This document shows positions 1 through 64,000 of a DNA stretch of 64,000 nt, one piece after another. Where the stretch lies: assembly GCF_000013565.1 (NCBI RefSeq), contig NC_007802.1:1550001-1614000 (forward strand), in the 5' to 3' direction. The notes below the pieces were generated by a model that did not search any database, was not told where the DNA came from, and saw only the letters and a program-made list of their open reading frames with translations. This stretch comes from Jannaschia sp. CCS1 (lineage in GTDB: Bacteria; Pseudomonadota; Alphaproteobacteria; Rhodobacterales; Rhodobacteraceae). The translations under genes and the position numbers were made by a program. Position 1 is the first letter of the stretch; the number at the start of each line of letters is the position of its first letter.

Positions 1-1
1 C

Positions 2-439
2 GCGGGCGTGGATGTGTCCCCGGTCACGGCGGCGGCCAATTCGGCGGACCGCGTATTGCTGCGCATCGAGGACATTCTGAGTTCAGAGAGCGCCGATGGG
101 CTGCCGGACACGCTCAACACCGCGCTCACGGAACTGGGCGCGATCCTGGCCACGCTGCGCGAAGGCGGCGCGGCAGAAAACCTGACGGGCACTCTGAGCT
201 CCGCCGACAGCGCGTTTTCCGCGCTGCAATCGGCAGCCGAACAGGTGCCCGCGATTGTCACCCGGCTGAATTCACTGGTAACCTCGCTGCAAGGGCTGGC
301 GGCGGATTATGACGACAGCTCTCCGGTCAACCGGGATCTGCGCGCCGCGATTGCCGATATCAGCCAGGCCGCTGATGCCTTCCGGTCTCTTGCCCGCGCG
401 ATTGAGCGCAACCCGAACTCCCTGATCACAGGACGTTGA
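2..439 (+). CDS. MCE/PqiB-MlaD family protein, C-terminal fragment (5' end outside window)
   Basis: The reading frame is open to the left edge of the window, so this is only the last ~145 residues of a longer protein. What is visible is an Ala/Ser/Leu-rich, probably helical tail with no recognisable catalytic motif. The assignment rests mainly on its partner: the stop codon is followed after 1 nt by a PqiC-type lipoprotein, and MCE proteins of the PqiB/MlaD type typically end in such helical tails and are co-transcribed with that lipoprotein. Family members form periplasmic lipid-transfer tunnels between the inner and outer membranes. Everything about function is inferred from family and context; the MCE domain itself lies upstream. 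Confidence 0.7.
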   Translation, partial: AGVDVSPVTAAANSADRVLLRIEDILSSESADGLPDTLNTALTELGAILATLREGGAAENLTGTLSSADSAFSALQSAAEQVPAIVTRLNSLVTSLQGLAADYDDSSPVNRDLRAAIADISQAADAFRSLARAIERNPNSLITGR

Positions 440-440
440 C

Positions 441-995
441 ATGAGACTTGCCCCATTCATCGCCGCCCTTGTCCTGATCCTCGCGGGATGCGGCAGCGAT
501 CCGGCCCGCCTGTCCATCGAGCCGTCGGCCTCCGCGATGCAGACGCGCGTTTCCGTGCGGTCGGTGGTGGTGGGCGATATCTCCCTGCCTGAATATGCCA
601 ATGCCTCCGAGGTGGTGCGCGAGGGCGAAAACGGCCTGGTGGAAACGGTGCCGGACCTGATCTGGGCCGATGTGCCCGAGGATGCGATGGCCAACGCGTT
701 GGTCCGGCATCTGTCGCAGATCACCGGCGTGGCCGTGGCACGCGCGCCCTGGCCACTCAGCTCATTTCCCGATGCCGAGCTGACGGTGCGGGCCGAGCGG
801 ATGTTGCTGGGGGCCGATGGGCGCCTGCACCTGAGCGGGCAGTTCGCCGTCCGCCGCGACGAGGGAACCTGGGCCGAACGGATCCGCAGTTTCGACATCG
901 CGGTGCCCGTGCAGGGCGCGGAGCTGACGGATCTTGCCGATGCCCACGCGGATGCCTGGCGGCAATTGTCTGAACAGATTGCGGGTCAGCTGTAG
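441..995 (+). CDS. PqiC-like ABC-transport auxiliary lipoprotein
   Basis: 184 residues. The N-terminus is a lipoprotein signal with lipobox LAGC (Cys17), so the mature protein should be lipid-anchored, probably in the outer membrane. The body matches the auxiliary lipoprotein family of MCE transporters (PqiC/YmbA type): an early SVRSVVVGDISLPEYAN segment, then a VPDLIWADVPEDAM stretch and a C-terminal helix. It begins 1 nt after the stop of the MCE-type gene, consistent with translational coupling. The likely role is docking the MCE tunnel at the outer membrane for lipid transport. Family call good; the substrate is unknown. Confidence 0.78.
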   Translation: MRLAPFIAALVLILAGCGSDPARLSIEPSASAMQTRVSVRSVVVGDISLPEYANASEVVREGENGLVETVPDLIWADVPEDAMANALVRHLSQITGVAVARAPWPLSSFPDAELTVRAERMLLGADGRLHLSGQFAVRRDEGTWAERIRSFDIAVPVQGAELTDLADAHADAWRQLSEQIAGQL

Positions 996-1087
996 CGCTG
1001 CCTGCTGGACAGATCCCTTAATTTCAGCGCTTGATGGGTTTTGGGCCCGGCGCGTTGGTGCCGCGTCCCCCCATGGAGTGGGCGCAT

Positions 1088-1810
1088 ATGACCGACCGGA
1101 CCCACGACATCACCCTGCGCATTATCGGCTCGGAACGACATCGGTTGGCCCTTGTCCGCAACGTCTTCGATGATCCGGACCGTGTCATTGATCAAGCCAG
1201 CAAGGCCGACTTTTCTTCGGGCAGGCCGGCCTATCCGGGGGTCGTCGCCCGAGCCGACGCCACGACCACAGATGCAATGAAGGTCGCGTGTCATGCGGCC
1301 GGACAGGTGATCGCGCCGGATGCGGAGGCGCGTTTTGACGGGGACGCCACGTTTTCAATCGTGACCCGGGACGCGTTCGACGCGGTGCCGCGGCCCATTC
1401 GGCCCCACTGCGATGCCGACACAGCCAACGCGCTTTCAGCGATCCTTTACCTGTCACCCGGCGCGCAGGGCAGCACGGTGTTTTTCCGCCACAAAGGCAC
1501 CGGGTTTGAGGCGATCCCGCAGGAGCGGTTGGTGTTTTACAAACGGGCATTGGATTGGGAAACCCGCCAGCGCAAAGCCAAGGCGGAGGTCCTGGATACG
1601 GAGCATGATCCGGGCTACACCGCGATCCGAGAGGTCCCGGCGGAGTTTAACACCATGGTGGTGTTCCCCTCGTTCCTTTTGCACAGCGCGCGGATCAACC
1701 ACGCCAACCCCTTGCCGCAGGATGCGCGCAACGGGCGTCTGACCATCAACGCCATCTTTCACCAGTTTGCAAAAGCGCCGGATGCGCCATCACGCCCGGT
1801 AAGCGACTAG
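1088..1810 (+). CDS. DUF6445-like protein (possible 2OG-Fe(II) dioxygenase fold)
   Basis: 240 residues from ATG 1088, chosen because GGAG lies 9 nt upstream; in-frame alternatives at 1031, 1034 and 1073 have weaker context. The middle carries RPHCDADTANALSAILYLSP followed by GSTVFFRHKGTG, and a late LLHSARINHANP. The HxD pair and the distal His, in that order with a GSTVFF strand, resemble the metal-binding layout of 2-oxoglutarate/Fe(II) oxygenases, and I recall this pattern from proteins labelled DUF6445. The substrate is unknown. It stands alone, with a gap after the lipoprotein gene and a gene-poor stretch after it. Confidence 0.6.
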   Translation: MTDRTHDITLRIIGSERHRLALVRNVFDDPDRVIDQASKADFSSGRPAYPGVVARADATTTDAMKVACHAAGQVIAPDAEARFDGDATFSIVTRDAFDAVPRPIRPHCDADTANALSAILYLSPGAQGSTVFFRHKGTGFEAIPQERLVFYKRALDWETRQRKAKAEVLDTEHDPGYTAIREVPAEFNTMVVFPSFLLHSARINHANPLPQDARNGRLTINAIFHQFAKAPDAPSRPVSD

Positions 1811-2376
1811 CACGACGACCCTGCCAGGGACGTTGCAACAGGCGGACGGGGTCGGTTCTTTCGGCACGGTGCTGACCATTGGGCCCGACACTGGCCCGAT
1901 GTTCGCGCGGATGATCCGCCAGAAAAGTCCTGATCTGCCGGTTACTGTACGCGACCCGGCCCGCATCGGGTATGTCGTGTGGGCGAGAGATTTATGCGAT
2001 GATGCCCGCACGGCTGCACCATGGGATCCGCCTTGAGCCTGAAGCATTCGTCTCAGATGTCTGGCGCCCATTCGGCATACGTTTCATTGGTGGGCGCTCC
2101 GTTTCACTCCACGTTTGAACCGCTTCTTGACCCATCCAGCGGCGAATTGGACAGGCACCCCGAAGCCCCCGGCGTCCCGCCGCCGATCATCTGGAGAATG
2201 CGGTGCTTGTGGCGGTTCTGCTAAGACGCGCTGTGCCTGCCACTACGTTGAGGGTCAGTCCCAAGATCACTGATGCGCAGGCTAACGACGATGCTGGCAC
2301 CCGCCGTCACACGGGTGCAGGATTTGCGGTCCATCCGCCTGAAGGACAGGTCCAAGGCTTTGCGCGGTGGCGGGTC
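1811..2376. other. 566-bp stretch with no supportable gene
   Basis: Lies between the DUF6445-like gene and the 3' end of the DEAD-box helicase gene. Short open frames exist on both strands (longest ~90 codons), but none has a convincing ribosome-binding site, a known motif or a plausible composition. It could hold a decayed gene, but I cannot name a parent family. Confidence 0.5.
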
Positions 2377-4497
2377 CTAGGATGGCCCTTTGGATTTCTT
2401 TGATTTGGGTGCGCGTGGCTTGCGGGGCTTTGGTGCGCCACCCCCCGAGGCTTCTGCCGCCGCCGCCCGGCGGGCCTTGTTTTTCTTGCTGTTGGGCTTT
2501 CCCGTGGTCGGTGCGCCCAGTCGTGCGCCGGGTTTGGTGGCGGGGTTCCCGCCCGGCTTTCCACCCGGTTTGCCCCCGGACCGTGTGGGACGCTCGAACC
2601 CATCGCCCGCCGATTTGGATTTGTGGCGCGGCTTGCGGGCCTTCCAGGGATCGGCTTGGGGCAGGTCGGGCTTGCTGTCAGGCGCGCGGGGCCGGGCAGG
2701 CTTGCCGCCTGCGGCCGGTTTTTTCGGCTTCCTCGCGCGGGGGGCGGGGGCATCGTTCCAGTCAATCGGTTTGGACGATTGCGGTTTGGGCGCAGGCGTC
2801 GGCGCGCGTGCTGCTGCGGGCTCTGGTGCGGTCTCCGCCTCTCGCCTGGTCCTGCGGTCGTTGGATTTATTGGTCCGAGGTGGCTTTTCCCCGCGCGGGG
2901 GGCGTGGGGGACGGGGTGCGCGCTCAACATTTGGCGCAGCCTCCAGACGGGTCAGGGCCGCGCCGTCTTCCATCTCCATCTTACCACCGACGGCGGCCAG
3001 GAACCCATCCACCGCACTCTCGCGCAGCTCGATGAACGACGCCTCGTGATGGATGCGGATCGCTCCGACATCGTCGCGCGTGATATTGCCCATCTTGCAC
3101 AGCATCGGCAGCAGGCGGCGCGGCTCTGCGCCCACGGCTTGCCCCCCGGCGAGAGAGAACCACACGCTGGGTCCAAACGCCTTGCGCGGCTCGGGCGCGG
3201 CAGAGGCATCGGATAGCTCTTCCGGGGCAGATCGCTTCTCGCGGTACATGCGCACGAACGCACTGGCCAATTGCTCGGCGGAGTACTTATCCACCAACTT
3301 ATCCACAGCTTCACGATTGGAGTCTTGGACCTCGGCGTCCCAATCCGCATCCTCCATCATGCGCGCGTCGTCGCGGGCCGTGACCTCATCGGCGGACGGG
3401 GCCTCGGCCCAGACGGCGGTCAGCTTCGCCCACCCCAGCAACCGTTGCGCCTTCTTCCGCGCGGCGGGCGGCACGATCAACGCGGACACACCCTTGCGCC
3501 CCGCGCGACCCGTCCGGCCCGACCGGTGCAGCAGCGTGTCCTGGTTCGTGGGCAATTCCGCGTGGATCACCAGTTCCAGATTGGGCAGGTCGATGCCGCG
3601 CGCGGCCACATCGGTCGCCACACAGACCCGCGCGCGCCCGTCGCGCATGGCCTGCAAGGCGTTGGTGCGTTCTGATTGCGTTAACTCGCCAGACAAAGCC
3701 ACGACGGAGAAGCCCCGGTTCGACAGCCGCGTGGTCATGCGGTTCACCGTCGCGCGGGTGTTGCAAAAGACGATGGCGTTGGGGGCCTCATAGAAGCGCA
3801 GCACGTTGATGATCGCGTTCTCGCCATCGCGCGCGGACACGGTCAGCGCCCGATATTCAATGTCGGAATGCTGCTTTTCGCCCGTGGTCGTGGCGACGCG
3901 CACCGCGTCTTTCTGGTAGTTCTGCGCCAACCGCGCGATGGCTGCAGGCACAGTGGCCGAGAACATCAGGGTCTGTCGGTCGGCGGGGGATGTGTCGAGG
4001 ATGAACTCCAGATCCTCCCGGAACCCCAGATCCAGCATCTCGTCAGCCTCATCCAGCACCACGGCTTTCAGGGAAGACAGGTCAATCGACCCGCGCATGA
4101 TGTGGTCCTTCAACCGGCCCGGCGTGGCCACAACGATATGCGCCCCGCGTGCCAGCGCCCGCCGCTCATCGCGCATGTCCATGCCGCCAACGGTGGAGGC
4201 CAGTGTCGCGCCTGCCTGCGCGAACAGCCACGACAATTCCCGTTTCACCTGCATCGCCAATTCGCGTGTCGGCGCAATAACCAGCGCCAGGGGCGCGCCA
4301 GCCGCGCCAAAGGCCTCGGCCTCGCCAAACAGCTGCGGTGCAATCGCCAGGCCAAACCCCAGCGTCTTGCCCGAGCCCGTCTGGGCCGACACCAGCAGGT
4401 CCTTGCCCGTCAGATCCGGGTCGGTGACGGCCTGCTGAACCGGGGTGAGGGTGTCATACCCCTGGGCATCGAGGGCGGTTTGAAGGGCCTGTTTCAC
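2377..4497 (-). CDS. DEAD-box ATP-dependent RNA helicase with DbpA-type RNA-binding domain and basic tail
   Basis: Start taken as GTG 4497 (MKQALQTALDAQGYDTLTPV), preceded by AGGTGGA at 7-nt spacing; an upstream ATG at 4536 lacks such a site. All helicase motifs are present: Q motif GYDTLTPVQQAV, Walker A AQTGSGKT, PTRELAMQV, TPGR, DEAD in VVLDEADEML, SAT in FSATVP, and ATDVAARGID with HRSGRTGRAGRKG. A DbpA-type domain follows (FSLAGGQAVG ... IRIHHEASFIEL). The last ~170 residues are a low-complexity Pro/Lys/Arg-rich tail likely to bind RNA non-specifically. Expected role: ribosome assembly or RNA turnover, possibly in the cold. The DeaD/CsdA type is most likely; the exact orthologue is uncertain. 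Confidence 0.93.
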   Translation of the reverse strand: MKQALQTALDAQGYDTLTPVQQAVTDPDLTGKDLLVSAQTGSGKTLGFGLAIAPQLFGEAEAFGAAGAPLALVIAPTRELAMQVKRELSWLFAQAGATLASTVGGMDMRDERRALARGAHIVVATPGRLKDHIMRGSIDLSSLKAVVLDEADEMLDLGFREDLEFILDTSPADRQTLMFSATVPAAIARLAQNYQKDAVRVATTTGEKQHSDIEYRALTVSARDGENAIINVLRFYEAPNAIVFCNTRATVNRMTTRLSNRGFSVVALSGELTQSERTNALQAMRDGRARVCVATDVAARGIDLPNLELVIHAELPTNQDTLLHRSGRTGRAGRKGVSALIVPPAARKKAQRLLGWAKLTAVWAEAPSADEVTARDDARMMEDADWDAEVQDSNREAVDKLVDKYSAEQLASAFVRMYREKRSAPEELSDASAAPEPRKAFGPSVWFSLAGGQAVGAEPRRLLPMLCKMGNITRDDVGAIRIHHEASFIELRESAVDGFLAAVGGKMEMEDGAALTRLEAAPNVERAPRPPRPPRGEKPPRTNKSNDRRTRREAETAPEPAAARAPTPAPKPQSSKPIDWNDAPAPRARKPKKPAAGGKPARPRAPDSKPDLPQADPWKARKPRHKSKSAGDGFERPTRSGGKPGGKPGGNPATKPGARLGAPTTGKPNSKKNKARRAAAAEASGGGAPKPRKPRAPKSKKSKGPS

Positions 4498-4674
4498 GTC
4501 TGATCCACCTGTTGAACGCGGGTCGGGGCATAACACGCCCGCAAGTGGCGGGGCGTACCTGCTTGGCGACCGGATGTATAGGGCGCGTGATCATGCGTTG
4601 TGTGGCAAGGCCCTCGCCCCCCTTCCTCGGTCCCATAACATCGCCACGGACCCTAAAGGCCTCACGCGCCACGC

Positions 4675-4731
4675 CCTCCTTCCCCGTTCTTTAAATATCC
4701 CCCCCGGAGGGCTGCGCATCTTTGATGCGCA
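4675..4731 (-). repeat. Dispersed hairpin + GGGATATTT element, copy A
   Basis: Read on the minus strand: an 8-bp stem (TGCGCATC/GATGCGCA, 3-nt loop, 4713-4731), then GGGATATTT and GAACGGGGAAGGAGG. It sits between the end of the Rieske oxygenase gene and the start of the helicase gene, both on the minus strand, so the hairpin may terminate the former. The same core recurs near 19.77, 22.05 and 28.25 kb. Confidence 0.7.
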
Positions 4732-4785
4732 TTGAGGGCATACACTCCCCCAATCGCACGACCCTCAGGACCAGCCGTGCAACCC

Positions 4786-5826
4786 TCACTCCGCCATCTG
4801 CGCGTCGACCTGAGCCTCTTCATTGATCATCGCCTGCAATTGCCGACGGAACCGCAGCTGCCCGCCGTCGATGGGCAGGTCAATGTGCGGCGAGGTCTTG
4901 CTGGACATGCCGATCTGAACCTCATTCAACACCGCGCGGTCTTCCTCAAACGCATGGTGCACATCATCGCTCATCATTTGCGACAAGGCTTCGTCGTCGG
5001 GGCGAATGTTGCGTAGCTGGAACCAGTAGTACCGCGTTTTCCCCTCGCTCACGGGGGTCATGAAATTGTAGCTGTCCATGATGAACGTGTTCGCGTGCAG
5101 CGGCCCATCGGGCCCGCCCGTGCCAGCAGGCGTGAACACGGCGCGGACCAGCGCGTGGGACGGATAGCGGACCTCATAATGCTGCAACCGGTCGCAATTG
5201 CCGTCGAACTCCACCACCTTCTTGTAGAAAGGCGCGGGGTCGTGATCCATCATCCAGCGGTGTACGATGATGCCCGTGTCGGTCTTGGTGACGTGCAGGG
5301 GGGTGTCTTTGGTCGCCTCTGCCGCGAAGCTGGATTGGTGGACCCAGGCCACATGGGTGGGATCCAGCAGGTTGTCGCACATCAGCAGGTAGTTGCAGTC
5401 CAGCTCCATCGCTGCACCGCGGTTGATGCCCCAATCGGGGTTGCCGTAATTCTCGATCTCGAAGATGTCGCTTGGGTCGGCCAGGGCCGGATTGCCCATC
5501 CAGATCCAGATCAGCCCGTACTTCTCAGCCAGCGGATAGGCGTGGACGCGGGCGTTCGACGGGATCCCGCTGGCCCCCGGTGCCCAGACGCAGGTGCCCG
5601 CGCAGTTGAACGTCAGGCCATGGTAGCCGCATTCGACGGTGTCCCCCTTGATCCGCCCCTTGGAGAGCGGCAGCTTGCGGTGCGGGCAGGCATCTTCCAG
5701 CGCGACAAGATCACCGCTTTGCGTGCGGAACATGCAGATCTTCTCGCCCAGGACCATGATCTGTTGAAGATCGGTGCGCACTTCGTGGTCCCAGGCCGCC
5801 ACATACCAAGCGTTTTTCAGAAACAT
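4786..5826 (-). CDS. Rieske 2Fe-2S aromatic ring-hydroxylating oxygenase (VanA-like)
   Basis: 346 residues, the usual size of vanillate-demethylase-type oxygenases. The N-terminus holds the Rieske ligands CPHR (~48) and CGYHG (~67), and the centre the mononuclear iron site DNLLDPTHVAWVHQ. The family accepts electrons from a separate reductase and demethylates or hydroxylates small aromatics such as vanillate, using O2 and NADH. No reductase gene lies next to it, so the electron donor must be encoded elsewhere. It stands alone between two minus-strand genes. The substrate cannot be told from sequence; related proteins act on vanillate, chlorobenzoate, dicamba or quaternary amines. Confidence 0.88.
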   Translation of the reverse strand: MFLKNAWYVAAWDHEVRTDLQQIMVLGEKICMFRTQSGDLVALEDACPHRKLPLSKGRIKGDTVECGYHGLTFNCAGTCVWAPGASGIPSNARVHAYPLAEKYGLIWIWMGNPALADPSDIFEIENYGNPDWGINRGAAMELDCNYLLMCDNLLDPTHVAWVHQSSFAAEATKDTPLHVTKTDTGIIVHRWMMDHDPAPFYKKVVEFDGNCDRLQHYEVRYPSHALVRAVFTPAGTGGPDGPLHANTFIMDSYNFMTPVSEGKTRYYWFQLRNIRPDDEALSQMMSDDVHHAFEEDRAVLNEVQIGMSSKTSPHIDLPIDGGQLRFRRQLQAMINEEAQVDAQMAE

Positions 5827-5889
5827 GCGCCCTCTCCCTTGGCGGGCAGGGTGGCGCGCGTGGGTCTGCCGCGCAAGGTGGCGTCACAA

Positions 5890-5926
5890 AGAAATTGCCC
5901 GACAGCCAAGGGGATGGCTGCCGGGC
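5890..5926 (-). terminator. Hairpin terminator after the subtilase gene
   Basis: GCCCGACAGCC (5897-5907) pairs with GGCTGCCGGGC (5916-5926): 11 bp with one G-U pair and an 8-nt loop. On the minus strand it is followed by AATTTCTTT. It lies ~60 nt past the stop at 5984. Confidence 0.65.
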
Positions 5927-5983
5927 GGATAAAAGACGTGCGGGAAGAGGGACACACGTCCTTTTTCCGATGCTCCACTGGAA

Positions 5984-8053
5984 TTAACGAGCACCGGGTC
6001 CGAATAAGATGCGAGCGCCTGTACGCTCGGGAAAGTAACTGTCTGAAAAGTAGGTTGCGGTTGAATTCTCGGCCTCTGCGATCAGGGCGTCGCGGAGGGG
6101 CGGGATGCCGGGGCGGGCCAGTTCCTGGGCGATCCAGCGGGCCACTTGTGGGGCCGACGCAGACGTGCCCGACAGCCGGAACGCGGAGCCGGAATGGGTG
6201 CCCGCAGCCATCACGCCGGGCAGGGCCGCGCTGACCTCGGAGGCAGCGGCAATATCGACGCCGTCGCGCGGGTTTGCGGGATCCCCGGCAGAGCTGAAGA
6301 CCGATGCGGCGGTCACGTCATTCGTGGGCACATCGCGCCGGGTGACATTGGCGACGCGGACGGAGCCCACGCGGGTGGTATGTGCGCCGGACCCGATGGC
6401 ATTCGTGGTGCCGCGTTTCAGGACCCACGCAGCATCATTGTCGTCCTGATCCGCGCGGCCGTCGGGGCGCACCTCGCGGTAATCCACATCTTCCAGCCGG
6501 GATTGGCGGCCAAACGGGCGGAAGCCGAAGGGGGTATCGTTGCGCTGGCAGCGGACGGTCACACTCTCAGCGGCGTCCGTATCTTCATTCCACACGCGCA
6601 GGTGCCAATCGCCTGCGGGCAGGGTGGCCTCGGTCCAGGCGAAGGCGGGGTCCTTGATCGGTTGCTCAAAAGCCGCAGGCGACAGGATCAGCGTCAGTTT
6701 CAACTGCACGCTTACGGTGTGTTCATCGGTATCCATGGTCTTGCGACCAAAGCTCGCCAGCGCCTCGTGATAGGTCATCGCCAGCGTACGATCGCCGTCT
6801 TGCAACGGCACGCCGTGAAAGAAGTTCACCGCATCCGGCGGAACCTCGATCCAGTCCGTGGCCATCGGCGGGCGCAATTCCAGTCGGAGAGGGGAGGGCA
6901 GGGCAGACAGCAACTCGATGACTTGCCTACGGTCCTTGGCATTCAGCCCGCCCTTGGCGCCCTTCACCCTCTCCAACCCGTAGGTCTTCAGGCTGGTGGT
7001 GCGTTCCGGCCACCAGATTTCGACCACGGTGGGTGCTTTGTTTTCAGGGGGATGCCGCAGGATCAGCGGCGGTGTGTGGGATGCAGGCCGGGTCGCGCCG
7101 GCCTCCAGCTGCCCATGGGTGCGGTCCATGTGGCTGTTGCCCGCAGGCAGCACGACCCAGACCGGAATGCCGTGGTCACGCCACATGGCCTTCACGGCAT
7201 CGTCGATCCATTCTTCTATCGCCGCGCGGCCATTCAGGGCGCTGGCGTATATCCCGTAGGAGAAGTTGAGGACCACGGGCACGCGATCCCCGGTCTCGGG
7301 CTGCAAGCGCACGGCACGGTCAAGGATATACGTCATCGCATGGGTCACGAACGGGGCCATGAACGCGCCGGAGGCGTTTTGCGTGGCATAGCGCGCCAGT
7401 TGCACGGCGACGATGGGACGGCGCAGCGCCAGATCGGATGGGACCTCGCCCAAGGAATTGGGCGTTGTGTCGTCGCAATCATAGCCGGTGGCCAGATCCA
7501 TCACATGGGTGCCATGACGCAAAGCGCCCGCCACCGCCCGCGACATCCCGGACAGGCGGTAGGCGGCGTCAGCATCGGGGTAGGGGCCGTCTTGGTAGGT
7601 GAAGAGGTCTGTGTTGATCTCCTGCTCAAGCCAGTCTTGACCGAAGGGCAGGGCATAGCCGTGGGTTGGGCGCGTGTCATCGCAGGTGGCGTCCTGGTTC
7701 CAGAACGCGGCCATGCGGGTCTGATAGCGCCCATCATCACCGGGCTTGAGGAAGCGCGCATTCGCAAAGGCTAATCCGTCGTCGATCACGCCCATGATGA
7801 CGGTGCCGGACTGGGCGTGCAGGGGCGCGACATCACCGCGATCATCCCGCGTACCAGTGCAGGCGGCCTGGCGACACAGGGGGGCCGTCTCGTCGGGATG
7901 GGCGGTGTAAACCTCCCGATCCACCGGCGTCAGGACATGGTCCGGCAGATCGCCTGCCAACATGCGCTGCCACCAGTCGCTTTGGGGCGATTGCACGGTG
8001 GCGGCCTTTCCGCCCCCGTCCATTCGCGTTGCTGTGCCCCAGGACCAAACCAT
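5984..8053 (-). CDS. Subtilisin-like serine peptidase (S8 family)
   Basis: 689 residues from ATG 8053, which follows the upstream stop by 4 nt and has AGGGA in front; a start at 8080 would overlap the neighbour. The catalytic triad is visible in order: Asp in VIMGVIDDGLAF (~91), His in LRHGTHVMD (~180), Ser in LSGTSASAPQVARW (~630). The ~400-residue span between the His and Ser motifs is longer than in simple subtilisins and includes a probable beta-rich insert. I see no signal peptide, so the enzyme may be cytoplasmic or exported by a non-classical route. Translationally linked to the PAP2/haloperoxidase-like gene upstream, it probably forms a two-gene operon with it. Substrate unknown. Confidence 0.88.
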   Translation of the reverse strand: MVWSWGTATRMDGGGKAATVQSPQSDWWQRMLAGDLPDHVLTPVDREVYTAHPDETAPLCRQAACTGTRDDRGDVAPLHAQSGTVIMGVIDDGLAFANARFLKPGDDGRYQTRMAAFWNQDATCDDTRPTHGYALPFGQDWLEQEINTDLFTYQDGPYPDADAAYRLSGMSRAVAGALRHGTHVMDLATGYDCDDTTPNSLGEVPSDLALRRPIVAVQLARYATQNASGAFMAPFVTHAMTYILDRAVRLQPETGDRVPVVLNFSYGIYASALNGRAAIEEWIDDAVKAMWRDHGIPVWVVLPAGNSHMDRTHGQLEAGATRPASHTPPLILRHPPENKAPTVVEIWWPERTTSLKTYGLERVKGAKGGLNAKDRRQVIELLSALPSPLRLELRPPMATDWIEVPPDAVNFFHGVPLQDGDRTLAMTYHEALASFGRKTMDTDEHTVSVQLKLTLILSPAAFEQPIKDPAFAWTEATLPAGDWHLRVWNEDTDAAESVTVRCQRNDTPFGFRPFGRQSRLEDVDYREVRPDGRADQDDNDAAWVLKRGTTNAIGSGAHTTRVGSVRVANVTRRDVPTNDVTAASVFSSAGDPANPRDGVDIAAASEVSAALPGVMAAGTHSGSAFRLSGTSASAPQVARWIAQELARPGIPPLRDALIAEAENSTATYFSDSYFPERTGARILFGPGAR

Positions 8054-8057
8054 GGCT

Positions 8058-9236
8058 CTATCCCTGCGCCGTGGGCGCAACGCCCGTCGTCCACTCGCCC
8101 TTGGCCAGTTTATACAGCTGCGTCAGGGCCAGCGTCGCGGGGTGCGTTTGCAGCGTGTAGCTGACCGGCGTGGCATAGGTGACGGAGGCGTGGGTGCTGG
8201 GATCGGCGACATCAAGGGGGTCCGACCCGAAGATCCCGGCCACAGATTCATAGGTGAAATCCGCGCCTCCGTAGGCGTCAGAGGCGCAATGCCAGCCATG
8301 GGCATGGCCTGCGCTTCCCGCCATCTCAAGAATATATCTCCCAAGGGAGACCCCAAGGGTCGCCCCCGCCGCGCTGTCCACAGGGAAATGGACGCCCGCT
8401 GCCGTGCGATTTTGGGCAATTCGCGCGGCTTGGCGGAGCAACTGCTCATTCGCCAGATGGGGCCGATGCTGCGCCTGATGGGAGAGATCGCGCAGGATCG
8501 TCGCGACGAGGAACGCTTCGGTCGCGTGGCCAGAGGGCAATGTGCCATGGCCCGGAGTTTGGATCATCGGTTGGATCTGTGCCGAATATTCATTGGGGCG
8601 GCGGCAGGCGAGCAGGTGCTTGCACTGCATCTCGATCAGCGACACCGCCTCCAGTGCCGTCTGGATCAGCTCGTAGGTCCAGCGATGGCGTCCAGGGTGA
8701 AGCGGCAGGACCGCACCGAAGGGCGTGATCAGGTCGGCCAGTTGATCCAGGATCTCAGCCGTGCGCTCGCTGCGTTGATCGGCGTAATATTCCAGATAGT
8801 TCAATTGCTTGGCGAAGGTATCTCCACCGGGGCGATCCAGCCGTGCGATCTCGGTGCCGTCGTGCAGGCCAACGCTGACCGCATCGGGCGTGCCGCTGAT
8901 AGGGCGCACGGCCAAGGTCGCGGCAATCTCCTGCACGATGATCATCACCCGCACGTCCGCCGACCAGGTGTGCAGGTTGGCAGGGTCATTGAAGGGCAGC
9001 GGCTTGGGCTGCGGATCGCTGGCATTCCAGGTCCAGGGCCCCACCGTCGTGGCATGGGCCATGATCAGCGCAGACGCGGCAGAGGGCGGCGCACCGGTCT
9101 GCCCATGCTGTCCATGCTGGCCGTGCTGACCGTGTTGGCCATGCTGCCCGTGTTGGCCATGCTGTCCGTGCTGGCCATGTTGCCCATGCTGACCGTGTTG
9201 GCCATGCTGCACAGAGGAAAAGCTGCTTGTCGTCAT
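8058..9236 (-). CDS. PAP2-superfamily / vanadium haloperoxidase-like protein with N-terminal QHG repeat
   Basis: 392 residues. Residues ~10-45 are twelve consecutive Gln-His-Gly units ending in QTG. The C-terminal half carries the three phosphate/vanadate-site motifs of the acid phosphatase-haloperoxidase superfamily: KHLLACRRP, LPSGHA, and NRTAAGVHFPVD. Spacing and overall architecture (a long helical region before the first motif) suit bacterial vanadium-dependent haloperoxidases better than small PAP2 phosphatases. In the last motif the usual Arg is retained (N-R). No signal peptide is visible. Followed after 4 nt by the subtilase gene and divergent from a SARP-like regulator that may control both. 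Halogenation versus phosphatase activity cannot be decided from sequence. Confidence 0.82.
   Translation of the reverse strand: MTTSSFSSVQHGQHGQHGQHGQHGQHGQHGQHGQHGQHGQHGQHGQTGAPPSAASALIMAHATTVGPWTWNASDPQPKPLPFNDPANLHTWSADVRVMIIVQEIAATLAVRPISGTPDAVSVGLHDGTEIARLDRPGGDTFAKQLNYLEYYADQRSERTAEILDQLADLITPFGAVLPLHPGRHRWTYELIQTALEAVSLIEMQCKHLLACRRPNEYSAQIQPMIQTPGHGTLPSGHATEAFLVATILRDLSHQAQHRPHLANEQLLRQAARIAQNRTAAGVHFPVDSAAGATLGVSLGRYILEMAGSAGHAHGWHCASDAYGGADFTYESVAGIFGSDPLDVADPSTHASVTYATPVSYTLQTHPATLALTQLYKLAKGEWTTGVAPTAQG
9099..9206 (-). repeat. Twelve 9-bp units encoding (QHG)12
   Basis: Tandem 9-mers, on the plus strand YTGNCCRTG, lie inside the haloperoxidase-like gene. Units differ mainly at synonymous positions, so the peptide repeat rather than the DNA repeat appears conserved. 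The His-rich tract might bind metal. Confidence 0.9.
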
Positions 9237-9316
9237 TCCGGTCCCAATCGACTTTTACCTAACGTCAAGCAACCGGGCCGTTCCCCTCACTTTTTGTCAA
9301 CAATCCGCCGAGTGAC

Positions 9317-9343
9317 GTGTTAAGAACGGTCGGAATTTAACAC
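9317..9343. promoter_or_regulatory. Inverted repeat between divergent genes, candidate operator
   Basis: GTGTTAA (9317-9323) and TTAACAC (9337-9343) form a perfect 7-bp inverted repeat with a 13-bp spacer. It lies in the intergenic region between the haloperoxidase-like gene (starts 9236, minus) and the SARP-like regulator (starts 9393, plus), where a shared operator would be expected. A further TTAACG follows. Binding is inferred only. Confidence 0.4.
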
Positions 9344-9392
9344 TTTTTTAACGGTTTCTGACGTGCCGCGTCGGGGCAGGACGGGAGGGATC

Positions 9393-10985
9393 ATGGCGGA
9401 AGCGAGCTACAAACTCTTCCTGATCGGCCCGTTTCGGCTGACGGCCCCGTCAGGCGAAATCGTTGACATCAAAGGCAAAAAGTCACGTGCGATTTTGGCC
9501 GCCCTGGGCACGGGGCGCGATATGGCGCGGGCGCGGTCGTGGATCGCGGCGCATCTCTGGAGCGGTCGCGGCGCGGCTCAGGCGGCGGCCAGCTACCGTC
9601 AGTGCATTCTGGAACTGCGCCGCGCACTGGGCGCGGATGCCGATCTTCTGGATTCGGGCACCGACATGGTTGCGCTAGACCCGGCGCGGGTCTGGGTGGA
9701 TGCCGTGGACGAGGAACACCTGACGCAGCTGTCTGATGGTATGGGGGAGACGCCGCAATTTCTGGCCGATCTCAGCATCCGCGATCCGGAGTTTGAACGT
9801 TGGGTGGCCGACCGTCGCACCTATTACGGGCGCAGGCTCTCACCCGCACCACCACCGCCACCGCAGACCAAGCGCCTGCACCGGCCCATCGTCATCCGGA
9901 CGCGCCCGGAGGGGGCCGCCGCGGCGCAGACCTACAACGCCGTGTTGCAGGACCTGATCTGCAAAAGCATCGACGATACCGGCAAGGTTCGGCTGCTGGA
10001 TGAGGGGGCGATGCCCGGTCTCACGCGCGATGATGCCGACCGGGCCTTCCGGGTGGAGGTCAGCTCGGTTGAGATGCCGGGCACCAAGGGCGTTTCTGTC
10101 AATCTCACGCGGTCGCTTGACGGGACGGTGTTCACCACGCTCACGCGCCTGTCCGAGAGTGTGGACATGATTGATCTGGTCAATGAGGCGGTCGTGCAAT
10201 CCCTCGATGAGATCGCGGGCTATGAGGCGCAGCTGCCATCGGCCAAGATCGCCACGGCCATGTGTTTTCGCGCGATGCAATCCATCACCGACTACGCCCC
10301 CACCACGATTGAGGCCGCCGACCGCCTGATCTCAAACGCCTACGAGATTGACCCGCAGCCCGTCTTTCTGGCCTGGCGCGCCTATCTGCGCACGTTTTTG
10401 TTGGGCGAAAGCGGTGGCGGAAATTCCCAGGCCATCAGCGAAGAGATGGAGCGCTTCATCAACCTGGCCGAGGAACGGGAGCCGGGCAATTCCATCATTC
10501 TGTCACTGGCGGCCTTCATCCGGTCCATGTGGCTCTTGTCCAGTGAAGACGCGCTGGATCTGGCGCAGCGCAGCCATGCGCTCAACCCCAGCAATCCCTA
10601 CGGGATCTCGTATCTCGGGATGGTCCATACCCATCTGGGCAATTTTGAGGAAGGCTACCGCCTGACCCGCCGGGCCAATGCTTTGACCGTGCCGCGCGGG
10701 GCGAAATCCTCGATCCGCTATGTCGCGATGCGGTCTGCCGCCTGTGCGGGGCGGTATACGGAGGCGATCAAGATCGGCGAGGCTCTGGGCCGCGATGCCC
10801 CCCATTTCGTGGCCCCCAAACGCCTGATGGGGCTGCTCTACATGAAATGCGGGCGGGTGGCCGATGCGGAGGCGATGGTCGAGACCCTGCGCCAGCACGA
10901 GCCGGACTATAGTATGGAGAAGATGCGCGACGCCTTCCGCGCCTCCCCGCTGCTCCATCGCAGCAAACTGGGCAAGGCAGGGTAG
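9393..10985 (+). CDS. SARP-like transcriptional regulator with C-terminal TPR-like region
   Basis: 530 residues from ATG 9393, with GGGAGGG just upstream. The first ~100 residues (YKLFLIGPFRLTAPSGE, then an AILAALG helix and a YRQCILELRRALG recognition-helix segment) match the winged-helix DNA-binding domain of the SARP/OmpR type. The middle has an extended segment (IVIRTRPEG ...) and the C-terminal half is a series of amphipathic helical pairs typical of TPR repeats (ANALTV, GEALGRDAPH, GRVADAEAMVETL). No receiver or kinase domain is seen, so it likely senses a protein or small molecule through the C-terminal half. Divergent position suggests control of the haloperoxidase-subtilase pair. Confidence 0.75.
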   Translation: MAEASYKLFLIGPFRLTAPSGEIVDIKGKKSRAILAALGTGRDMARARSWIAAHLWSGRGAAQAAASYRQCILELRRALGADADLLDSGTDMVALDPARVWVDAVDEEHLTQLSDGMGETPQFLADLSIRDPEFERWVADRRTYYGRRLSPAPPPPPQTKRLHRPIVIRTRPEGAAAAQTYNAVLQDLICKSIDDTGKVRLLDEGAMPGLTRDDADRAFRVEVSSVEMPGTKGVSVNLTRSLDGTVFTTLTRLSESVDMIDLVNEAVVQSLDEIAGYEAQLPSAKIATAMCFRAMQSITDYAPTTIEAADRLISNAYEIDPQPVFLAWRAYLRTFLLGESGGGNSQAISEEMERFINLAEEREPGNSIILSLAAFIRSMWLLSSEDALDLAQRSHALNPSNPYGISYLGMVHTHLGNFEEGYRLTRRANALTVPRGAKSSIRYVAMRSAACAGRYTEAIKIGEALGRDAPHFVAPKRLMGLLYMKCGRVADAEAMVETLRQHEPDYSMEKMRDAFRASPLLHRSKLGKAG

Positions 10986-11047
10986 GGCGCATGCTTTGCG
11001 ATCCGGGCTGAGGCTCGCTATCCCTTGGCGGATAGGGAGGGCCACGG

Positions 11048-12346
11048 ATGAACAGTTTTGGCGACAACGGACCGGATCATCAGGCCTTGGTCGATGACGG
11101 CCACGCAAGGATTGCCTGGGTCAAGGATTTCTCCCCGGTCATGAATGGCCTTGTATCCCGTGCCTTTGCCGATGGGTCGCTGAAGGGCAAACGCATTGCG
11201 GTCGTCGTGCATCTGGAGGCAAAGACGGCCTATCTGGCCTCCCTTCTGGCCGATGCGGGGGCGGAGGTGATCGCGGCAGGCTCCAACCCCCACACCACTC
11301 ACGGCGCAGTTGTTGCGGCGCTGCGGGACAAGGGCATCCGCGTGGTCTCGGACGCGGGTGGCACCCATGCGACGTGGGAGGCAGAGCTGCGCGCTGCTGC
11401 CGATCTGGAGCCGGAATATATCATTGATGACGGCGCGGAACTGACCCTGCGGGTCGGCGCCCACCGCCCGGACGTGTTCAAACACCTCAAGGGCGTGTCG
11501 GAAGAGACGACGACCGGCACCGCGCGGCTGCACGCGTTGGCGGCGGCGGGCAAACTGCCGTTCCCGGCGCTGACGGCCAATGACGCGCGCTGCAAGCATC
11601 TGTTCGACAACCGCTATGGCACGGGCCAGACCACGTTGCAGGCGGTCCTGCGCCTGACGGGGATGCAGATGGCGGGCGCGCAGGTTGTGGTTGTCGGCTA
11701 CGGCTTCGTGGGCCGGGGAATTGCGGACTACGCCGCGCGGATGCACGCACAGGTCCGCGTGATCGAGACAGATCCTGTGCGCGCGTTGGAGGTGCATATG
11801 GATGGCCACCGGGTGGGCAAGGCCGCCGCCATGTTGCCTGGCGCGCAGGTGGTGATCACCGCCACGGGCGGGATGCGGGCCATCGGCGCGCCGGAATTTG
11901 CGCATCTGGATGATGGCGTCGTGCTGGCCAATGCAGGTCATCACGACCTTGAGATAGATGTGGCCGCCCTTGCGGAGATCGCCAGAGGGACCGCGGCGAG
12001 GAGGGCCTCGGATGAGGCCGAGGAGCGGGCTGAGGGCCAGCCCGACATCACGACGTATCAGCTCGCAGAGCGGGCGGTTCATGTGCTGTCCAATGGCGCG
12101 CTGGTGAACATCGCCGGCGGCTCCGGACATCCGGTGGAGATCATGGACCTGACCTTTGCGGTGCAAGGTCTGGGGGCGCATTATCTGGTGAACACGCGGA
12201 TGGAGCCAGGCGTCCATGTGCTGCCCCGCGCCGTGGACGATTCCATTGCGGCGGCGAAACTGGCGTCCATGGGGATCACGCTGGAGGTCGCGCGGCCGGA
12301 GCAGGCCGACGATGTGACGGGTCTGATCGGGAGGATTGCGTTATGA
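11048..12346 (+). CDS. Adenosylhomocysteinase-like protein (catalytic residues present)
   Basis: 432 residues, shorter than typical SAH hydrolases (~465). Comparison with the known enzyme shows the key motifs: IAVVVHLEAKTAYL (His of the N-terminal site), YIIDDGAELT, SEETTTG, NDARCKHLFDN (catalytic Lys and Asp retained), the NAD motif VVVGYGFVGRGIA, and NAGHHDLEID. The usual C-terminal Lys-Pro-Asp-His-Tyr-Arg-Tyr tail that reaches into the partner subunit is missing. The enzyme would interconvert S-adenosylhomocysteine with adenosine and homocysteine, or act on a related nucleoside. The next gene overlaps by 4 nt and is a degenerate paralogue. A hairpin-forming stretch with GGAGGG precedes the start. 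Confidence 0.82.
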   Translation: MNSFGDNGPDHQALVDDGHARIAWVKDFSPVMNGLVSRAFADGSLKGKRIAVVVHLEAKTAYLASLLADAGAEVIAAGSNPHTTHGAVVAALRDKGIRVVSDAGGTHATWEAELRAAADLEPEYIIDDGAELTLRVGAHRPDVFKHLKGVSEETTTGTARLHALAAAGKLPFPALTANDARCKHLFDNRYGTGQTTLQAVLRLTGMQMAGAQVVVVGYGFVGRGIADYAARMHAQVRVIETDPVRALEVHMDGHRVGKAAAMLPGAQVVITATGGMRAIGAPEFAHLDDGVVLANAGHHDLEIDVAALAEIARGTAARRASDEAEERAEGQPDITTYQLAERAVHVLSNGALVNIAGGSGHPVEIMDLTFAVQGLGAHYLVNTRMEPGVHVLPRAVDDSIAAAKLASMGITLEVARPEQADDVTGLIGRIAL

Positions 12347-13314
12347 GCGCATCACTGGGCCAGACACCCGCCCTCGACCACGCGCTGGCGCGCGTGATGG
12401 ATCAGGCGCCCCTCCGGGGCGTTCCGGTGGCGCTGGCGCGCGGGATCGCTCCTCCGGCTGCCGCCGTCCTCGCGGCGCGGCTGCGCCACGCGGGCGCAGA
12501 TGTGCTGGACGGAGTAGGTGCAGGTCCGTGTTATGTATTGGGCGTGTTGGATGAGGATCTGACCGGCCATCGGGGGGCCACGTCGCAGCTACCGGGGTTT
12601 GCGCAAGACGTGCCGGTTGTGGACCTGTCTCAGAGCCCCCTCATGCGGCTGGTGCACGACCATATCGGCATCGGGCAGGCCAGTGTCATGGCGCTTCTGG
12701 ATATCACCAATCTACAGCTGGCGGGCCGTCATGTGGTGGTCTGCGGATATGGTCCCACGGGTGCGGGTGTCGCGGCCCACGCAGCCGCCCTCGGCGCGCG
12801 GGTGACGGTGGTGGAACGGGACGCCCTGCGCGCCGCCAAGGCCTTGGGGCAAGGGCACAGCGTCGAGAGATTCGCGAGCGTGTTGCCCCGCGCGGAGGTC
12901 ATTTTCGCAACAGGCGAGGGTCCCGATTTGGGGCAAGAGCAGACCCGCCATCTCGCGTCGGGCGTTATTCTGGCGGTGGCGGGCATGCAGCACTCTACCG
13001 CTTTGGCGGACATCGCGCGGGGCCGGTCGCGCAGGTCCGTGCGCGCCCATGTAGAGGCCTTTGACCTGCCCGACGCCACCGACCTGAAACTGATCGCGGG
13101 CGGACAGCCGCTGCATCTGGCGGGCGGGCAGGGCCTACCCCATGGCGTTCAGGATATCATGCTCGCGCTGCATGTTCTGGCTCTGGGGCAACTTCTGCGT
13201 GCGGGACCTGGCAGCGCGGGGTCTGTCCCATTGGACCCCGCCCTGGAGGCCGGACTGGCAGCGTGTGTCGTGACGCACATGGGTGGTCAGTTGGAGGCCC
13301 AGGCCGGTCGCTGA
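12343..13314 (+). CDS. Adenosylhomocysteinase-like paralogue lacking catalytic residues
   Basis: 323 residues, overlapping the preceding stop by 4 nt (ATGA). It keeps the SAH-hydrolase NAD-binding half: HVVVCGYGPTGAGVAAHA, then a FATGEGPDLG segment and HLAGGQGLPHGVQDIM near the end. Aligning the helix before it with the upstream gene (IGIGQASVMALL against YGTGQTTLQAVL) puts Met and His where the enzyme has the catalytic Lys and Asp, and the SEETTTG motif is absent. It is therefore probably not a hydrolase on its own; it may be a regulatory or heterodimer partner of the upstream protein. It is the last gene before the puc promoter. Confidence 0.75.
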   Translation: MSASLGQTPALDHALARVMDQAPLRGVPVALARGIAPPAAAVLAARLRHAGADVLDGVGAGPCYVLGVLDEDLTGHRGATSQLPGFAQDVPVVDLSQSPLMRLVHDHIGIGQASVMALLDITNLQLAGRHVVVCGYGPTGAGVAAHAAALGARVTVVERDALRAAKALGQGHSVERFASVLPRAEVIFATGEGPDLGQEQTRHLASGVILAVAGMQHSTALADIARGRSRRSVRAHVEAFDLPDATDLKLIAGGQPLHLAGGQGLPHGVQDIMLALHVLALGQLLRAGPGSAGSVPLDPALEAGLAACVVTHMGGQLEAQAGR

Positions 13315-13363
13315 CATGGGCGATTTGAGGCGGCGACGGCGCAGGTGATAGGTAAATGCTATG

Positions 13364-13406
13364 TGTCAATCATGATTTACAGTTGACCTGTCAGTTAATT
13401 GTGACA
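13364..13406. promoter_or_regulatory. Tandem PpsR/CrtJ-type operators upstream of pucBAC
   Basis: Two perfect TGT-N12-ACA palindromes: TGTCAATCATGATTTACA (13364-13381) and TGTCAGTTAATTGTGACA (13389-13406), 7 bp apart. This is the established binding pattern of the redox/light repressor PpsR (CrtJ) that controls puc, bch and crt promoters in purple bacteria. The spacer contains TTGACC (13383-13388), a plausible -35 element, so repressor bound here would block RNA polymerase. pucB starts 120 bp downstream. Confidence 0.8.
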
Positions 13407-13526
13407 TTCTGTCCTATGAAGGCCCCACGCCCGAAGATCTTCTTCTTCTGACATAGGGTCCTCGTTCGCCGGTTTCGGGGCCCCGGCCCTGGAGCCAAAA
13501 CTCTATAGCAAGAGGAAGGGAACATC

Positions 13527-13682
13527 ATGGTTGATGATCCAGATAAAGTCTGGCCCACGGGTCTGACCCTCAAAGAGGCCGAAGAGGTGCACAGCTACCT
13601 CATCGATGGTACGCGCGTGTTCGGGGGGATCGCTCTGGTCGCCCACTTCCTCGTTGCCGTATCGACGCCTTGGCTTGGCTAA
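13527..13682 (+). CDS. pucB: Light-harvesting complex 2 (B800-850) beta subunit
   Basis: 51 residues, identical in length to Rhodobacter sphaeroides PucB and colinear with it without gaps: KVWP-GLT, EAEEVH (His22), GTRVFGG, ALVAHFL (His40, the B850 bacteriochlorophyll ligand) and the C-terminal TPWLG. One membrane span (~27-48). GAGGAAGGG lies a few bases before the ATG. First gene of pucBAC, followed after 15 nt by pucA. With the alpha subunit it forms the ring antenna that passes energy to LH1-reaction centres. Expression is presumably repressed by oxygen and light through the upstream operators. Confidence 0.95.
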
Positions 13683-13697
13683 CAGGAGCAAGATCAC

Positions 13698-14021
13698 ATG
13701 AATAACTCTAAGATCTGGCTTGTCGTGAAGCCCACCGTCGGTGTCCCGCTGTTTTTGTCAGCAGTTGCCGTCGGATCGTTTGCAGTTCACATTGCTGTTC
13801 TCAGCAAAACGAATTGGTACGAAGACTACCTTGTCGGTGATACGCTGGGTGAAAGTGCTGCACTTTCGACAGACACGCAGGTTATCCCTGCAAGCGCTGT
13901 GACCGGTGATACACCTCTCTATCTTGATGCTGCCGCAGACGGTGGCATGCTGGTGACCCTGCCCGATGGGCGGACGGCCCGACTTGTGATCGAGGACCCG
14001 ATCACGCTTGCGTCCAACTGA
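13698..14021 (+). CDS. pucA: Light-harvesting complex 2 alpha subunit with long C-terminal extension
   Basis: 107 residues, about twice the usual 50-60. The first 47 residues align gap-free with Rhodobacter PucA: KIWLVVKPTVGVPLFL, the membrane span, His31 (B850 ligand) and Trp40. Tyr44 is kept, but position 45, an aromatic residue that hydrogen-bonds B850 in classical LH2, is Leu. After residue ~50 comes a soluble extension of about 57 residues (TQVIPASAV, LYLDAAADGG, LPDGRTARLVIEDP) that should lie on the periplasmic side. Long alpha-subunit tails are known in some marine relatives. Coupled to pucB; pucC follows after 170 nt. Confidence 0.93.
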   Translation: MNNSKIWLVVKPTVGVPLFLSAVAVGSFAVHIAVLSKTNWYEDYLVGDTLGESAALSTDTQVIPASAVTGDTPLYLDAAADGGMLVTLPDGRTARLVIEDPITLASN

Positions 14022-14191
14022 AGACGCATCAGGCTTATGACCTCGGACGCGGCGTTTTCTTTGACAAGCGGCACGTCTTTCACGACCGGGGGATAGGCGC
14101 GCGCGACGCGTCTTGACCCGGCCGGTCGTCTCTCGATTTCTGGCGGTTCTCACTGTGCCGCTCTCCCAGGGGCTGCCATAAAAGAGGCTGC

Positions 14192-15589
14192 ATGTCCGGT
14201 ATCAAAGACACTCTGCTCAGGCGCATCGCGGTGGTTACGCCGCGCTATCTGCCGTTTGCCGATGTCGCCAGTGACGCAGTCCCCCTGTCCCGTCTTCTTC
14301 GTCTGTCTCTGTTTCAGGTCTCAGTTGGGATGGCCCTTGTTTTGCTGGTCGGCACGCTCAATCGCGTGATGATCGTGGAGCAGGGCGTGCCGGCCTCACT
14401 GGTGGCGATCATGCTGGCGCTGCCGCTGGTATTCGCGCCCTTCCGCGCCCTGATCGGCTTCAAGTCGGATCAGCACCGATCCGCTTTGGGATGGCGGCGG
14501 GTGCCGTTCATCTGGAAGGGCACGATGCTGCAATTCGGTGGGTTTGCGATCATGCCCTTCGCCCTGCTTGTCCTGTCCGGTTTTGGCGAGGCCGCCGATG
14601 CACCGGTCTGGATTGGCCACACATTTACCGCTTTGGCGTTCCTGCTGGTGGGCGCGGGCGTTCATACGGTGCAGACCGTGGGCCTGGCGCTCGCTACTGA
14701 CCTGGTGCCGGAGGAGGATCAGCCCAAAGTCGTGGGCCTGATGTATGTGATGTTGCTGGTCGGTATGATCGTCAGCGCCCTGGCATTCGGTTGGCTGCTG
14801 GCCGATTACTCTCCCGGCAGGCTGGCGCAGGTGGTGCAGGGGGCCGCCGTTGTCACCGTGGCGCTCAACCTGACCGCATTATGGAAACAGGAGCCGCGCG
14901 ATCGTGCGCGCGCCGCGGCCCCTCCGCCGACGGAGAGTTTCCTGGCCGCGTGGTCCGTCTTTTCGGCGCGCCAGGGCACGAAGCGCCTGCTGATCGTCAT
15001 TGCGCTGGGGACTATGGCCTATGGCATGGCCGAGGTGCTGCTGGAACCTTACGGCGGCCAAGTCCTTGATATGTCTGTCGCAATGACCACACGTCTGACG
15101 GCCGTGCTGGCGGCGGGCAGCCTTCTGGGCTTCTGGTTTGCCAGTTATGTGCTGCTGCGCGGGGCCGAGCCCCTGAACGTTGCGACCTATGGCGCGGCCA
15201 TCGGCGTGCCGGGGTTTCTCGCCATCACCGCCGCCGCGCATCTGGGGGGTATTGCGCTCTTTACAATCGGCGTTTTCGCCGCCGGGGTTGGTGCGGGGCT
15301 CTTTGGTCACGGGACGCTGACGGCCACCATGCGCCGCGCGCCGCGTGAAAAGATCGGCCTGGCCCTTGGGGCCTGGGGGGCCGTTCAGGCGACCGCGGCG
15401 GGCATTGCGATTGCGGCGGGTGGGATCATTCGCGATCTGATTCTGGCCCTGCCCGGCGGGCCGGACCTGCGCCCCGCCACGCCCTACATCCCGGTTTTTG
15501 TGCTGGAAGTGGCGTTCCTGTTGGCGGCTCTTTGCGTAATTTGGCGTCTTCACGCCATGGGCACTCGAAATTTGGAGCACAAGCTCTAG
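14192..15589 (+). CDS. pucC: PucC-type LH2 assembly protein (MFS/BCH2 family)
   Basis: 465 residues with about 12 hydrophobic segments, the size and topology of PucC/LhaA/bacteriochlorophyll-delivery proteins. Diagnostic stretches include LRLSLFQVSVGMALVLLVGT near the N-terminus, NRVMIVE, a FIWKGTMLQFGGFA loop, and AYGMAEVLLEPYGGQVL in the second half. PucC is needed for LH2 assembly, probably by delivering or shepherding bacteriochlorophyll. AGAGG precedes the ATG. The 170-nt gap after pucA is GC-rich with dyads and could attenuate or process the transcript so that antenna subunits are made in excess of PucC, as in other puc operons. Confidence 0.93.
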   Translation: MSGIKDTLLRRIAVVTPRYLPFADVASDAVPLSRLLRLSLFQVSVGMALVLLVGTLNRVMIVEQGVPASLVAIMLALPLVFAPFRALIGFKSDQHRSALGWRRVPFIWKGTMLQFGGFAIMPFALLVLSGFGEAADAPVWIGHTFTALAFLLVGAGVHTVQTVGLALATDLVPEEDQPKVVGLMYVMLLVGMIVSALAFGWLLADYSPGRLAQVVQGAAVVTVALNLTALWKQEPRDRARAAAPPPTESFLAAWSVFSARQGTKRLLIVIALGTMAYGMAEVLLEPYGGQVLDMSVAMTTRLTAVLAAGSLLGFWFASYVLLRGAEPLNVATYGAAIGVPGFLAITAAAHLGGIALFTIGVFAAGVGAGLFGHGTLTATMRRAPREKIGLALGAWGAVQATAAGIAIAAGGIIRDLILALPGGPDLRPATPYIPVFVLEVAFLLAALCVIWRLHAMGTRNLEHKL

Positions 15590-15660
15590 CTTAATGAAAT
15601 CGCAGTCCGATTGTGATACGGATTGCCACAATGTTCGGAAAACGGGGAGGCTCAGCTGAG

Positions 15661-16320
15661 ATGACCACGATTGTAACACGGCTTTACGAAAACGCGGCCC
15701 ATGCCGATGACGTTGTCGCGCACCTGAAAGCCGAGGGCTTCCCGGACGACACCATGGACGTGATCGAGCAAGGCACACGCACTTCCGCTGAAGACCGGAT
15801 CGTTGAAGCTGGCGTGCCTGCCAACATCGCGCAGCAATATGCGCAGCACCTGTCCGTCGGGCGGGGTCTGCTGGTTGTCCGCGCCCCGTTTGTGCCGTTT
15901 GGCGCGGCCAAGACCGCGATTGAGGCGGCGGATATGCATCCGTCCTTCGATGCGGGCGTTACCAATGAGAACATCCATACTCCGAAGGAATTTGATGACC
16001 GTCAGTACCTGTCGATCATGTCCAGTGACCGGCTGTTCCTGACGAATCGTCTGGATGTGGATAACGGCCTGAAACCCCGCGGCTTTTCAGCGGCCTTTGG
16101 GGTGCCCACACTATCCTATCAGCATGAGCGCAAGCGGATGCGCCCGGCGGTGATGGACGCGCATTTCGGCAATTTCTTTGTCCCCCTGCTGTCGCGCCGG
16201 GGCCTGATGACCCGCCGACCGCTGACCGACAGGTTCTTCGGGAACTTTATCGTGCAGCATATCTCCAACTGGAGCTTCCTGCGTCCGTCGAAGATGCGGC
16301 ACTTCCGGATCACCAACTAG
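15661..16320 (+). CDS. Conserved puc-neighbour protein with YflT-like N-terminal region
   Basis: 219 residues from ATG 15661 (GGGGAGG 10 nt upstream). The first ~55 residues (RLYENAAHADDVVAHLKAEG, then FPDDTMDVI) resemble the ACT-like domain of general-stress proteins of the YflT/GsiB-17M kind, which scan for paired residues after a helix. The rest (DRQYLSIMSSDRLF, MDAHFGNFFVPLLSRRG, RFFGNFIVQHISNW) is unfamiliar, basic and aromatic; the amphipathic HFGNFFVPLLS segment might touch membrane. There are no clear membrane spans. Its position 71 nt after pucC suggests a role in antenna assembly or stress response in phototrophic growth. Function unknown. Confidence 0.7.
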   Translation: MTTIVTRLYENAAHADDVVAHLKAEGFPDDTMDVIEQGTRTSAEDRIVEAGVPANIAQQYAQHLSVGRGLLVVRAPFVPFGAAKTAIEAADMHPSFDAGVTNENIHTPKEFDDRQYLSIMSSDRLFLTNRLDVDNGLKPRGFSAAFGVPTLSYQHERKRMRPAVMDAHFGNFFVPLLSRRGLMTRRPLTDRFFGNFIVQHISNWSFLRPSKMRHFRITN

Positions 16321-16394
16321 GCGCATCGCCTTCGTCTGATGTTTGGCCCTGCCGTCACTGGCGGGGCCGTTTCATTTGCGCATATCGGTCCGTC

Positions 16395-17315
16395 TTACCC
16401 GGGCGTCGGGCCCACGCAGAGGCCCTCCGGCATTATGGCTGTGCGGACGACCTCCGCCATGCCTTCCAGCTCAGTCGCCAAAGGGCTGGCTTTGCGCCAG
16501 ACCATGCCGATGGTCCGTTTGGGGGTCGCCTGCGCAAATCGCGCCACGGAGACGGTGGCGGACCGCGTCTCTACCCCCACCGCCATATCGGGGATCAGCG
16601 TCACGCCAATGCCTGCGCCGACCATTTGCACCAATGTCGACAGGCTGGAGCCGTCGAGCCCCTCTCTCGGTAAGCTGCTGCGAATGTTGCAAAAACTCAG
16701 CGCTTGGTCGCGGAAGCAATGCCCTTCCTCCAGCAGAAGCAAGCGCATCTGGGCCAGCGCCTCGCCATCGGGAACGGGCTTGTCGTCATCCTCGGCGGGC
16801 CGCACCAGGACGAATTCCTCATCATGGAGCGGCACCTCGGTCAACGCGGGCACGGACACGGGAAGGGCCAGGATCGCGGTGTCCAGCCGCCCGGCGGACA
16901 AATCCTCCAACAGGCGCGGCGTCAAAGTTTCCCGAATATGCAGGTCGATCTGCGGGTAATGCAGCCCCAGAGTGCCGATGAGGCGCGGCAACAGGTAGGG
17001 CGCGATGGTCGGGATCACGCCCAACCGCAGCCGCCCCGTCAGCCCGCCACGGGCAGCGCGGGCCAGATCGTCCAACTCATCAACCGCGCGTAGGATGTCT
17101 TTGGCGCGGGTCAGCACAGTCTCGCCGAACCCGGTCAGGCGCACTTGCCGGGGCGTGCGCTCAAACAGCGGCAGGCCGAACGCCTCCTCCATCTCCTTGA
17201 TCTGCATCGACAAGGCCGGTTGCGTCACATTGCACGCCGCCGCCGCATGGCCGAAATGCCCGTGGCGGGCCAAGGCATCGACGTAGCGCAATTGTTTGAT
17301 CGTGAGATTATTCAT
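16395..17315 (-). CDS. oxyR: OxyR-type LysR regulator of peroxide response
   Basis: 306 residues with an N-terminal winged helix (LTIKQLRYVDALARHGHF, TQPALSMQIKEME) and a LysR substrate domain. The two redox cysteines of OxyR are present at Cys200 (EEGHCFRDQAL) and Cys209 (LSFCN), matching Cys199 and Cys208 of the Escherichia coli protein, so peroxide sensing by disulfide formation is expected. It is divergent from katG, the classical target. A 15-bp dyad overlaps its start codon (see separate entry). High confidence in the family and the functional class. Confidence 0.95.
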   Translation of the reverse strand: MNNLTIKQLRYVDALARHGHFGHAAAACNVTQPALSMQIKEMEEAFGLPLFERTPRQVRLTGFGETVLTRAKDILRAVDELDDLARAARGGLTGRLRLGVIPTIAPYLLPRLIGTLGLHYPQIDLHIRETLTPRLLEDLSAGRLDTAILALPVSVPALTEVPLHDEEFVLVRPAEDDDKPVPDGEALAQMRLLLLEEGHCFRDQALSFCNIRSSLPREGLDGSSLSTLVQMVGAGIGVTLIPDMAVGVETRSATVSVARFAQATPKRTIGMVWRKASPLATELEGMAEVVRTAIMPEGLCVGPTPG

Positions 17316-17328
17316 AAGACCACCTTAT
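17314..17328. promoter_or_regulatory. LysR-type dyad in the oxyR-katG intergenic region
   Basis: ATAAG-N5-CTTAT, a T-N11-A type palindrome, overlaps the oxyR start codon and faces katG. It fits a LysR-family half operator for autorepression and katG activation. I could not find a full four-tract OxyR consensus. Confidence 0.4.
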
Positions 17329-17355
17329 CACGGCTATCAGAATATCCAACTGTAG

Positions 17356-19653
<2,298 letters not shown>

Positions 19654-19738
19654 TCGGTTTGATTGCAAGGTATTTGGGCGCGCCGGGGAGACCTTGCGCG
19701 TCCTTTTTCATGGGTATTTCGCCCTTTGGGCGACCAGC

Positions 19739-19800
19739 GGGGGAGGCGCTGCCTCCCCCGGACCCCCTCCGGGATATTTCCGGAACGGGGAAGGAGGAGG
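19739..19800 (+). repeat. Dispersed hairpin + GGGATATTT element, copy B
   Basis: Perfect 9-bp stem GGGGGAGGC/GCCTCCCCC with a 3-nt loop (19739-19759), then CTCCGGGATATTT and GGAACGGGGAAGGAGG. It lies between convergent gene ends (katG on the plus strand, DUF1801 gene on the minus strand), so it may terminate transcription from both sides. Confidence 0.75.
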
Positions 19801-19807
19801 CGGTGCG

Positions 19808-20203
19808 TCAGCGGCGTTTGTCGCGGTGGTAGGTCAGCGCCATGGCCGCGATCTGTTGGAAGGCGGCGTCGGGAAACGGGCCTTCCGCGGGCAGATGGAC
19901 CGCGCGGGCGCCGGAATAGGTGAACTCGGACGGGAATGCCGCACGATAACGGTCGAGCAGATTGGTGCTACAGGGCACAAACAGCGTCGGCGCGCTCGCA
20001 TCCTCACCCAGGCGCAGGGTGGTGCCGGCCTTCTTCGCGGGCAGAAACGACGGCTGGCCCCATTTGAGGGTTTCGGTCAGGGGGCCTGTATCGGTTGCCT
20101 CGGCTGCCGCGAAGATCAGGTCGCGCAGGTCCAGAAGCCGGGCTTGCGTGGCCAGCGCGGCGTAGGCTGCGGCGACCTCTGGTGGAGGAGGCGGGGAGTT
20201 CAT
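19808..20203 (-). CDS. DUF1801 (YdhG-like) domain protein
   Basis: 131 residues. The ETLKWGQPSFLP motif, followed by a TTLRLG strand and a C-terminal ALTYHRDKRR helix, is diagnostic of the DUF1801/YdhG family, small soluble alpha/beta proteins of unknown biochemical role that have been linked to intracellular iron or stress handling without firm proof. Last gene of a minus-strand series that starts at 23578, 9 nt after the small membrane protein gene. Confidence 0.8.
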   Translation of the reverse strand: MNSPPPPPEVAAAYAALATQARLLDLRDLIFAAAEATDTGPLTETLKWGQPSFLPAKKAGTTLRLGEDASAPTLFVPCSTNLLDRYRAAFPSEFTYSGARAVHLPAEGPFPDAAFQQIAAMALTYHRDKRR

Positions 20204-20212
20204 AGCGGGACC

Positions 20213-20521
20213 CTAGCGCGTGGCGGGCGTTTCCCGAAGGAAATTTGGGATGCACGCCTCCAGCCCCGCAGGCAGGACCAGCCACGCCCCGGATTGGTAG
20301 AGGCGGGCGGGGAGGTTGTCGGCCTCACTGCGGAGGGTGAGGGAGACCGGAGATTGTCCTGTGATGGCGATGTCTTGGGGCAGAGTCGCCATCAGGGTGG
20401 CGGACGGGAAGGGAACGAAGGCCGCGGGGGCTTCTCCGCCAAGGCGCATGACGACGGCCAGCGTTGCGATCCAGCCGAGGAGCAGGATCGGCATCGCAAT
20501 GAGCAGCCGCTTAATAGTCAT
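20213..20521 (-). CDS. Small membrane-anchored protein of unknown function
   Basis: 102 residues from ATG 20521. This start overlaps the 3' end of the upstream gene by 11 nt (ATGACTATTAA includes its stop), typical of coupled genes; longer upstream extensions of the frame are shadows. One hydrophobic segment (LLIAMPILLLGWIATLAVVM) near the N-terminus should anchor it with the rest outside the cytoplasm: a compact domain with PQDIAITGQSPVSLTLRSEA and a single Cys near the end. No family recognised. The upstream partner has the same topology, so the two may form a complex. Confidence 0.7.
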   Translation of the reverse strand: MTIKRLLIAMPILLLGWIATLAVVMRLGGEAPAAFVPFPSATLMATLPQDIAITGQSPVSLTLRSEADNLPARLYQSGAWLVLPAGLEACIPNFLRETPATR

Positions 20522-21572
20522 GGATATGCTCCAGGCGCAGGCCACGATCCTCCAGCATGCGCAGGGCGTTGGCCAGATCGCGCACGGACACCAGGAACAG
20601 GTGGCGGGTGTCGCCATAGCCCTGGCGGGGCAGGCTGGCCAATGCGCCGTCCTGGGTAGGCGCGTCCGAGATTGCGGTGAACATGATCTGGTCATTGCCC
20701 GCGATGTCGTGGAACGCGGCCCCTTGCGCGGCCCAGTCGGCGAGAAGGAGGGTCAGTTCGCGGTAGCGGGGCGTCTCGATCTCAAACGCGCCGTTGACGG
20801 ATGCAGTCGTGACGTCGCGCAGCACACGCACGCCTTGTGACGCGGTGAAGACCTCCGCCGGGGCGCCGCTGACGACCATTTGCAGGGTCAGATCATCAAA
20901 GCCGGTGGCGGCGACCGCCTGGGCGATGACGCCCGCATAAGCGGCCCGCGCCCGGTGCTCCAGACCCAGGGCCACCGCGCGCTCCTGATCCCGCAGGGCA
21001 TCGGTTGCGGCGGCGTCGAGCGCGTCTGCGTCAGCGCGAAAGTCATAGCGATACCATGGGACCTGCCGCAGAAAGGCTGCATAGTCAGCGGCTTGCGCGG
21101 CGGAAAGCGTATCAAGCGGGGCCGCACTGTCGCCCCGGATCAGCGTGACCACCCGCCCGATGGTTTCTTCATAGGCGGCTTTCATCACCATCTCGAAGGT
21201 GAAGGACACGCCGATGACATGGACCAGCTGCCGGGTCGCGCCGTCGATGTCGCCAAGGGTCGCGGCCTCCTCCGTCAGGGTGCAGAGGGAGGTCCAGTAC
21301 CCCCGGATCGCCTGCCCATAGTTGAAATCGTGGGGATCGCCGGCTTGGATCACCTCTGCGTAATCGTCATAGGCGTGGACGATGTGCCATTCGGGGTAGG
21401 TGAGCAGGGTTCGGATTTCGGGCCGGGTTTCACCGGACAGGGGGGTGGAGGCGGTGGGCGTCGCGTCGCCACGGCACATCGTTTCCACATAGATCACCGG
21501 GGATGCGAGGCCGATGAGCAGGATCAGAAGCGCCTGCATGGCCCGCTTCGCGATGAGCCACAGGAGTTTCAT
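20511..21572 (-). CDS. Uncharacterised membrane-anchored protein
   Basis: 353 residues. An N-terminal signal anchor (ALLILLIGLASPVIYVET) precedes a large extracytoplasmic domain that is mostly helical (ETRPEIRTLLTYPEWHIVHA, YGQAIRGYWTSLCTL, FTFEMVMKAAYEETIGRVV). TYPEWHIVHAYDDYA is the most striking stretch. I do not recognise the family. It overlaps the DUF4383-like gene upstream by 4 nt and the small anchored protein downstream by 11 nt, so it belongs to one transcription unit with the FAD oxidase. A role in membrane or cell-envelope redox chemistry is only a guess from that context. Confidence 0.65.
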   Translation of the reverse strand: MKLLWLIAKRAMQALLILLIGLASPVIYVETMCRGDATPTASTPLSGETRPEIRTLLTYPEWHIVHAYDDYAEVIQAGDPHDFNYGQAIRGYWTSLCTLTEEAATLGDIDGATRQLVHVIGVSFTFEMVMKAAYEETIGRVVTLIRGDSAAPLDTLSAAQAADYAAFLRQVPWYRYDFRADADALDAAATDALRDQERAVALGLEHRARAAYAGVIAQAVAATGFDDLTLQMVVSGAPAEVFTASQGVRVLRDVTTASVNGAFEIETPRYRELTLLLADWAAQGAAFHDIAGNDQIMFTAISDAPTQDGALASLPRQGYGDTRHLFLVSVRDLANALRMLEDRGLRLEHIHDY

Positions 21573-21979
21573 GCCCGGCGCGCCGCCACGCCTCCGGCCA
21601 GCGCGATCGCGCCAAGGCCGATATGGGGCAGGTTGGCCATGATGCGTTGGAACGACAGCTCAAAGCCCAGGCTCTCGTTGGTGAAGATCGCGAAGTCGAG
21701 AAAGCCCCACCCGGTGAAGATGCCGAAGATGCCATCGGCGAGGTAGGCCGCACCGAACAGGATCAGGAAGCTGCGGGCCGTGCGGTTGGAGATCAGCCCG
21801 GCCAGGAACGCCCATATGGCCGAGACGAGGTGCAGGGCATCGTCAAACGGGTCGAGGGCAAAGATCCCGAAGGCCAGCCCATTCTCATCCACCATGCCGG
21901 GGATGGGGACATAGTTGATCGCGGCCACGGCGAGAAGAACAACGGCGTAGACCAGGCAAAGGCGGCGGATCAGGCTCAT
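21569..21979 (-). CDS. DUF4383-like four-helix membrane protein
   Basis: 136 residues from ATG 21979. Four predicted membrane spans: LCLVYAVVLLAVAAINYV, ALHLVSAIWAFLAGLI, SFLILFGAAYLADGIFGIF, and IGLGAIALAGGVAARR. The pattern, with ALHLVSAIWAFLAG after a short loop, matches the DUF4383 family, small integral membrane proteins of unknown role. It overlaps the start of the next gene by 4 nt (ATGA). The dispersed element copy C lies between it and the FAD oxidase gene upstream. Confidence 0.72.
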   Translation of the reverse strand: MSLIRRLCLVYAVVLLAVAAINYVPIPGMVDENGLAFGIFALDPFDDALHLVSAIWAFLAGLISNRTARSFLILFGAAYLADGIFGIFTGWGFLDFAIFTNESLGFELSFQRIMANLPHIGLGAIALAGGVAARRA

Positions 21980-22024
21980 GATATGGTCCCTTTCTGCGGG
22001 GAGTGCGTGGGGCAGTTGGCGGGA

Positions 22025-22078
22025 GCGAGGGGCCAGCCCCTCGCGCACCCCGGGATATTTTGAGAACGGGGAAGGGGG
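22025..22078 (+). repeat. Dispersed hairpin + GGGATATTT element, copy C
   Basis: GCGAGGGGC (22025-22033) pairs with GCCCCTCGC (22036-22044), then CCCCGGGATATTTTG and AGAACGGGGAAGGGG. It sits between the stop of the FAD oxidase gene (22085, minus) and the start of the DUF4383-like gene. Its orientation is opposite to local transcription. Confidence 0.72.
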
Positions 22079-22084
22079 GCGGCG

Positions 22085-23578
22085 CTAGAGATCGGCAAGA
22101 TAGCTGTCCCACAGATTATTGCGCAGGGTCAGGGTGGGGTCGAGCGCGCGTTTTGCGGCGGCGAATTCCGGCGCATTGGGGTAGGCGGCGGTGAACTGGT
22201 CCAGCGTCGCATGGGGGCGGTAGGGGAGGTAGTAGGTGCCGCCGATGGCGACGATCCGGTCAATCAGCGCGCGGGTCATGCGGGCGTGGTCGGCCTCGGC
22301 GCGCGTGGTCTTTTCTTGGGTGAACGACATGACGGCCGCGATGCGGGGGGTGGGCGAATGGGGCAGCAGGCTATCGGTGTCGCTGTCCACGAAGCGTAGG
22401 GTCACGTTCAGGAATTCGACGAAGGCGTCGGGGATCACGTCGCGGCAGGCCTCCAGAAACCCGTCGAAGGCGTCGAAGGGCACGAAGTATTCGTGCAGGA
22501 TATCGACGCGGGTGGGGTCGCGGTCATCGAGTGTGATCACAGGTTCATTCATTAGCGAATTGCGCGTGCTCTCGCCCGCCAGGCGCGGCCCGAGGTCCGC
22601 CTCCACCCACCAGCGCCAGTCTTTCATCCCTTCCCGGCCCACCTGGCCCCGGTACAGGTAGGAGGCGGCGTAGGAGAGCCAGCCTGATTCAATCGCGGGC
22701 GGAATGTCGGATTGATCGGGTGTGGGGGAGTAGGTGACCAGAAGCGCCTCTTCGAACAGGCTTTCGCGGGTGACGTTGAGGCGACCGTAGCCCATGGGCA
22801 TGGTCGGATCGTCCACGGCGGCCCGGAAGGCGGCGGGGAAATCCGCGGCGGGCATCGGCGTGAAGGAGGGGGCGAGGCGCTGGTTCGGGACCATGTCGAC
22901 CTCCATATCCACGATCAGGCCCGCAAGGCCGTAGCCGCCGACCGCAAGGTTGAAGAGGTCGGTGTTCTCCGTCCGAGACGCCGTGACCAGATCGCCGCCC
23001 GGCAAAACCATGCGAATTTCGCGCACCGTGGCGCCCATGGGGCCGTAGGGGACGGGCCAGCCGTGGGCGTTGACGGAGAAGGTCGCCGCCACGCCGAAAT
23101 CGTGGTTGGACTGCATCACGGCAGGGCTGAAACCGATGGGATCAAGGGCCGCGATCACGTCGCGCCAGCGCGCGCCGCCGTTCACGCGGTAGGTTTGGTT
23201 GGCGGTGTCGGGCTCGATCCAGGCGTTGTCCACGGTGATCGCATGGCCGCCCCGGGGCAATGATTGCCCGCCCATGGAATGGCGCGCGGCAGAGACGCAG
23301 ACGGGGCGATCCTCAGCTTGCGCGGCGGTCAACTCGGCCCGGAAAGCCTCAATCAAAGCATCTCCGTGGGCGGCGGGGCGGGTGTGGATGTGGATGGGGG
23401 TGGCCGACAGCTCGGACGCATCGTTGAGCACCAGAGGCGCATCGAGCGTCCCACCAAGGCGCGGCACGCCGTCCAGTTGCGACAGGCCGGGGGCCCAGGA
23501 TCGGCCCAGGCCGTAGCCCACGGCGGCACCGGCCCCAAGCAGCACTCCCCGGCGTGATATCGTTCCCAGACGGCTCAT
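22085..23578 (-). CDS. Tat-exported FAD-linked oxidase (aldonolactone-oxidase-like)
   Basis: 497 residues. The N-terminus is a twin-arginine signal (SRRGVLLGAGAAVG), so the folded flavoprotein should be exported. An FAD-binding type 4 (VAO/PCMH) domain follows: PVCVSAARHSMGGQSLPRGG, RVNGGARWRDVI, FSVNAHGWPVPYGPMGATV and a GGYGLAGLIVDMEV end. The C-terminal part (WWVEADLGP, FLEACRDVIP, YYLPYRPHATLDQF) resembles the substrate domain of arabinono-/gulono-lactone oxidases. It probably oxidises a hydroxyl or lactone and reduces O2 or quinone. First gene of the minus-strand unit down to 19808; substrate unknown. Confidence 0.83.
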   Translation of the reverse strand: MSRLGTISRRGVLLGAGAAVGYGLGRSWAPGLSQLDGVPRLGGTLDAPLVLNDASELSATPIHIHTRPAAHGDALIEAFRAELTAAQAEDRPVCVSAARHSMGGQSLPRGGHAITVDNAWIEPDTANQTYRVNGGARWRDVIAALDPIGFSPAVMQSNHDFGVAATFSVNAHGWPVPYGPMGATVREIRMVLPGGDLVTASRTENTDLFNLAVGGYGLAGLIVDMEVDMVPNQRLAPSFTPMPAADFPAAFRAAVDDPTMPMGYGRLNVTRESLFEEALLVTYSPTPDQSDIPPAIESGWLSYAASYLYRGQVGREGMKDWRWWVEADLGPRLAGESTRNSLMNEPVITLDDRDPTRVDILHEYFVPFDAFDGFLEACRDVIPDAFVEFLNVTLRFVDSDTDSLLPHSPTPRIAAVMSFTQEKTTRAEADHARMTRALIDRIVAIGGTYYLPYRPHATLDQFTAAYPNAPEFAAAKRALDPTLTLRNNLWDSYLADL

Positions 23579-23663
23579 CGCGTCATCCTCTCAACAGATC
23601 TCCACGCATTCATGAACGATGTTCATTTATTTGTAAATGACCCTCCTGCGGTTTGACGCAGCG

Positions 23664-24041
23664 TCACAATTCGCCCGCCTCCTCCAGCACGCGGCGGGCC
23701 ACGCGGAAGCATTCCAGCGCCATCGGCACGCCGCAATAGATGCCCACGGCGTGGATGATGGCGCGCAATTCGTCCTTGGTGACGCCGTTGGTCAGCGCGC
23801 CGCGACAGTGGGTTTTCCATTCGGACATGCGGCCCAGGGCCCCCAGCATCGTCAGGTTCATCATCGAGCGGGTCTTGGCGTCAATCGCGTCGTCGCCCCA
23901 ACCAAAGCCCCAGCACCAGGCGGTCATCGCCTCCTGAAAGGGACGGGTGAAATCGTCGGCTGCGGCCAGGTTGGCCTCCACATACTCCGCGCCCAGGGTG
24001 GCTTTGCGCTGCTCTAATCCCAGTTTGAAAAAATCGTCCAT
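23664..24041 (-). CDS. Carboxymuconolactone decarboxylase family protein
   Basis: 125 residues from ATG 24041, preceded by GGAGG at 5-nt spacing; a frame extension to 24062 lacks this. The sequence follows the CMD/PcaC pattern: FQEAMTAWCWGFGW, RSMMNLTMLGALGRMSEWKT, GALTNGVTKDELRAIIHAVG, YCGVPMALECFR. There is no CXXC, so an AhpD-like peroxidase role is unlikely. PcaC acts in protocatechuate breakdown, but no other pca gene is nearby, so the true substrate is open. It stands between the FAD oxidase gene and the BCCT transporter gene, whose terminator lies just upstream. Confidence 0.82.
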   Translation of the reverse strand: MDDFFKLGLEQRKATLGAEYVEANLAAADDFTRPFQEAMTAWCWGFGWGDDAIDAKTRSMMNLTMLGALGRMSEWKTHCRGALTNGVTKDELRAIIHAVGIYCGVPMALECFRVARRVLEEAGEL

Positions 24042-24062
24042 TGCGACCTCCGGTCCTGACAA

Positions 24063-24096
24063 GAAAAAACGGGCCGCACGATGAGGTGCGGCCCGT
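24063..24096 (-). terminator. Intrinsic terminator of the BCCT transporter gene
   Basis: Perfect 11-bp stem ACGGGCCGCAC/GTGCGGCCCGT (24069-24079 and 24086-24096) with a 6-nt loop. On the minus strand it is followed by TTTTTTC. It lies 22 nt after the transporter stop codon. Confidence 0.9.
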
Positions 24097-24117
24097 CTGG
24101 TTTAGCATGTGACGAGG

Positions 24118-25872
24118 TTACTCGGCAGGGACGGTGTCAATCTCATCATGGGTGGTGGCGACGCCCTGCTTTTCACGGCGGGAATCGTTGATGATTGCCT
24201 TGATCAACGCCAGACCCATAAGCACCATGACAAGGCTGAAGGGCAGGGCACCGATCACCATCGCGGCCTGAATGGCCCCAAGACCACCGGCGATGATCAA
24301 ACCACCTACGACAAGCGCCAGCGCGGCACCCCAGAAGATGATGTGAGGCCGGGCCTTTGGGCCTTCGTCACCAGCGGCGTTGATCGTGTTGATGATCAGA
24401 ACCGCCGAGTCGGCCGAGGTCACGAGGTAGGTCAGCAGCAGGATCACCACGATGACCGACATGATCCACGCGAGGTTGTCGCTGAGCATCACGGCCAGCA
24501 TCGCGAAGAGCTGGTCGGATTGACCAGCGTCCTGGATCGCGCCGCCTGCGCCGCCATTCAGCTCCAGATCAATGGCCGTGCCGCCCACGATGGCAAACCA
24601 GGTGAAGCACATGATGGCAGGCACGATCATTGCGCCCAACACATATTCCCGCACCGTGCGACCCTTTGAGATCCGCGCCAGGAACACGCCCACGAAGGGC
24701 GCGAATGCGATCCACCAGGCCCAGTAGAAGATGGTCCAGCCACCTTGCCAACCGGCAAGGCCCGCGGCCTCTGACCCATCGACGCCATCGGAGACCCAGA
24801 CGGTGAAGATATTGCCGGGTATTGAGATGAGGTAGTCGAAGATGCCCACGACCAGGGCCTGAAGCCCAAAGAAGGTGGAGCCAAAGGCCAGGAAGAACAG
24901 CAGGATAAAGAAGCTGAGGCCCATATTGATGTTGGACAGCCATTTGATGCCTTTGCCCACGCCGGACAGCGCAGACAGGGTCGAGGCGCCCATGATGACC
25001 ATCAGGGCCACGATGATACCGGCGGTCGAGGCCGAAACCGAGCCATCTTCAGCGGTTTGCTGTAGCCAATCGCCCACCCCGATCCGGGTGAGGCCCGAGA
25101 TGAATTGCTCCACCCCGAAACCGAGTGTCTGCGACACGCCCAGAACTGTCGCCACAACGGCCACGATGTCCACGGCGTGGCCCAGACCACCCTCCATCGA
25201 CTTGCCGAAGATCGGCACCAGCGCCGAGCGGATCGTCAGCGGCAGACTGCGGCGGTACGCGAAGTAGCCAAGCGCCAGACCGACAATGGCGTAGGAGGCC
25301 CATGCGGCCAGACCCCAGTGGGTGAAGGACCAGATATAGGCGTCGCGCACGTTTCCGGCGGTGGAGCCTTCGGTGATACCCTGAATGGTCGACGGGTTGG
25401 AGCCCCAGTGATACATCGGCTCTGCCGTGGCAAAGGTCAGCATCCCGATCCCGATCCCGGCGCCAAACATCATCGAAAACCAGGAGAAGTTGGTGAATTC
25501 TGGTTTGTCGTCATCCAGTCCCATCTTCAGGCGGCCCGAGGCGGGCCAAAGCGCCAGGATGATGCATAGGATCACGAAGAACGCCATGACGTAGACGTAC
25601 CAGTAATTGAATGTCGCCAGAATCAGCGAATTGATCCCGCCAAGCACGACGCCCGCCGCAGCGGAGACATTGCCGTCCGCGTCGATGAAGAGCGAGGTGG
25701 AGCCCTCTGCCGCGGGCCCGAACGTCAGCGATGCTGCCGGCAGCAGCGCCCATATGATCAGCACGGCGACCAGGAATTTCCCTGTCAGTGCGACGATCTT
25801 TGTAAATCCCTTGTAGAAACCGGAATCGGCTGTCGGGATATCGAGGTCTGTGATGGGTGGCTCGATCGCCAT
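24118..25872 (-). CDS. BCCT-family betaine/choline/carnitine transporter
   Basis: 584 residues from ATG 25872 (GGGAGA upstream). About 12 membrane spans in the LeuT-like BCCT arrangement. Family signatures: WFSMMFGAGIGIGMLTFATA, EPMYHW, AYIWSFTHWGLAAWA and the conserved FYWAWWIAFAPFVGVFLARI followed by SKGRTVREYV. The FGAGIGIGM segment is like that of Na+-coupled members such as BetP rather than CaiT, but the coupling ion is uncertain. It imports quaternary amines (glycine betaine, choline, carnitine or similar). No long regulatory C-terminal tail is present. It opposes the dehydrogenase gene at 26263 and probably feeds the catabolic operon at 28.4-38.5 kb. Confidence 0.93.
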   Translation of the reverse strand: MAIEPPITDLDIPTADSGFYKGFTKIVALTGKFLVAVLIIWALLPAASLTFGPAAEGSTSLFIDADGNVSAAAGVVLGGINSLILATFNYWYVYVMAFFVILCIILALWPASGRLKMGLDDDKPEFTNFSWFSMMFGAGIGIGMLTFATAEPMYHWGSNPSTIQGITEGSTAGNVRDAYIWSFTHWGLAAWASYAIVGLALGYFAYRRSLPLTIRSALVPIFGKSMEGGLGHAVDIVAVVATVLGVSQTLGFGVEQFISGLTRIGVGDWLQQTAEDGSVSASTAGIIVALMVIMGASTLSALSGVGKGIKWLSNINMGLSFFILLFFLAFGSTFFGLQALVVGIFDYLISIPGNIFTVWVSDGVDGSEAAGLAGWQGGWTIFYWAWWIAFAPFVGVFLARISKGRTVREYVLGAMIVPAIMCFTWFAIVGGTAIDLELNGGAGGAIQDAGQSDQLFAMLAVMLSDNLAWIMSVIVVILLLTYLVTSADSAVLIINTINAAGDEGPKARPHIIFWGAALALVVGGLIIAGGLGAIQAAMVIGALPFSLVMVLMGLALIKAIINDSRREKQGVATTHDEIDTVPAE

Positions 25873-25986
25873 GGTGATGTCTCCCGTATTGCGTATCCGC
25901 AGCCACAGGCCTGCATGGCGCATGTTTCTTGCGGATCACCGCCTCATTTTCGAGGCATTCTTGCGTATGCCCGCACACTAAGCGCG

Positions 25987-26016
25987 ATTCTTACATTTAC
26001 AAAAGCAATCTTACAT
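25987..26016. promoter_or_regulatory. Direct repeat upstream of the BCCT gene, candidate operator
   Basis: ATTCTTACAT (25987-25996) and AATCTTACAT (26007-26016) are direct repeats exactly 20 bp apart, i.e. two helical turns. They sit 115-145 bp before the transporter start in an AT-rich patch of a GC-rich region. Regulator unknown. Confidence 0.35.
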
Positions 26017-26080
26017 GTGCGGATGCATTAAATTCACCCTGAGGTTGAAAACCATGGGGCCGAACCTATCGAGTATCCGG

Positions 26081-26262
26081 CCAACCCCTTATTTTCGGCG
26101 CTTGCGGCGGGGTCTCGTATGTGACGCTGACCGTGGTTGGGACGGCCCACACCGGCAGCGGTGTCGCCTTTGCCCGATGGGATACGGGGTCGTGTCGGAA
26201 ACAGAAGGGCGCAGCCGTGCGAGCGCCGCAAACCTGCTGCAATACAGCAGAGGAGCAGGACG
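26081..26262 (+). other. Structured leader before the hydroxyacid dehydrogenase gene
   Basis: Part of the 390-bp gap between divergent genes. It contains two perfect small hairpins, ACACCG-GCAG-CGGTGT (about 26146-26161) and CTGCTG-CAATA-CAGCAG (26234-26250), the second just before the AGGAG ribosome-binding site. It matches no riboswitch that I know. No ORF is supported here. Confidence 0.3.
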
Positions 26263-27207
26263 ATGCAGGTGGGATTTATCGGATTGGGGTCGGTTGGCGG
26301 AAAGCTTGCGGGCTCTCTCCTGCGCAACGGGGTGGATCTGTCGGTCCATGATCTGGACGCGGCAGCGGTGGCGGAGTTTGTCGCGCGCGGCGCACGGGCG
26401 GGGGGCAGTGCTGCGGCGTTGATGCGCGATTGCGACGTGGTGATCACCTGCCTGCCGTCGCCCGCGGCCTCTGCGGCCGTTGTGGACCAGATGCTGCCGG
26501 AGGTGGCCCCGGGCAAGATCTGGATGGAGATGTCGACCACCGATGCGGCCGAGGTTCTGCGACTGGCCCCCCTGGTGGAGGCGGCAGGCGGCGCGGTTGC
26601 CGAATGCCCCGTCTCGGGCGGGTGCCACCGGGCGGCGACAGGCAATATCGCGATCTACATGAGCGGCGCGCGGGAGGTCTTCGACCGCGTCTTCTCGTTG
26701 CTCGCCAAAATGGGCCGCCGGGTGTTGCATACGGGACCGTTGGGGGCGGCTTCCACGCTGAAGGTGATGACGAATTACCTGGCCACGACGCATCTTCTGG
26801 CGCTGTGCGAGAGCCTTGCGGTGATGCGCGCGGCGGGTGTTGATCTGGGCGTGGCTTATGAGGCAATCGCCGTGTCCTCGGGCAATTCTTTCGTGCATGA
26901 GACCGAAAGTCAGCTGATCTTATCGGGATCGCGTGACGTGAACTTCACGCTGGACCTGATCCAGAAAGATGTGGGCCTGTTTCAGGCCACCGCAGAGCGC
27001 AATGGCGTGCCGCTGGAGCTGTCGCCCAAGGTGATCGAGATGCTGACGGAGGGGCAGAGGGTGCTGGGGGATACGGCCCAGAGCGACCGGATGATTGAGT
27101 TGTTGGAGACGGCCACTGGCCTTGACGTGCGGGCCGACGGGTTCCCGATGGAATTGATTGACGATGAGCCGGAGGCGCAGGGATATGAAGTTGTGGTTCA
27201 GCGGTGA
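26263..27207 (+). CDS. 3-hydroxyisobutyrate/beta-hydroxyacid dehydrogenase family oxidoreductase
   Basis: 314 residues from ATG 26263 (AGGAG 6 nt upstream). The Rossmann motif GFIGLGSVGGKLAGSL opens the protein; DVVITCLPSPAA, EMSTTDAAEV, AECPVSGGCHRAATGNIAIY and the catalytic-Lys region GPLGAASTLKVMTNYL follow in the family order. NAD(P)-dependent oxidation of a beta-hydroxyacid is expected. A Cys in PVSGGCHRA replaces the more common Ala/Val. Divergent from the BCCT transporter and separated from the LysR gene by a hairpin. The substrate may be a fragment of the imported amine, but this is inference. Confidence 0.87.
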   Translation: MQVGFIGLGSVGGKLAGSLLRNGVDLSVHDLDAAAVAEFVARGARAGGSAAALMRDCDVVITCLPSPAASAAVVDQMLPEVAPGKIWMEMSTTDAAEVLRLAPLVEAAGGAVAECPVSGGCHRAATGNIAIYMSGAREVFDRVFSLLAKMGRRVLHTGPLGAASTLKVMTNYLATTHLLALCESLAVMRAAGVDLGVAYEAIAVSSGNSFVHETESQLILSGSRDVNFTLDLIQKDVGLFQATAERNGVPLELSPKVIEMLTEGQRVLGDTAQSDRMIELLETATGLDVRADGFPMELIDDEPEAQGYEVVVQR

Positions 27208-27254
27208 CGTCGCGCCATGTCGGGGATGGGCGGGCCTGCCCACCCACCCCATTT

Positions 27255-27269
27255 GGGGGCATGGCCCCC
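27255..27269. terminator. Hairpin between convergent genes
   Basis: GGGGGC-ATG-GCCCCC followed by GGCCCCCCGGGAT. It lies between the stop of the dehydrogenase gene (plus) and the stop of the LysR gene (minus). It resembles a degenerate version of the dispersed element but lacks ATATTT. Confidence 0.45.
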
Positions 27270-27339
27270 TGGCCCCCCGGGATCAGGCTTGTGATGGGTG
27301 CAAGAGATCGGCGCGCCGCGCGTGGGATCTAAGCCTGCG

Positions 27340-28185
27340 CTACGTTCCGACCCGGTCCCGCAGCACATTTGCCATGCGTCGGTAGCCTGCGCGGTGGCGG
27401 TTGCGCAGATGCATCGCCACAAAGACGGGCTGGGTGATGTCGGGCGCGCCGGGGACGTGGTGAGCGATGCCCTCTGTGATCAGGGCGCTGACCATTTCGG
27501 TTGGCAGATAGGTTGTGCCGCCAAGGGCGATCAGCAGGCCCCGCACCGCCGCGGCCTGTCCGCTGGACACGGACCCAAGGCTCAGCCCCGGCAGCAGGGC
27601 CGCGTGGGTTTGGGCGAAGGCGGGCGCGTAGTTGGGCAGGATGTAGTTGGTGGGATCGATCTGGGGCAGGCTGGTCTGGGCGGTGGATACCATCTGGTAG
27701 GTGACCTCTCCCATACTTTCAAAGTAGAGATCCGGCGACGGGCGGGGGGTGAACACCACGCCCAGATCCAGCGCGCCGGTCTCCAGATCCCGGCACATCT
27801 GGGTGGAATAATCGCCGTCCACATAGAAGCCGCATTCGGGCAGGGCTTGCCTGAGGGCCGCCAGCCAATCGGCCACGTGATTGTCGATCAGATCATGCTG
27901 TATTCCAATGCGCAGCATGACGGCGGTGCCAAAGGGCTTCACATCGGCCTGCCCATCGGCCCAGGCTCGGCGCAACACGCGGGCATGGGTTTCAAACCGA
28001 AGCGCCGCCGTGGTGGGCTGGGTGCCGGAGCGGGAGCGTTCAAACAACCGCTCGCCCAGGGCCTTTTCCAGCGCCTTGACCCGGCCCGACACGGTGGATT
28101 GAGTCACGTCCAGCCGGTCCGCGGTGCGGTTGAAGCTTTGGGTCTCCAGAAGGTCGAGGAAGGTTTCGATCTGGTCAATCTGCAT
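27340..28185 (-). CDS. LysR-family transcriptional regulator
   Basis: 281 residues. N-terminal winged helix MQIDQIETFLDLLETQSF with RLDVTQSTVSGRVKALEKAL, then a periplasmic-binding-like effector domain (LRIGIQHDLIDNHVADWL, ALDLGVVFTPRPSP). The protein lies divergent from the long FAD/GcvT-led operon with a 247-bp gap, the classical arrangement for a pathway-specific LysR activator. The effector is presumably the operon's substrate (a betaine or related compound), which sequence does not reveal. Confidence 0.9.
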   Translation of the reverse strand: MQIDQIETFLDLLETQSFNRTADRLDVTQSTVSGRVKALEKALGERLFERSRSGTQPTTAALRFETHARVLRRAWADGQADVKPFGTAVMLRIGIQHDLIDNHVADWLAALRQALPECGFYVDGDYSTQMCRDLETGALDLGVVFTPRPSPDLYFESMGEVTYQMVSTAQTSLPQIDPTNYILPNYAPAFAQTHAALLPGLSLGSVSSGQAAAVRGLLIALGGTTYLPTEMVSALITEGIAHHVPGAPDITQPVFVAMHLRNRHRAGYRRMANVLRDRVGT

Positions 28186-28200
28186 GGGACGTTGCTTCTT

Positions 28201-28277
28201 GGGGGCCAGCCCCCCTTGCGTCTTTTTGTATCAAAAAGATCGCATGCCCCCGGGATATTTTCGGAACGAGGAAGGGG
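28201..28277 (+). repeat. Dispersed hairpin + GGGATATTT element, copy D
   Basis: GGGGGCCAGCCCCC, then a perfect 8-bp stem TCTTTTTG-TAT-CAAAAAGA (28221-28239), then CCCCGGGATATTTTC and GGAACGAGGAAGGGG. It sits in the divergent region between the LysR gene and the operon at 28433, so here it is near promoters rather than a gene end. The T-run hairpin could also terminate leftward or rightward transcripts. Confidence 0.7.
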
Positions 28278-28432
28278 CGGCACAGGATGGGGTTCGGCGG
28301 CGGCGCTAATCGGTTTTCTTGATCAAAACAGATGCGGCGTGCGAATTGAAGTCTTTCCTGTCCGATACGATACTTGCCCGCGAACGCAGACATGGGCGCG
28401 CTTTTGGTGGCGAGCCTTGAGGGGAGAGTTTC

Positions 28433-30898
28433 ATGGCGGATCTGCCAAACACGGCACGGGTTGTCATCATCGGGGGCGGGGTCGTCGGAACCTCGGCCCT
28501 CTACCATTTGGCGATGGGCGGTTGGACGGATTGTGTTCTGTTGGAGAAGAATGAGCTGACGGCGGGCAGTACGTGGCACGCGGCGGGCAATTGTCCGAAT
28601 TTCTCGACATCGTGGGCGGTACTGAACATGCAGCGCTATTCGTTGGAGATGTACCGGACGTTGGCCGAAAAGGTCGACTATCCGATGAATTACCACGTCA
28701 CGGGCTCGTTGCGTTTGGGCCACACCAAGGAGCGCGCGCAGGAATTCAAGCGCGTGCTGGGTATGGCCGAATATCAGGGCATCGACATGCGGATGCTGTC
28801 GAATGACGAGGCCAGGAGCATGTATCCGTTCCTGCAAACCCACGACCTGAGCGGCATTCTCTACGACCCCTATGACGGGGACATTGACCCGGCGCAATTG
28901 ACCCAGGCCATGGCCAAGGGGGCGCGCGATCTGGGCGCGCAGATCCATCGGTTCACCCCTGCCACCGGCGTGCGACGCGACGTTTCTGGCAAGACCGGGG
29001 GCGAGTGGATTGTAGAGACGGGGAAGGGCGAGATCCGCTGCGAATTCGTGGTGAATGCCGCCGGATATTACGCGCAGCGCGTGGGCGAATGGTTCAAGCC
29101 CCACGGGGGCCGCACGGTGCCGATGGTCGTCATGTCCCACCAGTATTTCCTGACCGAGGAAATCGGCGCGGTGAAGGACTGGACGGAGCAGAATGGCAAG
29201 AAGCTGCCGCTGATCCGTGACGTGGATTCGTCTTACTACCTGCGACAGGACAAAAACGGGCTGAACCTGGGACCCTATGAACGCAACTGCAAAGCCCATT
29301 GGATCACGCCCGACGATCCGATGCCCGAGGATTTCAGTTTCCAGTTGTATCCTGACGATCTAGACCGGCTGGAATGGTATATCGAGGACGCAATGGAGCG
29401 CGTGCCGCTTCTGGGTGAAGGCGGCGTGGGGCGCAACATCAACGGCCCCATCCCCTACGCGCCCGATGGCCTGCCAATGGTGGGGCCCATGCCCGGCGTG
29501 ACCAACGCGTTTGAAGCGCATTCCTTCACCTTCGGCATTGTGCAGGGGGGCGGCGCGGGCAAGGTTCTGTCGGAGTGGATCATGCATGGCGAGACGGAGT
29601 GGGACATGTGGGCCGTCGATCCGCGCCGCTACACCGATTACGCCGATCATTCTTACTGTCTGGACAAGGCGTTAGAGACCTACGGGCATGAATACGGCAT
29701 GCATTTCCCGTGGAAAAGCTGGCCCGCCGGGCGCGACAAGAAGCTGTCTCCGGTGGACGCGAAGGTGCGCGAATTGGGCGGCCAGATGGGGGCCTATGCG
29801 GGGTGGGAACGGGCCAACTGGTTCGCCAAGCCAGGCGATGACACGTCCATAGAGGCAACGGAAACCTGGGGCCGCAATGGCCCGTGGGAGCCGCGTGTGA
29901 AGGCGGAATGCGAAGCGGTGCGGGACGGGGTTGGCGTGCTGGACCTGCCGGGGTTCTCTCGGTTCAATCTGTCAGGGGAGGGGGCCGCAGAATGGCTGCG
30001 GGGCCGCATCGCAGGCGCTTTGCCCAAGGTGGGGCGGATGAACCTGGGCTATTTTCCGGACACGCGGGGCCGCATCCTGACGGAGATGTCGCTGATCCGC
30101 CACGAGGAGGATCACTTCACCCTGATCACCGCCGCGCCCGCCCAATGGCACGATTTCGAAGTGCTCTGGCGCGATGGCTTGCCCGATGGCGTCAGCCTGA
30201 CAGATCATACGACTGAGTTCTCGACCCTCATCGTGACTGGCCCCAAGGCGCGGGATCTGTTTGAGACAATCGGAACCGATGCCGATCTTTCGTTGGGCTG
30301 GCTGACGCATCAGACCGCGACAGTTGCCGGGACACCAGCGTTTCTGGCGCGCGTGTCCTTTGCGGGAGAGCTGGGGTGGGAAATCCACGCCGCCACGGCT
30401 GACATGCCCGCAATCTACGATGCCGTGCTGGCCGCCGGGGCCACCCCCTTCGGGATGTTCGCGCTCAACGCGCTGCGGATCGAGAAGGGATATCGCGCTT
30501 GGAAGGGCGATCTGTCGACCGATTATACCCTGCTGGAAGGGGGGCTGGAGCGGTTCATCAAATTCGACAAGCCGCAGGATTTCCCCGGCAAGGCGGCGTT
30601 GCTGTCGGAAAAGCAATCGGGCGTGAAGAAGCGCTTCGTTGTCCTTAACGTGGATGCGGGCGAGGCCGACGCGCCCTATATGTCGACGATCACCCATGGC
30701 GGCGATGTGGTGGGCGAGACGACATCGGGGGCCTGGGGCTACCGCGTCGGCCATTCCGTGGCGCTGGCCATGGTCCGCGCTGACCTGAGCGCGCCCGGAA
30801 CCGAGCTGAACGTCAACATCTTTGGCGAGGTCTGCAAAGCCACGGTGCAGGGCGATGGCCCGATCTGGGATCCCACAAATGAGAGGATCCGCGCGTGA
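28433..30898 (+). CDS. Dimethylglycine/sarcosine-dehydrogenase-like FAD protein with GcvT domain
   Basis: 821 residues. N-terminal DAO-type FAD domain: VVIIGGGVVGTSALYHL, and GSTWHAAGN, whose His is the covalent-FAD position in this family. From about residue 430 a GcvT/aminomethyltransferase domain follows (VRELGGQMGAYAGWERANWF, GFSRFNLSGEGAAEWLRGRI, a late MFALNALRIEKGYRAWKGDL and FPGKAAL). Members oxidatively demethylate N-methyl amino acids and pass the one-carbon unit to tetrahydrofolate. First gene of a tightly packed operon reaching 38531. Dimethylglycine or sarcosine is the likely class of substrate; the exact one is unproven. Confidence 0.9.
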   Translation: MADLPNTARVVIIGGGVVGTSALYHLAMGGWTDCVLLEKNELTAGSTWHAAGNCPNFSTSWAVLNMQRYSLEMYRTLAEKVDYPMNYHVTGSLRLGHTKERAQEFKRVLGMAEYQGIDMRMLSNDEARSMYPFLQTHDLSGILYDPYDGDIDPAQLTQAMAKGARDLGAQIHRFTPATGVRRDVSGKTGGEWIVETGKGEIRCEFVVNAAGYYAQRVGEWFKPHGGRTVPMVVMSHQYFLTEEIGAVKDWTEQNGKKLPLIRDVDSSYYLRQDKNGLNLGPYERNCKAHWITPDDPMPEDFSFQLYPDDLDRLEWYIEDAMERVPLLGEGGVGRNINGPIPYAPDGLPMVGPMPGVTNAFEAHSFTFGIVQGGGAGKVLSEWIMHGETEWDMWAVDPRRYTDYADHSYCLDKALETYGHEYGMHFPWKSWPAGRDKKLSPVDAKVRELGGQMGAYAGWERANWFAKPGDDTSIEATETWGRNGPWEPRVKAECEAVRDGVGVLDLPGFSRFNLSGEGAAEWLRGRIAGALPKVGRMNLGYFPDTRGRILTEMSLIRHEEDHFTLITAAPAQWHDFEVLWRDGLPDGVSLTDHTTEFSTLIVTGPKARDLFETIGTDADLSLGWLTHQTATVAGTPAFLARVSFAGELGWEIHAATADMPAIYDAVLAAGATPFGMFALNALRIEKGYRAWKGDLSTDYTLLEGGLERFIKFDKPQDFPGKAALLSEKQSGVKKRFVVLNVDAGEADAPYMSTITHGGDVVGETTSGAWGYRVGHSVALAMVRADLSAPGTELNVNIFGEVCKATVQGDGPIWDPTNERIRA

Positions 30899-30911
30899 TC
30901 GGAGCTCGCCC

Positions 30912-31535
30912 ATGAGCGTAGAGGTCTACCTTCTTTATCTGGGCGTTCTCGTCGCGTTTTTCGCGACCCCGCCCGATACGTCTCAACTATTGATCATGTC
31001 CAACGCGGCCCGCCATCGCCTGCGCCGCAGCCTTTCGGTTGTGGCGGGGGATCTGTCGGCCAACGCCCTGCAAATGACCGCTGCCGCGTTCGGGTTAACG
31101 GCGTTAATCTCTGCCTCCGCCGATGCGCTTTTGGTCGTGAAGTGGGCGGGCGTGGCGTATCTGGCGTGGATCGGGTTGCGGCTGATCCTATCGCGCCCCC
31201 AAACCCACGCCCCCAAACCAGCCACAAGCGCGCTCTTCCGGCAAGGCTTCCTGACGTCGTCGGCGAACCCCTATGCCGTCGTCTTCTTCGGCGCACTGTT
31301 CCCGCAATTCATCGACCCGTCCGCCGCGATCCTGCCGCAGCTTCTGATCCTGGGCCTCACGTACCTGCTTGTCGATTTCCTGACCCTCGTGGCGTGGGGG
31401 TGGGTCGCATCGCGCACGCTGGGGCGGATCAAGGCGCTGCAAGGGGTCTGGCTCAACCGCATCTCCGGCGGGTTGATGCTGGCCGCTGCCGTGTTACTCG
31501 GCTCCCGCGATTTGAGCGTGGAGGCGAGACAATGA
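30912..31535 (+). CDS. LysE/RhtB-family exporter
   Basis: 207 residues from ATG 30912, 13 nt after the FAD/GcvT gene. Five to six membrane spans; VAFFATPPDTSQLLIMSNAA is the LysE N-terminal signature (with DTSQ replacing the usual GP), and RQGFLTSSANPYAVVFFGAL the second. The family exports amino acids or derivatives. Within this operon it may remove excess methionine, glycine or another amine. The stop overlaps the next start by 4 nt. Confidence 0.85.
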   Translation: MSVEVYLLYLGVLVAFFATPPDTSQLLIMSNAARHRLRRSLSVVAGDLSANALQMTAAAFGLTALISASADALLVVKWAGVAYLAWIGLRLILSRPQTHAPKPATSALFRQGFLTSSANPYAVVFFGALFPQFIDPSAAILPQLLILGLTYLLVDFLTLVAWGWVASRTLGRIKALQGVWLNRISGGLMLAAAVLLGSRDLSVEARQ

Positions 31536-32425
31536 CCGAGATTACGATCCTTGATGGTGGCATGGGGCAGGAACTTGTGTCGCGCTCCGACGTGCCGCCG
31601 ACCCCGTTGTGGTCCACCGATGTGATGCGCGCCAAGCCGCATCTGGTGGGCGAGGTTCACCGCGATTTCTTCAACGCAGGCGCGCAGATCGCCACCGCCA
31701 ACACCTATGCGATCCACCGCGACCGTCTTGTGCGCGCGGATGCGGAGGCCGAGTTCGCCAGCCTGCACAAAACCGCGCTGGATCAGGCGCGTCAGGCCCG
31801 CGATGCCCATGGGTCCGGTCTTGTGGCAGGCGCCATCGGGCCCCTCGGCGCGTCCTACCGGCCTGATCTGACACCCCAGCACAGCGCCGCCGTGGCGCTC
31901 TATGCCGAGATCGCGACGCTTCACGCGCCCCTTGTTGATCTGTTGATTTGTGAGACGATCACCTCGCTGGCCCAGGCGGAGGCGGTTCTGGATGCCTGCC
32001 TTGGCCACGGCGTGCCGGTTTGGCTGGCCTTCAGCGTGGATGACAGGGATGGCACGCGGCTGCGCTCGGGCGAAGGCTTGGGCGATGTCATTGCCATGGC
32101 GGGTGAGGCGGCGGCGCTTCTGGCCAATTGTTCCGTGCCGGAGGTGATGCCCGCGGCCCTCGACATTCTGGGTCGGGCGGGCACGCCGTTTGGGGCCTAT
32201 GCCAATGGCTTCACCGAGATCAGCGCCGGGTTTCTGGATGATGCCCCCACCGTCGATGCCCTGACCAGCCGCACCGATATGGGGCCTGAAGCCTATGCCG
32301 ATCACGTCATGGGCTGGATCGACCAGGGGGCCACCATCGTTGGCGGCTGTTGTGAAGTCGGCCCCGCGCATATCGCGGAAATCACGCGCCGGGTGACCGC
32401 CTTGGGCGGGAAGGGGCCATCATGA
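31532..32425 (+). CDS. Homocysteine S-methyltransferase family protein
   Basis: 297 residues. It begins with the family motif ITILDGGMGQELVSR, and continues with ATANTYAIHRDRL, VAGAIGPLGASYRPDL, a CETITSLAQAEAV strand and the zinc-binding GGCCEVGPAHI (Cys-Cys plus an upstream Cys in LLANCSVPE). It should transfer a methyl group to homocysteine or another thiol, forming methionine, with S-methylmethionine or betaine as possible donor. In an operon with other methyl-transferring proteins this fits recycling of methyl groups. It overlaps both neighbours by 4 nt. Confidence 0.9.
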   Translation: MTEITILDGGMGQELVSRSDVPPTPLWSTDVMRAKPHLVGEVHRDFFNAGAQIATANTYAIHRDRLVRADAEAEFASLHKTALDQARQARDAHGSGLVAGAIGPLGASYRPDLTPQHSAAVALYAEIATLHAPLVDLLICETITSLAQAEAVLDACLGHGVPVWLAFSVDDRDGTRLRSGEGLGDVIAMAGEAAALLANCSVPEVMPAALDILGRAGTPFGAYANGFTEISAGFLDDAPTVDALTSRTDMGPEAYADHVMGWIDQGATIVGGCCEVGPAHIAEITRRVTALGGKGPS

Positions 32426-32841
32426 CGGGCCTCAAGCGTCCTCTCAGACCACCTGACTGGTCCGATACCCATGCGGCGCCCCTGCGCGCCGAGCTGACAA
32501 CGGCGCGCGCGGCCTACGAGGTGGCGCTTGGCCAACTGCCGCCCTGGACGCGCCGGGCGATGACTATCCGCAATGCCATCGTGGGCCGATTGGGCCTGAG
32601 AACCCCGGACATGCAGCAGGGAATGGCGGATCTGCCCATCGTAGCCGAGAGTGATGAGAGCTATGAACTTGGCCTCATCGACCGCCACCTGACCTTCACG
32701 CTACAGACGATTGTGGAAGATGACATCGCGCGCCTGACCACGCGGATCTGGTTCAACCATTGGACCGGGCGGCTTTATCTGGCGCTTGTCTTGATCCCAC
32801 ATAAAATCATTGTAAAACTCGCACTTAGGAGGTTGGCATGA
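32422..32841 (+). CDS. DUF2867 domain protein
   Basis: 139 residues. The pattern of an LPPWTRRAMTIRNAIVGRLG helix, then LPIVAESDESYELGLIDRHL and a TRIWFNHWTGRLYLALVLIP strand and tail, matches DUF2867, a START-like small domain of unknown function often seen in short-chain metabolic operons. No catalytic residues are known for it. Overlaps of 4 nt on either side tie it to the operon. A lipid- or small-molecule-binding role is plausible but unproven. Confidence 0.75.
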   Translation: MTGLKRPLRPPDWSDTHAAPLRAELTTARAAYEVALGQLPPWTRRAMTIRNAIVGRLGLRTPDMQQGMADLPIVAESDESYELGLIDRHLTFTLQTIVEDDIARLTTRIWFNHWTGRLYLALVLIPHKIIVKLALRRLA

Positions 32842-33668
32842 CCTTGTCCCAACGACACGAGGCCTTCGCGCGCCTTCACCAGAGTGGGTGTTTCGTGATG
32901 CCCAACCCCTGGGATCGCGGCTCGGCCCGGATGATGGCGGCGTCGGGTGCTTTGGCGCTGGCCACGACCTCGTCGGGTCACGCGTTCACGCTGGGACGCG
33001 CGGATATGGGCGGGGTGGACCGCGATGAGGCACTGGCCCACGCCCAGGACATCCTCAGCGCCACCGCGCTGCCGGTCTCGGGCGATTTCGAGAACGGCTT
33101 CGGCGATGATCCAGACACGGTGGCCGAGACGATCCGCATGGCGGCGGAGGTCGGCCTCTCGGGCTGCGGGATCGAGGATATGGCGTTTGAAGGCGGGCTG
33201 CGCGCTTATGACTTTGACCTGAGCGTCGAGCGAATCAAAGCGGCGGTGGCGGCGGTTCAAAGCCTTGGGCGGCCCTTCGTGCTGACGGCCCGCGCCGATG
33301 GGGTGATGAACGGGCTCTACGATCTGGACGAGGGGATTGCCCGGCTGAAGGCGTTTGAGGCGGCGGGCGCGGAGTGTCTGTACCTGCCGGTCCCGCCGGG
33401 GCGCGCCGAATTGGCGCGGGTGCTGGCGGCGGTGAGCGCCCCGGTCAACGTGTTGGCGGCGGGCGCGTTGCGCGATCTGCCGGTGGGCGATCTGGCCGCC
33501 ATGGGCGTGCGCCGCGTGTCCCTGGGCGGGCAGGTGGCGCGTGTGACGCACGCCGCCATCCGCGACGCGATGGCGGGCGTGATGGCCGGGGATCTGACGG
33601 CGCTGAAAGGCAGTGCTTCCGGGGATGAGATTGATGCCATGCTGGGGAAGGGTGCCGGAGATGACTGA
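32838..33668 (+). CDS. Isocitrate lyase/PEP mutase superfamily protein
   Basis: 276 residues. A TIM-barrel with the superfamily residues: MPNPWDRGSARMM, ATTSSGHAFTLGRADMG, LPVSGDFENGFGDDP (metal-site Asp/Glu), GCGIEDM, and FVLTARADG. Two features separate it from true isocitrate lyase: it is short and lacks the KKCGH catalytic loop. Relatives include oxaloacetate decarboxylase, methylisocitrate lyase and carboxyphosphonoenolpyruvate mutase. It overlaps the MttB-like gene by 8 nt. Its reaction in this operon is unknown; cleavage or decarboxylation of a small keto acid is likely. Confidence 0.85.
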   Translation: MTLSQRHEAFARLHQSGCFVMPNPWDRGSARMMAASGALALATTSSGHAFTLGRADMGGVDRDEALAHAQDILSATALPVSGDFENGFGDDPDTVAETIRMAAEVGLSGCGIEDMAFEGGLRAYDFDLSVERIKAAVAAVQSLGRPFVLTARADGVMNGLYDLDEGIARLKAFEAAGAECLYLPVPPGRAELARVLAAVSAPVNVLAAGALRDLPVGDLAAMGVRRVSLGGQVARVTHAAIRDAMAGVMAGDLTALKGSASGDEIDAMLGKGAGDD

Positions 33669-35205
33669 CATCATGGAGAAAAAAGGTCGCCGGGGCGGGG
33701 GTCGTGCGGCACGCGTTGCGGCGCGGGCCGCGGCCTTGCCGGACGCGATGCGCCCAATCCGGCCCGGCATGGAAGGCGGTGTCCTCAAGGTCCTGACCGA
33801 TGCTCAGATCGGCCAGATCCACGAAGCGGCCCTGCAGGCACTGGAGACCATCGGCCTTGTGGATGCGCCGCAATCGGGTGTTGACCTGATGGTCTCCGTC
33901 GGGGCGATCCACGGCGACGATGGCCGCATCCGGTTCCCGCGTCAGGTCGTCGAAGATGCGCTTGGCAAGGCCGCGCGGGGGATCACCCTGATGGGCCGCG
34001 ATCCGCGCCATGACCTGCACCTGTCGGGCGCGAAGGTGCATTACGGGACGGCGGGCGCGGCCGTTCATATCGTGGAGCCTGCGACCAACAGCTACCGCGA
34101 AAGCACCGCCCAGGACCTGCACAACGCCGCCCGGATCACCGAGGCGCTCGATAACGTCAATTTCTTCCAGCGCCCCATGGTCTGCCGCGATGTGGTGGAC
34201 AATCTGGAGATGGATCTGAACTCCATCTACGCGTCTGTTTCGGGCACGGGAAAGCACATCGGCATGTCGTTCAGCGATCCGAGCCATGTCGCGCCCTGCA
34301 TGGAGCTGATCCATCAGGTGGCAGGCGGAGAGGAGGCGTGGCGCGCACGGCCGTTCCTGTCGAACTCCAATTGTTTCGTGGTTCCGCCGATGAAATTCGC
34401 GACGGAAAGCTGCGAGACGATGGAGCATTGCATCCGCGCGGGCATGCCGGTGCTGCTGCTGTCGGCGGGTATGGCCGGGGCGACGGCGCCGTCCACCATC
34501 GCGGGCGCGGTGACGCAGGCGACGGCGGAATGCCTGGCGGGGCTGGTCTATGTCAACGCGCTGGCCCCGGGGCATCCGGCGGTCTTCGGGACCTGGCCGT
34601 TCGGGCTGGACCTGCGGACGGGGGCGATGTGTCTGGGCTCGGGCGAGCAGGCGTTGCTGTCATCGGCCTGCGCGCAGATGCACCAGTTCTACGGTCTGCC
34701 CGGGGGGGCGGCGGGCGGCGCGTCGGACGCGAAAATGCCCGACATGCAGGCGGGGTGGGAGCAGATGTGCTCCAATGTCATGGCCGGGCTGTCGGGTCTG
34801 AACATGGTCTATGAGGCGGCGGGAATGCATGCCTCGCTTCTGGGGTTCTGTCTGGAGAGTCTGATCCTGTCCGACGATCTGATCGGGCAGGCGATGCGCT
34901 GTGTGCGCGGGATCGAGGTGAATGACGACACCCTGGCGCTGGATCAGATGGCGGAGGTCTGCATGGGCGGGCCGGGGCATTATCTGGGCACGGACAAGAC
35001 GCTGGCGCTGATGCAGAGTGATTTCGTCTATCCGACGCTTGGCAACCGGATGAGCCCCAAGGAATGGGAGGAGAATGACAAGCCGGACCTGATGGCCGGG
35101 GCGATTGCCCGCAAACAGGCGATCCTGGCGGAGGGGCGCTGCCTTGTCGCACCGGCTGTCGACAGGGAGGTGCGTGCAAAATATTCAATGTATTTCGAGA
35201 GTTGA
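33661..35205 (+). CDS. MttB-family (non-pyrrolysine) trimethylamine/betaine methyltransferase
   Basis: 514 residues from ATG 33661; ATG 33673 is an alternative. Family traits: an N-terminal basic RRGGGRAARVAARAA run, LTDAQIGQIHEAALQALETI, GKHIGMSFSDPSHV, the central SNCFVVPPMKFATESCETM, GMPVLLLSAGMAGATAP and MCLGSGEQALLSSACAQM. The frame runs through without an internal amber codon, so it is the MtgB-type non-pyrrolysine branch, known to demethylate glycine betaine or other quaternary amines onto a corrinoid protein. No corrinoid protein gene is in this operon. A BCCT importer and an FAD/GcvT demethylase fit stepwise demethylation of a betaine. Confidence 0.87.
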   Translation: MTDIMEKKGRRGGGRAARVAARAAALPDAMRPIRPGMEGGVLKVLTDAQIGQIHEAALQALETIGLVDAPQSGVDLMVSVGAIHGDDGRIRFPRQVVEDALGKAARGITLMGRDPRHDLHLSGAKVHYGTAGAAVHIVEPATNSYRESTAQDLHNAARITEALDNVNFFQRPMVCRDVVDNLEMDLNSIYASVSGTGKHIGMSFSDPSHVAPCMELIHQVAGGEEAWRARPFLSNSNCFVVPPMKFATESCETMEHCIRAGMPVLLLSAGMAGATAPSTIAGAVTQATAECLAGLVYVNALAPGHPAVFGTWPFGLDLRTGAMCLGSGEQALLSSACAQMHQFYGLPGGAAGGASDAKMPDMQAGWEQMCSNVMAGLSGLNMVYEAAGMHASLLGFCLESLILSDDLIGQAMRCVRGIEVNDDTLALDQMAEVCMGGPGHYLGTDKTLALMQSDFVYPTLGNRMSPKEWEENDKPDLMAGAIARKQAILAEGRCLVAPAVDREVRAKYSMYFES

Positions 35206-35212
35206 GAGGGCC

Positions 35213-35263
35213 GAGGGGTTTCACGCAACGCCCACCCACCCACCCCGTCGCGCGAAACCCCTC
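35213..35263. repeat. 10-bp inverted repeat with CCCACCCACC loop after the MttB-like gene
   Basis: GAGGGGTTTC (35213-35222) and GAAACCCCTC (35254-35263) are perfect arms around a 31-nt loop containing CCCACCCACCCACCCC. A related hairpin with GGGTTT/AAACCC arms near CCCACCCACC lies at 56852-56890. Confidence 0.6.
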
Positions 35264-35308
35264 TTGCGTTCTTGACGCAACGTTGCGCGCGGGGTTCAGG
35301 TAGCCGCC

Positions 35309-36280
35309 ATGAGAATTGACGGGCTTCAGTATTGTAATTGGTCACGCCGCATCTTTCAGGAGATGCGGGACGGCGGGCTGGATGCGGTCCATGTGACCAT
35401 CGCCTACCACGAGGTTTTCCGCGAGACGGTTTTGCAGATGGAGCGTTGGAACCGGTACTTTGAGGACCATGGCGATCTGATCGTGCATGCCCACACCGCG
35501 GCGGATGTGGCGGCGGCCAGGGCGGCGGGAAAAACGGCGATCATCTTTGGTGCGCAGAACCCGTCCCCGATTGAAGATGACATCGGCCTCGTGCAGATCC
35601 TCCACGCCCTTGGCCTGCGCTTCATGCAGCTGACCTACAACAACCAATCGCTGTTAGCGACCGGGTGTTATGAGGCGGAAGATCCGGGCCTGACCCGCAT
35701 GGGCCGCGAGGTCATCGCGGAGATGAATCGCGTGGGTCTGGTGGTGGACATGTCGCATTCCGCCGACCGCTCCACCATCGATGCGGCGGAGCATTCCACC
35801 CGCCCAATCGCCATCACCCACGCCAACCCGCATAGCTGGCATCCCGCCCGTCGCAACAAGCGCGCGGAGGTCATTGAGGCGGTGGTCGCAGGCGGCGGCA
35901 TGATGGGATTTTCCCTCTACCCCCATCACCTTGAGGGCGGCAGCGCCTGCACGCTCGACAGCTTCTGCGGCATGATGATGGATATGGCCGCGCGCTACGG
36001 CGTCCAGCATTTCGGTATCGGCAGTGACCTGTGCCAGGACCAGCCCGACAGCGTCGTGGAATGGATGCGTGTGGGGCGGTGGACCAAGCAGATCGACTAT
36101 GGCGAAGGCTCCAAGGACAACGCGGGCTTCCCGCCGCAGCCCGATTGGTTCCGCACCAACGCCGATTTCCCGAACCTCGCAACGGGCCTTGCCGCCGTGG
36201 GCTTTGACGGTGACGGGATAGATGCGCTTCTGGGCCAGAACTGGTATACGTTCTTCGACAAGAACTTTGGGCCGGCATGA
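35309..36280 (+). CDS. Membrane-dipeptidase (M19) family protein, atypical metal site
   Basis: 323 residues. It has M19 features in order: FGAQNPSPIEDDIGLVQIL, LRFMQLTYNNQ, GLVVDMSHSADRSTIDAAEH (DMSH) and AITHANPHSWHPARRNK, and FGIGSDLCQD. The usual N-terminal HxD pair (DGHNDL) is replaced by DGLQYCN, and the bridging Glu of the family (IEGG) appears as GAQN. So a canonical two-zinc dipeptidase is doubtful, though a related amidohydrolase role is possible. ATG overlaps of the next gene tie it to the operon. Such M19-like proteins occur next to MttB-like genes in several roseobacters as far as I recall. Confidence 0.8.
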   Translation: MRIDGLQYCNWSRRIFQEMRDGGLDAVHVTIAYHEVFRETVLQMERWNRYFEDHGDLIVHAHTAADVAAARAAGKTAIIFGAQNPSPIEDDIGLVQILHALGLRFMQLTYNNQSLLATGCYEAEDPGLTRMGREVIAEMNRVGLVVDMSHSADRSTIDAAEHSTRPIAITHANPHSWHPARRNKRAEVIEAVVAGGGMMGFSLYPHHLEGGSACTLDSFCGMMMDMAARYGVQHFGIGSDLCQDQPDSVVEWMRVGRWTKQIDYGEGSKDNAGFPPQPDWFRTNADFPNLATGLAAVGFDGDGIDALLGQNWYTFFDKNFGPA

Positions 36281-37962
36281 TGCAACCTGACCCCCAACAG
36301 ATTCCCCTGCGCGATCCGCAGGAGGTCATGACACTGGCGCGCATGGGCTCCATGCATCAGTCGCGCTTGTCGTTTATGCGGGTGCTGTTGCGGCGGATGA
36401 AGGGGGAGGGGTGGCAATTCTTCCGGCCGGACTGGTCGGTGAATGGGCGGGGTGAGGGCCATGCCGTCTACACCGCCAAGGGGCCGGAGCGGGCGTATTC
36501 GCTGATCGCCTTCGCCCATGACCTGCCCGCAGAGATGCGCAGTGACCGGGTCATTGCGACGGCGTGGGATGCCACGTTTGTTCTGTTCGATGGCGTGCCG
36601 ACGAATGATGAGATCGACGTCCTGCGGGCCAATGTGCCGAAACAGGAAGCCGGTCGCGTGTCGTCGAGCGTGCTGACGCTCAGCCGTGCCAACCGCTCGG
36701 TCCGGCTGTGGGATCATGTGGTCGCGTGCCTCGTCAAGGGGCAACAGCCCGACCCCGAGAAGATCTCTGATGTCGGCTATCTGATGCGGACCACTGCCGT
36801 CTATGGCTCTGCCAAATTCGGGGCGGCCGACCGCGCGGTGATTGAGGCGCGGCGCGAGTTGAGCGCACCGTTTCAGGCGGAGATGTTGACTGTCTACCTG
36901 ATCCGCACCTTCGTCATGGATCTGGTGGAGCATCTGGCGCGGGCGGTGAACCCAGCCGCCGCGCGCCTTGATCCGTCCCTCAAGCGGCGCTTCGGGATCG
37001 GCAATTCCACCGGCCTCGGGATGGCCCCGTTTCTGGTGAACCACCCCAAGCTGATCCACAATTGGATGGCGGCGCGGGAATGGGCGCTGGCGCAGGTCCG
37101 CGGGCTTGACCGTGCCAGCATCGAGGAGGTCAAGACCTTCAAATCCTTCGCAAAACGCGCCGCGTGCAATGCCACGCAATGGCAGTCGTCCCATCCGATC
37201 CAGCAAGCCAAGCTGGCCGAGTTGCGGGCCGATATGACGGCGCTTCTGACACGGCTTGATGGGTTTGACTTCGCCACGCATCGCCCCTGGGACGTCCTTT
37301 GGCGCTGGGGAGAGACGCATTTGGGACTTGAGGGGCAGGAGCAACTGGCCTCTCTCCTGCTGGAGCCTTACGGGCCGCTCATTGACACTGCGGCGGGCGG
37401 CATGGCGGCGGATGAGACGCCCAAGCCAATCGACGGTCGCATGGATACAAGCGCCATGAGAACCCTGATCGAACGCATCCACCCCCGCGCGCTGGAGACG
37501 GATTGGGACGCGCCCGAGGCCTGTGCGCGGGTCTGGTACACCTCCGCCGAGAAGCTGGAGCCGCGATTGGGCGAACGGGCGGAAGAAGACCTGGACGCCT
37601 ACGCCAATGCCCTTTGTCCGGCCCATGATGCGGCGAAGCTTTACGCGGCGCTGGACGGGGAAACCGGCCCCATCGCGGCCTTCCTGCTGCACGCGCCGGA
37701 ACATCGCCACACCGTCCGTCGTCTGCAATTGGCCGCGACCCACGCCTATGCCGAGATCCGCGATAATACGACCCACGCAGAGATGGCCCCCATCGACCTG
37801 CTGCGCGCCAAGCTGAGTTTTTTCGGTGCAACCCGGTTTGACCCGAGATCAGACCGCTGGCTGCGCATCACCATGTTTCAGAACGCGCCCTACCCGGAAG
37901 ACCTGGCCCAGGTCGACCCCGATGGCTGGAGTTACCCTTCGTTGAACGAGGTCGGGGCATGA
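36277..37962 (+). CDS. Large uncharacterised protein of the betaine-type operon
   Basis: 561 residues, starting with ATG 36277 overlapping the dipeptidase stop by 4 nt. Mostly helical, soluble and without a signal peptide. Noticeable stretches: RLSFMRVLLRRMKGEGWQFF, HAVYTAKGPERAYSLIAFAH, VYLIRTFVMDLVEHLARAVN, GNSTGLGMAPFLVNHPKLIH and AKLSFFGATRFDPRSDRWLR. I know of no characterised homologue. It is followed with 4-nt overlap by the DUF3726 gene, so the two probably work together, perhaps as an accessory pair of the methyl-transfer proteins. Function unknown. Confidence 0.72.
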   Translation: MMQPDPQQIPLRDPQEVMTLARMGSMHQSRLSFMRVLLRRMKGEGWQFFRPDWSVNGRGEGHAVYTAKGPERAYSLIAFAHDLPAEMRSDRVIATAWDATFVLFDGVPTNDEIDVLRANVPKQEAGRVSSSVLTLSRANRSVRLWDHVVACLVKGQQPDPEKISDVGYLMRTTAVYGSAKFGAADRAVIEARRELSAPFQAEMLTVYLIRTFVMDLVEHLARAVNPAAARLDPSLKRRFGIGNSTGLGMAPFLVNHPKLIHNWMAAREWALAQVRGLDRASIEEVKTFKSFAKRAACNATQWQSSHPIQQAKLAELRADMTALLTRLDGFDFATHRPWDVLWRWGETHLGLEGQEQLASLLLEPYGPLIDTAAGGMAADETPKPIDGRMDTSAMRTLIERIHPRALETDWDAPEACARVWYTSAEKLEPRLGERAEEDLDAYANALCPAHDAAKLYAALDGETGPIAAFLLHAPEHRHTVRRLQLAATHAYAEIRDNTTHAEMAPIDLLRAKLSFFGATRFDPRSDRWLRITMFQNAPYPEDLAQVDPDGWSYPSLNEVGA

Positions 37963-38531
37963 TTGTGCAGGCAGGCGACGATTGGTCATTGGGAGAGGTG
38001 CAATCGCTCTGCGTGAAGGCGGCGCGCGGGGCCGGGCGTGCGGTTGGTCTGGCCGAAGATGCAGGCCGGGCGGCGCGCTGGCTTCACGCTCGGGGTCAGG
38101 ACGGGACAGGGGCGTTGGCACGGCTTTTGCAGGCCACGGATGGGCTGCCAGTCTCAAAACTGGTGCCGCGTTTGCCGGATTTCAGCCCGGCGCATGAGGG
38201 GATTTGCCCCCTGGTCCTTGGGGGGTACCTGTCGGATATGGGAACTTTGCCAAGCGGTCCCATCGGTCCGGTTTGGTCGCCTGAACTGTTGCAGCCGTTG
38301 CTCGCGAACCTCTCGGCCTCGGGTGTCGATGTCGTGTTCCCGCCAAGTGTGCACGAGCCGGTTACGGCGCGAATGATGCCGCGCATGACGATGCTCAACC
38401 CCAGCCAATCCCGTGCCGAGGTATCCCCCGAGACAATGGATGCGCTTCTTGTCTTCGCCGCCCGGACCTATGCGCCCGCCACCGCGCAAAGCCGTGCCGG
38501 GGCAGGGTCGGCTCTGTCGGATAACGATTAG
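37959..38531 (+). CDS. DUF3726 domain protein
   Basis: 190 residues. LGEVQSLCVKAARGAGRAVG, LAEDAGRAARWLHARGQDGT and a conserved CPLVLGGYLSDMG stretch are characteristic of DUF3726. These proteins occur with MttB-like methyltransferases in proteobacteria, but no activity is known. Last gene of the operon that begins at 28433; a 4-nt overlap links it to the large protein upstream. No membrane span and no known catalytic motif. Confidence 0.75.
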   Translation: MIVQAGDDWSLGEVQSLCVKAARGAGRAVGLAEDAGRAARWLHARGQDGTGALARLLQATDGLPVSKLVPRLPDFSPAHEGICPLVLGGYLSDMGTLPSGPIGPVWSPELLQPLLANLSASGVDVVFPPSVHEPVTARMMPRMTMLNPSQSRAEVSPETMDALLVFAARTYAPATAQSRAGAGSALSDND

Positions 38532-38860
38532 GGTAAGGCCCGCTTGCACGTCCGCTCCATGGTGCACTTCCCCAAAACCATCTCAAGACAATCCCGTGAA
38601 ACCGAAGATCTCGGGGAGGGTCGGATGACGGGCGCTGAGGCCCGGGCCAGGTTCCGTGAGAGCCTGCGCGCGGAGGTCCGCTCTCGGTGTCAGGCGCGGG
38701 GCGCGGCTTCGATTGCAAGGGCGCGGGAGGATGGAGGATTTCCGCCGTGGCACATACGCGCGAAACGCCTTCCTGTCTTGGCCCAATGTGGTACGACTTT
38801 GGGACGACATTGACGCAAGACACCTGACCGGCCCGAACGGCGTGGTGTGAGAGGATGACG
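38532..38860. other. 329-bp intergenic region before the FHA/phosphatase operon
   Basis: Separates the betaine-type operon from the FHA-led operon. Short plus-strand frames (38544-38813 and others) lack ribosome-binding sites and motifs, so I do not call a gene. It must contain the promoter of the FHA operon; ACATTGACGCAAG near 38807 offers a possible -35 (TTGACG), but I see no convincing -10. Confidence 0.4.
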
Positions 38861-39472
38861 ATGGCAAAGAAACCCATCATGACCGATGAGCATATGGATG
38901 GTGACCGGCCCGCGCGTCCTGTGCCGCCCACGCCCCTGTCCGCTGCCCCCCCGGGCGCGACACGTCCCGTCGATCCTCCCGCACCGCCCCAAGCGCCGGC
39001 GCCCACACATCCTGTAAGCGCGGCGCCCACGGGCCGCGATGCGTCGGGACATGTCCGGCCCAAGACACGCATTCTGGGATACGGTGCCGCGCCAGAGGCT
39101 GCGCAAACCGGTGACGTCCCCGTTGATGCGCCCGCGGTGGGCTGGCTTGTGGTTACGCACGGGCCGGGGCGCGGCGCGTCGCTTGCGGTGACCAGTGGTA
39201 TGAACGCGATCGGGCGGGGGGAAGATTGCGGCCTGCAGCTTGATTTTGGCGATGACAGCATCAGCCGCGACGCCCACGCCTATGTCACCTATGACAATGA
39301 GGCGCGGCGCTTTTTTGTCAGCCATGGCGGCAAGACCAACCTTGTGCGCCTGAACGATACGTCAGTCCTGACGACGGAGCCTCTGACCCACGGCGATACC
39401 CTGCGGATCGGGGCGACATCCCTGCGGTTTGTCGCGCTCTGCGGGCCGGATTTCGATTGGTCCGACCCATGA
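38861..39472 (+). CDS. FHA-domain protein with Pro/Ala-rich N-terminus
   Basis: 203 residues from ATG 38861, chosen for GAGG 6 nt upstream (ATG 38855 is possible). Residues ~15-75 are Pro/Ala-rich and probably disordered, with TRILGY at the end of that stretch, a possible phosphothreonine site. The FHA domain follows (~85-200): ARGASLAVTSG-type strand, GMNAIGRGEDCGLQL, DSISRDAHAYVTY (SR-H signature) and NLVRLNDTSVL. It should bind phosphothreonine peptides. Its stop overlaps the PP2C start by 4 nt. Likely a phospho-dependent adaptor for the kinases at 45-51 kb. Confidence 0.87.
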   Translation: MAKKPIMTDEHMDGDRPARPVPPTPLSAAPPGATRPVDPPAPPQAPAPTHPVSAAPTGRDASGHVRPKTRILGYGAAPEAAQTGDVPVDAPAVGWLVVTHGPGRGASLAVTSGMNAIGRGEDCGLQLDFGDDSISRDAHAYVTYDNEARRFFVSHGGKTNLVRLNDTSVLTTEPLTHGDTLRIGATSLRFVALCGPDFDWSDP

Positions 39473-40992
39473 GCCCGGCCGCCCCCATCGGATACGACGT
39501 CGCGACCGCCCTCTGGCAGGGCGCGCGGCCCTATCAGGAAGATACCCTGCTGGCCGATTTCCATGGCGGCATGGATCGGGGCTTTGCGGTTCTGGCCGAT
39601 GGCATGGGCGGGCACGCGGCGGGGGATCTGGCGTCGCGGCTGGTGGTGATTGACGCGGTCAGCCACCTGAAATTCCTGATGCACGACGGGGCGGCGCTGG
39701 AGACATCGCTGGTGTCAGAGCTGACCTCGGCCATCGAGACAGCGAACAATGTCCTAAAGGACCGCGCGGCGGAGGATCGGCGGCTGCGCGGGATGGGGGC
39801 GACGTTTCTGGCCACGGTGGTCTTTGAAGATCGCCTGTATTGGGCGTCGGTGGGCGACAGCCCGCTCTACCTCTGGCGGGAGGGGACATTGCGGCAGCTG
39901 AATGAAGATCACTCCATGGCACCGGTCATCGATCAGATGGCCCGCGCCGGAGAGATCACGCCGGAACAGGCTGCCAGCCACCCCGACCGCAACGCGTTGA
40001 CATCCGTGCTGATGGGGGAGCCGCTGAAAGCCATGGATGTGCCCAAGACGGCAACGGTCCTGGACCCGGGGGATGTGTTGATTCAGGCCTCGGACGGGCT
40101 GCAATACCTTGATGACAAGAAGATATCTGAGGTTGTGGCGCGGGGCGGCAACAGTCGCGAGATTGCAGATGCCCTGCTGGCGGCCCTACGGGATCTGGAT
40201 GATCCGGTGCAGGACAATACGGCAATTCTTGTGCTGCAATTGATGGACCGCGTGGGCGAGGGCGCTGTGTCGGCGACAGCGGGCTCGGCGACTGCCAAAT
40301 CCACAGTTGGCAGCCCAAGCGCTCCAGCGGATGTCCCGTCTACCGCGACCGCTACAGGGGACACGCTTTCCGTCGGTGCACGACGCTGGGCTCTCCCTGC
40401 CGGTCTTTTGGCCGGTGCGGCTCTGGTCGCGGGGTTGGTCTTCGGCCTGCCCGGCGGACCACCGGAACCGACATCCGTGGCAGAGCTTGAGACAGCGGGT
40501 GGCACAGCCGATGCAGCGCCCGAGGCCGATCAGGCCCCAGCCCCTGCATTAGCCGATGCGCCAGTACCTGCCACCACGGCGGTGTCGTCTGCCACGCCAA
40601 CACCGGATGCTGTGCCCGAGGCTGACGTGACGCAAGTCCATGAAACCATAGGGGAAACGACGGCTCTCGCCGAGGAGGGTCCTGAAGAGTCTGTGCCTGC
40701 CGTCGTCGGCCTGAAGCCCTCACAACCGGCAGCGACGGAGGCGGCACGGGCCGCCAACGGGGCCACGATCCTGTTCGAGACAACCACCCCCGGCACGCCA
40801 GCCGCGCCCGGTGCCAATGCCGTGGGTCTTGACGTCCTGCGTCCCCAGGATGCCCCGCCGCTTCCCAATCAGGACGCGGTGGAGGCGCAACCTGAAAGCC
40901 AGCGCACGCGGATCCCAGAAAGCCCGCTACCCAAATCCCGCCCGTCCGCGACCGCCAAACCCACCACTAGCGAGGACGCGCGCAATGGCTGA
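39469..40992 (+). CDS. PP2C-family Ser/Thr phosphatase with C-terminal membrane segment
   Basis: 507 residues from ATG 39469. The N-terminal ~255 residues form a PPM/PP2C domain: GARPYQEDTLLAD (metal-site Glu-Asp), VLADGMGGHAAGD, GATFLATVV, SVGDSPLYL and DNTAILVLQ. Then follow a Ser/Thr/Ala-rich linker, a hydrophobic segment (RWALPAGLLAGAALVAGLVF, ~305-325) and an Ala/Pro/Thr-rich C-terminal tail of ~180 residues that should lie outside the cytoplasm. The predicted role is to dephosphorylate proteins phosphorylated by the neighbouring kinases. It overlaps the FHA gene on its left by 4 nt and the FHA/zinc-ribbon gene on its right by 8 nt. Confidence 0.9.
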   Translation: MSPAAPIGYDVATALWQGARPYQEDTLLADFHGGMDRGFAVLADGMGGHAAGDLASRLVVIDAVSHLKFLMHDGAALETSLVSELTSAIETANNVLKDRAAEDRRLRGMGATFLATVVFEDRLYWASVGDSPLYLWREGTLRQLNEDHSMAPVIDQMARAGEITPEQAASHPDRNALTSVLMGEPLKAMDVPKTATVLDPGDVLIQASDGLQYLDDKKISEVVARGGNSREIADALLAALRDLDDPVQDNTAILVLQLMDRVGEGAVSATAGSATAKSTVGSPSAPADVPSTATATGDTLSVGARRWALPAGLLAGAALVAGLVFGLPGGPPEPTSVAELETAGGTADAAPEADQAPAPALADAPVPATTAVSSATPTPDAVPEADVTQVHETIGETTALAEEGPEESVPAVVGLKPSQPAATEAARAANGATILFETTTPGTPAAPGANAVGLDVLRPQDAPPLPNQDAVEAQPESQRTRIPESPLPKSRPSATAKPTTSEDARNG

Positions 40993-41842
40993 CACGGTCG
41001 ACCTGTCCATCCAGTCCGTGGCCAGCCAGGACGTGCTGCTGCCCTCCCAAACCCTGCGTCTGCCTGTCGAAGTCGGCCGGTTCGGCGCGGATAACACCGG
41101 CCGGGTCAGTGCAGGGGACGGGCAGATTGTGCAGTTCGGCGCGGGCTTTGGCACGCTCTCTCGCCAGCATATGACGGTCACCCAAGCGCCCGATGGCGCG
41201 CTGGTGGTGACGGATCTGTCGTCCAACGGGGTGGTGCAAATCAGCCAGACCGGCGCCGTATCGCTGGGGCGGGGTGGCACCGTTCGCATGGCTCCGGGGG
41301 CCATGGGCGTGTTCGAAACGGTGGGCCTGCGTGTGACGGTGACCGCGCCCAAAGTCGCGCAGGTCACGACCATCGGCCAGCCGCTGCATCTGGTTTACGA
41401 CAGCGCGTCGACCGGGCGGCTCAAGGCGCTGGACCTTGATGGCGTGTCAATCGCGCTGGTGGCAGAGGGGGCAGAGGTTCTGATGCGCCGCCGCCCCGGC
41501 ATCGCGCGCGCAGCCCTGCAAACCCTGCGGTCTGAGGGCGCGCGGTGTCTGGTCATGGTCGGCCCGGACGGGGCGGGTGGCATCGTCGCGATTGGCGGTG
41601 CGGGCGGCGAGGTATCGCACAACCGGCGGATGTTGGAGGTTGATGAAGCCGTGCCCATGGACCACCTCGACACGGTCGATATCCGGGGGCAGCTTTTGCG
41701 CATCATGTCGGCGGAGGATGGCAAGGGCCTCAGCTGCACCAACCCGGCCTGCCGCCAGCTGAACCCCTACCTTCCGGGCGAGAATTGCCGCTATTGCGGG
41801 CAGCGTCTGGGGGATGGCACCTCTTACTGGGTTCATTCTTGA
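40985..41842 (+). CDS. FHA-like protein with C-terminal zinc ribbon
   Basis: 285 residues from ATG 40985, overlapping the phosphatase stop by 8 nt. The N-terminal half has an FHA-like fold: LRLPVEVGRFGADNTGRV, FGTLSRQHMTVTQAPDG, VVTDLSSNGVVQIS (SR-H and SSNG). The middle (GQPLHLVYDSASTGRLKALD ... GEVSHNRRMLEV) is an unassigned beta-rich region. The end is a four-Cys zinc ribbon, CTNPACRQLNPYLPGENCRYCG. It is probably a phosphothreonine reader that recruits another factor through the ribbon. Followed after 22 nt by the FHA-flavoprotein gene. Confidence 0.8.
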   Translation: MADTVDLSIQSVASQDVLLPSQTLRLPVEVGRFGADNTGRVSAGDGQIVQFGAGFGTLSRQHMTVTQAPDGALVVTDLSSNGVVQISQTGAVSLGRGGTVRMAPGAMGVFETVGLRVTVTAPKVAQVTTIGQPLHLVYDSASTGRLKALDLDGVSIALVAEGAEVLMRRRPGIARAALQTLRSEGARCLVMVGPDGAGGIVAIGGAGGEVSHNRRMLEVDEAVPMDHLDTVDIRGQLLRIMSAEDGKGLSCTNPACRQLNPYLPGENCRYCGQRLGDGTSYWVHS

Positions 41843-41864
41843 TGCCTGGGTCTAAGGTGTTGGC

Positions 41865-43871
41865 ATGACAGAGGTTTTACCCGGCTTCCCGGTCCGGTTT
41901 CGCGTCCGTCAGATTGCCGACGATGGCCAGATGTCCGGCCGATCGCAGATCCTTCTGTGTGAGGAGCCGGGGGAATTTCTGGTCGGTAAATCTGCCGATG
42001 CCGATGTGCCGTTGACCGGCGATGCCGTGTCGCGTCGCCATCTGTCGCTGGTCCTGTCCGAGCAGCAGATCCGCGTGCGCGACGAGGGGTCGACCAACGG
42101 CACCTATGTGAATGGCACGCGGGTGGACGATGTGGCGCTGTCGCCCGGTGATCAGATCTCTCTGCCCGGGTGGCTGCTGGAACTTCTGGCCCCCTCCGCC
42201 GCGCCCGTGGATACCGCAGACACGGGCCTCGTCTCGCGCCTTGTAACCGCCGGACCCGCGCCTCCCGTCACACACCGCACCTTTCCGGACGCGGAGTTCA
42301 CCGCCGATGTCGTCTCCGTGGACGCCCTGCGCGCCTCAGGCCACCCGGTGGAGGAGGTTCGATTTTCCGCCGTGGGTGGCGGGCTTGGCAGCTTTGTCTG
42401 GGTCGATCACCTGCGCTGCTACGGTGTGGGCACCGGTGATATCAAGGTCATCGGAACCGAAGATGTCTGCTACCAGACTTACAAAAGATACTGCAAAAAC
42501 AGTCAGATACCGGATCATGAGCGGCTGCGCTCCAACTCACTCAGCCGCCCGGACAACATCTGGGGCTTCCCCGGCTATGCCCTGCGGGAGGCGACCCGGG
42601 GCGTGGGCTTCAAGGGCGTGGGCTTCAAGGGCCTGTTTCAGGTGCTGGCCGAGCCGACTCTATCGGAATCCTACACGCCCCGCGCGGGCGATGTATTCGA
42701 CAGTCTGGATGCGGAGGCCACCCGCATCGGCTGGTCCGACATGCTGGTCAAGGCGCAGGTTCTGGCCGTCCGCAAGACCGATGACGGACGCTACGCGGTC
42801 GCCGTCAAGCTTTGGGGTGGGGAGGCAACGGGGCAGGCGCGCAACCGCTATCTGGTGGCCGACGTCGTCCACCTGTCCACCGGCTATCCCGCCACGCGGT
42901 TTGTTGAGGACTTTCAGACCTTTATCACCCATCACCCCGATGCGCGTGGTCAGGTGGCTAACGCCTACGAGCCCCACGATCAGATGTATGTGGAGGCCGA
43001 GCGGCGCGGTGGCCCGGTTCAGGTCGTGGTGCGCGGGCGTGGCATCGTCGCCTCCCGCATCATCCAGCGCCTTCATGAGGCGCGCGAGAAGAACCCGCAG
43101 ATCCGCATCCTTCATTCTATTCGCACGCCCCTTGGCCCGCGCGACGGGGCCAGCTTCCGCGCCGGGCGGCGATTGGTGCGAAATAACGTTGAAATTCAGC
43201 CTTTTAACTGGCCGAAAGCCTGTTGGGGCGGGGATCTGCGCGCGGAATATGAGGCCGCCGATGCGCCCAAACGCGGCGCGATGCTGACCCGACTTGGCGG
43301 CACCACGACGGCGGAACGCTCCGATTGGATCGCCATCGTCGAACGCGGCACGGAGGAGGGGTGGTACAGGCCGGTTTTCGGCACGATCAGTGATCTGCAC
43401 CCCCTCGCGGAAGACGGCCCGCAGCCAGAGGGCGTGCGCGTGTCCATCAATACGGTGGAGGGTAATATCGAACAACTCAATGCCGACTACCTCATTGATT
43501 GCACAGGGTTAATCGCGGACATTCGCCGGTCGCCGCTGCTGGCCGATCTGCTGGACACCTACGATCTGCCGCGCAACCACGCCTATCGTCTGGAAGATGC
43601 CAGCCCGGTCCAAGGCGCGGCGACAGGTCTTTCTGTGACCTCTGATTTCGAGATTGAGGGCCTGCGCAATGGATCGGGCCGGGTTTACGCAGCGGGCACG
43701 ATCACCACCGGCGGGCCGTATCTGGCGGTCGACAGCTTTCTGGGTCTGCAATATTCCGCGCTCCGCTCGGTTGATCATCTGGCGCGCGGGCGGCAGCATC
43801 AGATGCGCCGGTTCGGGCCGCTTCGGTCGCTGTTGGGCTGGTGCAAATGGATGGTGGGCCGGCGGCCATGA
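41865..43871 (+). CDS. FHA domain fused to a flavoprotein/NAD(P)-type oxidoreductase
   Basis: 668 residues. Residues ~20-105 are a classic FHA domain: GEFLVGKSADADVPLTGDAV, SRRHLSLVL, DEGSTNGTYVNGTRV. After a short linker comes a two-nucleotide-fold protein: a first Rossmann motif (FSAVGGGLGSFVWVDHLRCY, ~170), VADVVHLSTGYPATRF, a second Rossmann-like motif (VQVVVRGRGIVASRIIQRL, ~385) and YLIDCTGL. This order of GxGxxG, ATG-like, GxGxxA and a second ATG-like motif resembles FMO/lysine-hydroxylase flavoproteins, so FAD and NAD(P)H binding is inferred. FHA fused to such an enzyme is unusual and suggests redox chemistry switched by protein phosphorylation. A tandem GVGFK-GVGFK lies at ~250. Confidence 0.75.
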   Translation: MTEVLPGFPVRFRVRQIADDGQMSGRSQILLCEEPGEFLVGKSADADVPLTGDAVSRRHLSLVLSEQQIRVRDEGSTNGTYVNGTRVDDVALSPGDQISLPGWLLELLAPSAAPVDTADTGLVSRLVTAGPAPPVTHRTFPDAEFTADVVSVDALRASGHPVEEVRFSAVGGGLGSFVWVDHLRCYGVGTGDIKVIGTEDVCYQTYKRYCKNSQIPDHERLRSNSLSRPDNIWGFPGYALREATRGVGFKGVGFKGLFQVLAEPTLSESYTPRAGDVFDSLDAEATRIGWSDMLVKAQVLAVRKTDDGRYAVAVKLWGGEATGQARNRYLVADVVHLSTGYPATRFVEDFQTFITHHPDARGQVANAYEPHDQMYVEAERRGGPVQVVVRGRGIVASRIIQRLHEAREKNPQIRILHSIRTPLGPRDGASFRAGRRLVRNNVEIQPFNWPKACWGGDLRAEYEAADAPKRGAMLTRLGGTTTAERSDWIAIVERGTEEGWYRPVFGTISDLHPLAEDGPQPEGVRVSINTVEGNIEQLNADYLIDCTGLIADIRRSPLLADLLDTYDLPRNHAYRLEDASPVQGAATGLSVTSDFEIEGLRNGSGRVYAAGTITTGGPYLAVDSFLGLQYSALRSVDHLARGRQHQMRRFGPLRSLLGWCKWMVGRRP

Positions 43872-43884
43872 CAGAGGTTTCCCC

Positions 43885-44334
43885 ATGATCCCGACCCTCG
43901 CCGGACGTTTGCAGACGCGGATATTCCTGTTCCTTTTCATCGGCCTGCCGATCACTTTCGCCTTTGGCCTCTATATGAATGGGTGGCAGTGGGATTGGCC
44001 CGCGATCCAGATCTTCGTCTGGTTTCTCTGCGTCGTGACGGGCGCGGGCCTGCTACTGGACCCGATCTACATCTTCCTGCAATCCCTGCGTTGGGACCGC
44101 GACTGGCCATTCCTGTTTCAGGCATTCTTCTCGTGGGTGGAATTCGCCATCGTCCTCGCCGTAGCCCGCGCGGGTCTTTTGCCTTTCCTCCCGGCGGAGG
44201 CGTTCCAGACCCTCGCAACGCCCATCCTGCACTTCACGCTCGTCTTCATCCCCTCCTTCCTGGCGCTTTTGGGGCCGATGCAGGTTCTCTTCATCCGGTG
44301 GCGCTTCAAGGGCGGCCAGTTCGGCAAACTCTGA
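43885..44334 (+). CDS. Small multi-span membrane protein
   Basis: 149 residues from ATG 43885, with AGAGG 7 nt upstream; longer upstream extensions overlap the flavoprotein gene and are rejected. About four hydrophobic segments: IFLFLFIGLPITFAFGLYM, IQIFVWFLCVVTGAGLLL, FFSWVEFAIVLAVARAGLL, and ILHFTLVFIPSFLALLGPM. No family recognised. It is 13 nt after the FHA-flavoprotein gene and runs into the permease gene (TGATG overlap). It may be a membrane partner that brings the oxidoreductase or the kinases to the membrane. Function unknown. Confidence 0.7.
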   Translation: MIPTLAGRLQTRIFLFLFIGLPITFAFGLYMNGWQWDWPAIQIFVWFLCVVTGAGLLLDPIYIFLQSLRWDRDWPFLFQAFFSWVEFAIVLAVARAGLLPFLPAEAFQTLATPILHFTLVFIPSFLALLGPMQVLFIRWRFKGGQFGKL

Positions 44335-45287
44335 TGCGCGGCTCTGCCATGGCGCGTCTTGTTCGGGTCTGGATCCCGATTCATCTGGCGATGTTGGCCG
44401 CCGCCTATGCCTGGCTGTTTGCCGAAAGCGCGCTGGATCTGACCGTGGCCATGGGGCTGTGGTTCTTCTTTCCCGTGGGCGTAATTGGCGCGATCATCGC
44501 CAATGCGACGGGCACCGGGGGCGGGGTGGTTTTCGTGCCGGTCTTTGCCGCGTTGCAGGACGGGGGCATCCCGCTGCCGCCCGAGATTTTGCGGATCGCG
44601 ACCCTCAAGCCCGAGGAATCCGTGGCCGTATCCTTCGCGATCCAGTGTTTCGGCATGTCGATGGGCGCACTGGTCTGGGCCCACTCCATCTTCGTCAAAG
44701 ACGCTCTGGCGTGGAATGAGAAGGTGTCCTCGCAAACATTAATGGCGTTAACCCTCGCGCCCTTGGCCACAGGGCTTCCCGCGCTTCTCCTGACCCAGGC
44801 CTTCATCGAGGTCGACGGCGCGACGCTGCTGATCTGGTTCAAGGTCTTCTCGCTTGCCCTCGGCGTGATATTGTTGATCTTCGCTTGGGCGCAGCGCCGC
44901 CAAGCCGCAAAAGATCGCAAGATCTGGGTGTCCCCGGCGGAGCTTTGGGTGCTTCTGGCGCTTGGTGCCATCGGCGGTACGGTTACCGCGCTCTTCTCCG
45001 TCGGGATCGGAGAGTTTCTGGCCATCTACCTGATCCTGCGCCGTTTTCCGACAAAGGTGGCCATCGCTGTGGCGGTCTGGGTCAGCGTGATCTGTGTGAT
45101 CGTCGGCGTCTGGGACGGCTATCTTGGCGGCCTCGTCCGGGTTGAACTGGTGTTGATCGCCGTGCCCGGCGCGTTGATCGGCGGGATCCTCGCCAAGGGG
45201 ATCGCCAGCGCGCTTGGCACGCTGTGGCTCAAGACGCTGGCGTCGGTCTGGATCATCGCCTCCAGCCTCTACCTGCTGTTCACGTGA
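44334..45287 (+). CDS. TauE/SafE (TSUP) family membrane permease
   Basis: 317 residues from ATG 44334 (coupled TGATG); ATG 44349 is an alternative. About eight spans, with the TSUP signature GVIGAIIANATGTGGGVVFV in the first half and its repeat GAIGGTVTALFSVGIGEFLA in the second. The family exports or imports sulfite, sulfoacetate and related organic anions. Last gene of the FHA/phosphatase operon; its stop abuts the stop of the first kinase gene on the other strand with no gap. The link to phospho-signalling is unknown; it may move a product of the flavoprotein. Confidence 0.85.
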   Translation: MRGSAMARLVRVWIPIHLAMLAAAYAWLFAESALDLTVAMGLWFFFPVGVIGAIIANATGTGGGVVFVPVFAALQDGGIPLPPEILRIATLKPEESVAVSFAIQCFGMSMGALVWAHSIFVKDALAWNEKVSSQTLMALTLAPLATGLPALLLTQAFIEVDGATLLIWFKVFSLALGVILLIFAWAQRRQAAKDRKIWVSPAELWVLLALGAIGGTVTALFSVGIGEFLAIYLILRRFPTKVAIAVAVWVSVICVIVGVWDGYLGGLVRVELVLIAVPGALIGGILAKGIASALGTLWLKTLASVWIIASSLYLLFT

Positions 45288-48200
45288 CTATTCGACCTCG
45301 CCGGACAGGCTGATCCGCGCCTCGCAGGTCACGCCAGGCGGCGTGGCCAACCACACATCCAGCGGGCGCGTTTCCTCCCCCTCATCCTCAAACCGCAGGC
45401 TGCGACCCACGGCCCAGTCGGCGCCGAAGCGCGCCATGATTGTGGGTGCACAGGCCCCTTCGACCCCCACATTCAGCGTATAGGCGCGGGAGGTACCCAG
45501 AATGTTGATTGCCACATCGGGCCGCTCCGTCGCCGTTAGGTCCAGACGTCCCCGCGCCAGCGCCGCTTCAAGGCCTGCATCCTGGGCCTCCGCGCAATCG
45601 CGCAGGGACACATCTCCGCCCGCATCAACGGTGAACCCGCGCCCGCGCTCCAACGCACTGGCCAGGATCGGGATACCGTCCATGGTCCGCTCCAACACCG
45701 CGCAACCGCTTAGATCCGGGCCGGTCGGTGCCCCTGCCAGACGCCAGATCTGGGCCGAGATTCCGTCCACGCTACCGGTCGCCAGATGCGTGTTGTCAAA
45801 GCTGAAATAGCCCTGCGCGGCCGTGCCAAACTCCTGCAATTCAAGGCCTGTGGCCACATCCAGCATGCGGGCCGGGCGCGTGTCCGTGGCCCCGATGAAG
45901 ATCATCTGCCCGTCGGCCGAGATGGAGAGGCTGGCCCGCTCAGACCCCGTGTCGATCGGGCCGGAGCCCCGGATGTCGCCGGTCACCAGATCGATCACGT
46001 CCCAGGTCTCGTCATTGGCGCGCAGGAAACTCAACCTGTCGCCCGATAACCGGTAAAGCGCGTAGTCGGCGCGCGGGGGGATCGTGGCAACCTCATCCTG
46101 TGCGATCAGGTCGTTGAAAATCACCACCTCTCCGCTACTCCGCAGCACCAGAAACCCCTGATCGCCGCCAATGGGCGACAGCGCGGCAACGCTGCCGATC
46201 CCGTTGGGGGCCGTGCGCCGCAACCGTCCATCGGTGTCGAACACCTGCACGCTGGCGGGCGTTAACACTGTGATCTGGTTGGAGGTTTCGGCAAAGGCGA
46301 TGCGCACCGGCGTGCCTTGGGGCACGGTGGTCAGGGTCCGTTCCATCGGTAAGGCGCCAGCTTCGCGCAGGGACGCCATGGCTGTGATCACGATGTTCAC
46401 CTGCCCGCCGCCCGCCGCGCGGGTGAACACGAAGTATGCCTCGTCAGTGCTGATCGCGCGGTTGGCCGTGGTCACCGTGACCGGATCAAACCGCAGGATT
46501 TCGCGCCGCGCGCGCACGTCATAAAGCCTGTTGGGCGACCCGTTGGGTGTGGTCGCGATCAGGTAGGAGCCGCCCGCCGAGAAGCCCAGACGCACGATCT
46601 GGTCGGGGATGCCGCGCGCCAGATGGGCCTCATATGCGCCGGTGGACCGGTCGAACAACGTGATCCCACCCGCACTGTCCACGGCAGCTATGCGTCTGTT
46701 ATCCCAGGAGAACCGCGGCAGAAGGGTGAAGGTGCCGTTGGGCGCGCGCAACGTCGCCTGCTCCCCCCAATCAGCGCGCGCGGCGACCTGCGCTTGCAGT
46801 GACGCGGCAAGTGCGGCTTCCGTTTCCGCGAGCGTGGCGGTGAGCGCTGTGACCTCGGCCTCCATCGCGGCAATCTGTGCGCGCAACTCTGCGGTGTCCG
46901 CGTCAGAGGCGGCGATACGGGTTTGCAGATCCGCCGTTTCGGCTTCGGCGGCGGCGACACGGGCCCGAAGCTCTGCCAGTTCGCCAAGATTGGGCAGGGG
47001 GGCCGCCTCCATCGTCGCGATATCTTCGGTCAGCTGCGCGCGCGCGGCCTCCAGCCCGGCGATCTCTTCCGACAGGCGCGCTTGGGCGGCAGCGGAGGCC
47101 GCGAGGCTGGCTTCCAGCGCTTGGATTTCGGCCTGCGCGGCGGCCAGATCGGTGCCCTGCGCTTCGGCCTGTTGCAACTGTGCCTCCAGCCGGGCTGCGC
47201 GGATGTTGGACGCGCCGAGGGCGGTCTCGGCCGTGGTCAGATCCTCCTCCGCCCGGGTCAGCAAGGCCGCCGTAGTGCGCGCCTCCACCAACCGCCCCGT
47301 CGCCTCGGTCAGGCTGGCTTCCAGGGCCGTGATCTGGGCCCGGGCGGTCGCATCTGCGGCGGTCAGTTCCGAGATTTGTGCCTCTAAAGCAGTGGCTTGG
47401 CTCTGGGTCTCCGTCAGGGATGCGGCTTGCTGTGCGATCTGCTGATCCAGCGCGGCGATCTGCGCCTCCGCCGCGTCGGCGCGCGCGGATTCCGCCGCCG
47501 CTTGCCGTTGTGCCTGGTCGAGCGCGCCTGCCGCGTCGCCGAGCCCCTCCAATTCCCCCTGCAGGGCCGTGATTTCCGCCGCAGCCGCGTCGCGGGCGGC
47601 CCGGGCGGCGTCCAGATCGGCCAATGTCGCGGCCATGTCCCCGTCGGCGGCCTCCAACCGCTGCACTTCAGCCTCGGCCTCGGCCAAAGTGGCCCGCGAC
47701 GCCGCCAGCGCTGCCTCGGACGCGGCCCGTTCCGCCTCCGACGTTTGCAACTGGGTTTCCAACGCGCCGACCTGGGCCGTGACCTCGTCCATTCCGGGCG
47801 TCAGCCAGTCGGGCTGCGCCACCCAGATCGCGGCCCCGGCAGCGCCCATCAACCCCACACCCAGCGCCAATCCGGGCCACAAACGGCCCCGCGGCGCGGC
47901 AATCTCCTCCGTCGCGGGCGGCGTCACCAGCCGCGTCTGCGCATCGGTTAACGCCGTTAACCAGGCGCTGGCGTTGGGTGGCCGCTCCGCCGGGATCATC
48001 CGCAACGCGCGGTCGATCAGCTTCAGAAGACGGGCGTCGTGGGCCGCGTAGGACCCGGCAATGGGCACGTAGGGGTCGGGCTGGCCGGTCGCCACGGCGC
48101 TGGCGCGTTCATCGGCAGGTACGGGCGCGGCCCCGGTGATGACATGGTAGAGCGTCGCGGCCAAAGCATAGAGGTCCGAATGCGGCCCCTGGCTTGCGCC

Positions 48201-48884
48201 TGCCACGTAGAATTCGTGGGGGGAATAGCCGTCGGTGACGACCCGGAACGTGCCCGCCATGCGCGACCGCGCCTGGGTTTCCGCCCGCGCCGCGCCGAAA
48301 TCGATCAGCATCGGCATGCCGAACTGATCAATGCGGATGTTTTGCGGTTTGATATCGCGGTGGAGCACGCCCTGCGCATGGATATAGTCAAGGGCGCCCA
48401 GAAGATCGCGCGCCAGATCCAGCACGCGGGTGGGCGGCAGCGCGTCCCCGGCCATGTCTTCATGCAAATCACGCCCATGGATGAAATCCATCGCCATATA
48501 GGCGGTGCCGTTTTCCTCAAATAGGCTTTGGACATGGACCACGTTGGGGTGGCGCAGGTCGGCCAGCATCCGCGCCTCGCGCAGGAACTGGCCGCGCGCG
48601 GTCTCAAAATGCTCGGACGTGCCGGCGGAGGTGGCGCTGACGGTGTGGGTCATCGCCGCGCGCTGCGCCAGGCCCAGGGGGAAGCATTCCTTCACCGCCA
48701 CATCGCGCCCCAGCGTGTCGCGCGCCAGATAGGTGATGCCGAACCCACCCGACGCGATCAGGCGCACGATCTCATATTGGCCTTCCAACAGTTTCCAGCC
48801 TGCCGGAAGCTCTCCGGCGGGCAGTTGGTGGGTGACGGCATCGGGGCCGCGTTGGGTGGGGGGCAGATCAGCCATGGCGCGCAT
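45288..48884 (-). CDS. Membrane Ser/Thr protein kinase with coiled coil, beta-propeller and Cys-rich C-terminal domain
   Basis: 1198 residues from ATG 48884 (ATG 48875 also possible). Kinase domain ~35-315: LIASGGFGITYLARD, Lys65 in VAVKECFP, HRDIKPQN (175), IDFGAAR (195). Membrane span ~337-357 (GLALGVGLMGAAGAAIWVA). Outside the membrane: an Ala/Glu/Gln-rich coiled coil of ~370 residues, a WD40-like propeller (~760-1060, FSWDNRRIAAVDSAGGITLF, LYDVRARREIL) and a C-terminal module starting GCAVLERTM with four cysteines and LDVWLATPPGVTC. That module is a divergent copy of the domain shared with nearby secreted proteins. It is 99 bp after the second kinase gene, in the same direction. Likely role: sensing outside and phosphorylating the FHA proteins or their partners. 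Confidence 0.9.
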   Translation of the reverse strand: MRAMADLPPTQRGPDAVTHQLPAGELPAGWKLLEGQYEIVRLIASGGFGITYLARDTLGRDVAVKECFPLGLAQRAAMTHTVSATSAGTSEHFETARGQFLREARMLADLRHPNVVHVQSLFEENGTAYMAMDFIHGRDLHEDMAGDALPPTRVLDLARDLLGALDYIHAQGVLHRDIKPQNIRIDQFGMPMLIDFGAARAETQARSRMAGTFRVVTDGYSPHEFYVAGASQGPHSDLYALAATLYHVITGAAPVPADERASAVATGQPDPYVPIAGSYAAHDARLLKLIDRALRMIPAERPPNASAWLTALTDAQTRLVTPPATEEIAAPRGRLWPGLALGVGLMGAAGAAIWVAQPDWLTPGMDEVTAQVGALETQLQTSEAERAASEAALAASRATLAEAEAEVQRLEAADGDMAATLADLDAARAARDAAAAEITALQGELEGLGDAAGALDQAQRQAAAESARADAAEAQIAALDQQIAQQAASLTETQSQATALEAQISELTAADATARAQITALEASLTEATGRLVEARTTAALLTRAEEDLTTAETALGASNIRAARLEAQLQQAEAQGTDLAAAQAEIQALEASLAASAAAQARLSEEIAGLEAARAQLTEDIATMEAAPLPNLGELAELRARVAAAEAETADLQTRIAASDADTAELRAQIAAMEAEVTALTATLAETEAALAASLQAQVAARADWGEQATLRAPNGTFTLLPRFSWDNRRIAAVDSAGGITLFDRSTGAYEAHLARGIPDQIVRLGFSAGGSYLIATTPNGSPNRLYDVRARREILRFDPVTVTTANRAISTDEAYFVFTRAAGGGQVNIVITAMASLREAGALPMERTLTTVPQGTPVRIAFAETSNQITVLTPASVQVFDTDGRLRRTAPNGIGSVAALSPIGGDQGFLVLRSSGEVVIFNDLIAQDEVATIPPRADYALYRLSGDRLSFLRANDETWDVIDLVTGDIRGSGPIDTGSERASLSISADGQMIFIGATDTRPARMLDVATGLELQEFGTAAQGYFSFDNTHLATGSVDGISAQIWRLAGAPTGPDLSGCAVLERTMDGIPILASALERGRGFTVDAGGDVSLRDCAEAQDAGLEAALARGRLDLTATERPDVAINILGTSRAYTLNVGVEGACAPTIMARFGADWAVGRSLRFEDEGEETRPLDVWLATPPGVTCEARISLSGEVE

Positions 48885-48983
48885 ACTCGCGCGCGGGGCA
48901 GGCTTTTGTAAACGGGGGCAAATCCCCACCTCGCTCAGAGCGCTGCGATGGCGGCGCGGCTGCAACAAATGGCATGGCGCGGC

Positions 48984-51110
48984 TTAATTCAGCCAGGTCG
49001 ACAGCTCCAGATCGGCCGTGCAGGTCGTGCCGTCGGCGGTGCCGATCCAGACGTCCAGCCGTCCCTCAATCGCCTGCTGCCCCGACAGGTTCAGGAGCGG
49101 CAGGATGCCTCCGTCGCCGTCATTGTCGAAGTGCCAGACCGTATCCTGGGTGTTGACCAGCAAGGTGGTGTCGCAGACCGAGCTGACCCGCATCTCCACC
49201 CGCTCGAACTGTGCCATCTCCGAAAGGTAGAGCGTATAGGTGGGTGCCGCGGTGACCACGCCCACGACCCCCTCGGGCAGGCCGTCGCAAGCGCCAAGGT
49301 CCGTGGTTCCGGCCACACGCGTGCTCAGGGTTTGGGGCGCGTTGTAGATTTCCGTCCCGGTAAAACGCCGCTCCTCGCCCGGACTGGTCCAGGTGGGGCA
49401 GGCGGCAGCGGCGGGCGGTTGCGCGGGGCCGGGATTGGGCAAGGTTGTTCCGGCCGTCATCAGGTCAATCTCGGCCCGCGTGGTGCGCAATTCCATGCTG
49501 AGGCGCGCGGCCTCGGCCTCCGCCACGTCCAGGTCCGCGGCCATGCGTTGCAGATCCGCCTGGGCGCGGGACGCGGCGCGTTCGGCGACCTCCTGGGCGG
49601 CCAGGGCGGCCGTGCGCTCCGCCTCCATCGCGCCGGTGTCCCCAGAGCCAAGCGCCGCGATCTGCGCCTCAAGCTCGGCGACCTGTCGGGTCAGGGTCTC
49701 TGCCGCCGTCTCCGCAGAGGTTTGCCCGGCCTGCGCCTCGGTCAGCTGCGCGCGCAACGCCTGCGTTTCCGCATCATCGTCTGCACTCGCCGCCCGCAAT
49801 TGGGCGCGCAGGTCCTGCACCGTTTCGGCCAGATCATCGGCCCGCCGGTCCGCCTGGTCGCGGGCGTCGATTGCGGCGTCGATATCGCCCTGCAAGGCCT
49901 CCGCAATGCCCGCCAACTGGGCCAGTTCCGCCTCCATTTCGTCCACGGTCGCCCGTGCCTCGGCCAGATCGCTTTGTAATGTCTCGTCGGTGATTGCGGG
50001 CCCGCTCAGCGCGTAGATCCCCACGCCCATGAGGGCCAGAGCGGACACGCCCGCAATCGCCGCTCCCTTCCAGACACCGCCATTGGCAACAGCAGGCGCG
50101 GGCCCGTCATCGGCCACCGGCGTGATAATCCGCGTCGGGATCTGTGACGTGGTATCAGGGATTGCCGCGAGCCAGGCCGCCGCATCTGAGGGGCGATCCT
50201 TCAGCGGGCGGGCGAGGGCGCGGTCGATCAATGCCAGCAGGCGCGGATCATGGGGGGGGAAACGGCCTGCGATGGGCTCATAGGGATCCGCTTCACCGTT
50301 GGAGACCTTTTGCGCGCGCGCGTCCGCCGGGGCAGGGGCCGCGCCTGAGATGCAATGGTAAAGCGTGGCCGCCAGCGAATAGAGGTCGGAGGCCGGGCCT
50401 TGGTCCGCCCCGGCCACATAGAACTCTCCGGGCGAATAGCCGTCTGACACGACGCGGAAGGTGCCAGCGGCCCGCGATTGCGCCTTGGTTTCCTGCCGGG
50501 CCGCGCCGAAATCGATCACCACGGGGGCATCGAAGGGATCAATGCGGATGTTGGCGGGCTTGATGTCGCGGTGCAGCAGCCGCTCCTTGCCGCGACCGAT
50601 ACCACGGGCGGGCGCGTCACGGTGCAGATAGTCCATCGCCGCCAACAAGGCGCGGGTCAGCTCCATGATATAGGCGGGCGTCAGCAGGCCCGGTTCATCG
50701 GCGATGACCTGCTGCAAATCGCGTCCGTCCACGTAATCCATCGCCATGTAGGCGGTGCCGTTTTCCTCAAACAGCGTCTGGACATGGACGATATTGGGGT
50801 GGCGCAGGGCGGCCAGCATCCGCGCCTCGCGCAGGAACAGGGTGCGCGCCGTCTCAAACGGTTCCGCGGTGGAGGCGCTGGCCGCAGACACGGTGAAATC
50901 GCCCGCGCGCAGGGCAAGACCTGCCGGGAAGCACTCTTTAATGGCGACTTTGCGATCCAGATTGTCGCGCGCCTCATAGGTGATGCCGAAGCCGCCCGCC
51001 GCGATCCGGCCCGTAATCCGGTACATGCCCTGGGACAGCTCTGCGCCCACCGGAAGCTCTCCTGCCGGGGCATCTGGCAAAATCCTGGTCTTGTCTGGAT
51101 CGTCGGACAT
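48984..51110 (-). CDS. Membrane Ser/Thr protein kinase with coiled coil and shared Cys-rich sensor domain
   Basis: 708 residues from ATG 51110. Kinase domain ~25-320: RIAAGGFGITYEARD, Lys58 in VAIKECFP, HRDIKPAN (180), IDFGAAR (200), YSPGEFYVAGADQG. Membrane span ~350-367 (AIAGVSALALMGVGIYAL), then a coiled coil of ~165 residues and the C-terminal domain (~575-708): ACPTWTSPGEE, GLPEGVVG, a TYTLYLSEM strand, CDTTLLVN, WHFDNDGDGG and RLDVWIGTADGTTC. This domain is clearly homologous to the secreted proteins at 54.4, 56.3 and 60.5 kb. It shares its kinase half with the downstream kinase. Probable receptor kinase. Confidence 0.92.
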   Translation of the reverse strand: MSDDPDKTRILPDAPAGELPVGAELSQGMYRITGRIAAGGFGITYEARDNLDRKVAIKECFPAGLALRAGDFTVSAASASTAEPFETARTLFLREARMLAALRHPNIVHVQTLFEENGTAYMAMDYVDGRDLQQVIADEPGLLTPAYIMELTRALLAAMDYLHRDAPARGIGRGKERLLHRDIKPANIRIDPFDAPVVIDFGAARQETKAQSRAAGTFRVVSDGYSPGEFYVAGADQGPASDLYSLAATLYHCISGAAPAPADARAQKVSNGEADPYEPIAGRFPPHDPRLLALIDRALARPLKDRPSDAAAWLAAIPDTTSQIPTRIITPVADDGPAPAVANGGVWKGAAIAGVSALALMGVGIYALSGPAITDETLQSDLAEARATVDEMEAELAQLAGIAEALQGDIDAAIDARDQADRRADDLAETVQDLRAQLRAASADDDAETQALRAQLTEAQAGQTSAETAAETLTRQVAELEAQIAALGSGDTGAMEAERTAALAAQEVAERAASRAQADLQRMAADLDVAEAEAARLSMELRTTRAEIDLMTAGTTLPNPGPAQPPAAAACPTWTSPGEERRFTGTEIYNAPQTLSTRVAGTTDLGACDGLPEGVVGVVTAAPTYTLYLSEMAQFERVEMRVSSVCDTTLLVNTQDTVWHFDNDGDGGILPLLNLSGQQAIEGRLDVWIGTADGTTCTADLELSTWLN

Positions 51111-51354
51111 GAAATGGGCGGCCTGATGGTGGTTTTCCGGGCCGTCATTGCCCCTCAAATGTGGCGAATCCACGCTGAATTAGTAAACGCGCAGCCCCCT
51201 CGGTGCAATTCTGCCCAAGACCCGTGCCCGCACGGTGTGCTTTCCCTTGCGCATCATGCCCTCCCCCCATAGAAGGAGCGCGATTTTCAAGACGATTATG
51301 CCCGCGCGATCACCTATGACGTCGCCGCGCGCGCGAGCTGCAAAGAGGTAACCC

Positions 51355-52680
51355 ATGCAAATCACCGAGACCCTGGCCGAGGGCCTGAAGCGCGAATACA
51401 CGATCACCGTCCCCGCGAGTGATCTGGAAGCCCGCGTGAACACCAAGCTGGAAGAGGCCCGCCCCGAGGTGGAGATGAAGGGCTTCCGCAAGGGCAAGGT
51501 GCCCATGGCGCTGCTGAAAAAGCAGTTCGGCCCGAAGGTCATGGGCGAAGCGATGCAGGAATCGGTCGATGAGGCCATGCAGGGCCATCTGGACGAAAGC
51601 GGTGATCGCCCCGCTCTCCAGCCCGAGGTCAAGATGACCAACGAGGATTGGAAAGAGGGCGACGATATCGTGGTCTCCATGGCCTATGAGAAGCTGCCCG
51701 AGATCCCCGACGTCGATTACAAGGCGATCAAACTGGAAAAGCTGGTTGTGACGCCCGGCGACGACGAAGTGAAAGAGGCGCTGGATAATCTGGCCGAAAA
51801 CGCCGAGAGCTTTGCCACCAAGAAGGGCAAGGCGGCCGACGGCGACCAGGTCGTGTTCGATTTCGTCGGCACCGTGGACGGTGAGGCGTTTGAAGGCGGA
51901 TCGGCGGAAGATTTCCCCCTGAAGCTCGGCTCCGGTCAGTTCATCCCCGGCTTTGAAGAGCAGTTGGTGGGCGTGAAGGCGAAGGACGAGAAAGACGTCG
52001 AAGTCTCCTTCCCCGAGGATTACCAGGCCGAGCATCTGGCCGGTAAAGCGGCTGTGTTTGCCTGCACCATCAAGGAAGTGAAGAAGCCCGTCCCGGCCGA
52101 GGTTGACGACGAGCTGGCCAAGAAGTTCGGGGCCGAGGATCTGGAGGCGCTGAAAGGTCAGATCTCCGAGCGTCTGGGCACGGAATACAAAGGCGCCGCG
52201 CGGGCGGTGATGAAGCGGTCCCTGCTGGATCAACTGGACGATGTCGTGTCGTTTGAGCTGCCGCCCTCGCTGGTGGAGGCCGAGGCCAAGCAGATCGCCC
52301 ATCAGCTGTGGCACGAGGAAAACCCCGAGGTGGAAGGCCACGACCATCCCGAGATCGAGACCACGGAAGAGCACACATCGCTCGCCGCGCGCCGCGTGAA
52401 GCTGGGTCTGTTGCTGGCTGAGCTTGGTCAGAAGAACGATGTGACCGTGTCCGATGCCGAGATGACGCAAGCCATCATGACCCAGGCCCGCCAGTACCCG
52501 GGTCAGGAGCGGGCGTTCTTTGAGTTCATCCAGCAGAACCAACAGGCCCAACAGCAGGTCCGCGCGCCGTTGTTTGAAGACAAGGTCGTCGATTTTATCG
52601 GTGAGATGGCCGAGGTGTCTGAGAAAGAGGTCTCCAAAGACGACCTCAAAGCTGCGGTAGATGCCCTCGACGAGGAATAA
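51355..52680 (+). CDS. tig: Trigger factor (ribosome-associated chaperone/peptidyl-prolyl isomerase)
   Basis: 441 residues, normal length. The N-terminal ribosome-binding domain has the signature [17 protein letters not shown]; the PPIase domain (~150-250) shows [20 protein letters not shown] and [17 protein letters not shown]; the C-terminal helical chaperone arms follow ([18 protein letters not shown], a run of QNQQAQQQ near 405). It folds nascent chains at the ribosome exit. AGAGGTAACC precedes the ATG. It is a housekeeping gene, followed by a strong terminator, and separates the kinases from the secreted proteins. Confidence 0.97.
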
Positions 52681-52713
52681 TCCACGCGACTCGCGCGATG
52701 TTTCGCATCCAGG

Positions 52714-52742
52714 GGGCGTCCTTCACGGGGCGCCCTTTTTTC
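52714..52742 (+). terminator. Intrinsic terminator of tig
   Basis: GGGCGTCC (52714-52721) pairs with GGGCGCCC (52728-52735) with one G-U pair, followed by TTTTTTCG. It lies 34 nt after the tig stop. Confidence 0.85.
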
Positions 52743-52920
52743 GTTTGTTAAGCGGCCCTTAAGCCCTCGTGTTATTGAATGACAGGGCCCCGCTTTTGAG
52801 TATCAGGGGCCGTCAAGGGCATAAAACCTGTATCGCCGTATCCCGGCAGTTTGTTGCAAGATACCTTTTTAAAGACGCCTTTTTATTCACCAGATCCATT
52901 CAACCCAAAGGTCTAACCCC

Positions 52921-53595
52921 ATGTTTAAATTTTCCATTGTCCTATCGGTCGGCGTGGTTGCGGCACTTTCAGCCGCCCACGCCGACACATTCATCATTCA
53001 AGGCGATCCGACGCTGGAACCCCCGATCCTCATTGATGAGGAAATCACCGAGCTTCCCGCCCCGTCCGGTCTTCTCGCGCCGGTCGTGCCAGACAGTATT
53101 CTGGACGACCCGGCGTTCCACCGTCTGGCAGAGATGTGTGAGACCATGGGTCTGGCCTGCGACGGCGACCATGACATCGCGGATGCAGGCCCATTCCCGT
53201 TCTGGTTGTTGCCGCATAATGAAGACGCCGCCAAGCGCCTCGCGCAGTTGATCGAGGATCGCGAAGACTTCGCCGAGGCGATGGAAGAGCATTTTGAGAC
53301 ACTGCCCGTGCCCCATGTCGTCCCGGTGCCCCGCCCGCCGCGTATGCTGTTTGGCTGGAATGGTCCGGTGGTCGGCCCGCAATATGCGCCGCTTGTGCGT
53401 CCCCGTGTGACGCCGCAGGTGCCGCTGCAATTCGGGCATCTGTTCCCGACGCGCCCGCATCTGTCTGTGCCCCATGTTCCGCGTCCCGGTGGCGGCGCCC
53501 ACGACCTTTCGGGCTTCTACCATCGCCTGAACACGCCCGCGGTCGTCCCGCGCGCCATTTTGCCCCGTGCCACCTTTCCCTGGCGCACCTTCTGA
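52921..53595 (+). CDS. Secreted protein of unknown function (Pro/His-rich C-terminus)
   Basis: 224 residues. Signal peptide MFKFSIVLSVGVVAALSAAH with probable cleavage after AHA. The mature N-terminus is acidic (LEPPILIDEEITELPAPSG), then a short helical segment with Cys-x6-Cys (AEMCETMGLACDGDHDI) and an AEAMEEHFETLP helix. From ~130 on it is rich in Pro, Val, Arg and His (HVVPVPRPPRM, QVPLQFGHLF, LSVPHVPRPGG). I recognise no family. First of two co-directional secreted proteins, 240 bp after tig; RBS weak. Confidence 0.7.
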   Translation: MFKFSIVLSVGVVAALSAAHADTFIIQGDPTLEPPILIDEEITELPAPSGLLAPVVPDSILDDPAFHRLAEMCETMGLACDGDHDIADAGPFPFWLLPHNEDAAKRLAQLIEDREDFAEAMEEHFETLPVPHVVPVPRPPRMLFGWNGPVVGPQYAPLVRPRVTPQVPLQFGHLFPTRPHLSVPHVPRPGGGAHDLSGFYHRLNTPAVVPRAILPRATFPWRTF

Positions 53596-53685
53596 CCTCT
53601 GACCCCGCCCATGCTCTGCCCCTCACTGACATTACCCGGGGCAGGGCGTCCTTTCTGACCCATCCTTCATTCGAGTAGAAAAAAC

Positions 53686-54195
53686 ATGAAACGCACACTC
53701 CCCCTTTTGGCCGTTCTGGCCGCTACGCTGGCAACGCCTGTCATGGCCCAGAACATCAATTCCATCCTGAACCCCGGTAATTTCGCCGCGCGGCTGAATT
53801 CCGGCGCGCCTGCGATGGCGAACATGCCCACGGATATGTCGAGCCTGTTCCAGGGCGCGAACCCTGCCACGCGTCTGAACCCTGCCGCTGGCAGCCAGAT
53901 CGCCGCACTCGCCCCCACGCCGGAGGTCCGCAGCCTCGCACCACGCACGTCGATGGTGCCGCTGCCGCGCGGTGGCATTGCCCGCGCCGCGACCAGTGTC
54001 GTGACCCCCACGCCCGAGCGGGGCGGTGACCTGATGGCGATGATGGCTGACGCCGCAGAGGCCGCGCCCGAGGGCTCCAACACGCTGGTGATCAACGGCG
54101 CGAACACCGCCGTGATCCAGTCGAGCCCCGGGGCGCTGCCAAGCGCGGCGGAGGCCCCGCGCCGCAGCCTGTGGCAACGTCTGTTCGGTCTCTGA
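53686..54195 (+). CDS. Secreted protein of unknown function
   Basis: 169 residues. Signal peptide MKRTLPLLAVLAATLATPVM with predicted cleavage after VMA. The mature part is low-complexity Ala/Pro/Asn/Ser-rich (NINSILNPGNFAARLNSG, NPATRLNPAAGSQIAAL), with a repeated N-P-x(2-8)-A-x-L pattern, a NTLVINGANTAVIQ strand and a basic tail PRRSLWQRLFGL that could bind membrane. No family recognised. Lies 90 nt after the previous secreted protein and ends in a terminator, suggesting a two-gene unit. No Cys, hence not a copy of the shared domain. Confidence 0.7.
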   Translation: MKRTLPLLAVLAATLATPVMAQNINSILNPGNFAARLNSGAPAMANMPTDMSSLFQGANPATRLNPAAGSQIAALAPTPEVRSLAPRTSMVPLPRGGIARAATSVVTPTPERGGDLMAMMADAAEAAPEGSNTLVINGANTAVIQSSPGALPSAAEAPRRSLWQRLFGL

Positions 54196-54210
54196 GACGT
54201 CCGCGGCAAG

Positions 54211-54240
54211 CCCCGCCCCCTTCCCGGGAGGCGGGGTTTT
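54211..54240 (+). terminator. Intrinsic terminator of the two-gene secreted-protein unit
   Basis: CCCCGCC (54211-54217) pairs with GGCGGGG (54230-54236), followed by TTTTGCTTT. Confidence 0.8.
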
Positions 54241-54428
54241 GCTTTGACCAACCGGAAAAAAGGGCTTTGGTCCCGCGCCGCCCCCCGCTATCGTTATGCG
54301 TGTAAAGCGCAGGTCAGGGTTTCCGTAGTTCTACGGCCATTTTTTTGCCCTAAAGTGATCTCATTAAGTTTGCCAAGGCGGTCTGGCCCCCCCTCTGCCC
54401 ACCGCCACATAAGAAGGAACTCAACACA

Positions 54429-56066
54429 ATGCGTCTCATGACTGCGAGTGCGATCGCGATGTTCGCGATGGGCGGTGCCGCTTTGGCCTGTCCAAATTAT
54501 CAATTGTCCTCCGGGGCGCTGAGCTACGATTCCTCTCAGATCACGGCCGCGCCACAGGGCTTTTCCGTGTCTGCCGGTGGCAACTTCACCCTGGATCAAT
54601 GCGGTCTGGGGCAGCTTGGCTTTGGGCAGTTCCGCTCCGCACCCGATCTGACGCTGAACCTGACGAATATGGCGGGCCGGGAGTTGGACGTGTTTGCCAG
54701 CTCTGACTGTGACCCTGCGCTTCTGGTCAACGACGCGTCGGGCCAGTGGTATTTCAACGACGACCGCAACGGTCTTCAGCCCGGTTTGACGCTGCCCGCC
54801 AATGCCGCCGACGGGCGGGTGGATATCTGGATCGGCACCTTCGCCGGTGGTGGCTGTCCGGCGGTTCTGTCGGTTCAGGCGTTGGGAAGCGGCGCGCAGC
54901 CGATCCCGCAACCTGTTCCTCAGCCGGTTCCGCAGCCCGTGCCACAACCCGTGCCGCAACCGGTGCCGCAACCGGTACCGGTGCCTGTTCCCGCCAGCGC
55001 CTGCCCGACCTGGGCCGAGCCCGGGCCCGCCCTGACCTTCGACGCGAGCGAGATCCTGCAACCGCTCAGCTACGTGGCCCAGGCAACCGGCGGCACGGAT
55101 GTGACGAGCTGCCCCGGTATCGACGGCCGTCGCTTCGCCAGCCAGGTGCCGCAATTCTCAGTCACGTTGAGCGGCATGGAGAACCACAGCCTGCGCCTTC
55201 TGGCCAATGCCGATTGCGACTCGACGCTGCTGGTTAACGGAGCCGATACGACATGGTACTACAATGATGACGGGCAGGGCTCCTTGCAGCCGCAACTCGA
55301 CATCACCGACGCCGCCGCGCTCAATGGCCGGATCGACGTCTGGGTTGGCACCTATAACGACGTGACCTGCAACGGGACGTTCACGATCCAGGCCATCCCG
55401 GTCGCAGCCCCCGCGCCGCAGCCGATCCCGCAGCCCGTGCCCCAGCCGGTGCCTCAACCTGTCCCTCAACCGGTGCCCCAGCCTGTGCCCGTTCCCGTGC
55501 CGACACCTGCACCGGCGCCAGCACCTGCACCGGCGCCAGCTCCTGCACCGGCGCCAGCACCTGCACCTGCACCGGCTCCAGCACCCGCCCCAGCGCCGGC
55601 TCCGGCACCCGCTCCGGTCCCCGGGGGAGCGGCAGTGACGCCAACGGTCGGTTGCCCGACCACGACGCTTGAGGGCATCGCGATCACGACGACGGGGTCT
55701 GAGTTGTACAGCCCCGACAGCTTCACGGTGCAGGCCGGTGGCCAGACGTCACTGTCCACCTGCCCGGATCTGTCTGCCGTGACTGGTGTTGCGAATGCCA
55801 ACCCGCATTACACCTTCTACCTCTCGGGCATGGAGACCTATGGTCGCCTGGAGATCGAAGTGGCCAGCGACTGCGACACCACGCTTTTGGTCAACGATGC
55901 GGCGGGCAACTGGCACTTCAACGACGATGCCGGTGGGGCGTTCCAGCCTGAGCTGAACCTGACGGACACCGCTGCGCTCAATGGCCGGGTGGATGTCTGG
56001 GTCGGTACGTTCGGCAATTCCATCGCGTGCTCGGCCGAGCTGGAGATGGAGACCTGGAACTTCTGA
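54429..56066 (+). CDS. Secreted protein with three copies of the Cys-rich CDTTLLVND domain
   Basis: 545 residues. Signal peptide MRLMTASAIAMFAMGGAALA, cleaved before or near CPNYQ. Three ~130-residue domains start at about residues 21, 192 and 408 (ACPNYQ, ACPTWA, GCPTTT). Each has four cysteines, a CDxxLLVN core, [FY]NDD and GRxD[IV]W[IV]GT. Domains 1-2 and 2-3 are joined by Pro-rich linkers built of QPVP and AP units. The third domain is the closest to the small protein at 56.3 kb and the kinase sensor. The function is unknown; the same domain in kinase ectodomains points to a shared ligand or mutual binding. It has its own terminator and no neighbour overlap. Confidence 0.85.
   Translation: MRLMTASAIAMFAMGGAALACPNYQLSSGALSYDSSQITAAPQGFSVSAGGNFTLDQCGLGQLGFGQFRSAPDLTLNLTNMAGRELDVFASSDCDPALLVNDASGQWYFNDDRNGLQPGLTLPANAADGRVDIWIGTFAGGGCPAVLSVQALGSGAQPIPQPVPQPVPQPVPQPVPQPVPQPVPVPVPASACPTWAEPGPALTFDASEILQPLSYVAQATGGTDVTSCPGIDGRRFASQVPQFSVTLSGMENHSLRLLANADCDSTLLVNGADTTWYYNDDGQGSLQPQLDITDAAALNGRIDVWVGTYNDVTCNGTFTIQAIPVAAPAPQPIPQPVPQPVPQPVPQPVPQPVPVPVPTPAPAPAPAPAPAPAPAPAPAPAPAPAPAPAPAPAPAPVPGGAAVTPTVGCPTTTLEGIAITTTGSELYSPDSFTVQAGGQTSLSTCPDLSAVTGVANANPHYTFYLSGMETYGRLEIEVASDCDTTLLVNDAAGNWHFNDDAGGAFQPELNLTDTAALNGRVDVWVGTFGNSIACSAELEMETWNF
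54897..54992 (+). repeat. QPVP tandem linker repeat
   Basis: In-frame 12-bp units, CAGCC-NGT-NCC type, encoding QPVP about seven times between domains 1 and 2 of the secreted protein. Units vary at third positions. Confidence 0.85.
55419..55622 (+). repeat. QPVP and AP tandem linker repeat
   Basis: QPVP units followed by an Ala-Pro run (about 25 AP units with GCXCCX codons). It forms an extended spacer of ~68 residues between domains 2 and 3. It is likely to expand or contract between strains. Confidence 0.85.
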
Positions 56067-56090
56067 TCGCAGATCACATCAGTGAAAATG

Positions 56091-56126
56091 AGGGGCGCGA
56101 CCTACCATGGTCGCGCCCCTTTTTCG
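56091..56126 (+). terminator. Intrinsic terminator of the three-domain secreted protein gene
   Basis: Perfect 12-bp stem AGGGGCGCGACC/GGTCGCGCCCCT (56091-56102, 56109-56120) with a 6-nt loop, then TTTTTC. Confidence 0.95.
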
Positions 56127-56317
56127 TGGGCAAGCCCAAGGCCGGTGTCATCGGGCAGGGCGGAGGTAAGGAATCCCGGCCTTTCGTGCAATCGGGCGCG
56201 ATTGCATAGTCTCCCCATAGCGCAACACCAATTCACCGCGCTCGTCACACATGATCAACACGTCAGAAAATTTGAAGACAACCCCTTCTAAGACAAAGAA
56301 AATTTGGAGTACCCAGT

Positions 56318-56773
56318 ATGAAAAAGCTTGTCGCCGCCGCCTTTGCCCTGATCGCCACTGCGGGCATCGCCGCCGCGTGTCCCGCCTACCAGAATGCAGG
56401 CGTTCAATCGGGCTACACCACGGGTCAGGACCTGTGGACACCCAACAGCTACTCGGTCACGGCCGGTGGCAGCCAGAACCTGCGCAATTGCGGGTTCAAC
56501 CATTCGGGCTACGTGATCTCGCGTCCTGACTTTGAATTCCGCATCGACGGTTTGGAAAGCTACCGCCGCCTGGAGATCCGCGTGAACGGGTCCTGCGACA
56601 CGGTTCTGCTGGTCAATGATGCGACGGGCAACTGGTACTTCAACGACGATGGCTGGGGCAACCTGAACCCGCTGCTGAACGTGCACAACCCGCGCTCGGG
56701 CGTCTATGACATCTGGGTTGGCACCTATGGCCAGAACCTGTGTGGCGCGACGCTTCAGATGGAAACCTTCTGA
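56318..56773 (+). CDS. Small secreted protein: single Cys-rich CDTTLLVND-type domain
   Basis: 151 residues. Signal peptide MKKLVAAAFALIATAGIAAA, then one ~130-residue copy of the shared domain: CPAYQNAG, SYSVTAGG, CGFNHSGYV, FEFRIDGLESYRRLEIRV, CDTVLLVNDATGNWYFNDD and VYDIWVGTYGQNLC. Four Cys suggest two disulfides. It is the minimal form of the module and the best candidate for structure work. 251 nt after the three-domain protein, with its own start region and a terminator behind it. Function unknown. Confidence 0.82.
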   Translation: MKKLVAAAFALIATAGIAAACPAYQNAGVQSGYTTGQDLWTPNSYSVTAGGSQNLRNCGFNHSGYVISRPDFEFRIDGLESYRRLEIRVNGSCDTVLLVNDATGNWYFNDDGWGNLNPLLNVHNPRSGVYDIWVGTYGQNLCGATLQMETF

Positions 56774-56796
56774 TCTGACCGGTATCTTTCACGAAT

Positions 56797-56826
56797 ACGG
56801 CCCGCCTATACCGGCGGGCCGTTTTG
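56797..56826 (+). terminator. Intrinsic terminator of the single-domain protein gene
   Basis: Perfect 10-bp stem ACGGCCCGCC/GGCGGGCCGT (56797-56806, 56813-56822) with loop TATACC, then TTTGCG. Confidence 0.85.
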
Positions 56827-56970
56827 CGTTTGGACGGGGGTGACGCTGGCCTACGGGTTTTCGCCAAGCGAAACCCGTAAGCCTCGCCCCACCCACCGTC
56901 CCGCAGCGATGTTTCGCGTTGTGGGTTGCCGGGGCCTGAGACAAGCTAAGCGGCAACAGGGGGACTTGGC

Positions 56971-57600
56971 ATGACATTTGAGGTTTGGGTGGCGTTTGCT
57001 GTGGCCAGCGCAATCGTGGTGGTCATCCCCGGGCCCAATATCGTGCTGACGGTGACCTATGCGATCCGGGACGGCGCGCGGTCGGGCCTGGCCACGGTGC
57101 CCGGCACGGTTGTGGGGGCGTTCATCGCCATGACCGCGTCCTTGGCCGGGGCGGGGGCGATCCTGGCCACGTCTGTCGGGCTTTTCACTGTGATGAAGGT
57201 GGCGGGGGCGGTATATCTGCTGTGGCTGGCCTACAAGTTGTGGACAGCGCCCGTGGGGGCAATCACCACGACAGAGAACGCCCCGGACCGAGGGCTTTGG
57301 AGGCTGTTTCGCCAATCGGCGTTGATCAGCGCGCTCAATCCCAAGGGGCCGGTCTTCTACATGGCCTTTGTGCCGCAATTCGTGGACCCGGCCCACCCTG
57401 TCTTTGCGCAATTCGTGATCCTGACGGCCACGTTTCTGGCCGTGGCCGCCCTGAACGGGATGGGATGGTTGGTGTTGGCGGCGGCCTGGCGCGACCGTCT
57501 GCGTGGGCCTTTCGTCCTGCGGTTGATCAACCGGATCGGAGCGGCGTGCCTGGGGGCGGCGGGGCTGTTCGCCCTGCGCGCCAGCCGAAGCGCAAGCTAG
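56971..57600 (+). CDS. LysE/RhtB-family amino-acid exporter
   Basis: 209 residues, six hydrophobic segments. Family signature VVVIPGPNIVLTVTYAIRDG, then GLATVPGTVVGAFIAM, KVAGAVYLLWLAYKLW, FRQSALISALNPKGPVFYM. Unlike the LysE in the betaine operon, this copy has the standard GPN motif. It likely exports an amino acid such as threonine, homoserine or lysine. It is convergent with the sugar-dehydrogenase gene: the two coding ends overlap by 4 nt. Confidence 0.88.
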   Translation: MTFEVWVAFAVASAIVVVIPGPNIVLTVTYAIRDGARSGLATVPGTVVGAFIAMTASLAGAGAILATSVGLFTVMKVAGAVYLLWLAYKLWTAPVGAITTTENAPDRGLWRLFRQSALISALNPKGPVFYMAFVPQFVDPAHPVFAQFVILTATFLAVAALNGMGWLVLAAAWRDRLRGPFVLRLINRIGAACLGAAGLFALRASRSAS

Positions 57601-58823
57601 CCCGCAGCGGGCGTCAGCCGGATCAGCGCGCCCGGATCATCGTCGATCAGGATCAGGATCGCGCCGTCGGCGTCGAGTTCCACATCGCGCACGCGGCCCT
57701 CTCCGGTGCGGAACCGCTCCTCCCCGATGACGGAGGTCCCGTCGATATCCAGCCGCACAAGGGCCTGCCCGGCCAGCGCACCCAGGAGGATATCGCCCTG
57801 CCAGTCCGGGAACATGTCGCCGTCGTAGAACACCATGTCCGACGGCGCGATGGACGGGTCCCAGAAGTAGCGGGGTTCAATGAAATCGGGGGCATGGGCC
57901 TGTTCGCCACTGCCCACATCAGAGCCGTTGTAATTCACCCCGTAGCTGACCATGGGCCAGCCGTAATTGCCGCCCTCTTCGATAATGTTAAGCTCGTCGC
58001 CGCCCGCAGGACCGTGTTCGAGGGTCCATAACAGATCGGTGCCGGGCTGGATGGCAGCGCCCTGACTATTGCGGTGTCCGTAGCTGACGATGCCGGGCAA
58101 GACGTCGCGAAGGGCGTCGTTGGCGGTGGGAGACCCATCGGGCAGGAACCCCACGACAACCCCGTAGGCGGCGTTGACGGGATCTTGGGCCAACTGGCGG
58201 TTTTCCGAGGTGAAGCGGTCCCCGGTGGTCACGATCAGCCCACCGTCGGGCTGAACGATCACCCGACTGCCGAAATGGGCGGGGATGGCGGAGGCCGGGG
58301 TTTGTCGCCAGAGCTCTGTCACCTGCTCCAGTGCGGTGTGATCGTCGGACAGGGTGGCGCGGGCCAGGGCGGTGGCGGACCCGGCCAGCCCATCGCGCGC
58401 GGCGTAGGTCAGATACAAGATACGGCTGTCGTCGAAATCAGGGGCAAGGGTCACATCAAGCAGACCGCCCTGGCGCATCGCACGCACGTTCGGCACGCCG
58501 GATATTTCGGGGCCCATGGTGCCATCGCGGGTGATGTGCCGCAGGGTGCCGCCCCGTTCGGTCACGATGTAGCCCGCGCCGTCGGGCAACACGGCAAGGC
58601 CCCAGGGCCGGGACAGCGCGCCGGTGATGACCTCTTCGTCGAAGGTCGCGCCTGAGTTGATCTCTGGCGCGTCTGTCTGGCCTTCGAAGGCGGGGATGGT
58701 ATCGGGCAAATTTGCCGTGCCGTCGTCAACGGGGGCTTGCGCCAAAGAGGCCCCGGCGAGGAGCACAGCGAGGAGCGGACTGAGAGAGAGAGCGGGCGAA
58801 ATGCGAAGCATGGAGGACCTCAT
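57597..58823 (-). CDS. PQQ-dependent aldose sugar dehydrogenase-like protein
   Basis: 408 residues (ATG 58823; 58811 is possible). N-terminal signal peptide (SLSPLLAVLLAGASLAQA) for the periplasm. The beta-propeller of the soluble sugar dehydrogenase/YliI family is apparent: ALSRPWGLAVLPDGAGYIVT, GGLLDVTLAPDF, a TTGDRF strand, YGHRNSQGAAIQPGTDLLW (His-Arg-Asn near PQQ) and EHGPAGGDELNIIEEGGNYG. It should oxidise aldoses with PQQ and pass electrons to the respiratory chain. Divergent from rplI's terminator and convergent with LysE. Confidence 0.9.
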   Translation of the reverse strand: MRSSMLRISPALSLSPLLAVLLAGASLAQAPVDDGTANLPDTIPAFEGQTDAPEINSGATFDEEVITGALSRPWGLAVLPDGAGYIVTERGGTLRHITRDGTMGPEISGVPNVRAMRQGGLLDVTLAPDFDDSRILYLTYAARDGLAGSATALARATLSDDHTALEQVTELWRQTPASAIPAHFGSRVIVQPDGGLIVTTGDRFTSENRQLAQDPVNAAYGVVVGFLPDGSPTANDALRDVLPGIVSYGHRNSQGAAIQPGTDLLWTLEHGPAGGDELNIIEEGGNYGWPMVSYGVNYNGSDVGSGEQAHAPDFIEPRYFWDPSIAPSDMVFYDGDMFPDWQGDILLGALAGQALVRLDIDGTSVIGEERFRTGEGRVRDVELDADGAILILIDDDPGALIRLTPAAG

Positions 58824-58840
58824 GTTGCGACGTTTCCATA

Positions 58841-58870
58841 GAAATAGGCCGCCCCCGCAAGGAGACGGCC
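58841..58870 (-). terminator. Probable terminator of the rpsF-rpsR-rplI operon
   Basis: On the minus strand GGCCGTCTCC pairs with GGGGGCGGCC (two G-U pairs) with a TTGC loop, followed by TATTTC. It is 34 nt past the rplI stop. Confidence 0.6.
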
Positions 58871-58903
58871 CATTTTTTCGTGATCCGTCAGGACCGGCGG
58901 ATT

Positions 58904-59539
58904 TTAGTCCTCTTCAGAGCTTTCTTCCGAAGACGGGTCAGCTTGGGCCGGTGCGGGCGCATCGTCATCGTCGTCATCCATGCCGGCGGCACCGATGTCG
59001 TCGAACAATTCCGCGATCTCGAACTCGGCCTGCGCCTCTTCCTCGGCGGCGAGGTCCTGGATGGACTTGCCGGAGGCCTGAAGCTCTGCTTCTTCAGGGG
59101 AGCGGGCCACGTTCAGTTCAATCTCGACCTCAACTTCGGGGTGGAGAATGACCATGACAGTGTGGATGCCCAGGTCCTTGATCGGCGCGATCAGGGCGAC
59201 CTGCTTGCGGTCCACGGTGAAGCCCTCGGCCGTGGCGGCCTCGGCGGCGTCACGGATGGTGACGGAGCCATAAAGTGCACCGCTGTCCGAGGCGGAGCGG
59301 ATGATGACGAATTGCTGGCCTGCCAGCTTCTCGCCCATCGCTTCCGCTTCCTTGCGGGTCTCAAGGTTGGTTGCCTCAAGCTGCGCTTTCTGGTTCTCAA
59401 ACGCGGCCAGGTTCATCTCATTGGCGCGCAGCGCTTTTTTCTGCGGCAGAAGGAAGTTGCGCGCGTAGCCTTCTTTGACAGAGACCACTTCGCCCATCTG
59501 ACCCAGCTTGGCCACACGTTCCAGAAGGATAACATCCAT
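58904..59539 (-). CDS. rplI: 50S ribosomal protein L9 with long acidic C-terminal tail
   Basis: 211 residues, against ~150 in Escherichia coli. The N-terminal L9 domain is clear: [40 protein letters not shown]. The C-terminal domain follows (~75-150). The additional last ~50 residues are extremely acidic ([19 protein letters not shown], then DDDDDD and EESSEED). Third gene of the S6-S18-L9 operon, 12 nt after rpsR. L9 binds 23S rRNA at the L1 stalk base. The acidic tail is typical of some alphaproteobacteria but is long here. Confidence 0.97.
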
Positions 59540-59551
59540 TGTCTGTGCTCC

Positions 59552-59779
59552 TTATTTGACGGCGTAGGGCAGCAGGGCCAGGAACCGCGCGCGTTTGATC
59601 GCCTTGGCGAGCGCACGCTGGTTCTTGGCACCGACAGCGGTGATACGGGAGGGGACGATCTTGCCACGCTCGGAAATGTAGCGTTGCAGGAGGCGGGTGT
59701 CTTTATAGTCGATCTTCGGCGCGTTCTCGCCCTCAAACGGGTCGGTCTTGCGGCGGCGGAAGAATGGTTTTGCAGCCAT
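59552..59779 (-). CDS. rpsR: 30S ribosomal protein S18
   Basis: 75 residues from ATG 59779 ([20 protein letters not shown]); upstream ATGs are ignored because GGACAC/AAAGGAC lies right before this one. The core [20 protein letters not shown] and [20 protein letters not shown] is fully conserved. S18 pairs with S6 on the small-subunit platform. Second gene of the operon. Confidence 0.97.
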
Positions 59780-59841
59780 CGGAGTGTCCTTTCGGGTATG
59801 GGTCGCGGTCACGCGGTCCCTGATAGAATCAGCAAGAGGGG

Positions 59842-60195
59842 TTAGCGGCGCTCGCGGCGACCTTCACGCTCATCACGCTTTTGCATCTGGACCGACGGGC
59901 CCTCGTCATGGGCGTCGACCTTGATAGTCAGGACGCGCATCACGTCATCATGCAGGCGCATCAGGCGTTCCATTTCCTGCACGGCGTCAGATGGCGCATC
60001 GGTGCGGAGGTAGGAATAGTGACCCTTGCGGTTCTTGTTGATCTTGTAGGCCATTGTCTTGACACCCCAATATTCGGTGTCGACAACCGTGCCGCCATTG
60101 TCGGCGAGGACGGCGCCAAAGTGCTCGTTCAGCGCTTCGGCCTGCGCGTTGGACAGGTCCTGACGCGCAATCATCACGTGCTCGTAGAGAGCCAT
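59842..60195 (-). CDS. rpsF: 30S ribosomal protein S6
   Basis: 117 residues; [20 protein letters not shown] and [20 protein letters not shown] are diagnostic. The C-terminus carries the basic tail [17 protein letters not shown] 5 nt before ATG. First gene of rpsF-rpsR-rplI. In other bacteria S6:S18 represses this operon by binding its mRNA leader; the leader here has two pairing segments that could form such a switch (separate entry). Confidence 0.97.
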
Positions 60196-60302
60196 GGGAA
60201 CTCCAGTTCATCGTTTCGGGCGCATTTCAAAGGCCGGGCTGTTGGCATCCTTGCGCCCCGGCCACGAGGGATCACGCCAATCAATTGATCTCGCAAGGAT
60301 GC
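60196..60302 (-). promoter_or_regulatory. Candidate structured rpsF leader (S6:S18 autoregulation?)
   Basis: Two perfect pairings interleave: GCATCCTTGCG (60245-60255) with CGCAAGGATGC (60292-60302), and GGCCGGG (60232-60238) with CCCGGCC (60257-60263). Because each pair spans one arm of the other, they form either a pseudoknot or alternative structures. S6:S18 leaders of other bacteria carry a CCG bulge; GGCCGGGG/CCCGGCC is a candidate, but I could not confirm the consensus. Confidence 0.4.
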
Positions 60303-60547
60303 GGGCGTGTACGCCGCCGGGCGGGTCTTGTCTACCCCGCGCGACGCTGCGCCCCGCGGATCGGGCCAGTGATCATAGGGATTTCCGGTTTTTGCCGCAT
60401 TCTCACCACGATGTTCGGGCATCGAGGGAGAGGATATTGCCGCCCGGATGCCGGGTGAGCGGGTGATGAGGGGCATTTCAGCCCTTATCATCACTATAAT
60501 TTCAAGGGCGCACGCGCCCCCGCAGGACCAGAAACGGAGGCCCTCCC
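60303..60547. other. Intergenic region between divergent rpsF and the pilin-like gene
   Basis: No gene is supported in this stretch. On the plus strand TATAAT (60495-60500), 47 nt before the GTG start of the pilin-like gene, is a perfect -10, but no good -35 (GGCATT at ~60472) is in place. The rpsF promoter should be at the other end; I did not find a convincing one. Confidence 0.4.
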
Positions 60548-61426
60548 GTGGCGTACCAGAAGTTTTTGAAGAATGAACATGGCGCCGCGACGGTCGATTG
60601 GGTTGTCGTGATGGCGGCGCTTGTTGGCCTGGGCGTGGCGGTGACGAACCAGACAGATGCCGCCCTGACCACGGAATCGCAGAACATTCAGGGTGAATTT
60701 CAAAACGGCATGTTCGAGACCGCATGGGACAGCTCATTGGCCGTCCAGCCGGATCAGGATGCCGGCACCACGTGCACGGGCGGCACGTCCTGCGATCCGG
60801 GCACGGGCAGTGGGGGCACCACCCTTTGGACCGGAACGACGACGGACCCCGATCCGGACCCCGATCCCGATCCCGACCCAACGCCGGATCCCGACCCCGA
60901 TCCAACGCCGGATCCTGATCCCGATCCGACGACCGACCCGGATCCTGATCCGGACCCCGATCCTGACCCCGATCCCACACCGGAACCGGCAAGCGCGCCT
61001 GCGGCAGGCTGCCCGTCGACCAACTATTTCGGCGTGCCGATCGCATCGGACGGCTCGGACTTTGGCAACAACAACGATTACACGCTCCGCACCAGCGGCT
61101 ACACTAACCTGCGCTCCTGCTCAGGCTTGCCGAACAGACGCGGTTTCTTCGACGCCAACCCATCGTTCACGCTGACGCTGAGCGACATGGAGCAGTTCAA
61201 TCGGGTGCAGTTCCTGATCGAATCGACCAATTGCGACACCACGCTGCTGATCCGCGATGCGTCGGGCACGTTCCACTTCAACGACGATTTCAACTTCCCG
61301 ACGCACACACGATCCCGGTTGATCCTGAATGACACTGCCAGCCTGAATGGTCGTGTCGACATCTGGATCGGGCGGTATAATCCGGGGCAGTGTATTTCGA
61401 CGCTGGAAATCCGCGAACGCAACTAG
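60548..61426 (+). CDS. Flp-pilin-like protein with Asp-Pro repeat and Cys-rich CDTTLLVND-type domain
   Basis: 292 residues from GTG 60548 (GGAGG 7 nt upstream). The N-terminus FLKNEHGAATVDWVVVMAAL resembles class IVb Flp/TadE-type pilin signals (GAATVDW with the +5 acidic residue), i.e. a membrane-anchored or polymerising helix. An Asp-Pro repeat of ~45 residues follows (~100-145), then the shared domain (~154-292): GCPSTNYFG, TLTLSDMEQFNRVQF, CDTTLLIRDASGTFHFNDD and GRVDIWIGRYNPGQC. A fusion of pilin-like helix, DP spacer and this domain is novel to me. Not near any tad/cpa pilus gene. Followed by a hairpin at 61454. Confidence 0.82.
   Translation: MAYQKFLKNEHGAATVDWVVVMAALVGLGVAVTNQTDAALTTESQNIQGEFQNGMFETAWDSSLAVQPDQDAGTTCTGGTSCDPGTGSGGTTLWTGTTTDPDPDPDPDPDPTPDPDPDPTPDPDPDPTTDPDPDPDPDPDPDPTPEPASAPAAGCPSTNYFGVPIASDGSDFGNNNDYTLRTSGYTNLRSCSGLPNRRGFFDANPSFTLTLSDMEQFNRVQFLIESTNCDTTLLIRDASGTFHFNDDFNFPTHTRSRLILNDTASLNGRVDIWIGRYNPGQCISTLEIRERN
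60845..60978 (+). repeat. Asp-Pro coding tandem repeat
   Basis: About 22 in-frame GAYCCN codon pairs (Asp-Pro), interrupted by Thr-Pro and Thr-Thr. It is a spacer between the pilin-like helix and the Cys-rich domain. Confidence 0.9.
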
Positions 61427-61453
61427 CCGCCTGCGCTACTGAACGGCGTGCAC

Positions 61454-61484
61454 CGGTGGGGTCCCTGTCGACGGGGCCCCACCG
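61454..61484 (+). terminator. Probable terminator after the pilin-like gene
   Basis: CGGTGGGG (61454-61461) pairs with CCCCACCG (61477-61484), with an inner CCC/GGG. The following tract TCTTGC is weak in U, so efficiency is uncertain. Confidence 0.55.
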
Positions 61485-61554
61485 TCTTGCGTTGCGAAAG
61501 GCCTGCGGCTCCTGTAGCTCCTGTCGGCACAAAGTGACGTAGGAGCCAGCGCCC

Positions 61555-62496
61555 ATGACCCGAGCCTTTATCTTTCCCGGCCAGGGGGCCCAGACCATTG
61601 GTATGGGCCGCGCCCTCGCAGACGCTTATCCGGCCGCAAGGGCCGTCTTCGCAGAGGTGGATGACGCCTTGGGCGAAAGCCTGTCATCCCTGATCTGGGA
61701 GGGCGAGATTGAAGACCTGACCCTGACCCGGAACGCGCAGCCTGCGCTGATGGCCACATCGCTGGCGGCCATGGCGGCGCTGGGGGCCGAGGGGGTTGAG
61801 GTCACGGCGGCGTCCTATGTGGCGGGTCATTCCCTGGGCGAATATTCCGCCCTTGCGGCTGCGGGGGCGTTGAGCCTGGCCGATACGGCCCGTCTGTTGC
61901 GCCTGCGCGGCGAGGCGATGCAGGCGGCGGTGCCTGCGGGTGAGGGGGCGATGGCCGCGATCCTTGGCCTTGATCTGGCCAATGTCGAAGAGGTGGCGGC
62001 AGAGGCCGCGCAGGGCGACGTGTGCGAGGCCGCTAACGACAACGATCCCGCGCAGGTGGTGATTTCCGGCACAAAGGCAGCCGTGGAACGCGCGTGCGAC
62101 ATTGCCAAGGCCCGGGGGGCCAAGCGGGCACTTTTGCTGCCCGTGTCGGCTCCGTTCCATTGTGCGCTGATGCAACCTGCCGCCGACGCGATGGCCCAGG
62201 CGCTGTCGGAGGTCGATATGGAAGCGCCGGTCGTGCCGCTGGTGGGTAATGTGATCGCCCAGGCCGAAAGCTCGGCCATGGTGATCCGCAACAATCTGGT
62301 CGATCAGGTGACAGGCCGGGTGCGCTGGCGCGAGTCAGTGCTTTGGATGGCGGCGGAGGGCGTGACAGAGGTGTTCGAGATCGGCGCGGGCAAGGCGCTC
62401 TCGGGCATGGTCAAACGCATCGACCGGGCGGTGACGCCCCACGCGGTGGGCACGCCGGAGGATGTGACGAAGGCCGTTGAGGCGCTGGCCCGATGA
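61555..62496 (+). CDS. fabD: Malonyl-CoA:ACP transacylase
   Basis: 313 residues, standard length. FPGQGAQTIGMG at the start, the nucleophile Ser93 in VAGHSLGEYSAL, and the catalytic His in SAPFHCALM near 200. It loads malonyl groups from CoA onto acyl carrier protein for fatty acid synthesis. It begins the fabD-(small protein)-fabG-acpP cluster; GTAGGAGCC precedes the ATG. Four-nt overlap with the next gene. Confidence 0.97.
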   Translation: MTRAFIFPGQGAQTIGMGRALADAYPAARAVFAEVDDALGESLSSLIWEGEIEDLTLTRNAQPALMATSLAAMAALGAEGVEVTAASYVAGHSLGEYSALAAAGALSLADTARLLRLRGEAMQAAVPAGEGAMAAILGLDLANVEEVAAEAAQGDVCEAANDNDPAQVVISGTKAAVERACDIAKARGAKRALLLPVSAPFHCALMQPAADAMAQALSEVDMEAPVVPLVGNVIAQAESSAMVIRNNLVDQVTGRVRWRESVLWMAAEGVTEVFEIGAGKALSGMVKRIDRAVTPHAVGTPEDVTKAVEALAR

Positions 62497-62906
62497 GTTT
62501 TGAGGAGGCCCTGGCCTTGCAACCCACCTGGGTGCAGATCTGGTTGAATGTCCTGCTGTTCGGCGCGTTCATCCTGCCGCTGAGTTTCCTGATCTGGCGG
62601 CAGAGCCGGTTGGCAGGGGCGGTGACGGTGGTGACCTCCGTCGTTGCGGGGCTGGCGATCACGTGGATGTATGCGCAGATGGGCTATGTGAAGCTGCTGG
62701 GCCTGCCGCATGTCGTGCTATGGACCCCGTTGGCCCTTTTCCTATGGCGGCAGATCCGGCGTGTGGACATGCCCGTCTGGCCGCGCCGCCTGATGTCGGT
62801 GTCGCTGGTCATCATAGGGATCTCGCTGGCGTTTGATTACGTTGATGTGGCGCGGTGGGTGTTGGGCGAGAGGGCGGCCATGGCGGGCACGCTGCCGACA
62901 GACTAA
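62493..62906 (+). CDS. Small membrane protein between fabD and fabG
   Basis: 137 residues, four hydrophobic segments (LNVLLFGAFILPLSFLIW, AGAVTVVTSVVAGLAITWMY, VVLWTPLALFLW, LMSVSLVIIGISLAFDYV). No known catalytic motif. Overlaps fabD by 4 nt; 21 nt before fabG. Conserved in this position in some Rhodobacteraceae as far as I recall, without a known role. Confidence 0.75.
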   Translation: MSFEEALALQPTWVQIWLNVLLFGAFILPLSFLIWRQSRLAGAVTVVTSVVAGLAITWMYAQMGYVKLLGLPHVVLWTPLALFLWRQIRRVDMPVWPRRLMSVSLVIIGISLAFDYVDVARWVLGERAAMAGTLPTD

Positions 62907-62927
62907 AGACAGAGAAGGAGCGGTGAC

Positions 62928-63665
62928 ATGTTTGATCTGACAGGGAAAAATGCGCTGGTGACGGGGGCGTCGGGCGGGATTGGCGCGGCGATTGCGCGGC
63001 AGTTGCACAGGGCGGGGGCCACGGTGGGCCTGTCCGGCACACGGGTGGAGCCGTTGGAGGCGCTGGCCGCCGAGTTGGGCGAGCGCGCCCATGTGCTGCC
63101 CTGCAATTTGTCCGACGCGGAGGCCGTGGATGCCCTGCCCAAGGCCGCGATTGCCGCCATGGGCAGCCTTGATGTGCTGGTCAACAATGCGGGGATCACG
63201 CGCGACAACCTGTTCATGCGCATGTCGGATGACGAATGGGCGAGCGTGCTGGAGGTCAACCTGACGTCGACCATGCGGCTCTGCCGGGGGGCGCTGCGCG
63301 GTATGATGAAGGCGCGTTGGGGGCGGATCATCAACGTCTCAAGCGTCGTGGGGGCGACGGGCAACCCGGGGCAGGCGAATTATGCGGCCTCCAAGGCAGG
63401 TATGGTCGGCATGTCCAAGAGCCTGGCCTATGAGGTGGCGAGCCGGGGAATTACGGTCAATTGCATCGCGCCGGGCTTCATCGAGACGGCGATGACCGAC
63501 AAGCTGACAGACGACCAGAAAGAGAAAATCCTGGTGCAAATCCCGGCCGGACGCATGGGATCCGCCGATGAGATTGCGGCCTCGGCCCTGTTCCTGGCCA
63601 GCGCCGAGGCGGGTTACCTGACCGGCACAGTGATGCATGTGAACGGCGGGATGGCGATGATCTGA
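62928..63665 (+). CDS. fabG: 3-oxoacyl-ACP reductase
   Basis: 245 residues, classical short-chain dehydrogenase. NADPH motif GASGGIGAAIA, NNAGITRD, catalytic Ser in NVSSVVGATGNPG and the YxxxK of ANYAASKAG, C-terminal GYLTGTVMHVNGGMAM. It reduces beta-ketoacyl-ACP in fatty acid elongation. AAGGAG 8 nt before ATG. Followed by acpP after a 231-bp region with its own probable promoter. Confidence 0.97.
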   Translation: MFDLTGKNALVTGASGGIGAAIARQLHRAGATVGLSGTRVEPLEALAAELGERAHVLPCNLSDAEAVDALPKAAIAAMGSLDVLVNNAGITRDNLFMRMSDDEWASVLEVNLTSTMRLCRGALRGMMKARWGRIINVSSVVGATGNPGQANYAASKAGMVGMSKSLAYEVASRGITVNCIAPGFIETAMTDKLTDDQKEKILVQIPAGRMGSADEIAASALFLASAEAGYLTGTVMHVNGGMAMI

Positions 63666-63715
63666 GCAGTGCGGCGCCGGGCTTGACGTTACGGAAGAAA
63701 GCGTCGCGCAAGGCA

Positions 63716-63743
63716 TTGCCATGGCCGCGACATATGCTATAGG
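63716..63743 (+). promoter_or_regulatory. Candidate acpP promoter
   Basis: TTGCCA (63716-63721), 16-bp spacer, TATAGG (63738-63743), ~153 bp before acpP ATG. Located in the 231-bp gap between fabG and acpP, where acpP usually has its own strong promoter. No gene is supported in this gap. Confidence 0.45.
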
Positions 63744-63896
63744 CGGCGCAGATTTGGCCGGGGGGCTTGTTCCTGCGGCGGGCCTGTTCCACCTGATAGG
63801 GGGCCGGGCATTCTGAGCGGCCAGACCGGCATGACTGAAACTGGGGGCGCACTTTAGGGTGCAAACGCTCCCGACCAAGAGAATGAGGAACCTAAG

Positions 63897-64000
63897 ATGA
63901 GCGACATCGCAGCGCGTGTGAAGAAGATCGTTGTTGAGCACCTGAACGTCGACGAGGACAAAGTGGTTGATAGCGCGTCGTTCATCGACGACCTCGGCGC
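63897..64000 (+). CDS. acpP: Acyl carrier protein, N-terminal fragment (3' end outside window)
   Basis: Only 34-35 codons are in the window: [20 protein letters not shown], then [15 protein letters not shown]. This is the canonical AcpP N-terminus; the phosphopantetheine Ser (DSLDT motif) lies just beyond the edge. GAGGAACCTAAG precedes the ATG. Carrier of acyl chains in fatty acid synthesis. Confidence 0.96.

What the first reader, a model, noticed from the sequence alone, without database searches (positions are those of the whole stretch)
45291..61423. An undescribed four-cysteine domain shared by two receptor-type kinases and three secreted or surface proteins
Seven copies of one ~130-residue domain occur in five genes within 16 kb: end of kinase 2 (48987-49400), divergent copy at end of kinase 1 (45291-45704), three in the protein at 54429 (from about 54489, 55002 and 55652), one at 56378-56770 and one at 61010-61423. 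Seen directly: four Cys in matching order, CDTTLLVN core, [FY]NDD acidic loop, GRxDVWxGT and a final Cys. I know of no named family with this pattern. In the kinases it lies after a membrane span and coiled coil; elsewhere it follows signal peptides, so all copies should be outside the cytoplasm. The inference is a sensor that shares a ligand with, or binds, the secreted copies.
Basis: partly seen in the sequence, partly recalled or inferred. Interest (0 to 1): 0.88.

Follow-up and report, generated by a model that had tools for sequence, protein, structure and literature searches.

The report
Kinases carrying a secreted-protein binding domain
Seven copies of a probably disulfide-braced binding domain, which looks distantly related to a domain found on secreted proteases, sit in five genes of a marine bacterium; relatives use it on exported proteins, and this genus also carries it on the outer end of membrane signalling kinases.

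Summary
All seven copies are real, including the weak one on kinase 1, and the genome has at least four more. One of the three "secreted" proteins begins with a pilin-like segment, not a signal peptide.

No Pfam or NCBIfam model covers the domain, but AlphaFold gives a confident all-beta fold, and the kinase-2 copy's best solved match is a pre-peptidase C-terminal (PPC) domain. Four distant members match Pfam PPC below its cut-off. I place it as a two-disulfide, PPC-like branch.

The domain occurs in 44 of 248 sampled genera of the family. None of 27 domain-bearing genomes outside the genus has either kinase. Exported copies sit in an old tig-rplI-rpsF-fabD neighbourhood; the kinases came later, and the kinase-2 domain groups mostly with last-repeat copies of the neighbouring triple-domain protein. 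One relative keeps the exported set, lacks kinase 1, and has stops in kinase 2 and the phosphatase.

Beyond the given region, two FHA proteins and a PP2C phosphatase lie beside the kinases: a phospho-signalling cassette. Most likely the kinases are periplasmic sensors that captured a local binding domain. Ligand and pairing are unshown.

The parts
45288..48884 (-). kinase 1 (1198 aa from the ATG chosen here): Hanks-type kinase, membrane span, long coiled coil, beta-propeller-like region (weak), divergent copy of the domain
   Evidence: translation; Pkinase PF00069 E 2.3e-32, propeller models only below cut-off
45291..45713 (-). divergent domain copy K1: four Cys kept, acidic loop lost
   Evidence: 33.9 bits to the A3 profile, best of 2000 shuffles 9.8
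48984..51110 (-). kinase 2 (708 aa): Hanks-type kinase with HRD and DFG motifs, membrane span, coiled coil, domain
48987..49406 (-). domain copy K2; predicted mostly-beta fold, pLDDT 95.8
54429..56066 (+). secreted protein with three domain copies joined by Pro-rich linkers (signal peptide by eye)
54486..54887 (+). domain copy S1a
54996..55400 (+). domain copy S1b
55647..56063 (+). domain copy S1c; K2, S3 and this copy fall in one 37-row clade
56318..56773 (+). secreted single-domain protein (signal peptide by eye)
56372..56770 (+). domain copy S2; predicted nine-strand fold, pLDDT 96.9
60548..61426 (+). protein with Flp/TadE-like N-terminal helix, DP-repeat stalk and one domain copy
61004..61423 (+). 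domain copy S3
38855..39472 (+). FHA-domain protein beside the kinases
   Evidence: PF00498 35.1 bits, cut-off 20.7
39457..40992 (+). PP2C phosphatase beside the kinases; orthologue (59% or more) in 13 of 13 genus genomes, partial in G003
   Evidence: PF13672 48.2 bits, cut-off 24
41865..43871 (+). FHA domain fused to a long C-terminal part without Pfam match; in 13 of 13 genus genomes and 0 of 68 others
   Evidence: PF00498 60.4 bits
51355..52680 (+). trigger factor gene (tig; name recalled from the sequence, no family scan), left border of the old neighbourhood
   Evidence: conserved neighbour in relatives

Best explanation
The domain is a two-disulfide, PPC-like beta-sandwich binding module of exported proteins in Rhodobacteraceae and relatives. 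Its old home is the tig-rplI-rpsF-fabD neighbourhood, where it is made as small and multi-domain secreted proteins and on pilin-like stalks. In the ancestor of the window's genus, a kinase-FHA-PP2C phospho-signalling cassette settled next to tig, and its tandem receptor kinases took up a copy of the last-repeat type as ectodomain. Inferred action: the ectodomain binds a polypeptide or polymer in the periplasm, which changes kinase pairing through the coiled coil; the kinases phosphorylate threonines, FHA proteins read them and PP2C resets them. Shown by computation: domain family, predicted fold, neighbourhood, kinase distribution, cassette content. Inferred: disulfide pairing, ligand binding, kinase activation, FHA output. 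Not shown: any contact with the exported copies.
For: Fold: pLDDT 96.9 for S2 and 95.8 for K2. For K2 the only solved match below E 0.001 is PPC domain 5sv5 (E 2.9e-4, TM by target 0.67). For S2, subtilases hold ranks 2-6 and 5sv5 rank 12 (E 4.9e-4). Four distant members hit Pfam PPC at E 1.8e-4 to 0.11. Cysteines: 304 of 335 unique near-full-length copies have the same four; 18 have a different pair only. Neighbourhood across genera. Kinase distribution. K2 lies in a 37-row clade of mostly last-repeat and S3-type copies, SH-aLRT 95. Cassette; a paralogous kinase-FHA-PP2C-dynamin cassette lies elsewhere in the genome. K2 is under purifying selection, dN 0.27-0.35 against dS 0.82-1.43 in six comparisons. 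Other PPC domains bind proteins (PMC3327674, abstract; PMC8799719, passages).
Against: No member scanned passes the Pfam PPC cut-off (best 22.8 against 25.9 bits). Profile-profile probability is at most 60%. For S2 the best solved match is a CUB domain, and GOLD and other jelly rolls score alike, so the PPC link could be convergence. The last-repeat origin of K2 rests on 136 columns and a quick tree; the nearest branch was second-repeat copies of four other loci. Kinase activity, topology, export and disulfides were not tested.
Confidence: 0.6

Rival explanations
1. One reading: the kinases are receptors for the neighbouring secreted copies, or for a ligand shared with them.
For: In 13 of 13 genomes of the genus kinase 2 with the domain and exported copies occur together; in the window they lie about 3 kb apart.
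Against: 27 of 27 tested domain-bearing genomes outside the genus lack the kinases. Sister genomes hold counterparts of S1a, S1b, S1c, S2 and S3 without kinases. G004 keeps the exported copies while kinase 1 is missing and kinase 2 and PP2C each have an in-frame stop in the assembly.
Confidence: 0.15
2. The domain is a passive structural module; on the kinases it only spaces, stabilises or anchors the ectodomain and senses nothing.
For: The kinase-1 copy lost the acidic loop. The kinase-2 copy changes fast: dN about four times that of the catalytic part.
Against: Kinase-2 copies stay under purifying selection and keep the core motif and all four Cys.
Confidence: 0.2
3. The domain belongs to another jelly-roll family (CUB-like or GOLD-like) and its likeness to PPC is convergence.
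For: For S2 the top solved match is a CUB domain (E 2.2e-5); many CUB domains also have two disulfides (recalled).
Against: No CUB or GOLD model appeared in Pfam scans of 89 and 26 members at E up to 10, whereas PPC did. The K2 model ranks PPC first. Two own-genome members are joined to trypsin-like proteases, a usual PPC setting (recalled).
Confidence: 0.15

Closest known systems
PPC domain (Pfam PF04151), including collagenase collagen-binding domains
   Same: Predicted beta fold of similar kind in exported proteins; the CDT core, the acidic loop and the G-x-Y-D-I-W strand align with a PPC profile; fused to proteases in two own-genome members; fold matches.
   Different: Below the Pfam cut-off; about 133 residues against a 70-position Pfam model; four conserved Cys; in the loci read mostly stand-alone, tandem, pilin-linked or kinase-linked rather than protease tails.
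Receptor Ser/Thr kinases with extracytoplasmic sensors (PrkC/PknB with PASTA, PknD with beta-propeller)
   Same: Hanks kinase, single membrane span, external sensor. Sensor types per PMC3601408 (passages).
   Different: No PASTA match. The sensor is a PPC-like domain on a coiled coil, in an alphaproteobacterium. Kinase 1 adds a propeller-like region before the domain.
Kinase-FHA-PP2C-dynamin cassette elsewhere in the same genome
   Same: Kinase 46% identical, with FHA and PP2C genes next to it; kinase and PP2C matches within about 3 kb in six other genera.
   Different: No PPC-like ectodomain found on that kinase (446-452 aa frame); dynamin-like GTPases instead of TauE/SafE and the FHA fusion.
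Flp/TadE pilin-like proteins
   Same: The 61-kb protein and relatives begin with a G-x-x-T-[VI]-D-W-like hydrophobic helix; two relatives have TadE-like starts.
   Different: All Pfam scores below cut-off; the body is a DP-rich stalk with the domain at the end.

Membership tests
PPC (PF04151) | score at or over the Pfam gathering cut-off (25.9 bits) | tested here: not met
   best member 22.8 bits, E 1.8e-4; 4 of 26 A2 and 1 of 89 A3 members matched at all, E up to 10
PPC (PF04151) | PPC-type beta-sandwich fold | tested here: inconclusive
   K2: 5sv5 first, E 2.9e-4, TM by target 0.67; S2: 5sv5 twelfth, E 4.9e-4, CUB first; predicted models only
PPC (PF04151) | attached to secreted peptidases | tested here: inconclusive
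   two trypsin-like fusions in the own genome; the copies in the window are not on peptidases
PPC (PF04151) | binds protein substrates or calcium | not testable with these tools
   protein binding reported for other PPC domains (PMC3327674 abstract, PMC8799719 passages)
CUB | sequence match to a CUB model | tested here: not met
   no CUB among the 21 and 8 families listed for 89 and 26 members
Hanks-type Ser/Thr receptor kinase | kinase domain with HRD and DFG motifs | tested here: met
   PF00069 E 2.3e-32 and 7.4e-28; motifs read
Hanks-type Ser/Thr receptor kinase | sensor outside the membrane | not tested
   one hydrophobic span read by eye; no topology test
PASTA kinase (PrkC/PknB) | extracellular PASTA repeats | tested here: not met
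   no PASTA family among the 13 Pfam matches of P0002; for P0001 25 of 32 were shown and none was PASTA; PknB_PASTA_kin model 115-131 bits against cut-off 450
Flp1-like / TadE pilin-like | Pfam match to the N-terminal helix | tested here: inconclusive
   PF16982 E 0.13; PF07811 E 0.0036 and 0.0087 in two relatives; all below cut-off

The most novel reading that the evidence does not exclude
The genus rewired an old exported-protein system into a signalling loop: by capturing the domain of its secreted and pilin-linked neighbours, each kinase reads the same surface polymer that those proteins bind, or binds them directly by like-to-like contact, and reports envelope or surface state to an FHA and PP2C output. 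The exported proteins themselves would be a new type of ligand or co-receptor.
Probability: 0.15. Interest if true: 0.75.

Novelty: new variant of a known kind. Interest (0 to 1): 0.5.

Why it matters
A domain family of Rhodobacteraceae and relatives that the Pfam and NCBIfam copies searched here do not list gets a predicted fold and a likely superfamily. The locus shows a receptor kinase that seems to have acquired its sensor from neighbouring exported-protein genes, with living relatives that have only the exported part. PPC-like domains elsewhere bind proteins, and the kinases come with FHA and PP2C partners, so ligand and output can be tested directly in marine laboratory strains.

Tried and rejected
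Rejected: the domain being wholly novel (PPC likeness). Set aside: phage or plasmid origin. PHROGs gave one short match (17 residues, E 0.0014, unknown function) and two above E 2; P0004 had no plasmid match at E 1e-5; phage records were not searched. T6SS origin of the kinase cassette: none of the ten proteins scanned around the paralogous cassette matched a T6SS family. Defence-system membership: the PADLOC hits are kinase models that I read as generic.

Led nowhere: sequence searches of solved structures (0 matches at E up to 10 for A1, A2 and A3). Paper searches for such a kinase listed nothing that names it; the library is incomplete, and I saw listings only, except for three papers.

Limits: the family, class and phylum searches scored at most 16 or 10 candidates per genome, so copy numbers there are lower bounds. 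One search's print was cut from L106 to L119; one search recounted kinase and tig matches over all 94 loci. Loci L147-L164 partly repeat contigs of L071-L146. The 312-copy count (all 312 with exactly four Cys) is not de-duplicated; the 335-copy count (335 of 356 unique, the other 21 too gappy) is. The relatives were partly fetched with patterns that include a Cys, which biases Cys counts upward.
Full report
What is there. Five genes carry seven copies of one domain of about 133 residues. Six copies are mutually significant (E about 1e-13 to 4e-34). The kinase-1 copy needed a family profile: 33.9 bits with an 89-row model against at most 9.8 bits in 2000 shuffles; its orthologue in genome G009 of the same genus scored 37.3. 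An own-genome search found 11 copies: the seven, plus a copy behind an LCCL domain, one in a Cys-rich repeat protein, and two in front of trypsin-like proteases.

Which organism. The closest named relatives are mostly Roseicyclus assemblies, with a Roseibacterium and others nearby. The genome tool holds 13 genomes of the window's genus, its own included; I call these the core genus.

The domain family. The whole proteins gave no Pfam or NCBIfam match over cut-off in the domain; one sub-threshold hit lay there (Phage_TTP_13, E 0.038). In a diverse 26-row set four members matched PF04151 (PPC), best E 1.8e-4 and 22.8 bits, under the cut-off of 25.9; the others were at 18.4, 15.9 and 13.8 bits. 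In the 89-row four-cysteine set one member matched PPC at E 0.12. Searching genomes with PF04151 itself found one of the same members (G039, E 8.3e-4, below cut-off), and the 89-row profile weakly hit a true PPC protein of the own genome (17.8 bits over two partial stretches). Profile-profile probabilities against an 11-sequence PPC alignment were 3% (A1), 27% (A2) and 60% (A3). No PDB sequence matched A1, A2 or A3.

Fold. AlphaFold models reached pLDDT 96.9 for S2 and 95.8 for the kinase-2 copy; both are built of strands, with two short helices in the kinase-2 copy. For the kinase-2 copy, PPC domain 5sv5 was the only match below E 0.001. For S2 there were 20 such matches: a CUB domain first, subtilases at ranks 2-6, GOLD, a lysozyme inhibitor (PliG), an enterotoxin fragment many times, and 5sv5 at rank 12; a ColG collagen-binding domain came at rank 28, E 1.9e-3. 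I read this as PPC-like, with convergence not excluded.

Cysteines. Among 335 unique near-full-length copies, 304 carry all four Cys, 18 carry only an alternative pair, 11 lack one of the first two, one lacks the last, and one keeps the first pair and lacks the second. That single case and the 18 suggest pairs C3-C39 and C76-C126. The pairing is inferred.

Spread. One genome per genus of the family: 44 of 248 with a match at E 1e-10. Class sample with the wider profile: 17 of 385. Phylum sample: 22 of 398, one of them outside the class. In one search, four listed frames of 600 residues or more outside the own genome carry the domain; a scan of all four found no kinase domain. They are two TadE-like proteins, one with an HpiC1-like domain and one with six copies and LCCL.

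Neighbourhood. Of the 94 larger loci examined, 43 hold both a domain copy and the gene matching the window's tig (33 of the 76 found by name; five of the 43 repeat contigs already counted), and 27 of those 33 also hold rplI, rpsF and fabD matches. Gene names are mine, from reading the window sequences; relatives were matched by BLAST. The kinase part of kinase 1 or 2 matched in six of the 94 loci, all core genus (L071, L072, L074, L075, L158, L159). A seventh core locus, L077, ends inside tig and could not show it. Sister loci L076, L078, L079, L124 and L153 have exported copies there and no kinase. In the first tree, the S1a, S1b, S1c, S2 and S3 positions of the genus have counterparts in such sisters, so the exported set appears older than the kinases.

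Kinases. A search with residues 1-376 of kinase 2 in 81 relatives gave 24 genomes with a match. Kinase-2 orthologues of at least 75% identity appeared in 12 of 13 core genomes, and a contig-end fragment (72%) in the thirteenth, G008. With the contig-end pieces of G003 and G008, kinase 2 with the domain is present in 13 of 13. Kinase 1 (59-64% to kinase 2) was found in 12 of 13 and not in G004. Outside the genus the matches were at most 48% identical. In 33 genomes named by locus, 6 are core (they repeat genomes) and had them; of the 27 others 8 had some kinase, at most 53% identical over a short stretch, and none an orthologue. In G004 kinase 2 and PP2C each have one in-frame stop in the assembly and kinase 1 is absent, while its exported copies S1a-c, S2 and S3 are uninterrupted and 64-92% identical to the window's. 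This may be decay or assembly error.

Origin of the kinase copy. In a 129-row tree the five kinase-2 copies fall in a 37-row clade (SH-aLRT 95) with last-repeat copies, four second-repeat copies, S3-type copies and the own LCCL copy. Holding kinase-1 and kinase-2 copies together was not rejected (p-AU 0.731), but the kinase-1 branch is very long. In one search the kinase-2 copies stood next to second-repeat copies of four loci (support 83). Kinase 1 and 2 look like tandem paralogues.

A finding beyond the given coordinates. Upstream of the kinases lie an FHA protein, a PP2C phosphatase and an FHA fusion, all over Pfam cut-offs for those domains. The FHA fusion is in 13 of 13 core genomes and 0 of 68 others. 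The PP2C orthologue (59% or more) is in 13 of 13; other PP2C matches are at most 51%. The own genome has a second kinase-FHA-PP2C cassette with two dynamin-like genes, and in G015, G017, G019, G052, G053 and G064 kinase and PP2C matches lie within about 3 kb. So the window's kinases probably come from a wider cassette type that gained an ectodomain.

How it probably works. From the layout, the kinase is inside, one span crosses the membrane, and a coiled coil carries the domain in the periplasm; this is inferred. PPC domains elsewhere bind proteins through Asp and aromatic residues (PMC3327674, abstract read) or collagen (PMC8799719, passages read). A review holds that receptor-kinase sensors act by helping the kinase domains dimerise (PMC3601408, passages read). 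By analogy the kinase-2 domain binds a polymer or protein and shifts kinase pairing. Its sequence changes about four times faster (dN) than the catalytic part, yet remains under purifying selection: fitting for a sensor, or for a relaxed spacer.

Verdict. Real, not listed in the libraries searched, PPC-like. The kinase link is genus-specific in these samples. The pairing with secreted copies is not needed for those copies to exist, and remains open inside the genus.

Noticed in passing
38855-45287: FHA protein, PP2C phosphatase, unknown 343-aa frame, FHA fusion, a hydrophobic protein (by eye) and TauE/SafE next to the kinases: a phospho-signalling cassette.
   Followed up: yes
41865-43871: FHA domain fused to about 550 residues without any Pfam match, which look like a flavin-dependent oxidoreductase to my eye (no call supports that); 13 of 13 core genomes, 0 of 68 others.
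   Followed up: partly
L237 8267-15316: Second kinase-FHA-PP2C cassette in the same genome with two dynamin-like GTPases.
   Followed up: partly
L159 3867-6101 and L236: In genome G004 kinase 2 and PP2C carry in-frame stops and kinase 1 is absent, while the exported copies are uninterrupted.
   Followed up: partly
L155 7549-9936; L164 9397-11277: The domain at the end of TadE-like proteins in two other genera, suggesting pilus or surface display.
   Followed up: partly
L012 4304-5581; L101 6491-9751: The domain together with an LCCL domain, once in the own genome and once behind six copies in Pararhodobacter.
   Followed up: no
52921-53595 and 53686-54195: Two small exported-looking proteins without Pfam match between tig and the domain genes; homologues of one or both in some core loci.
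   Followed up: no
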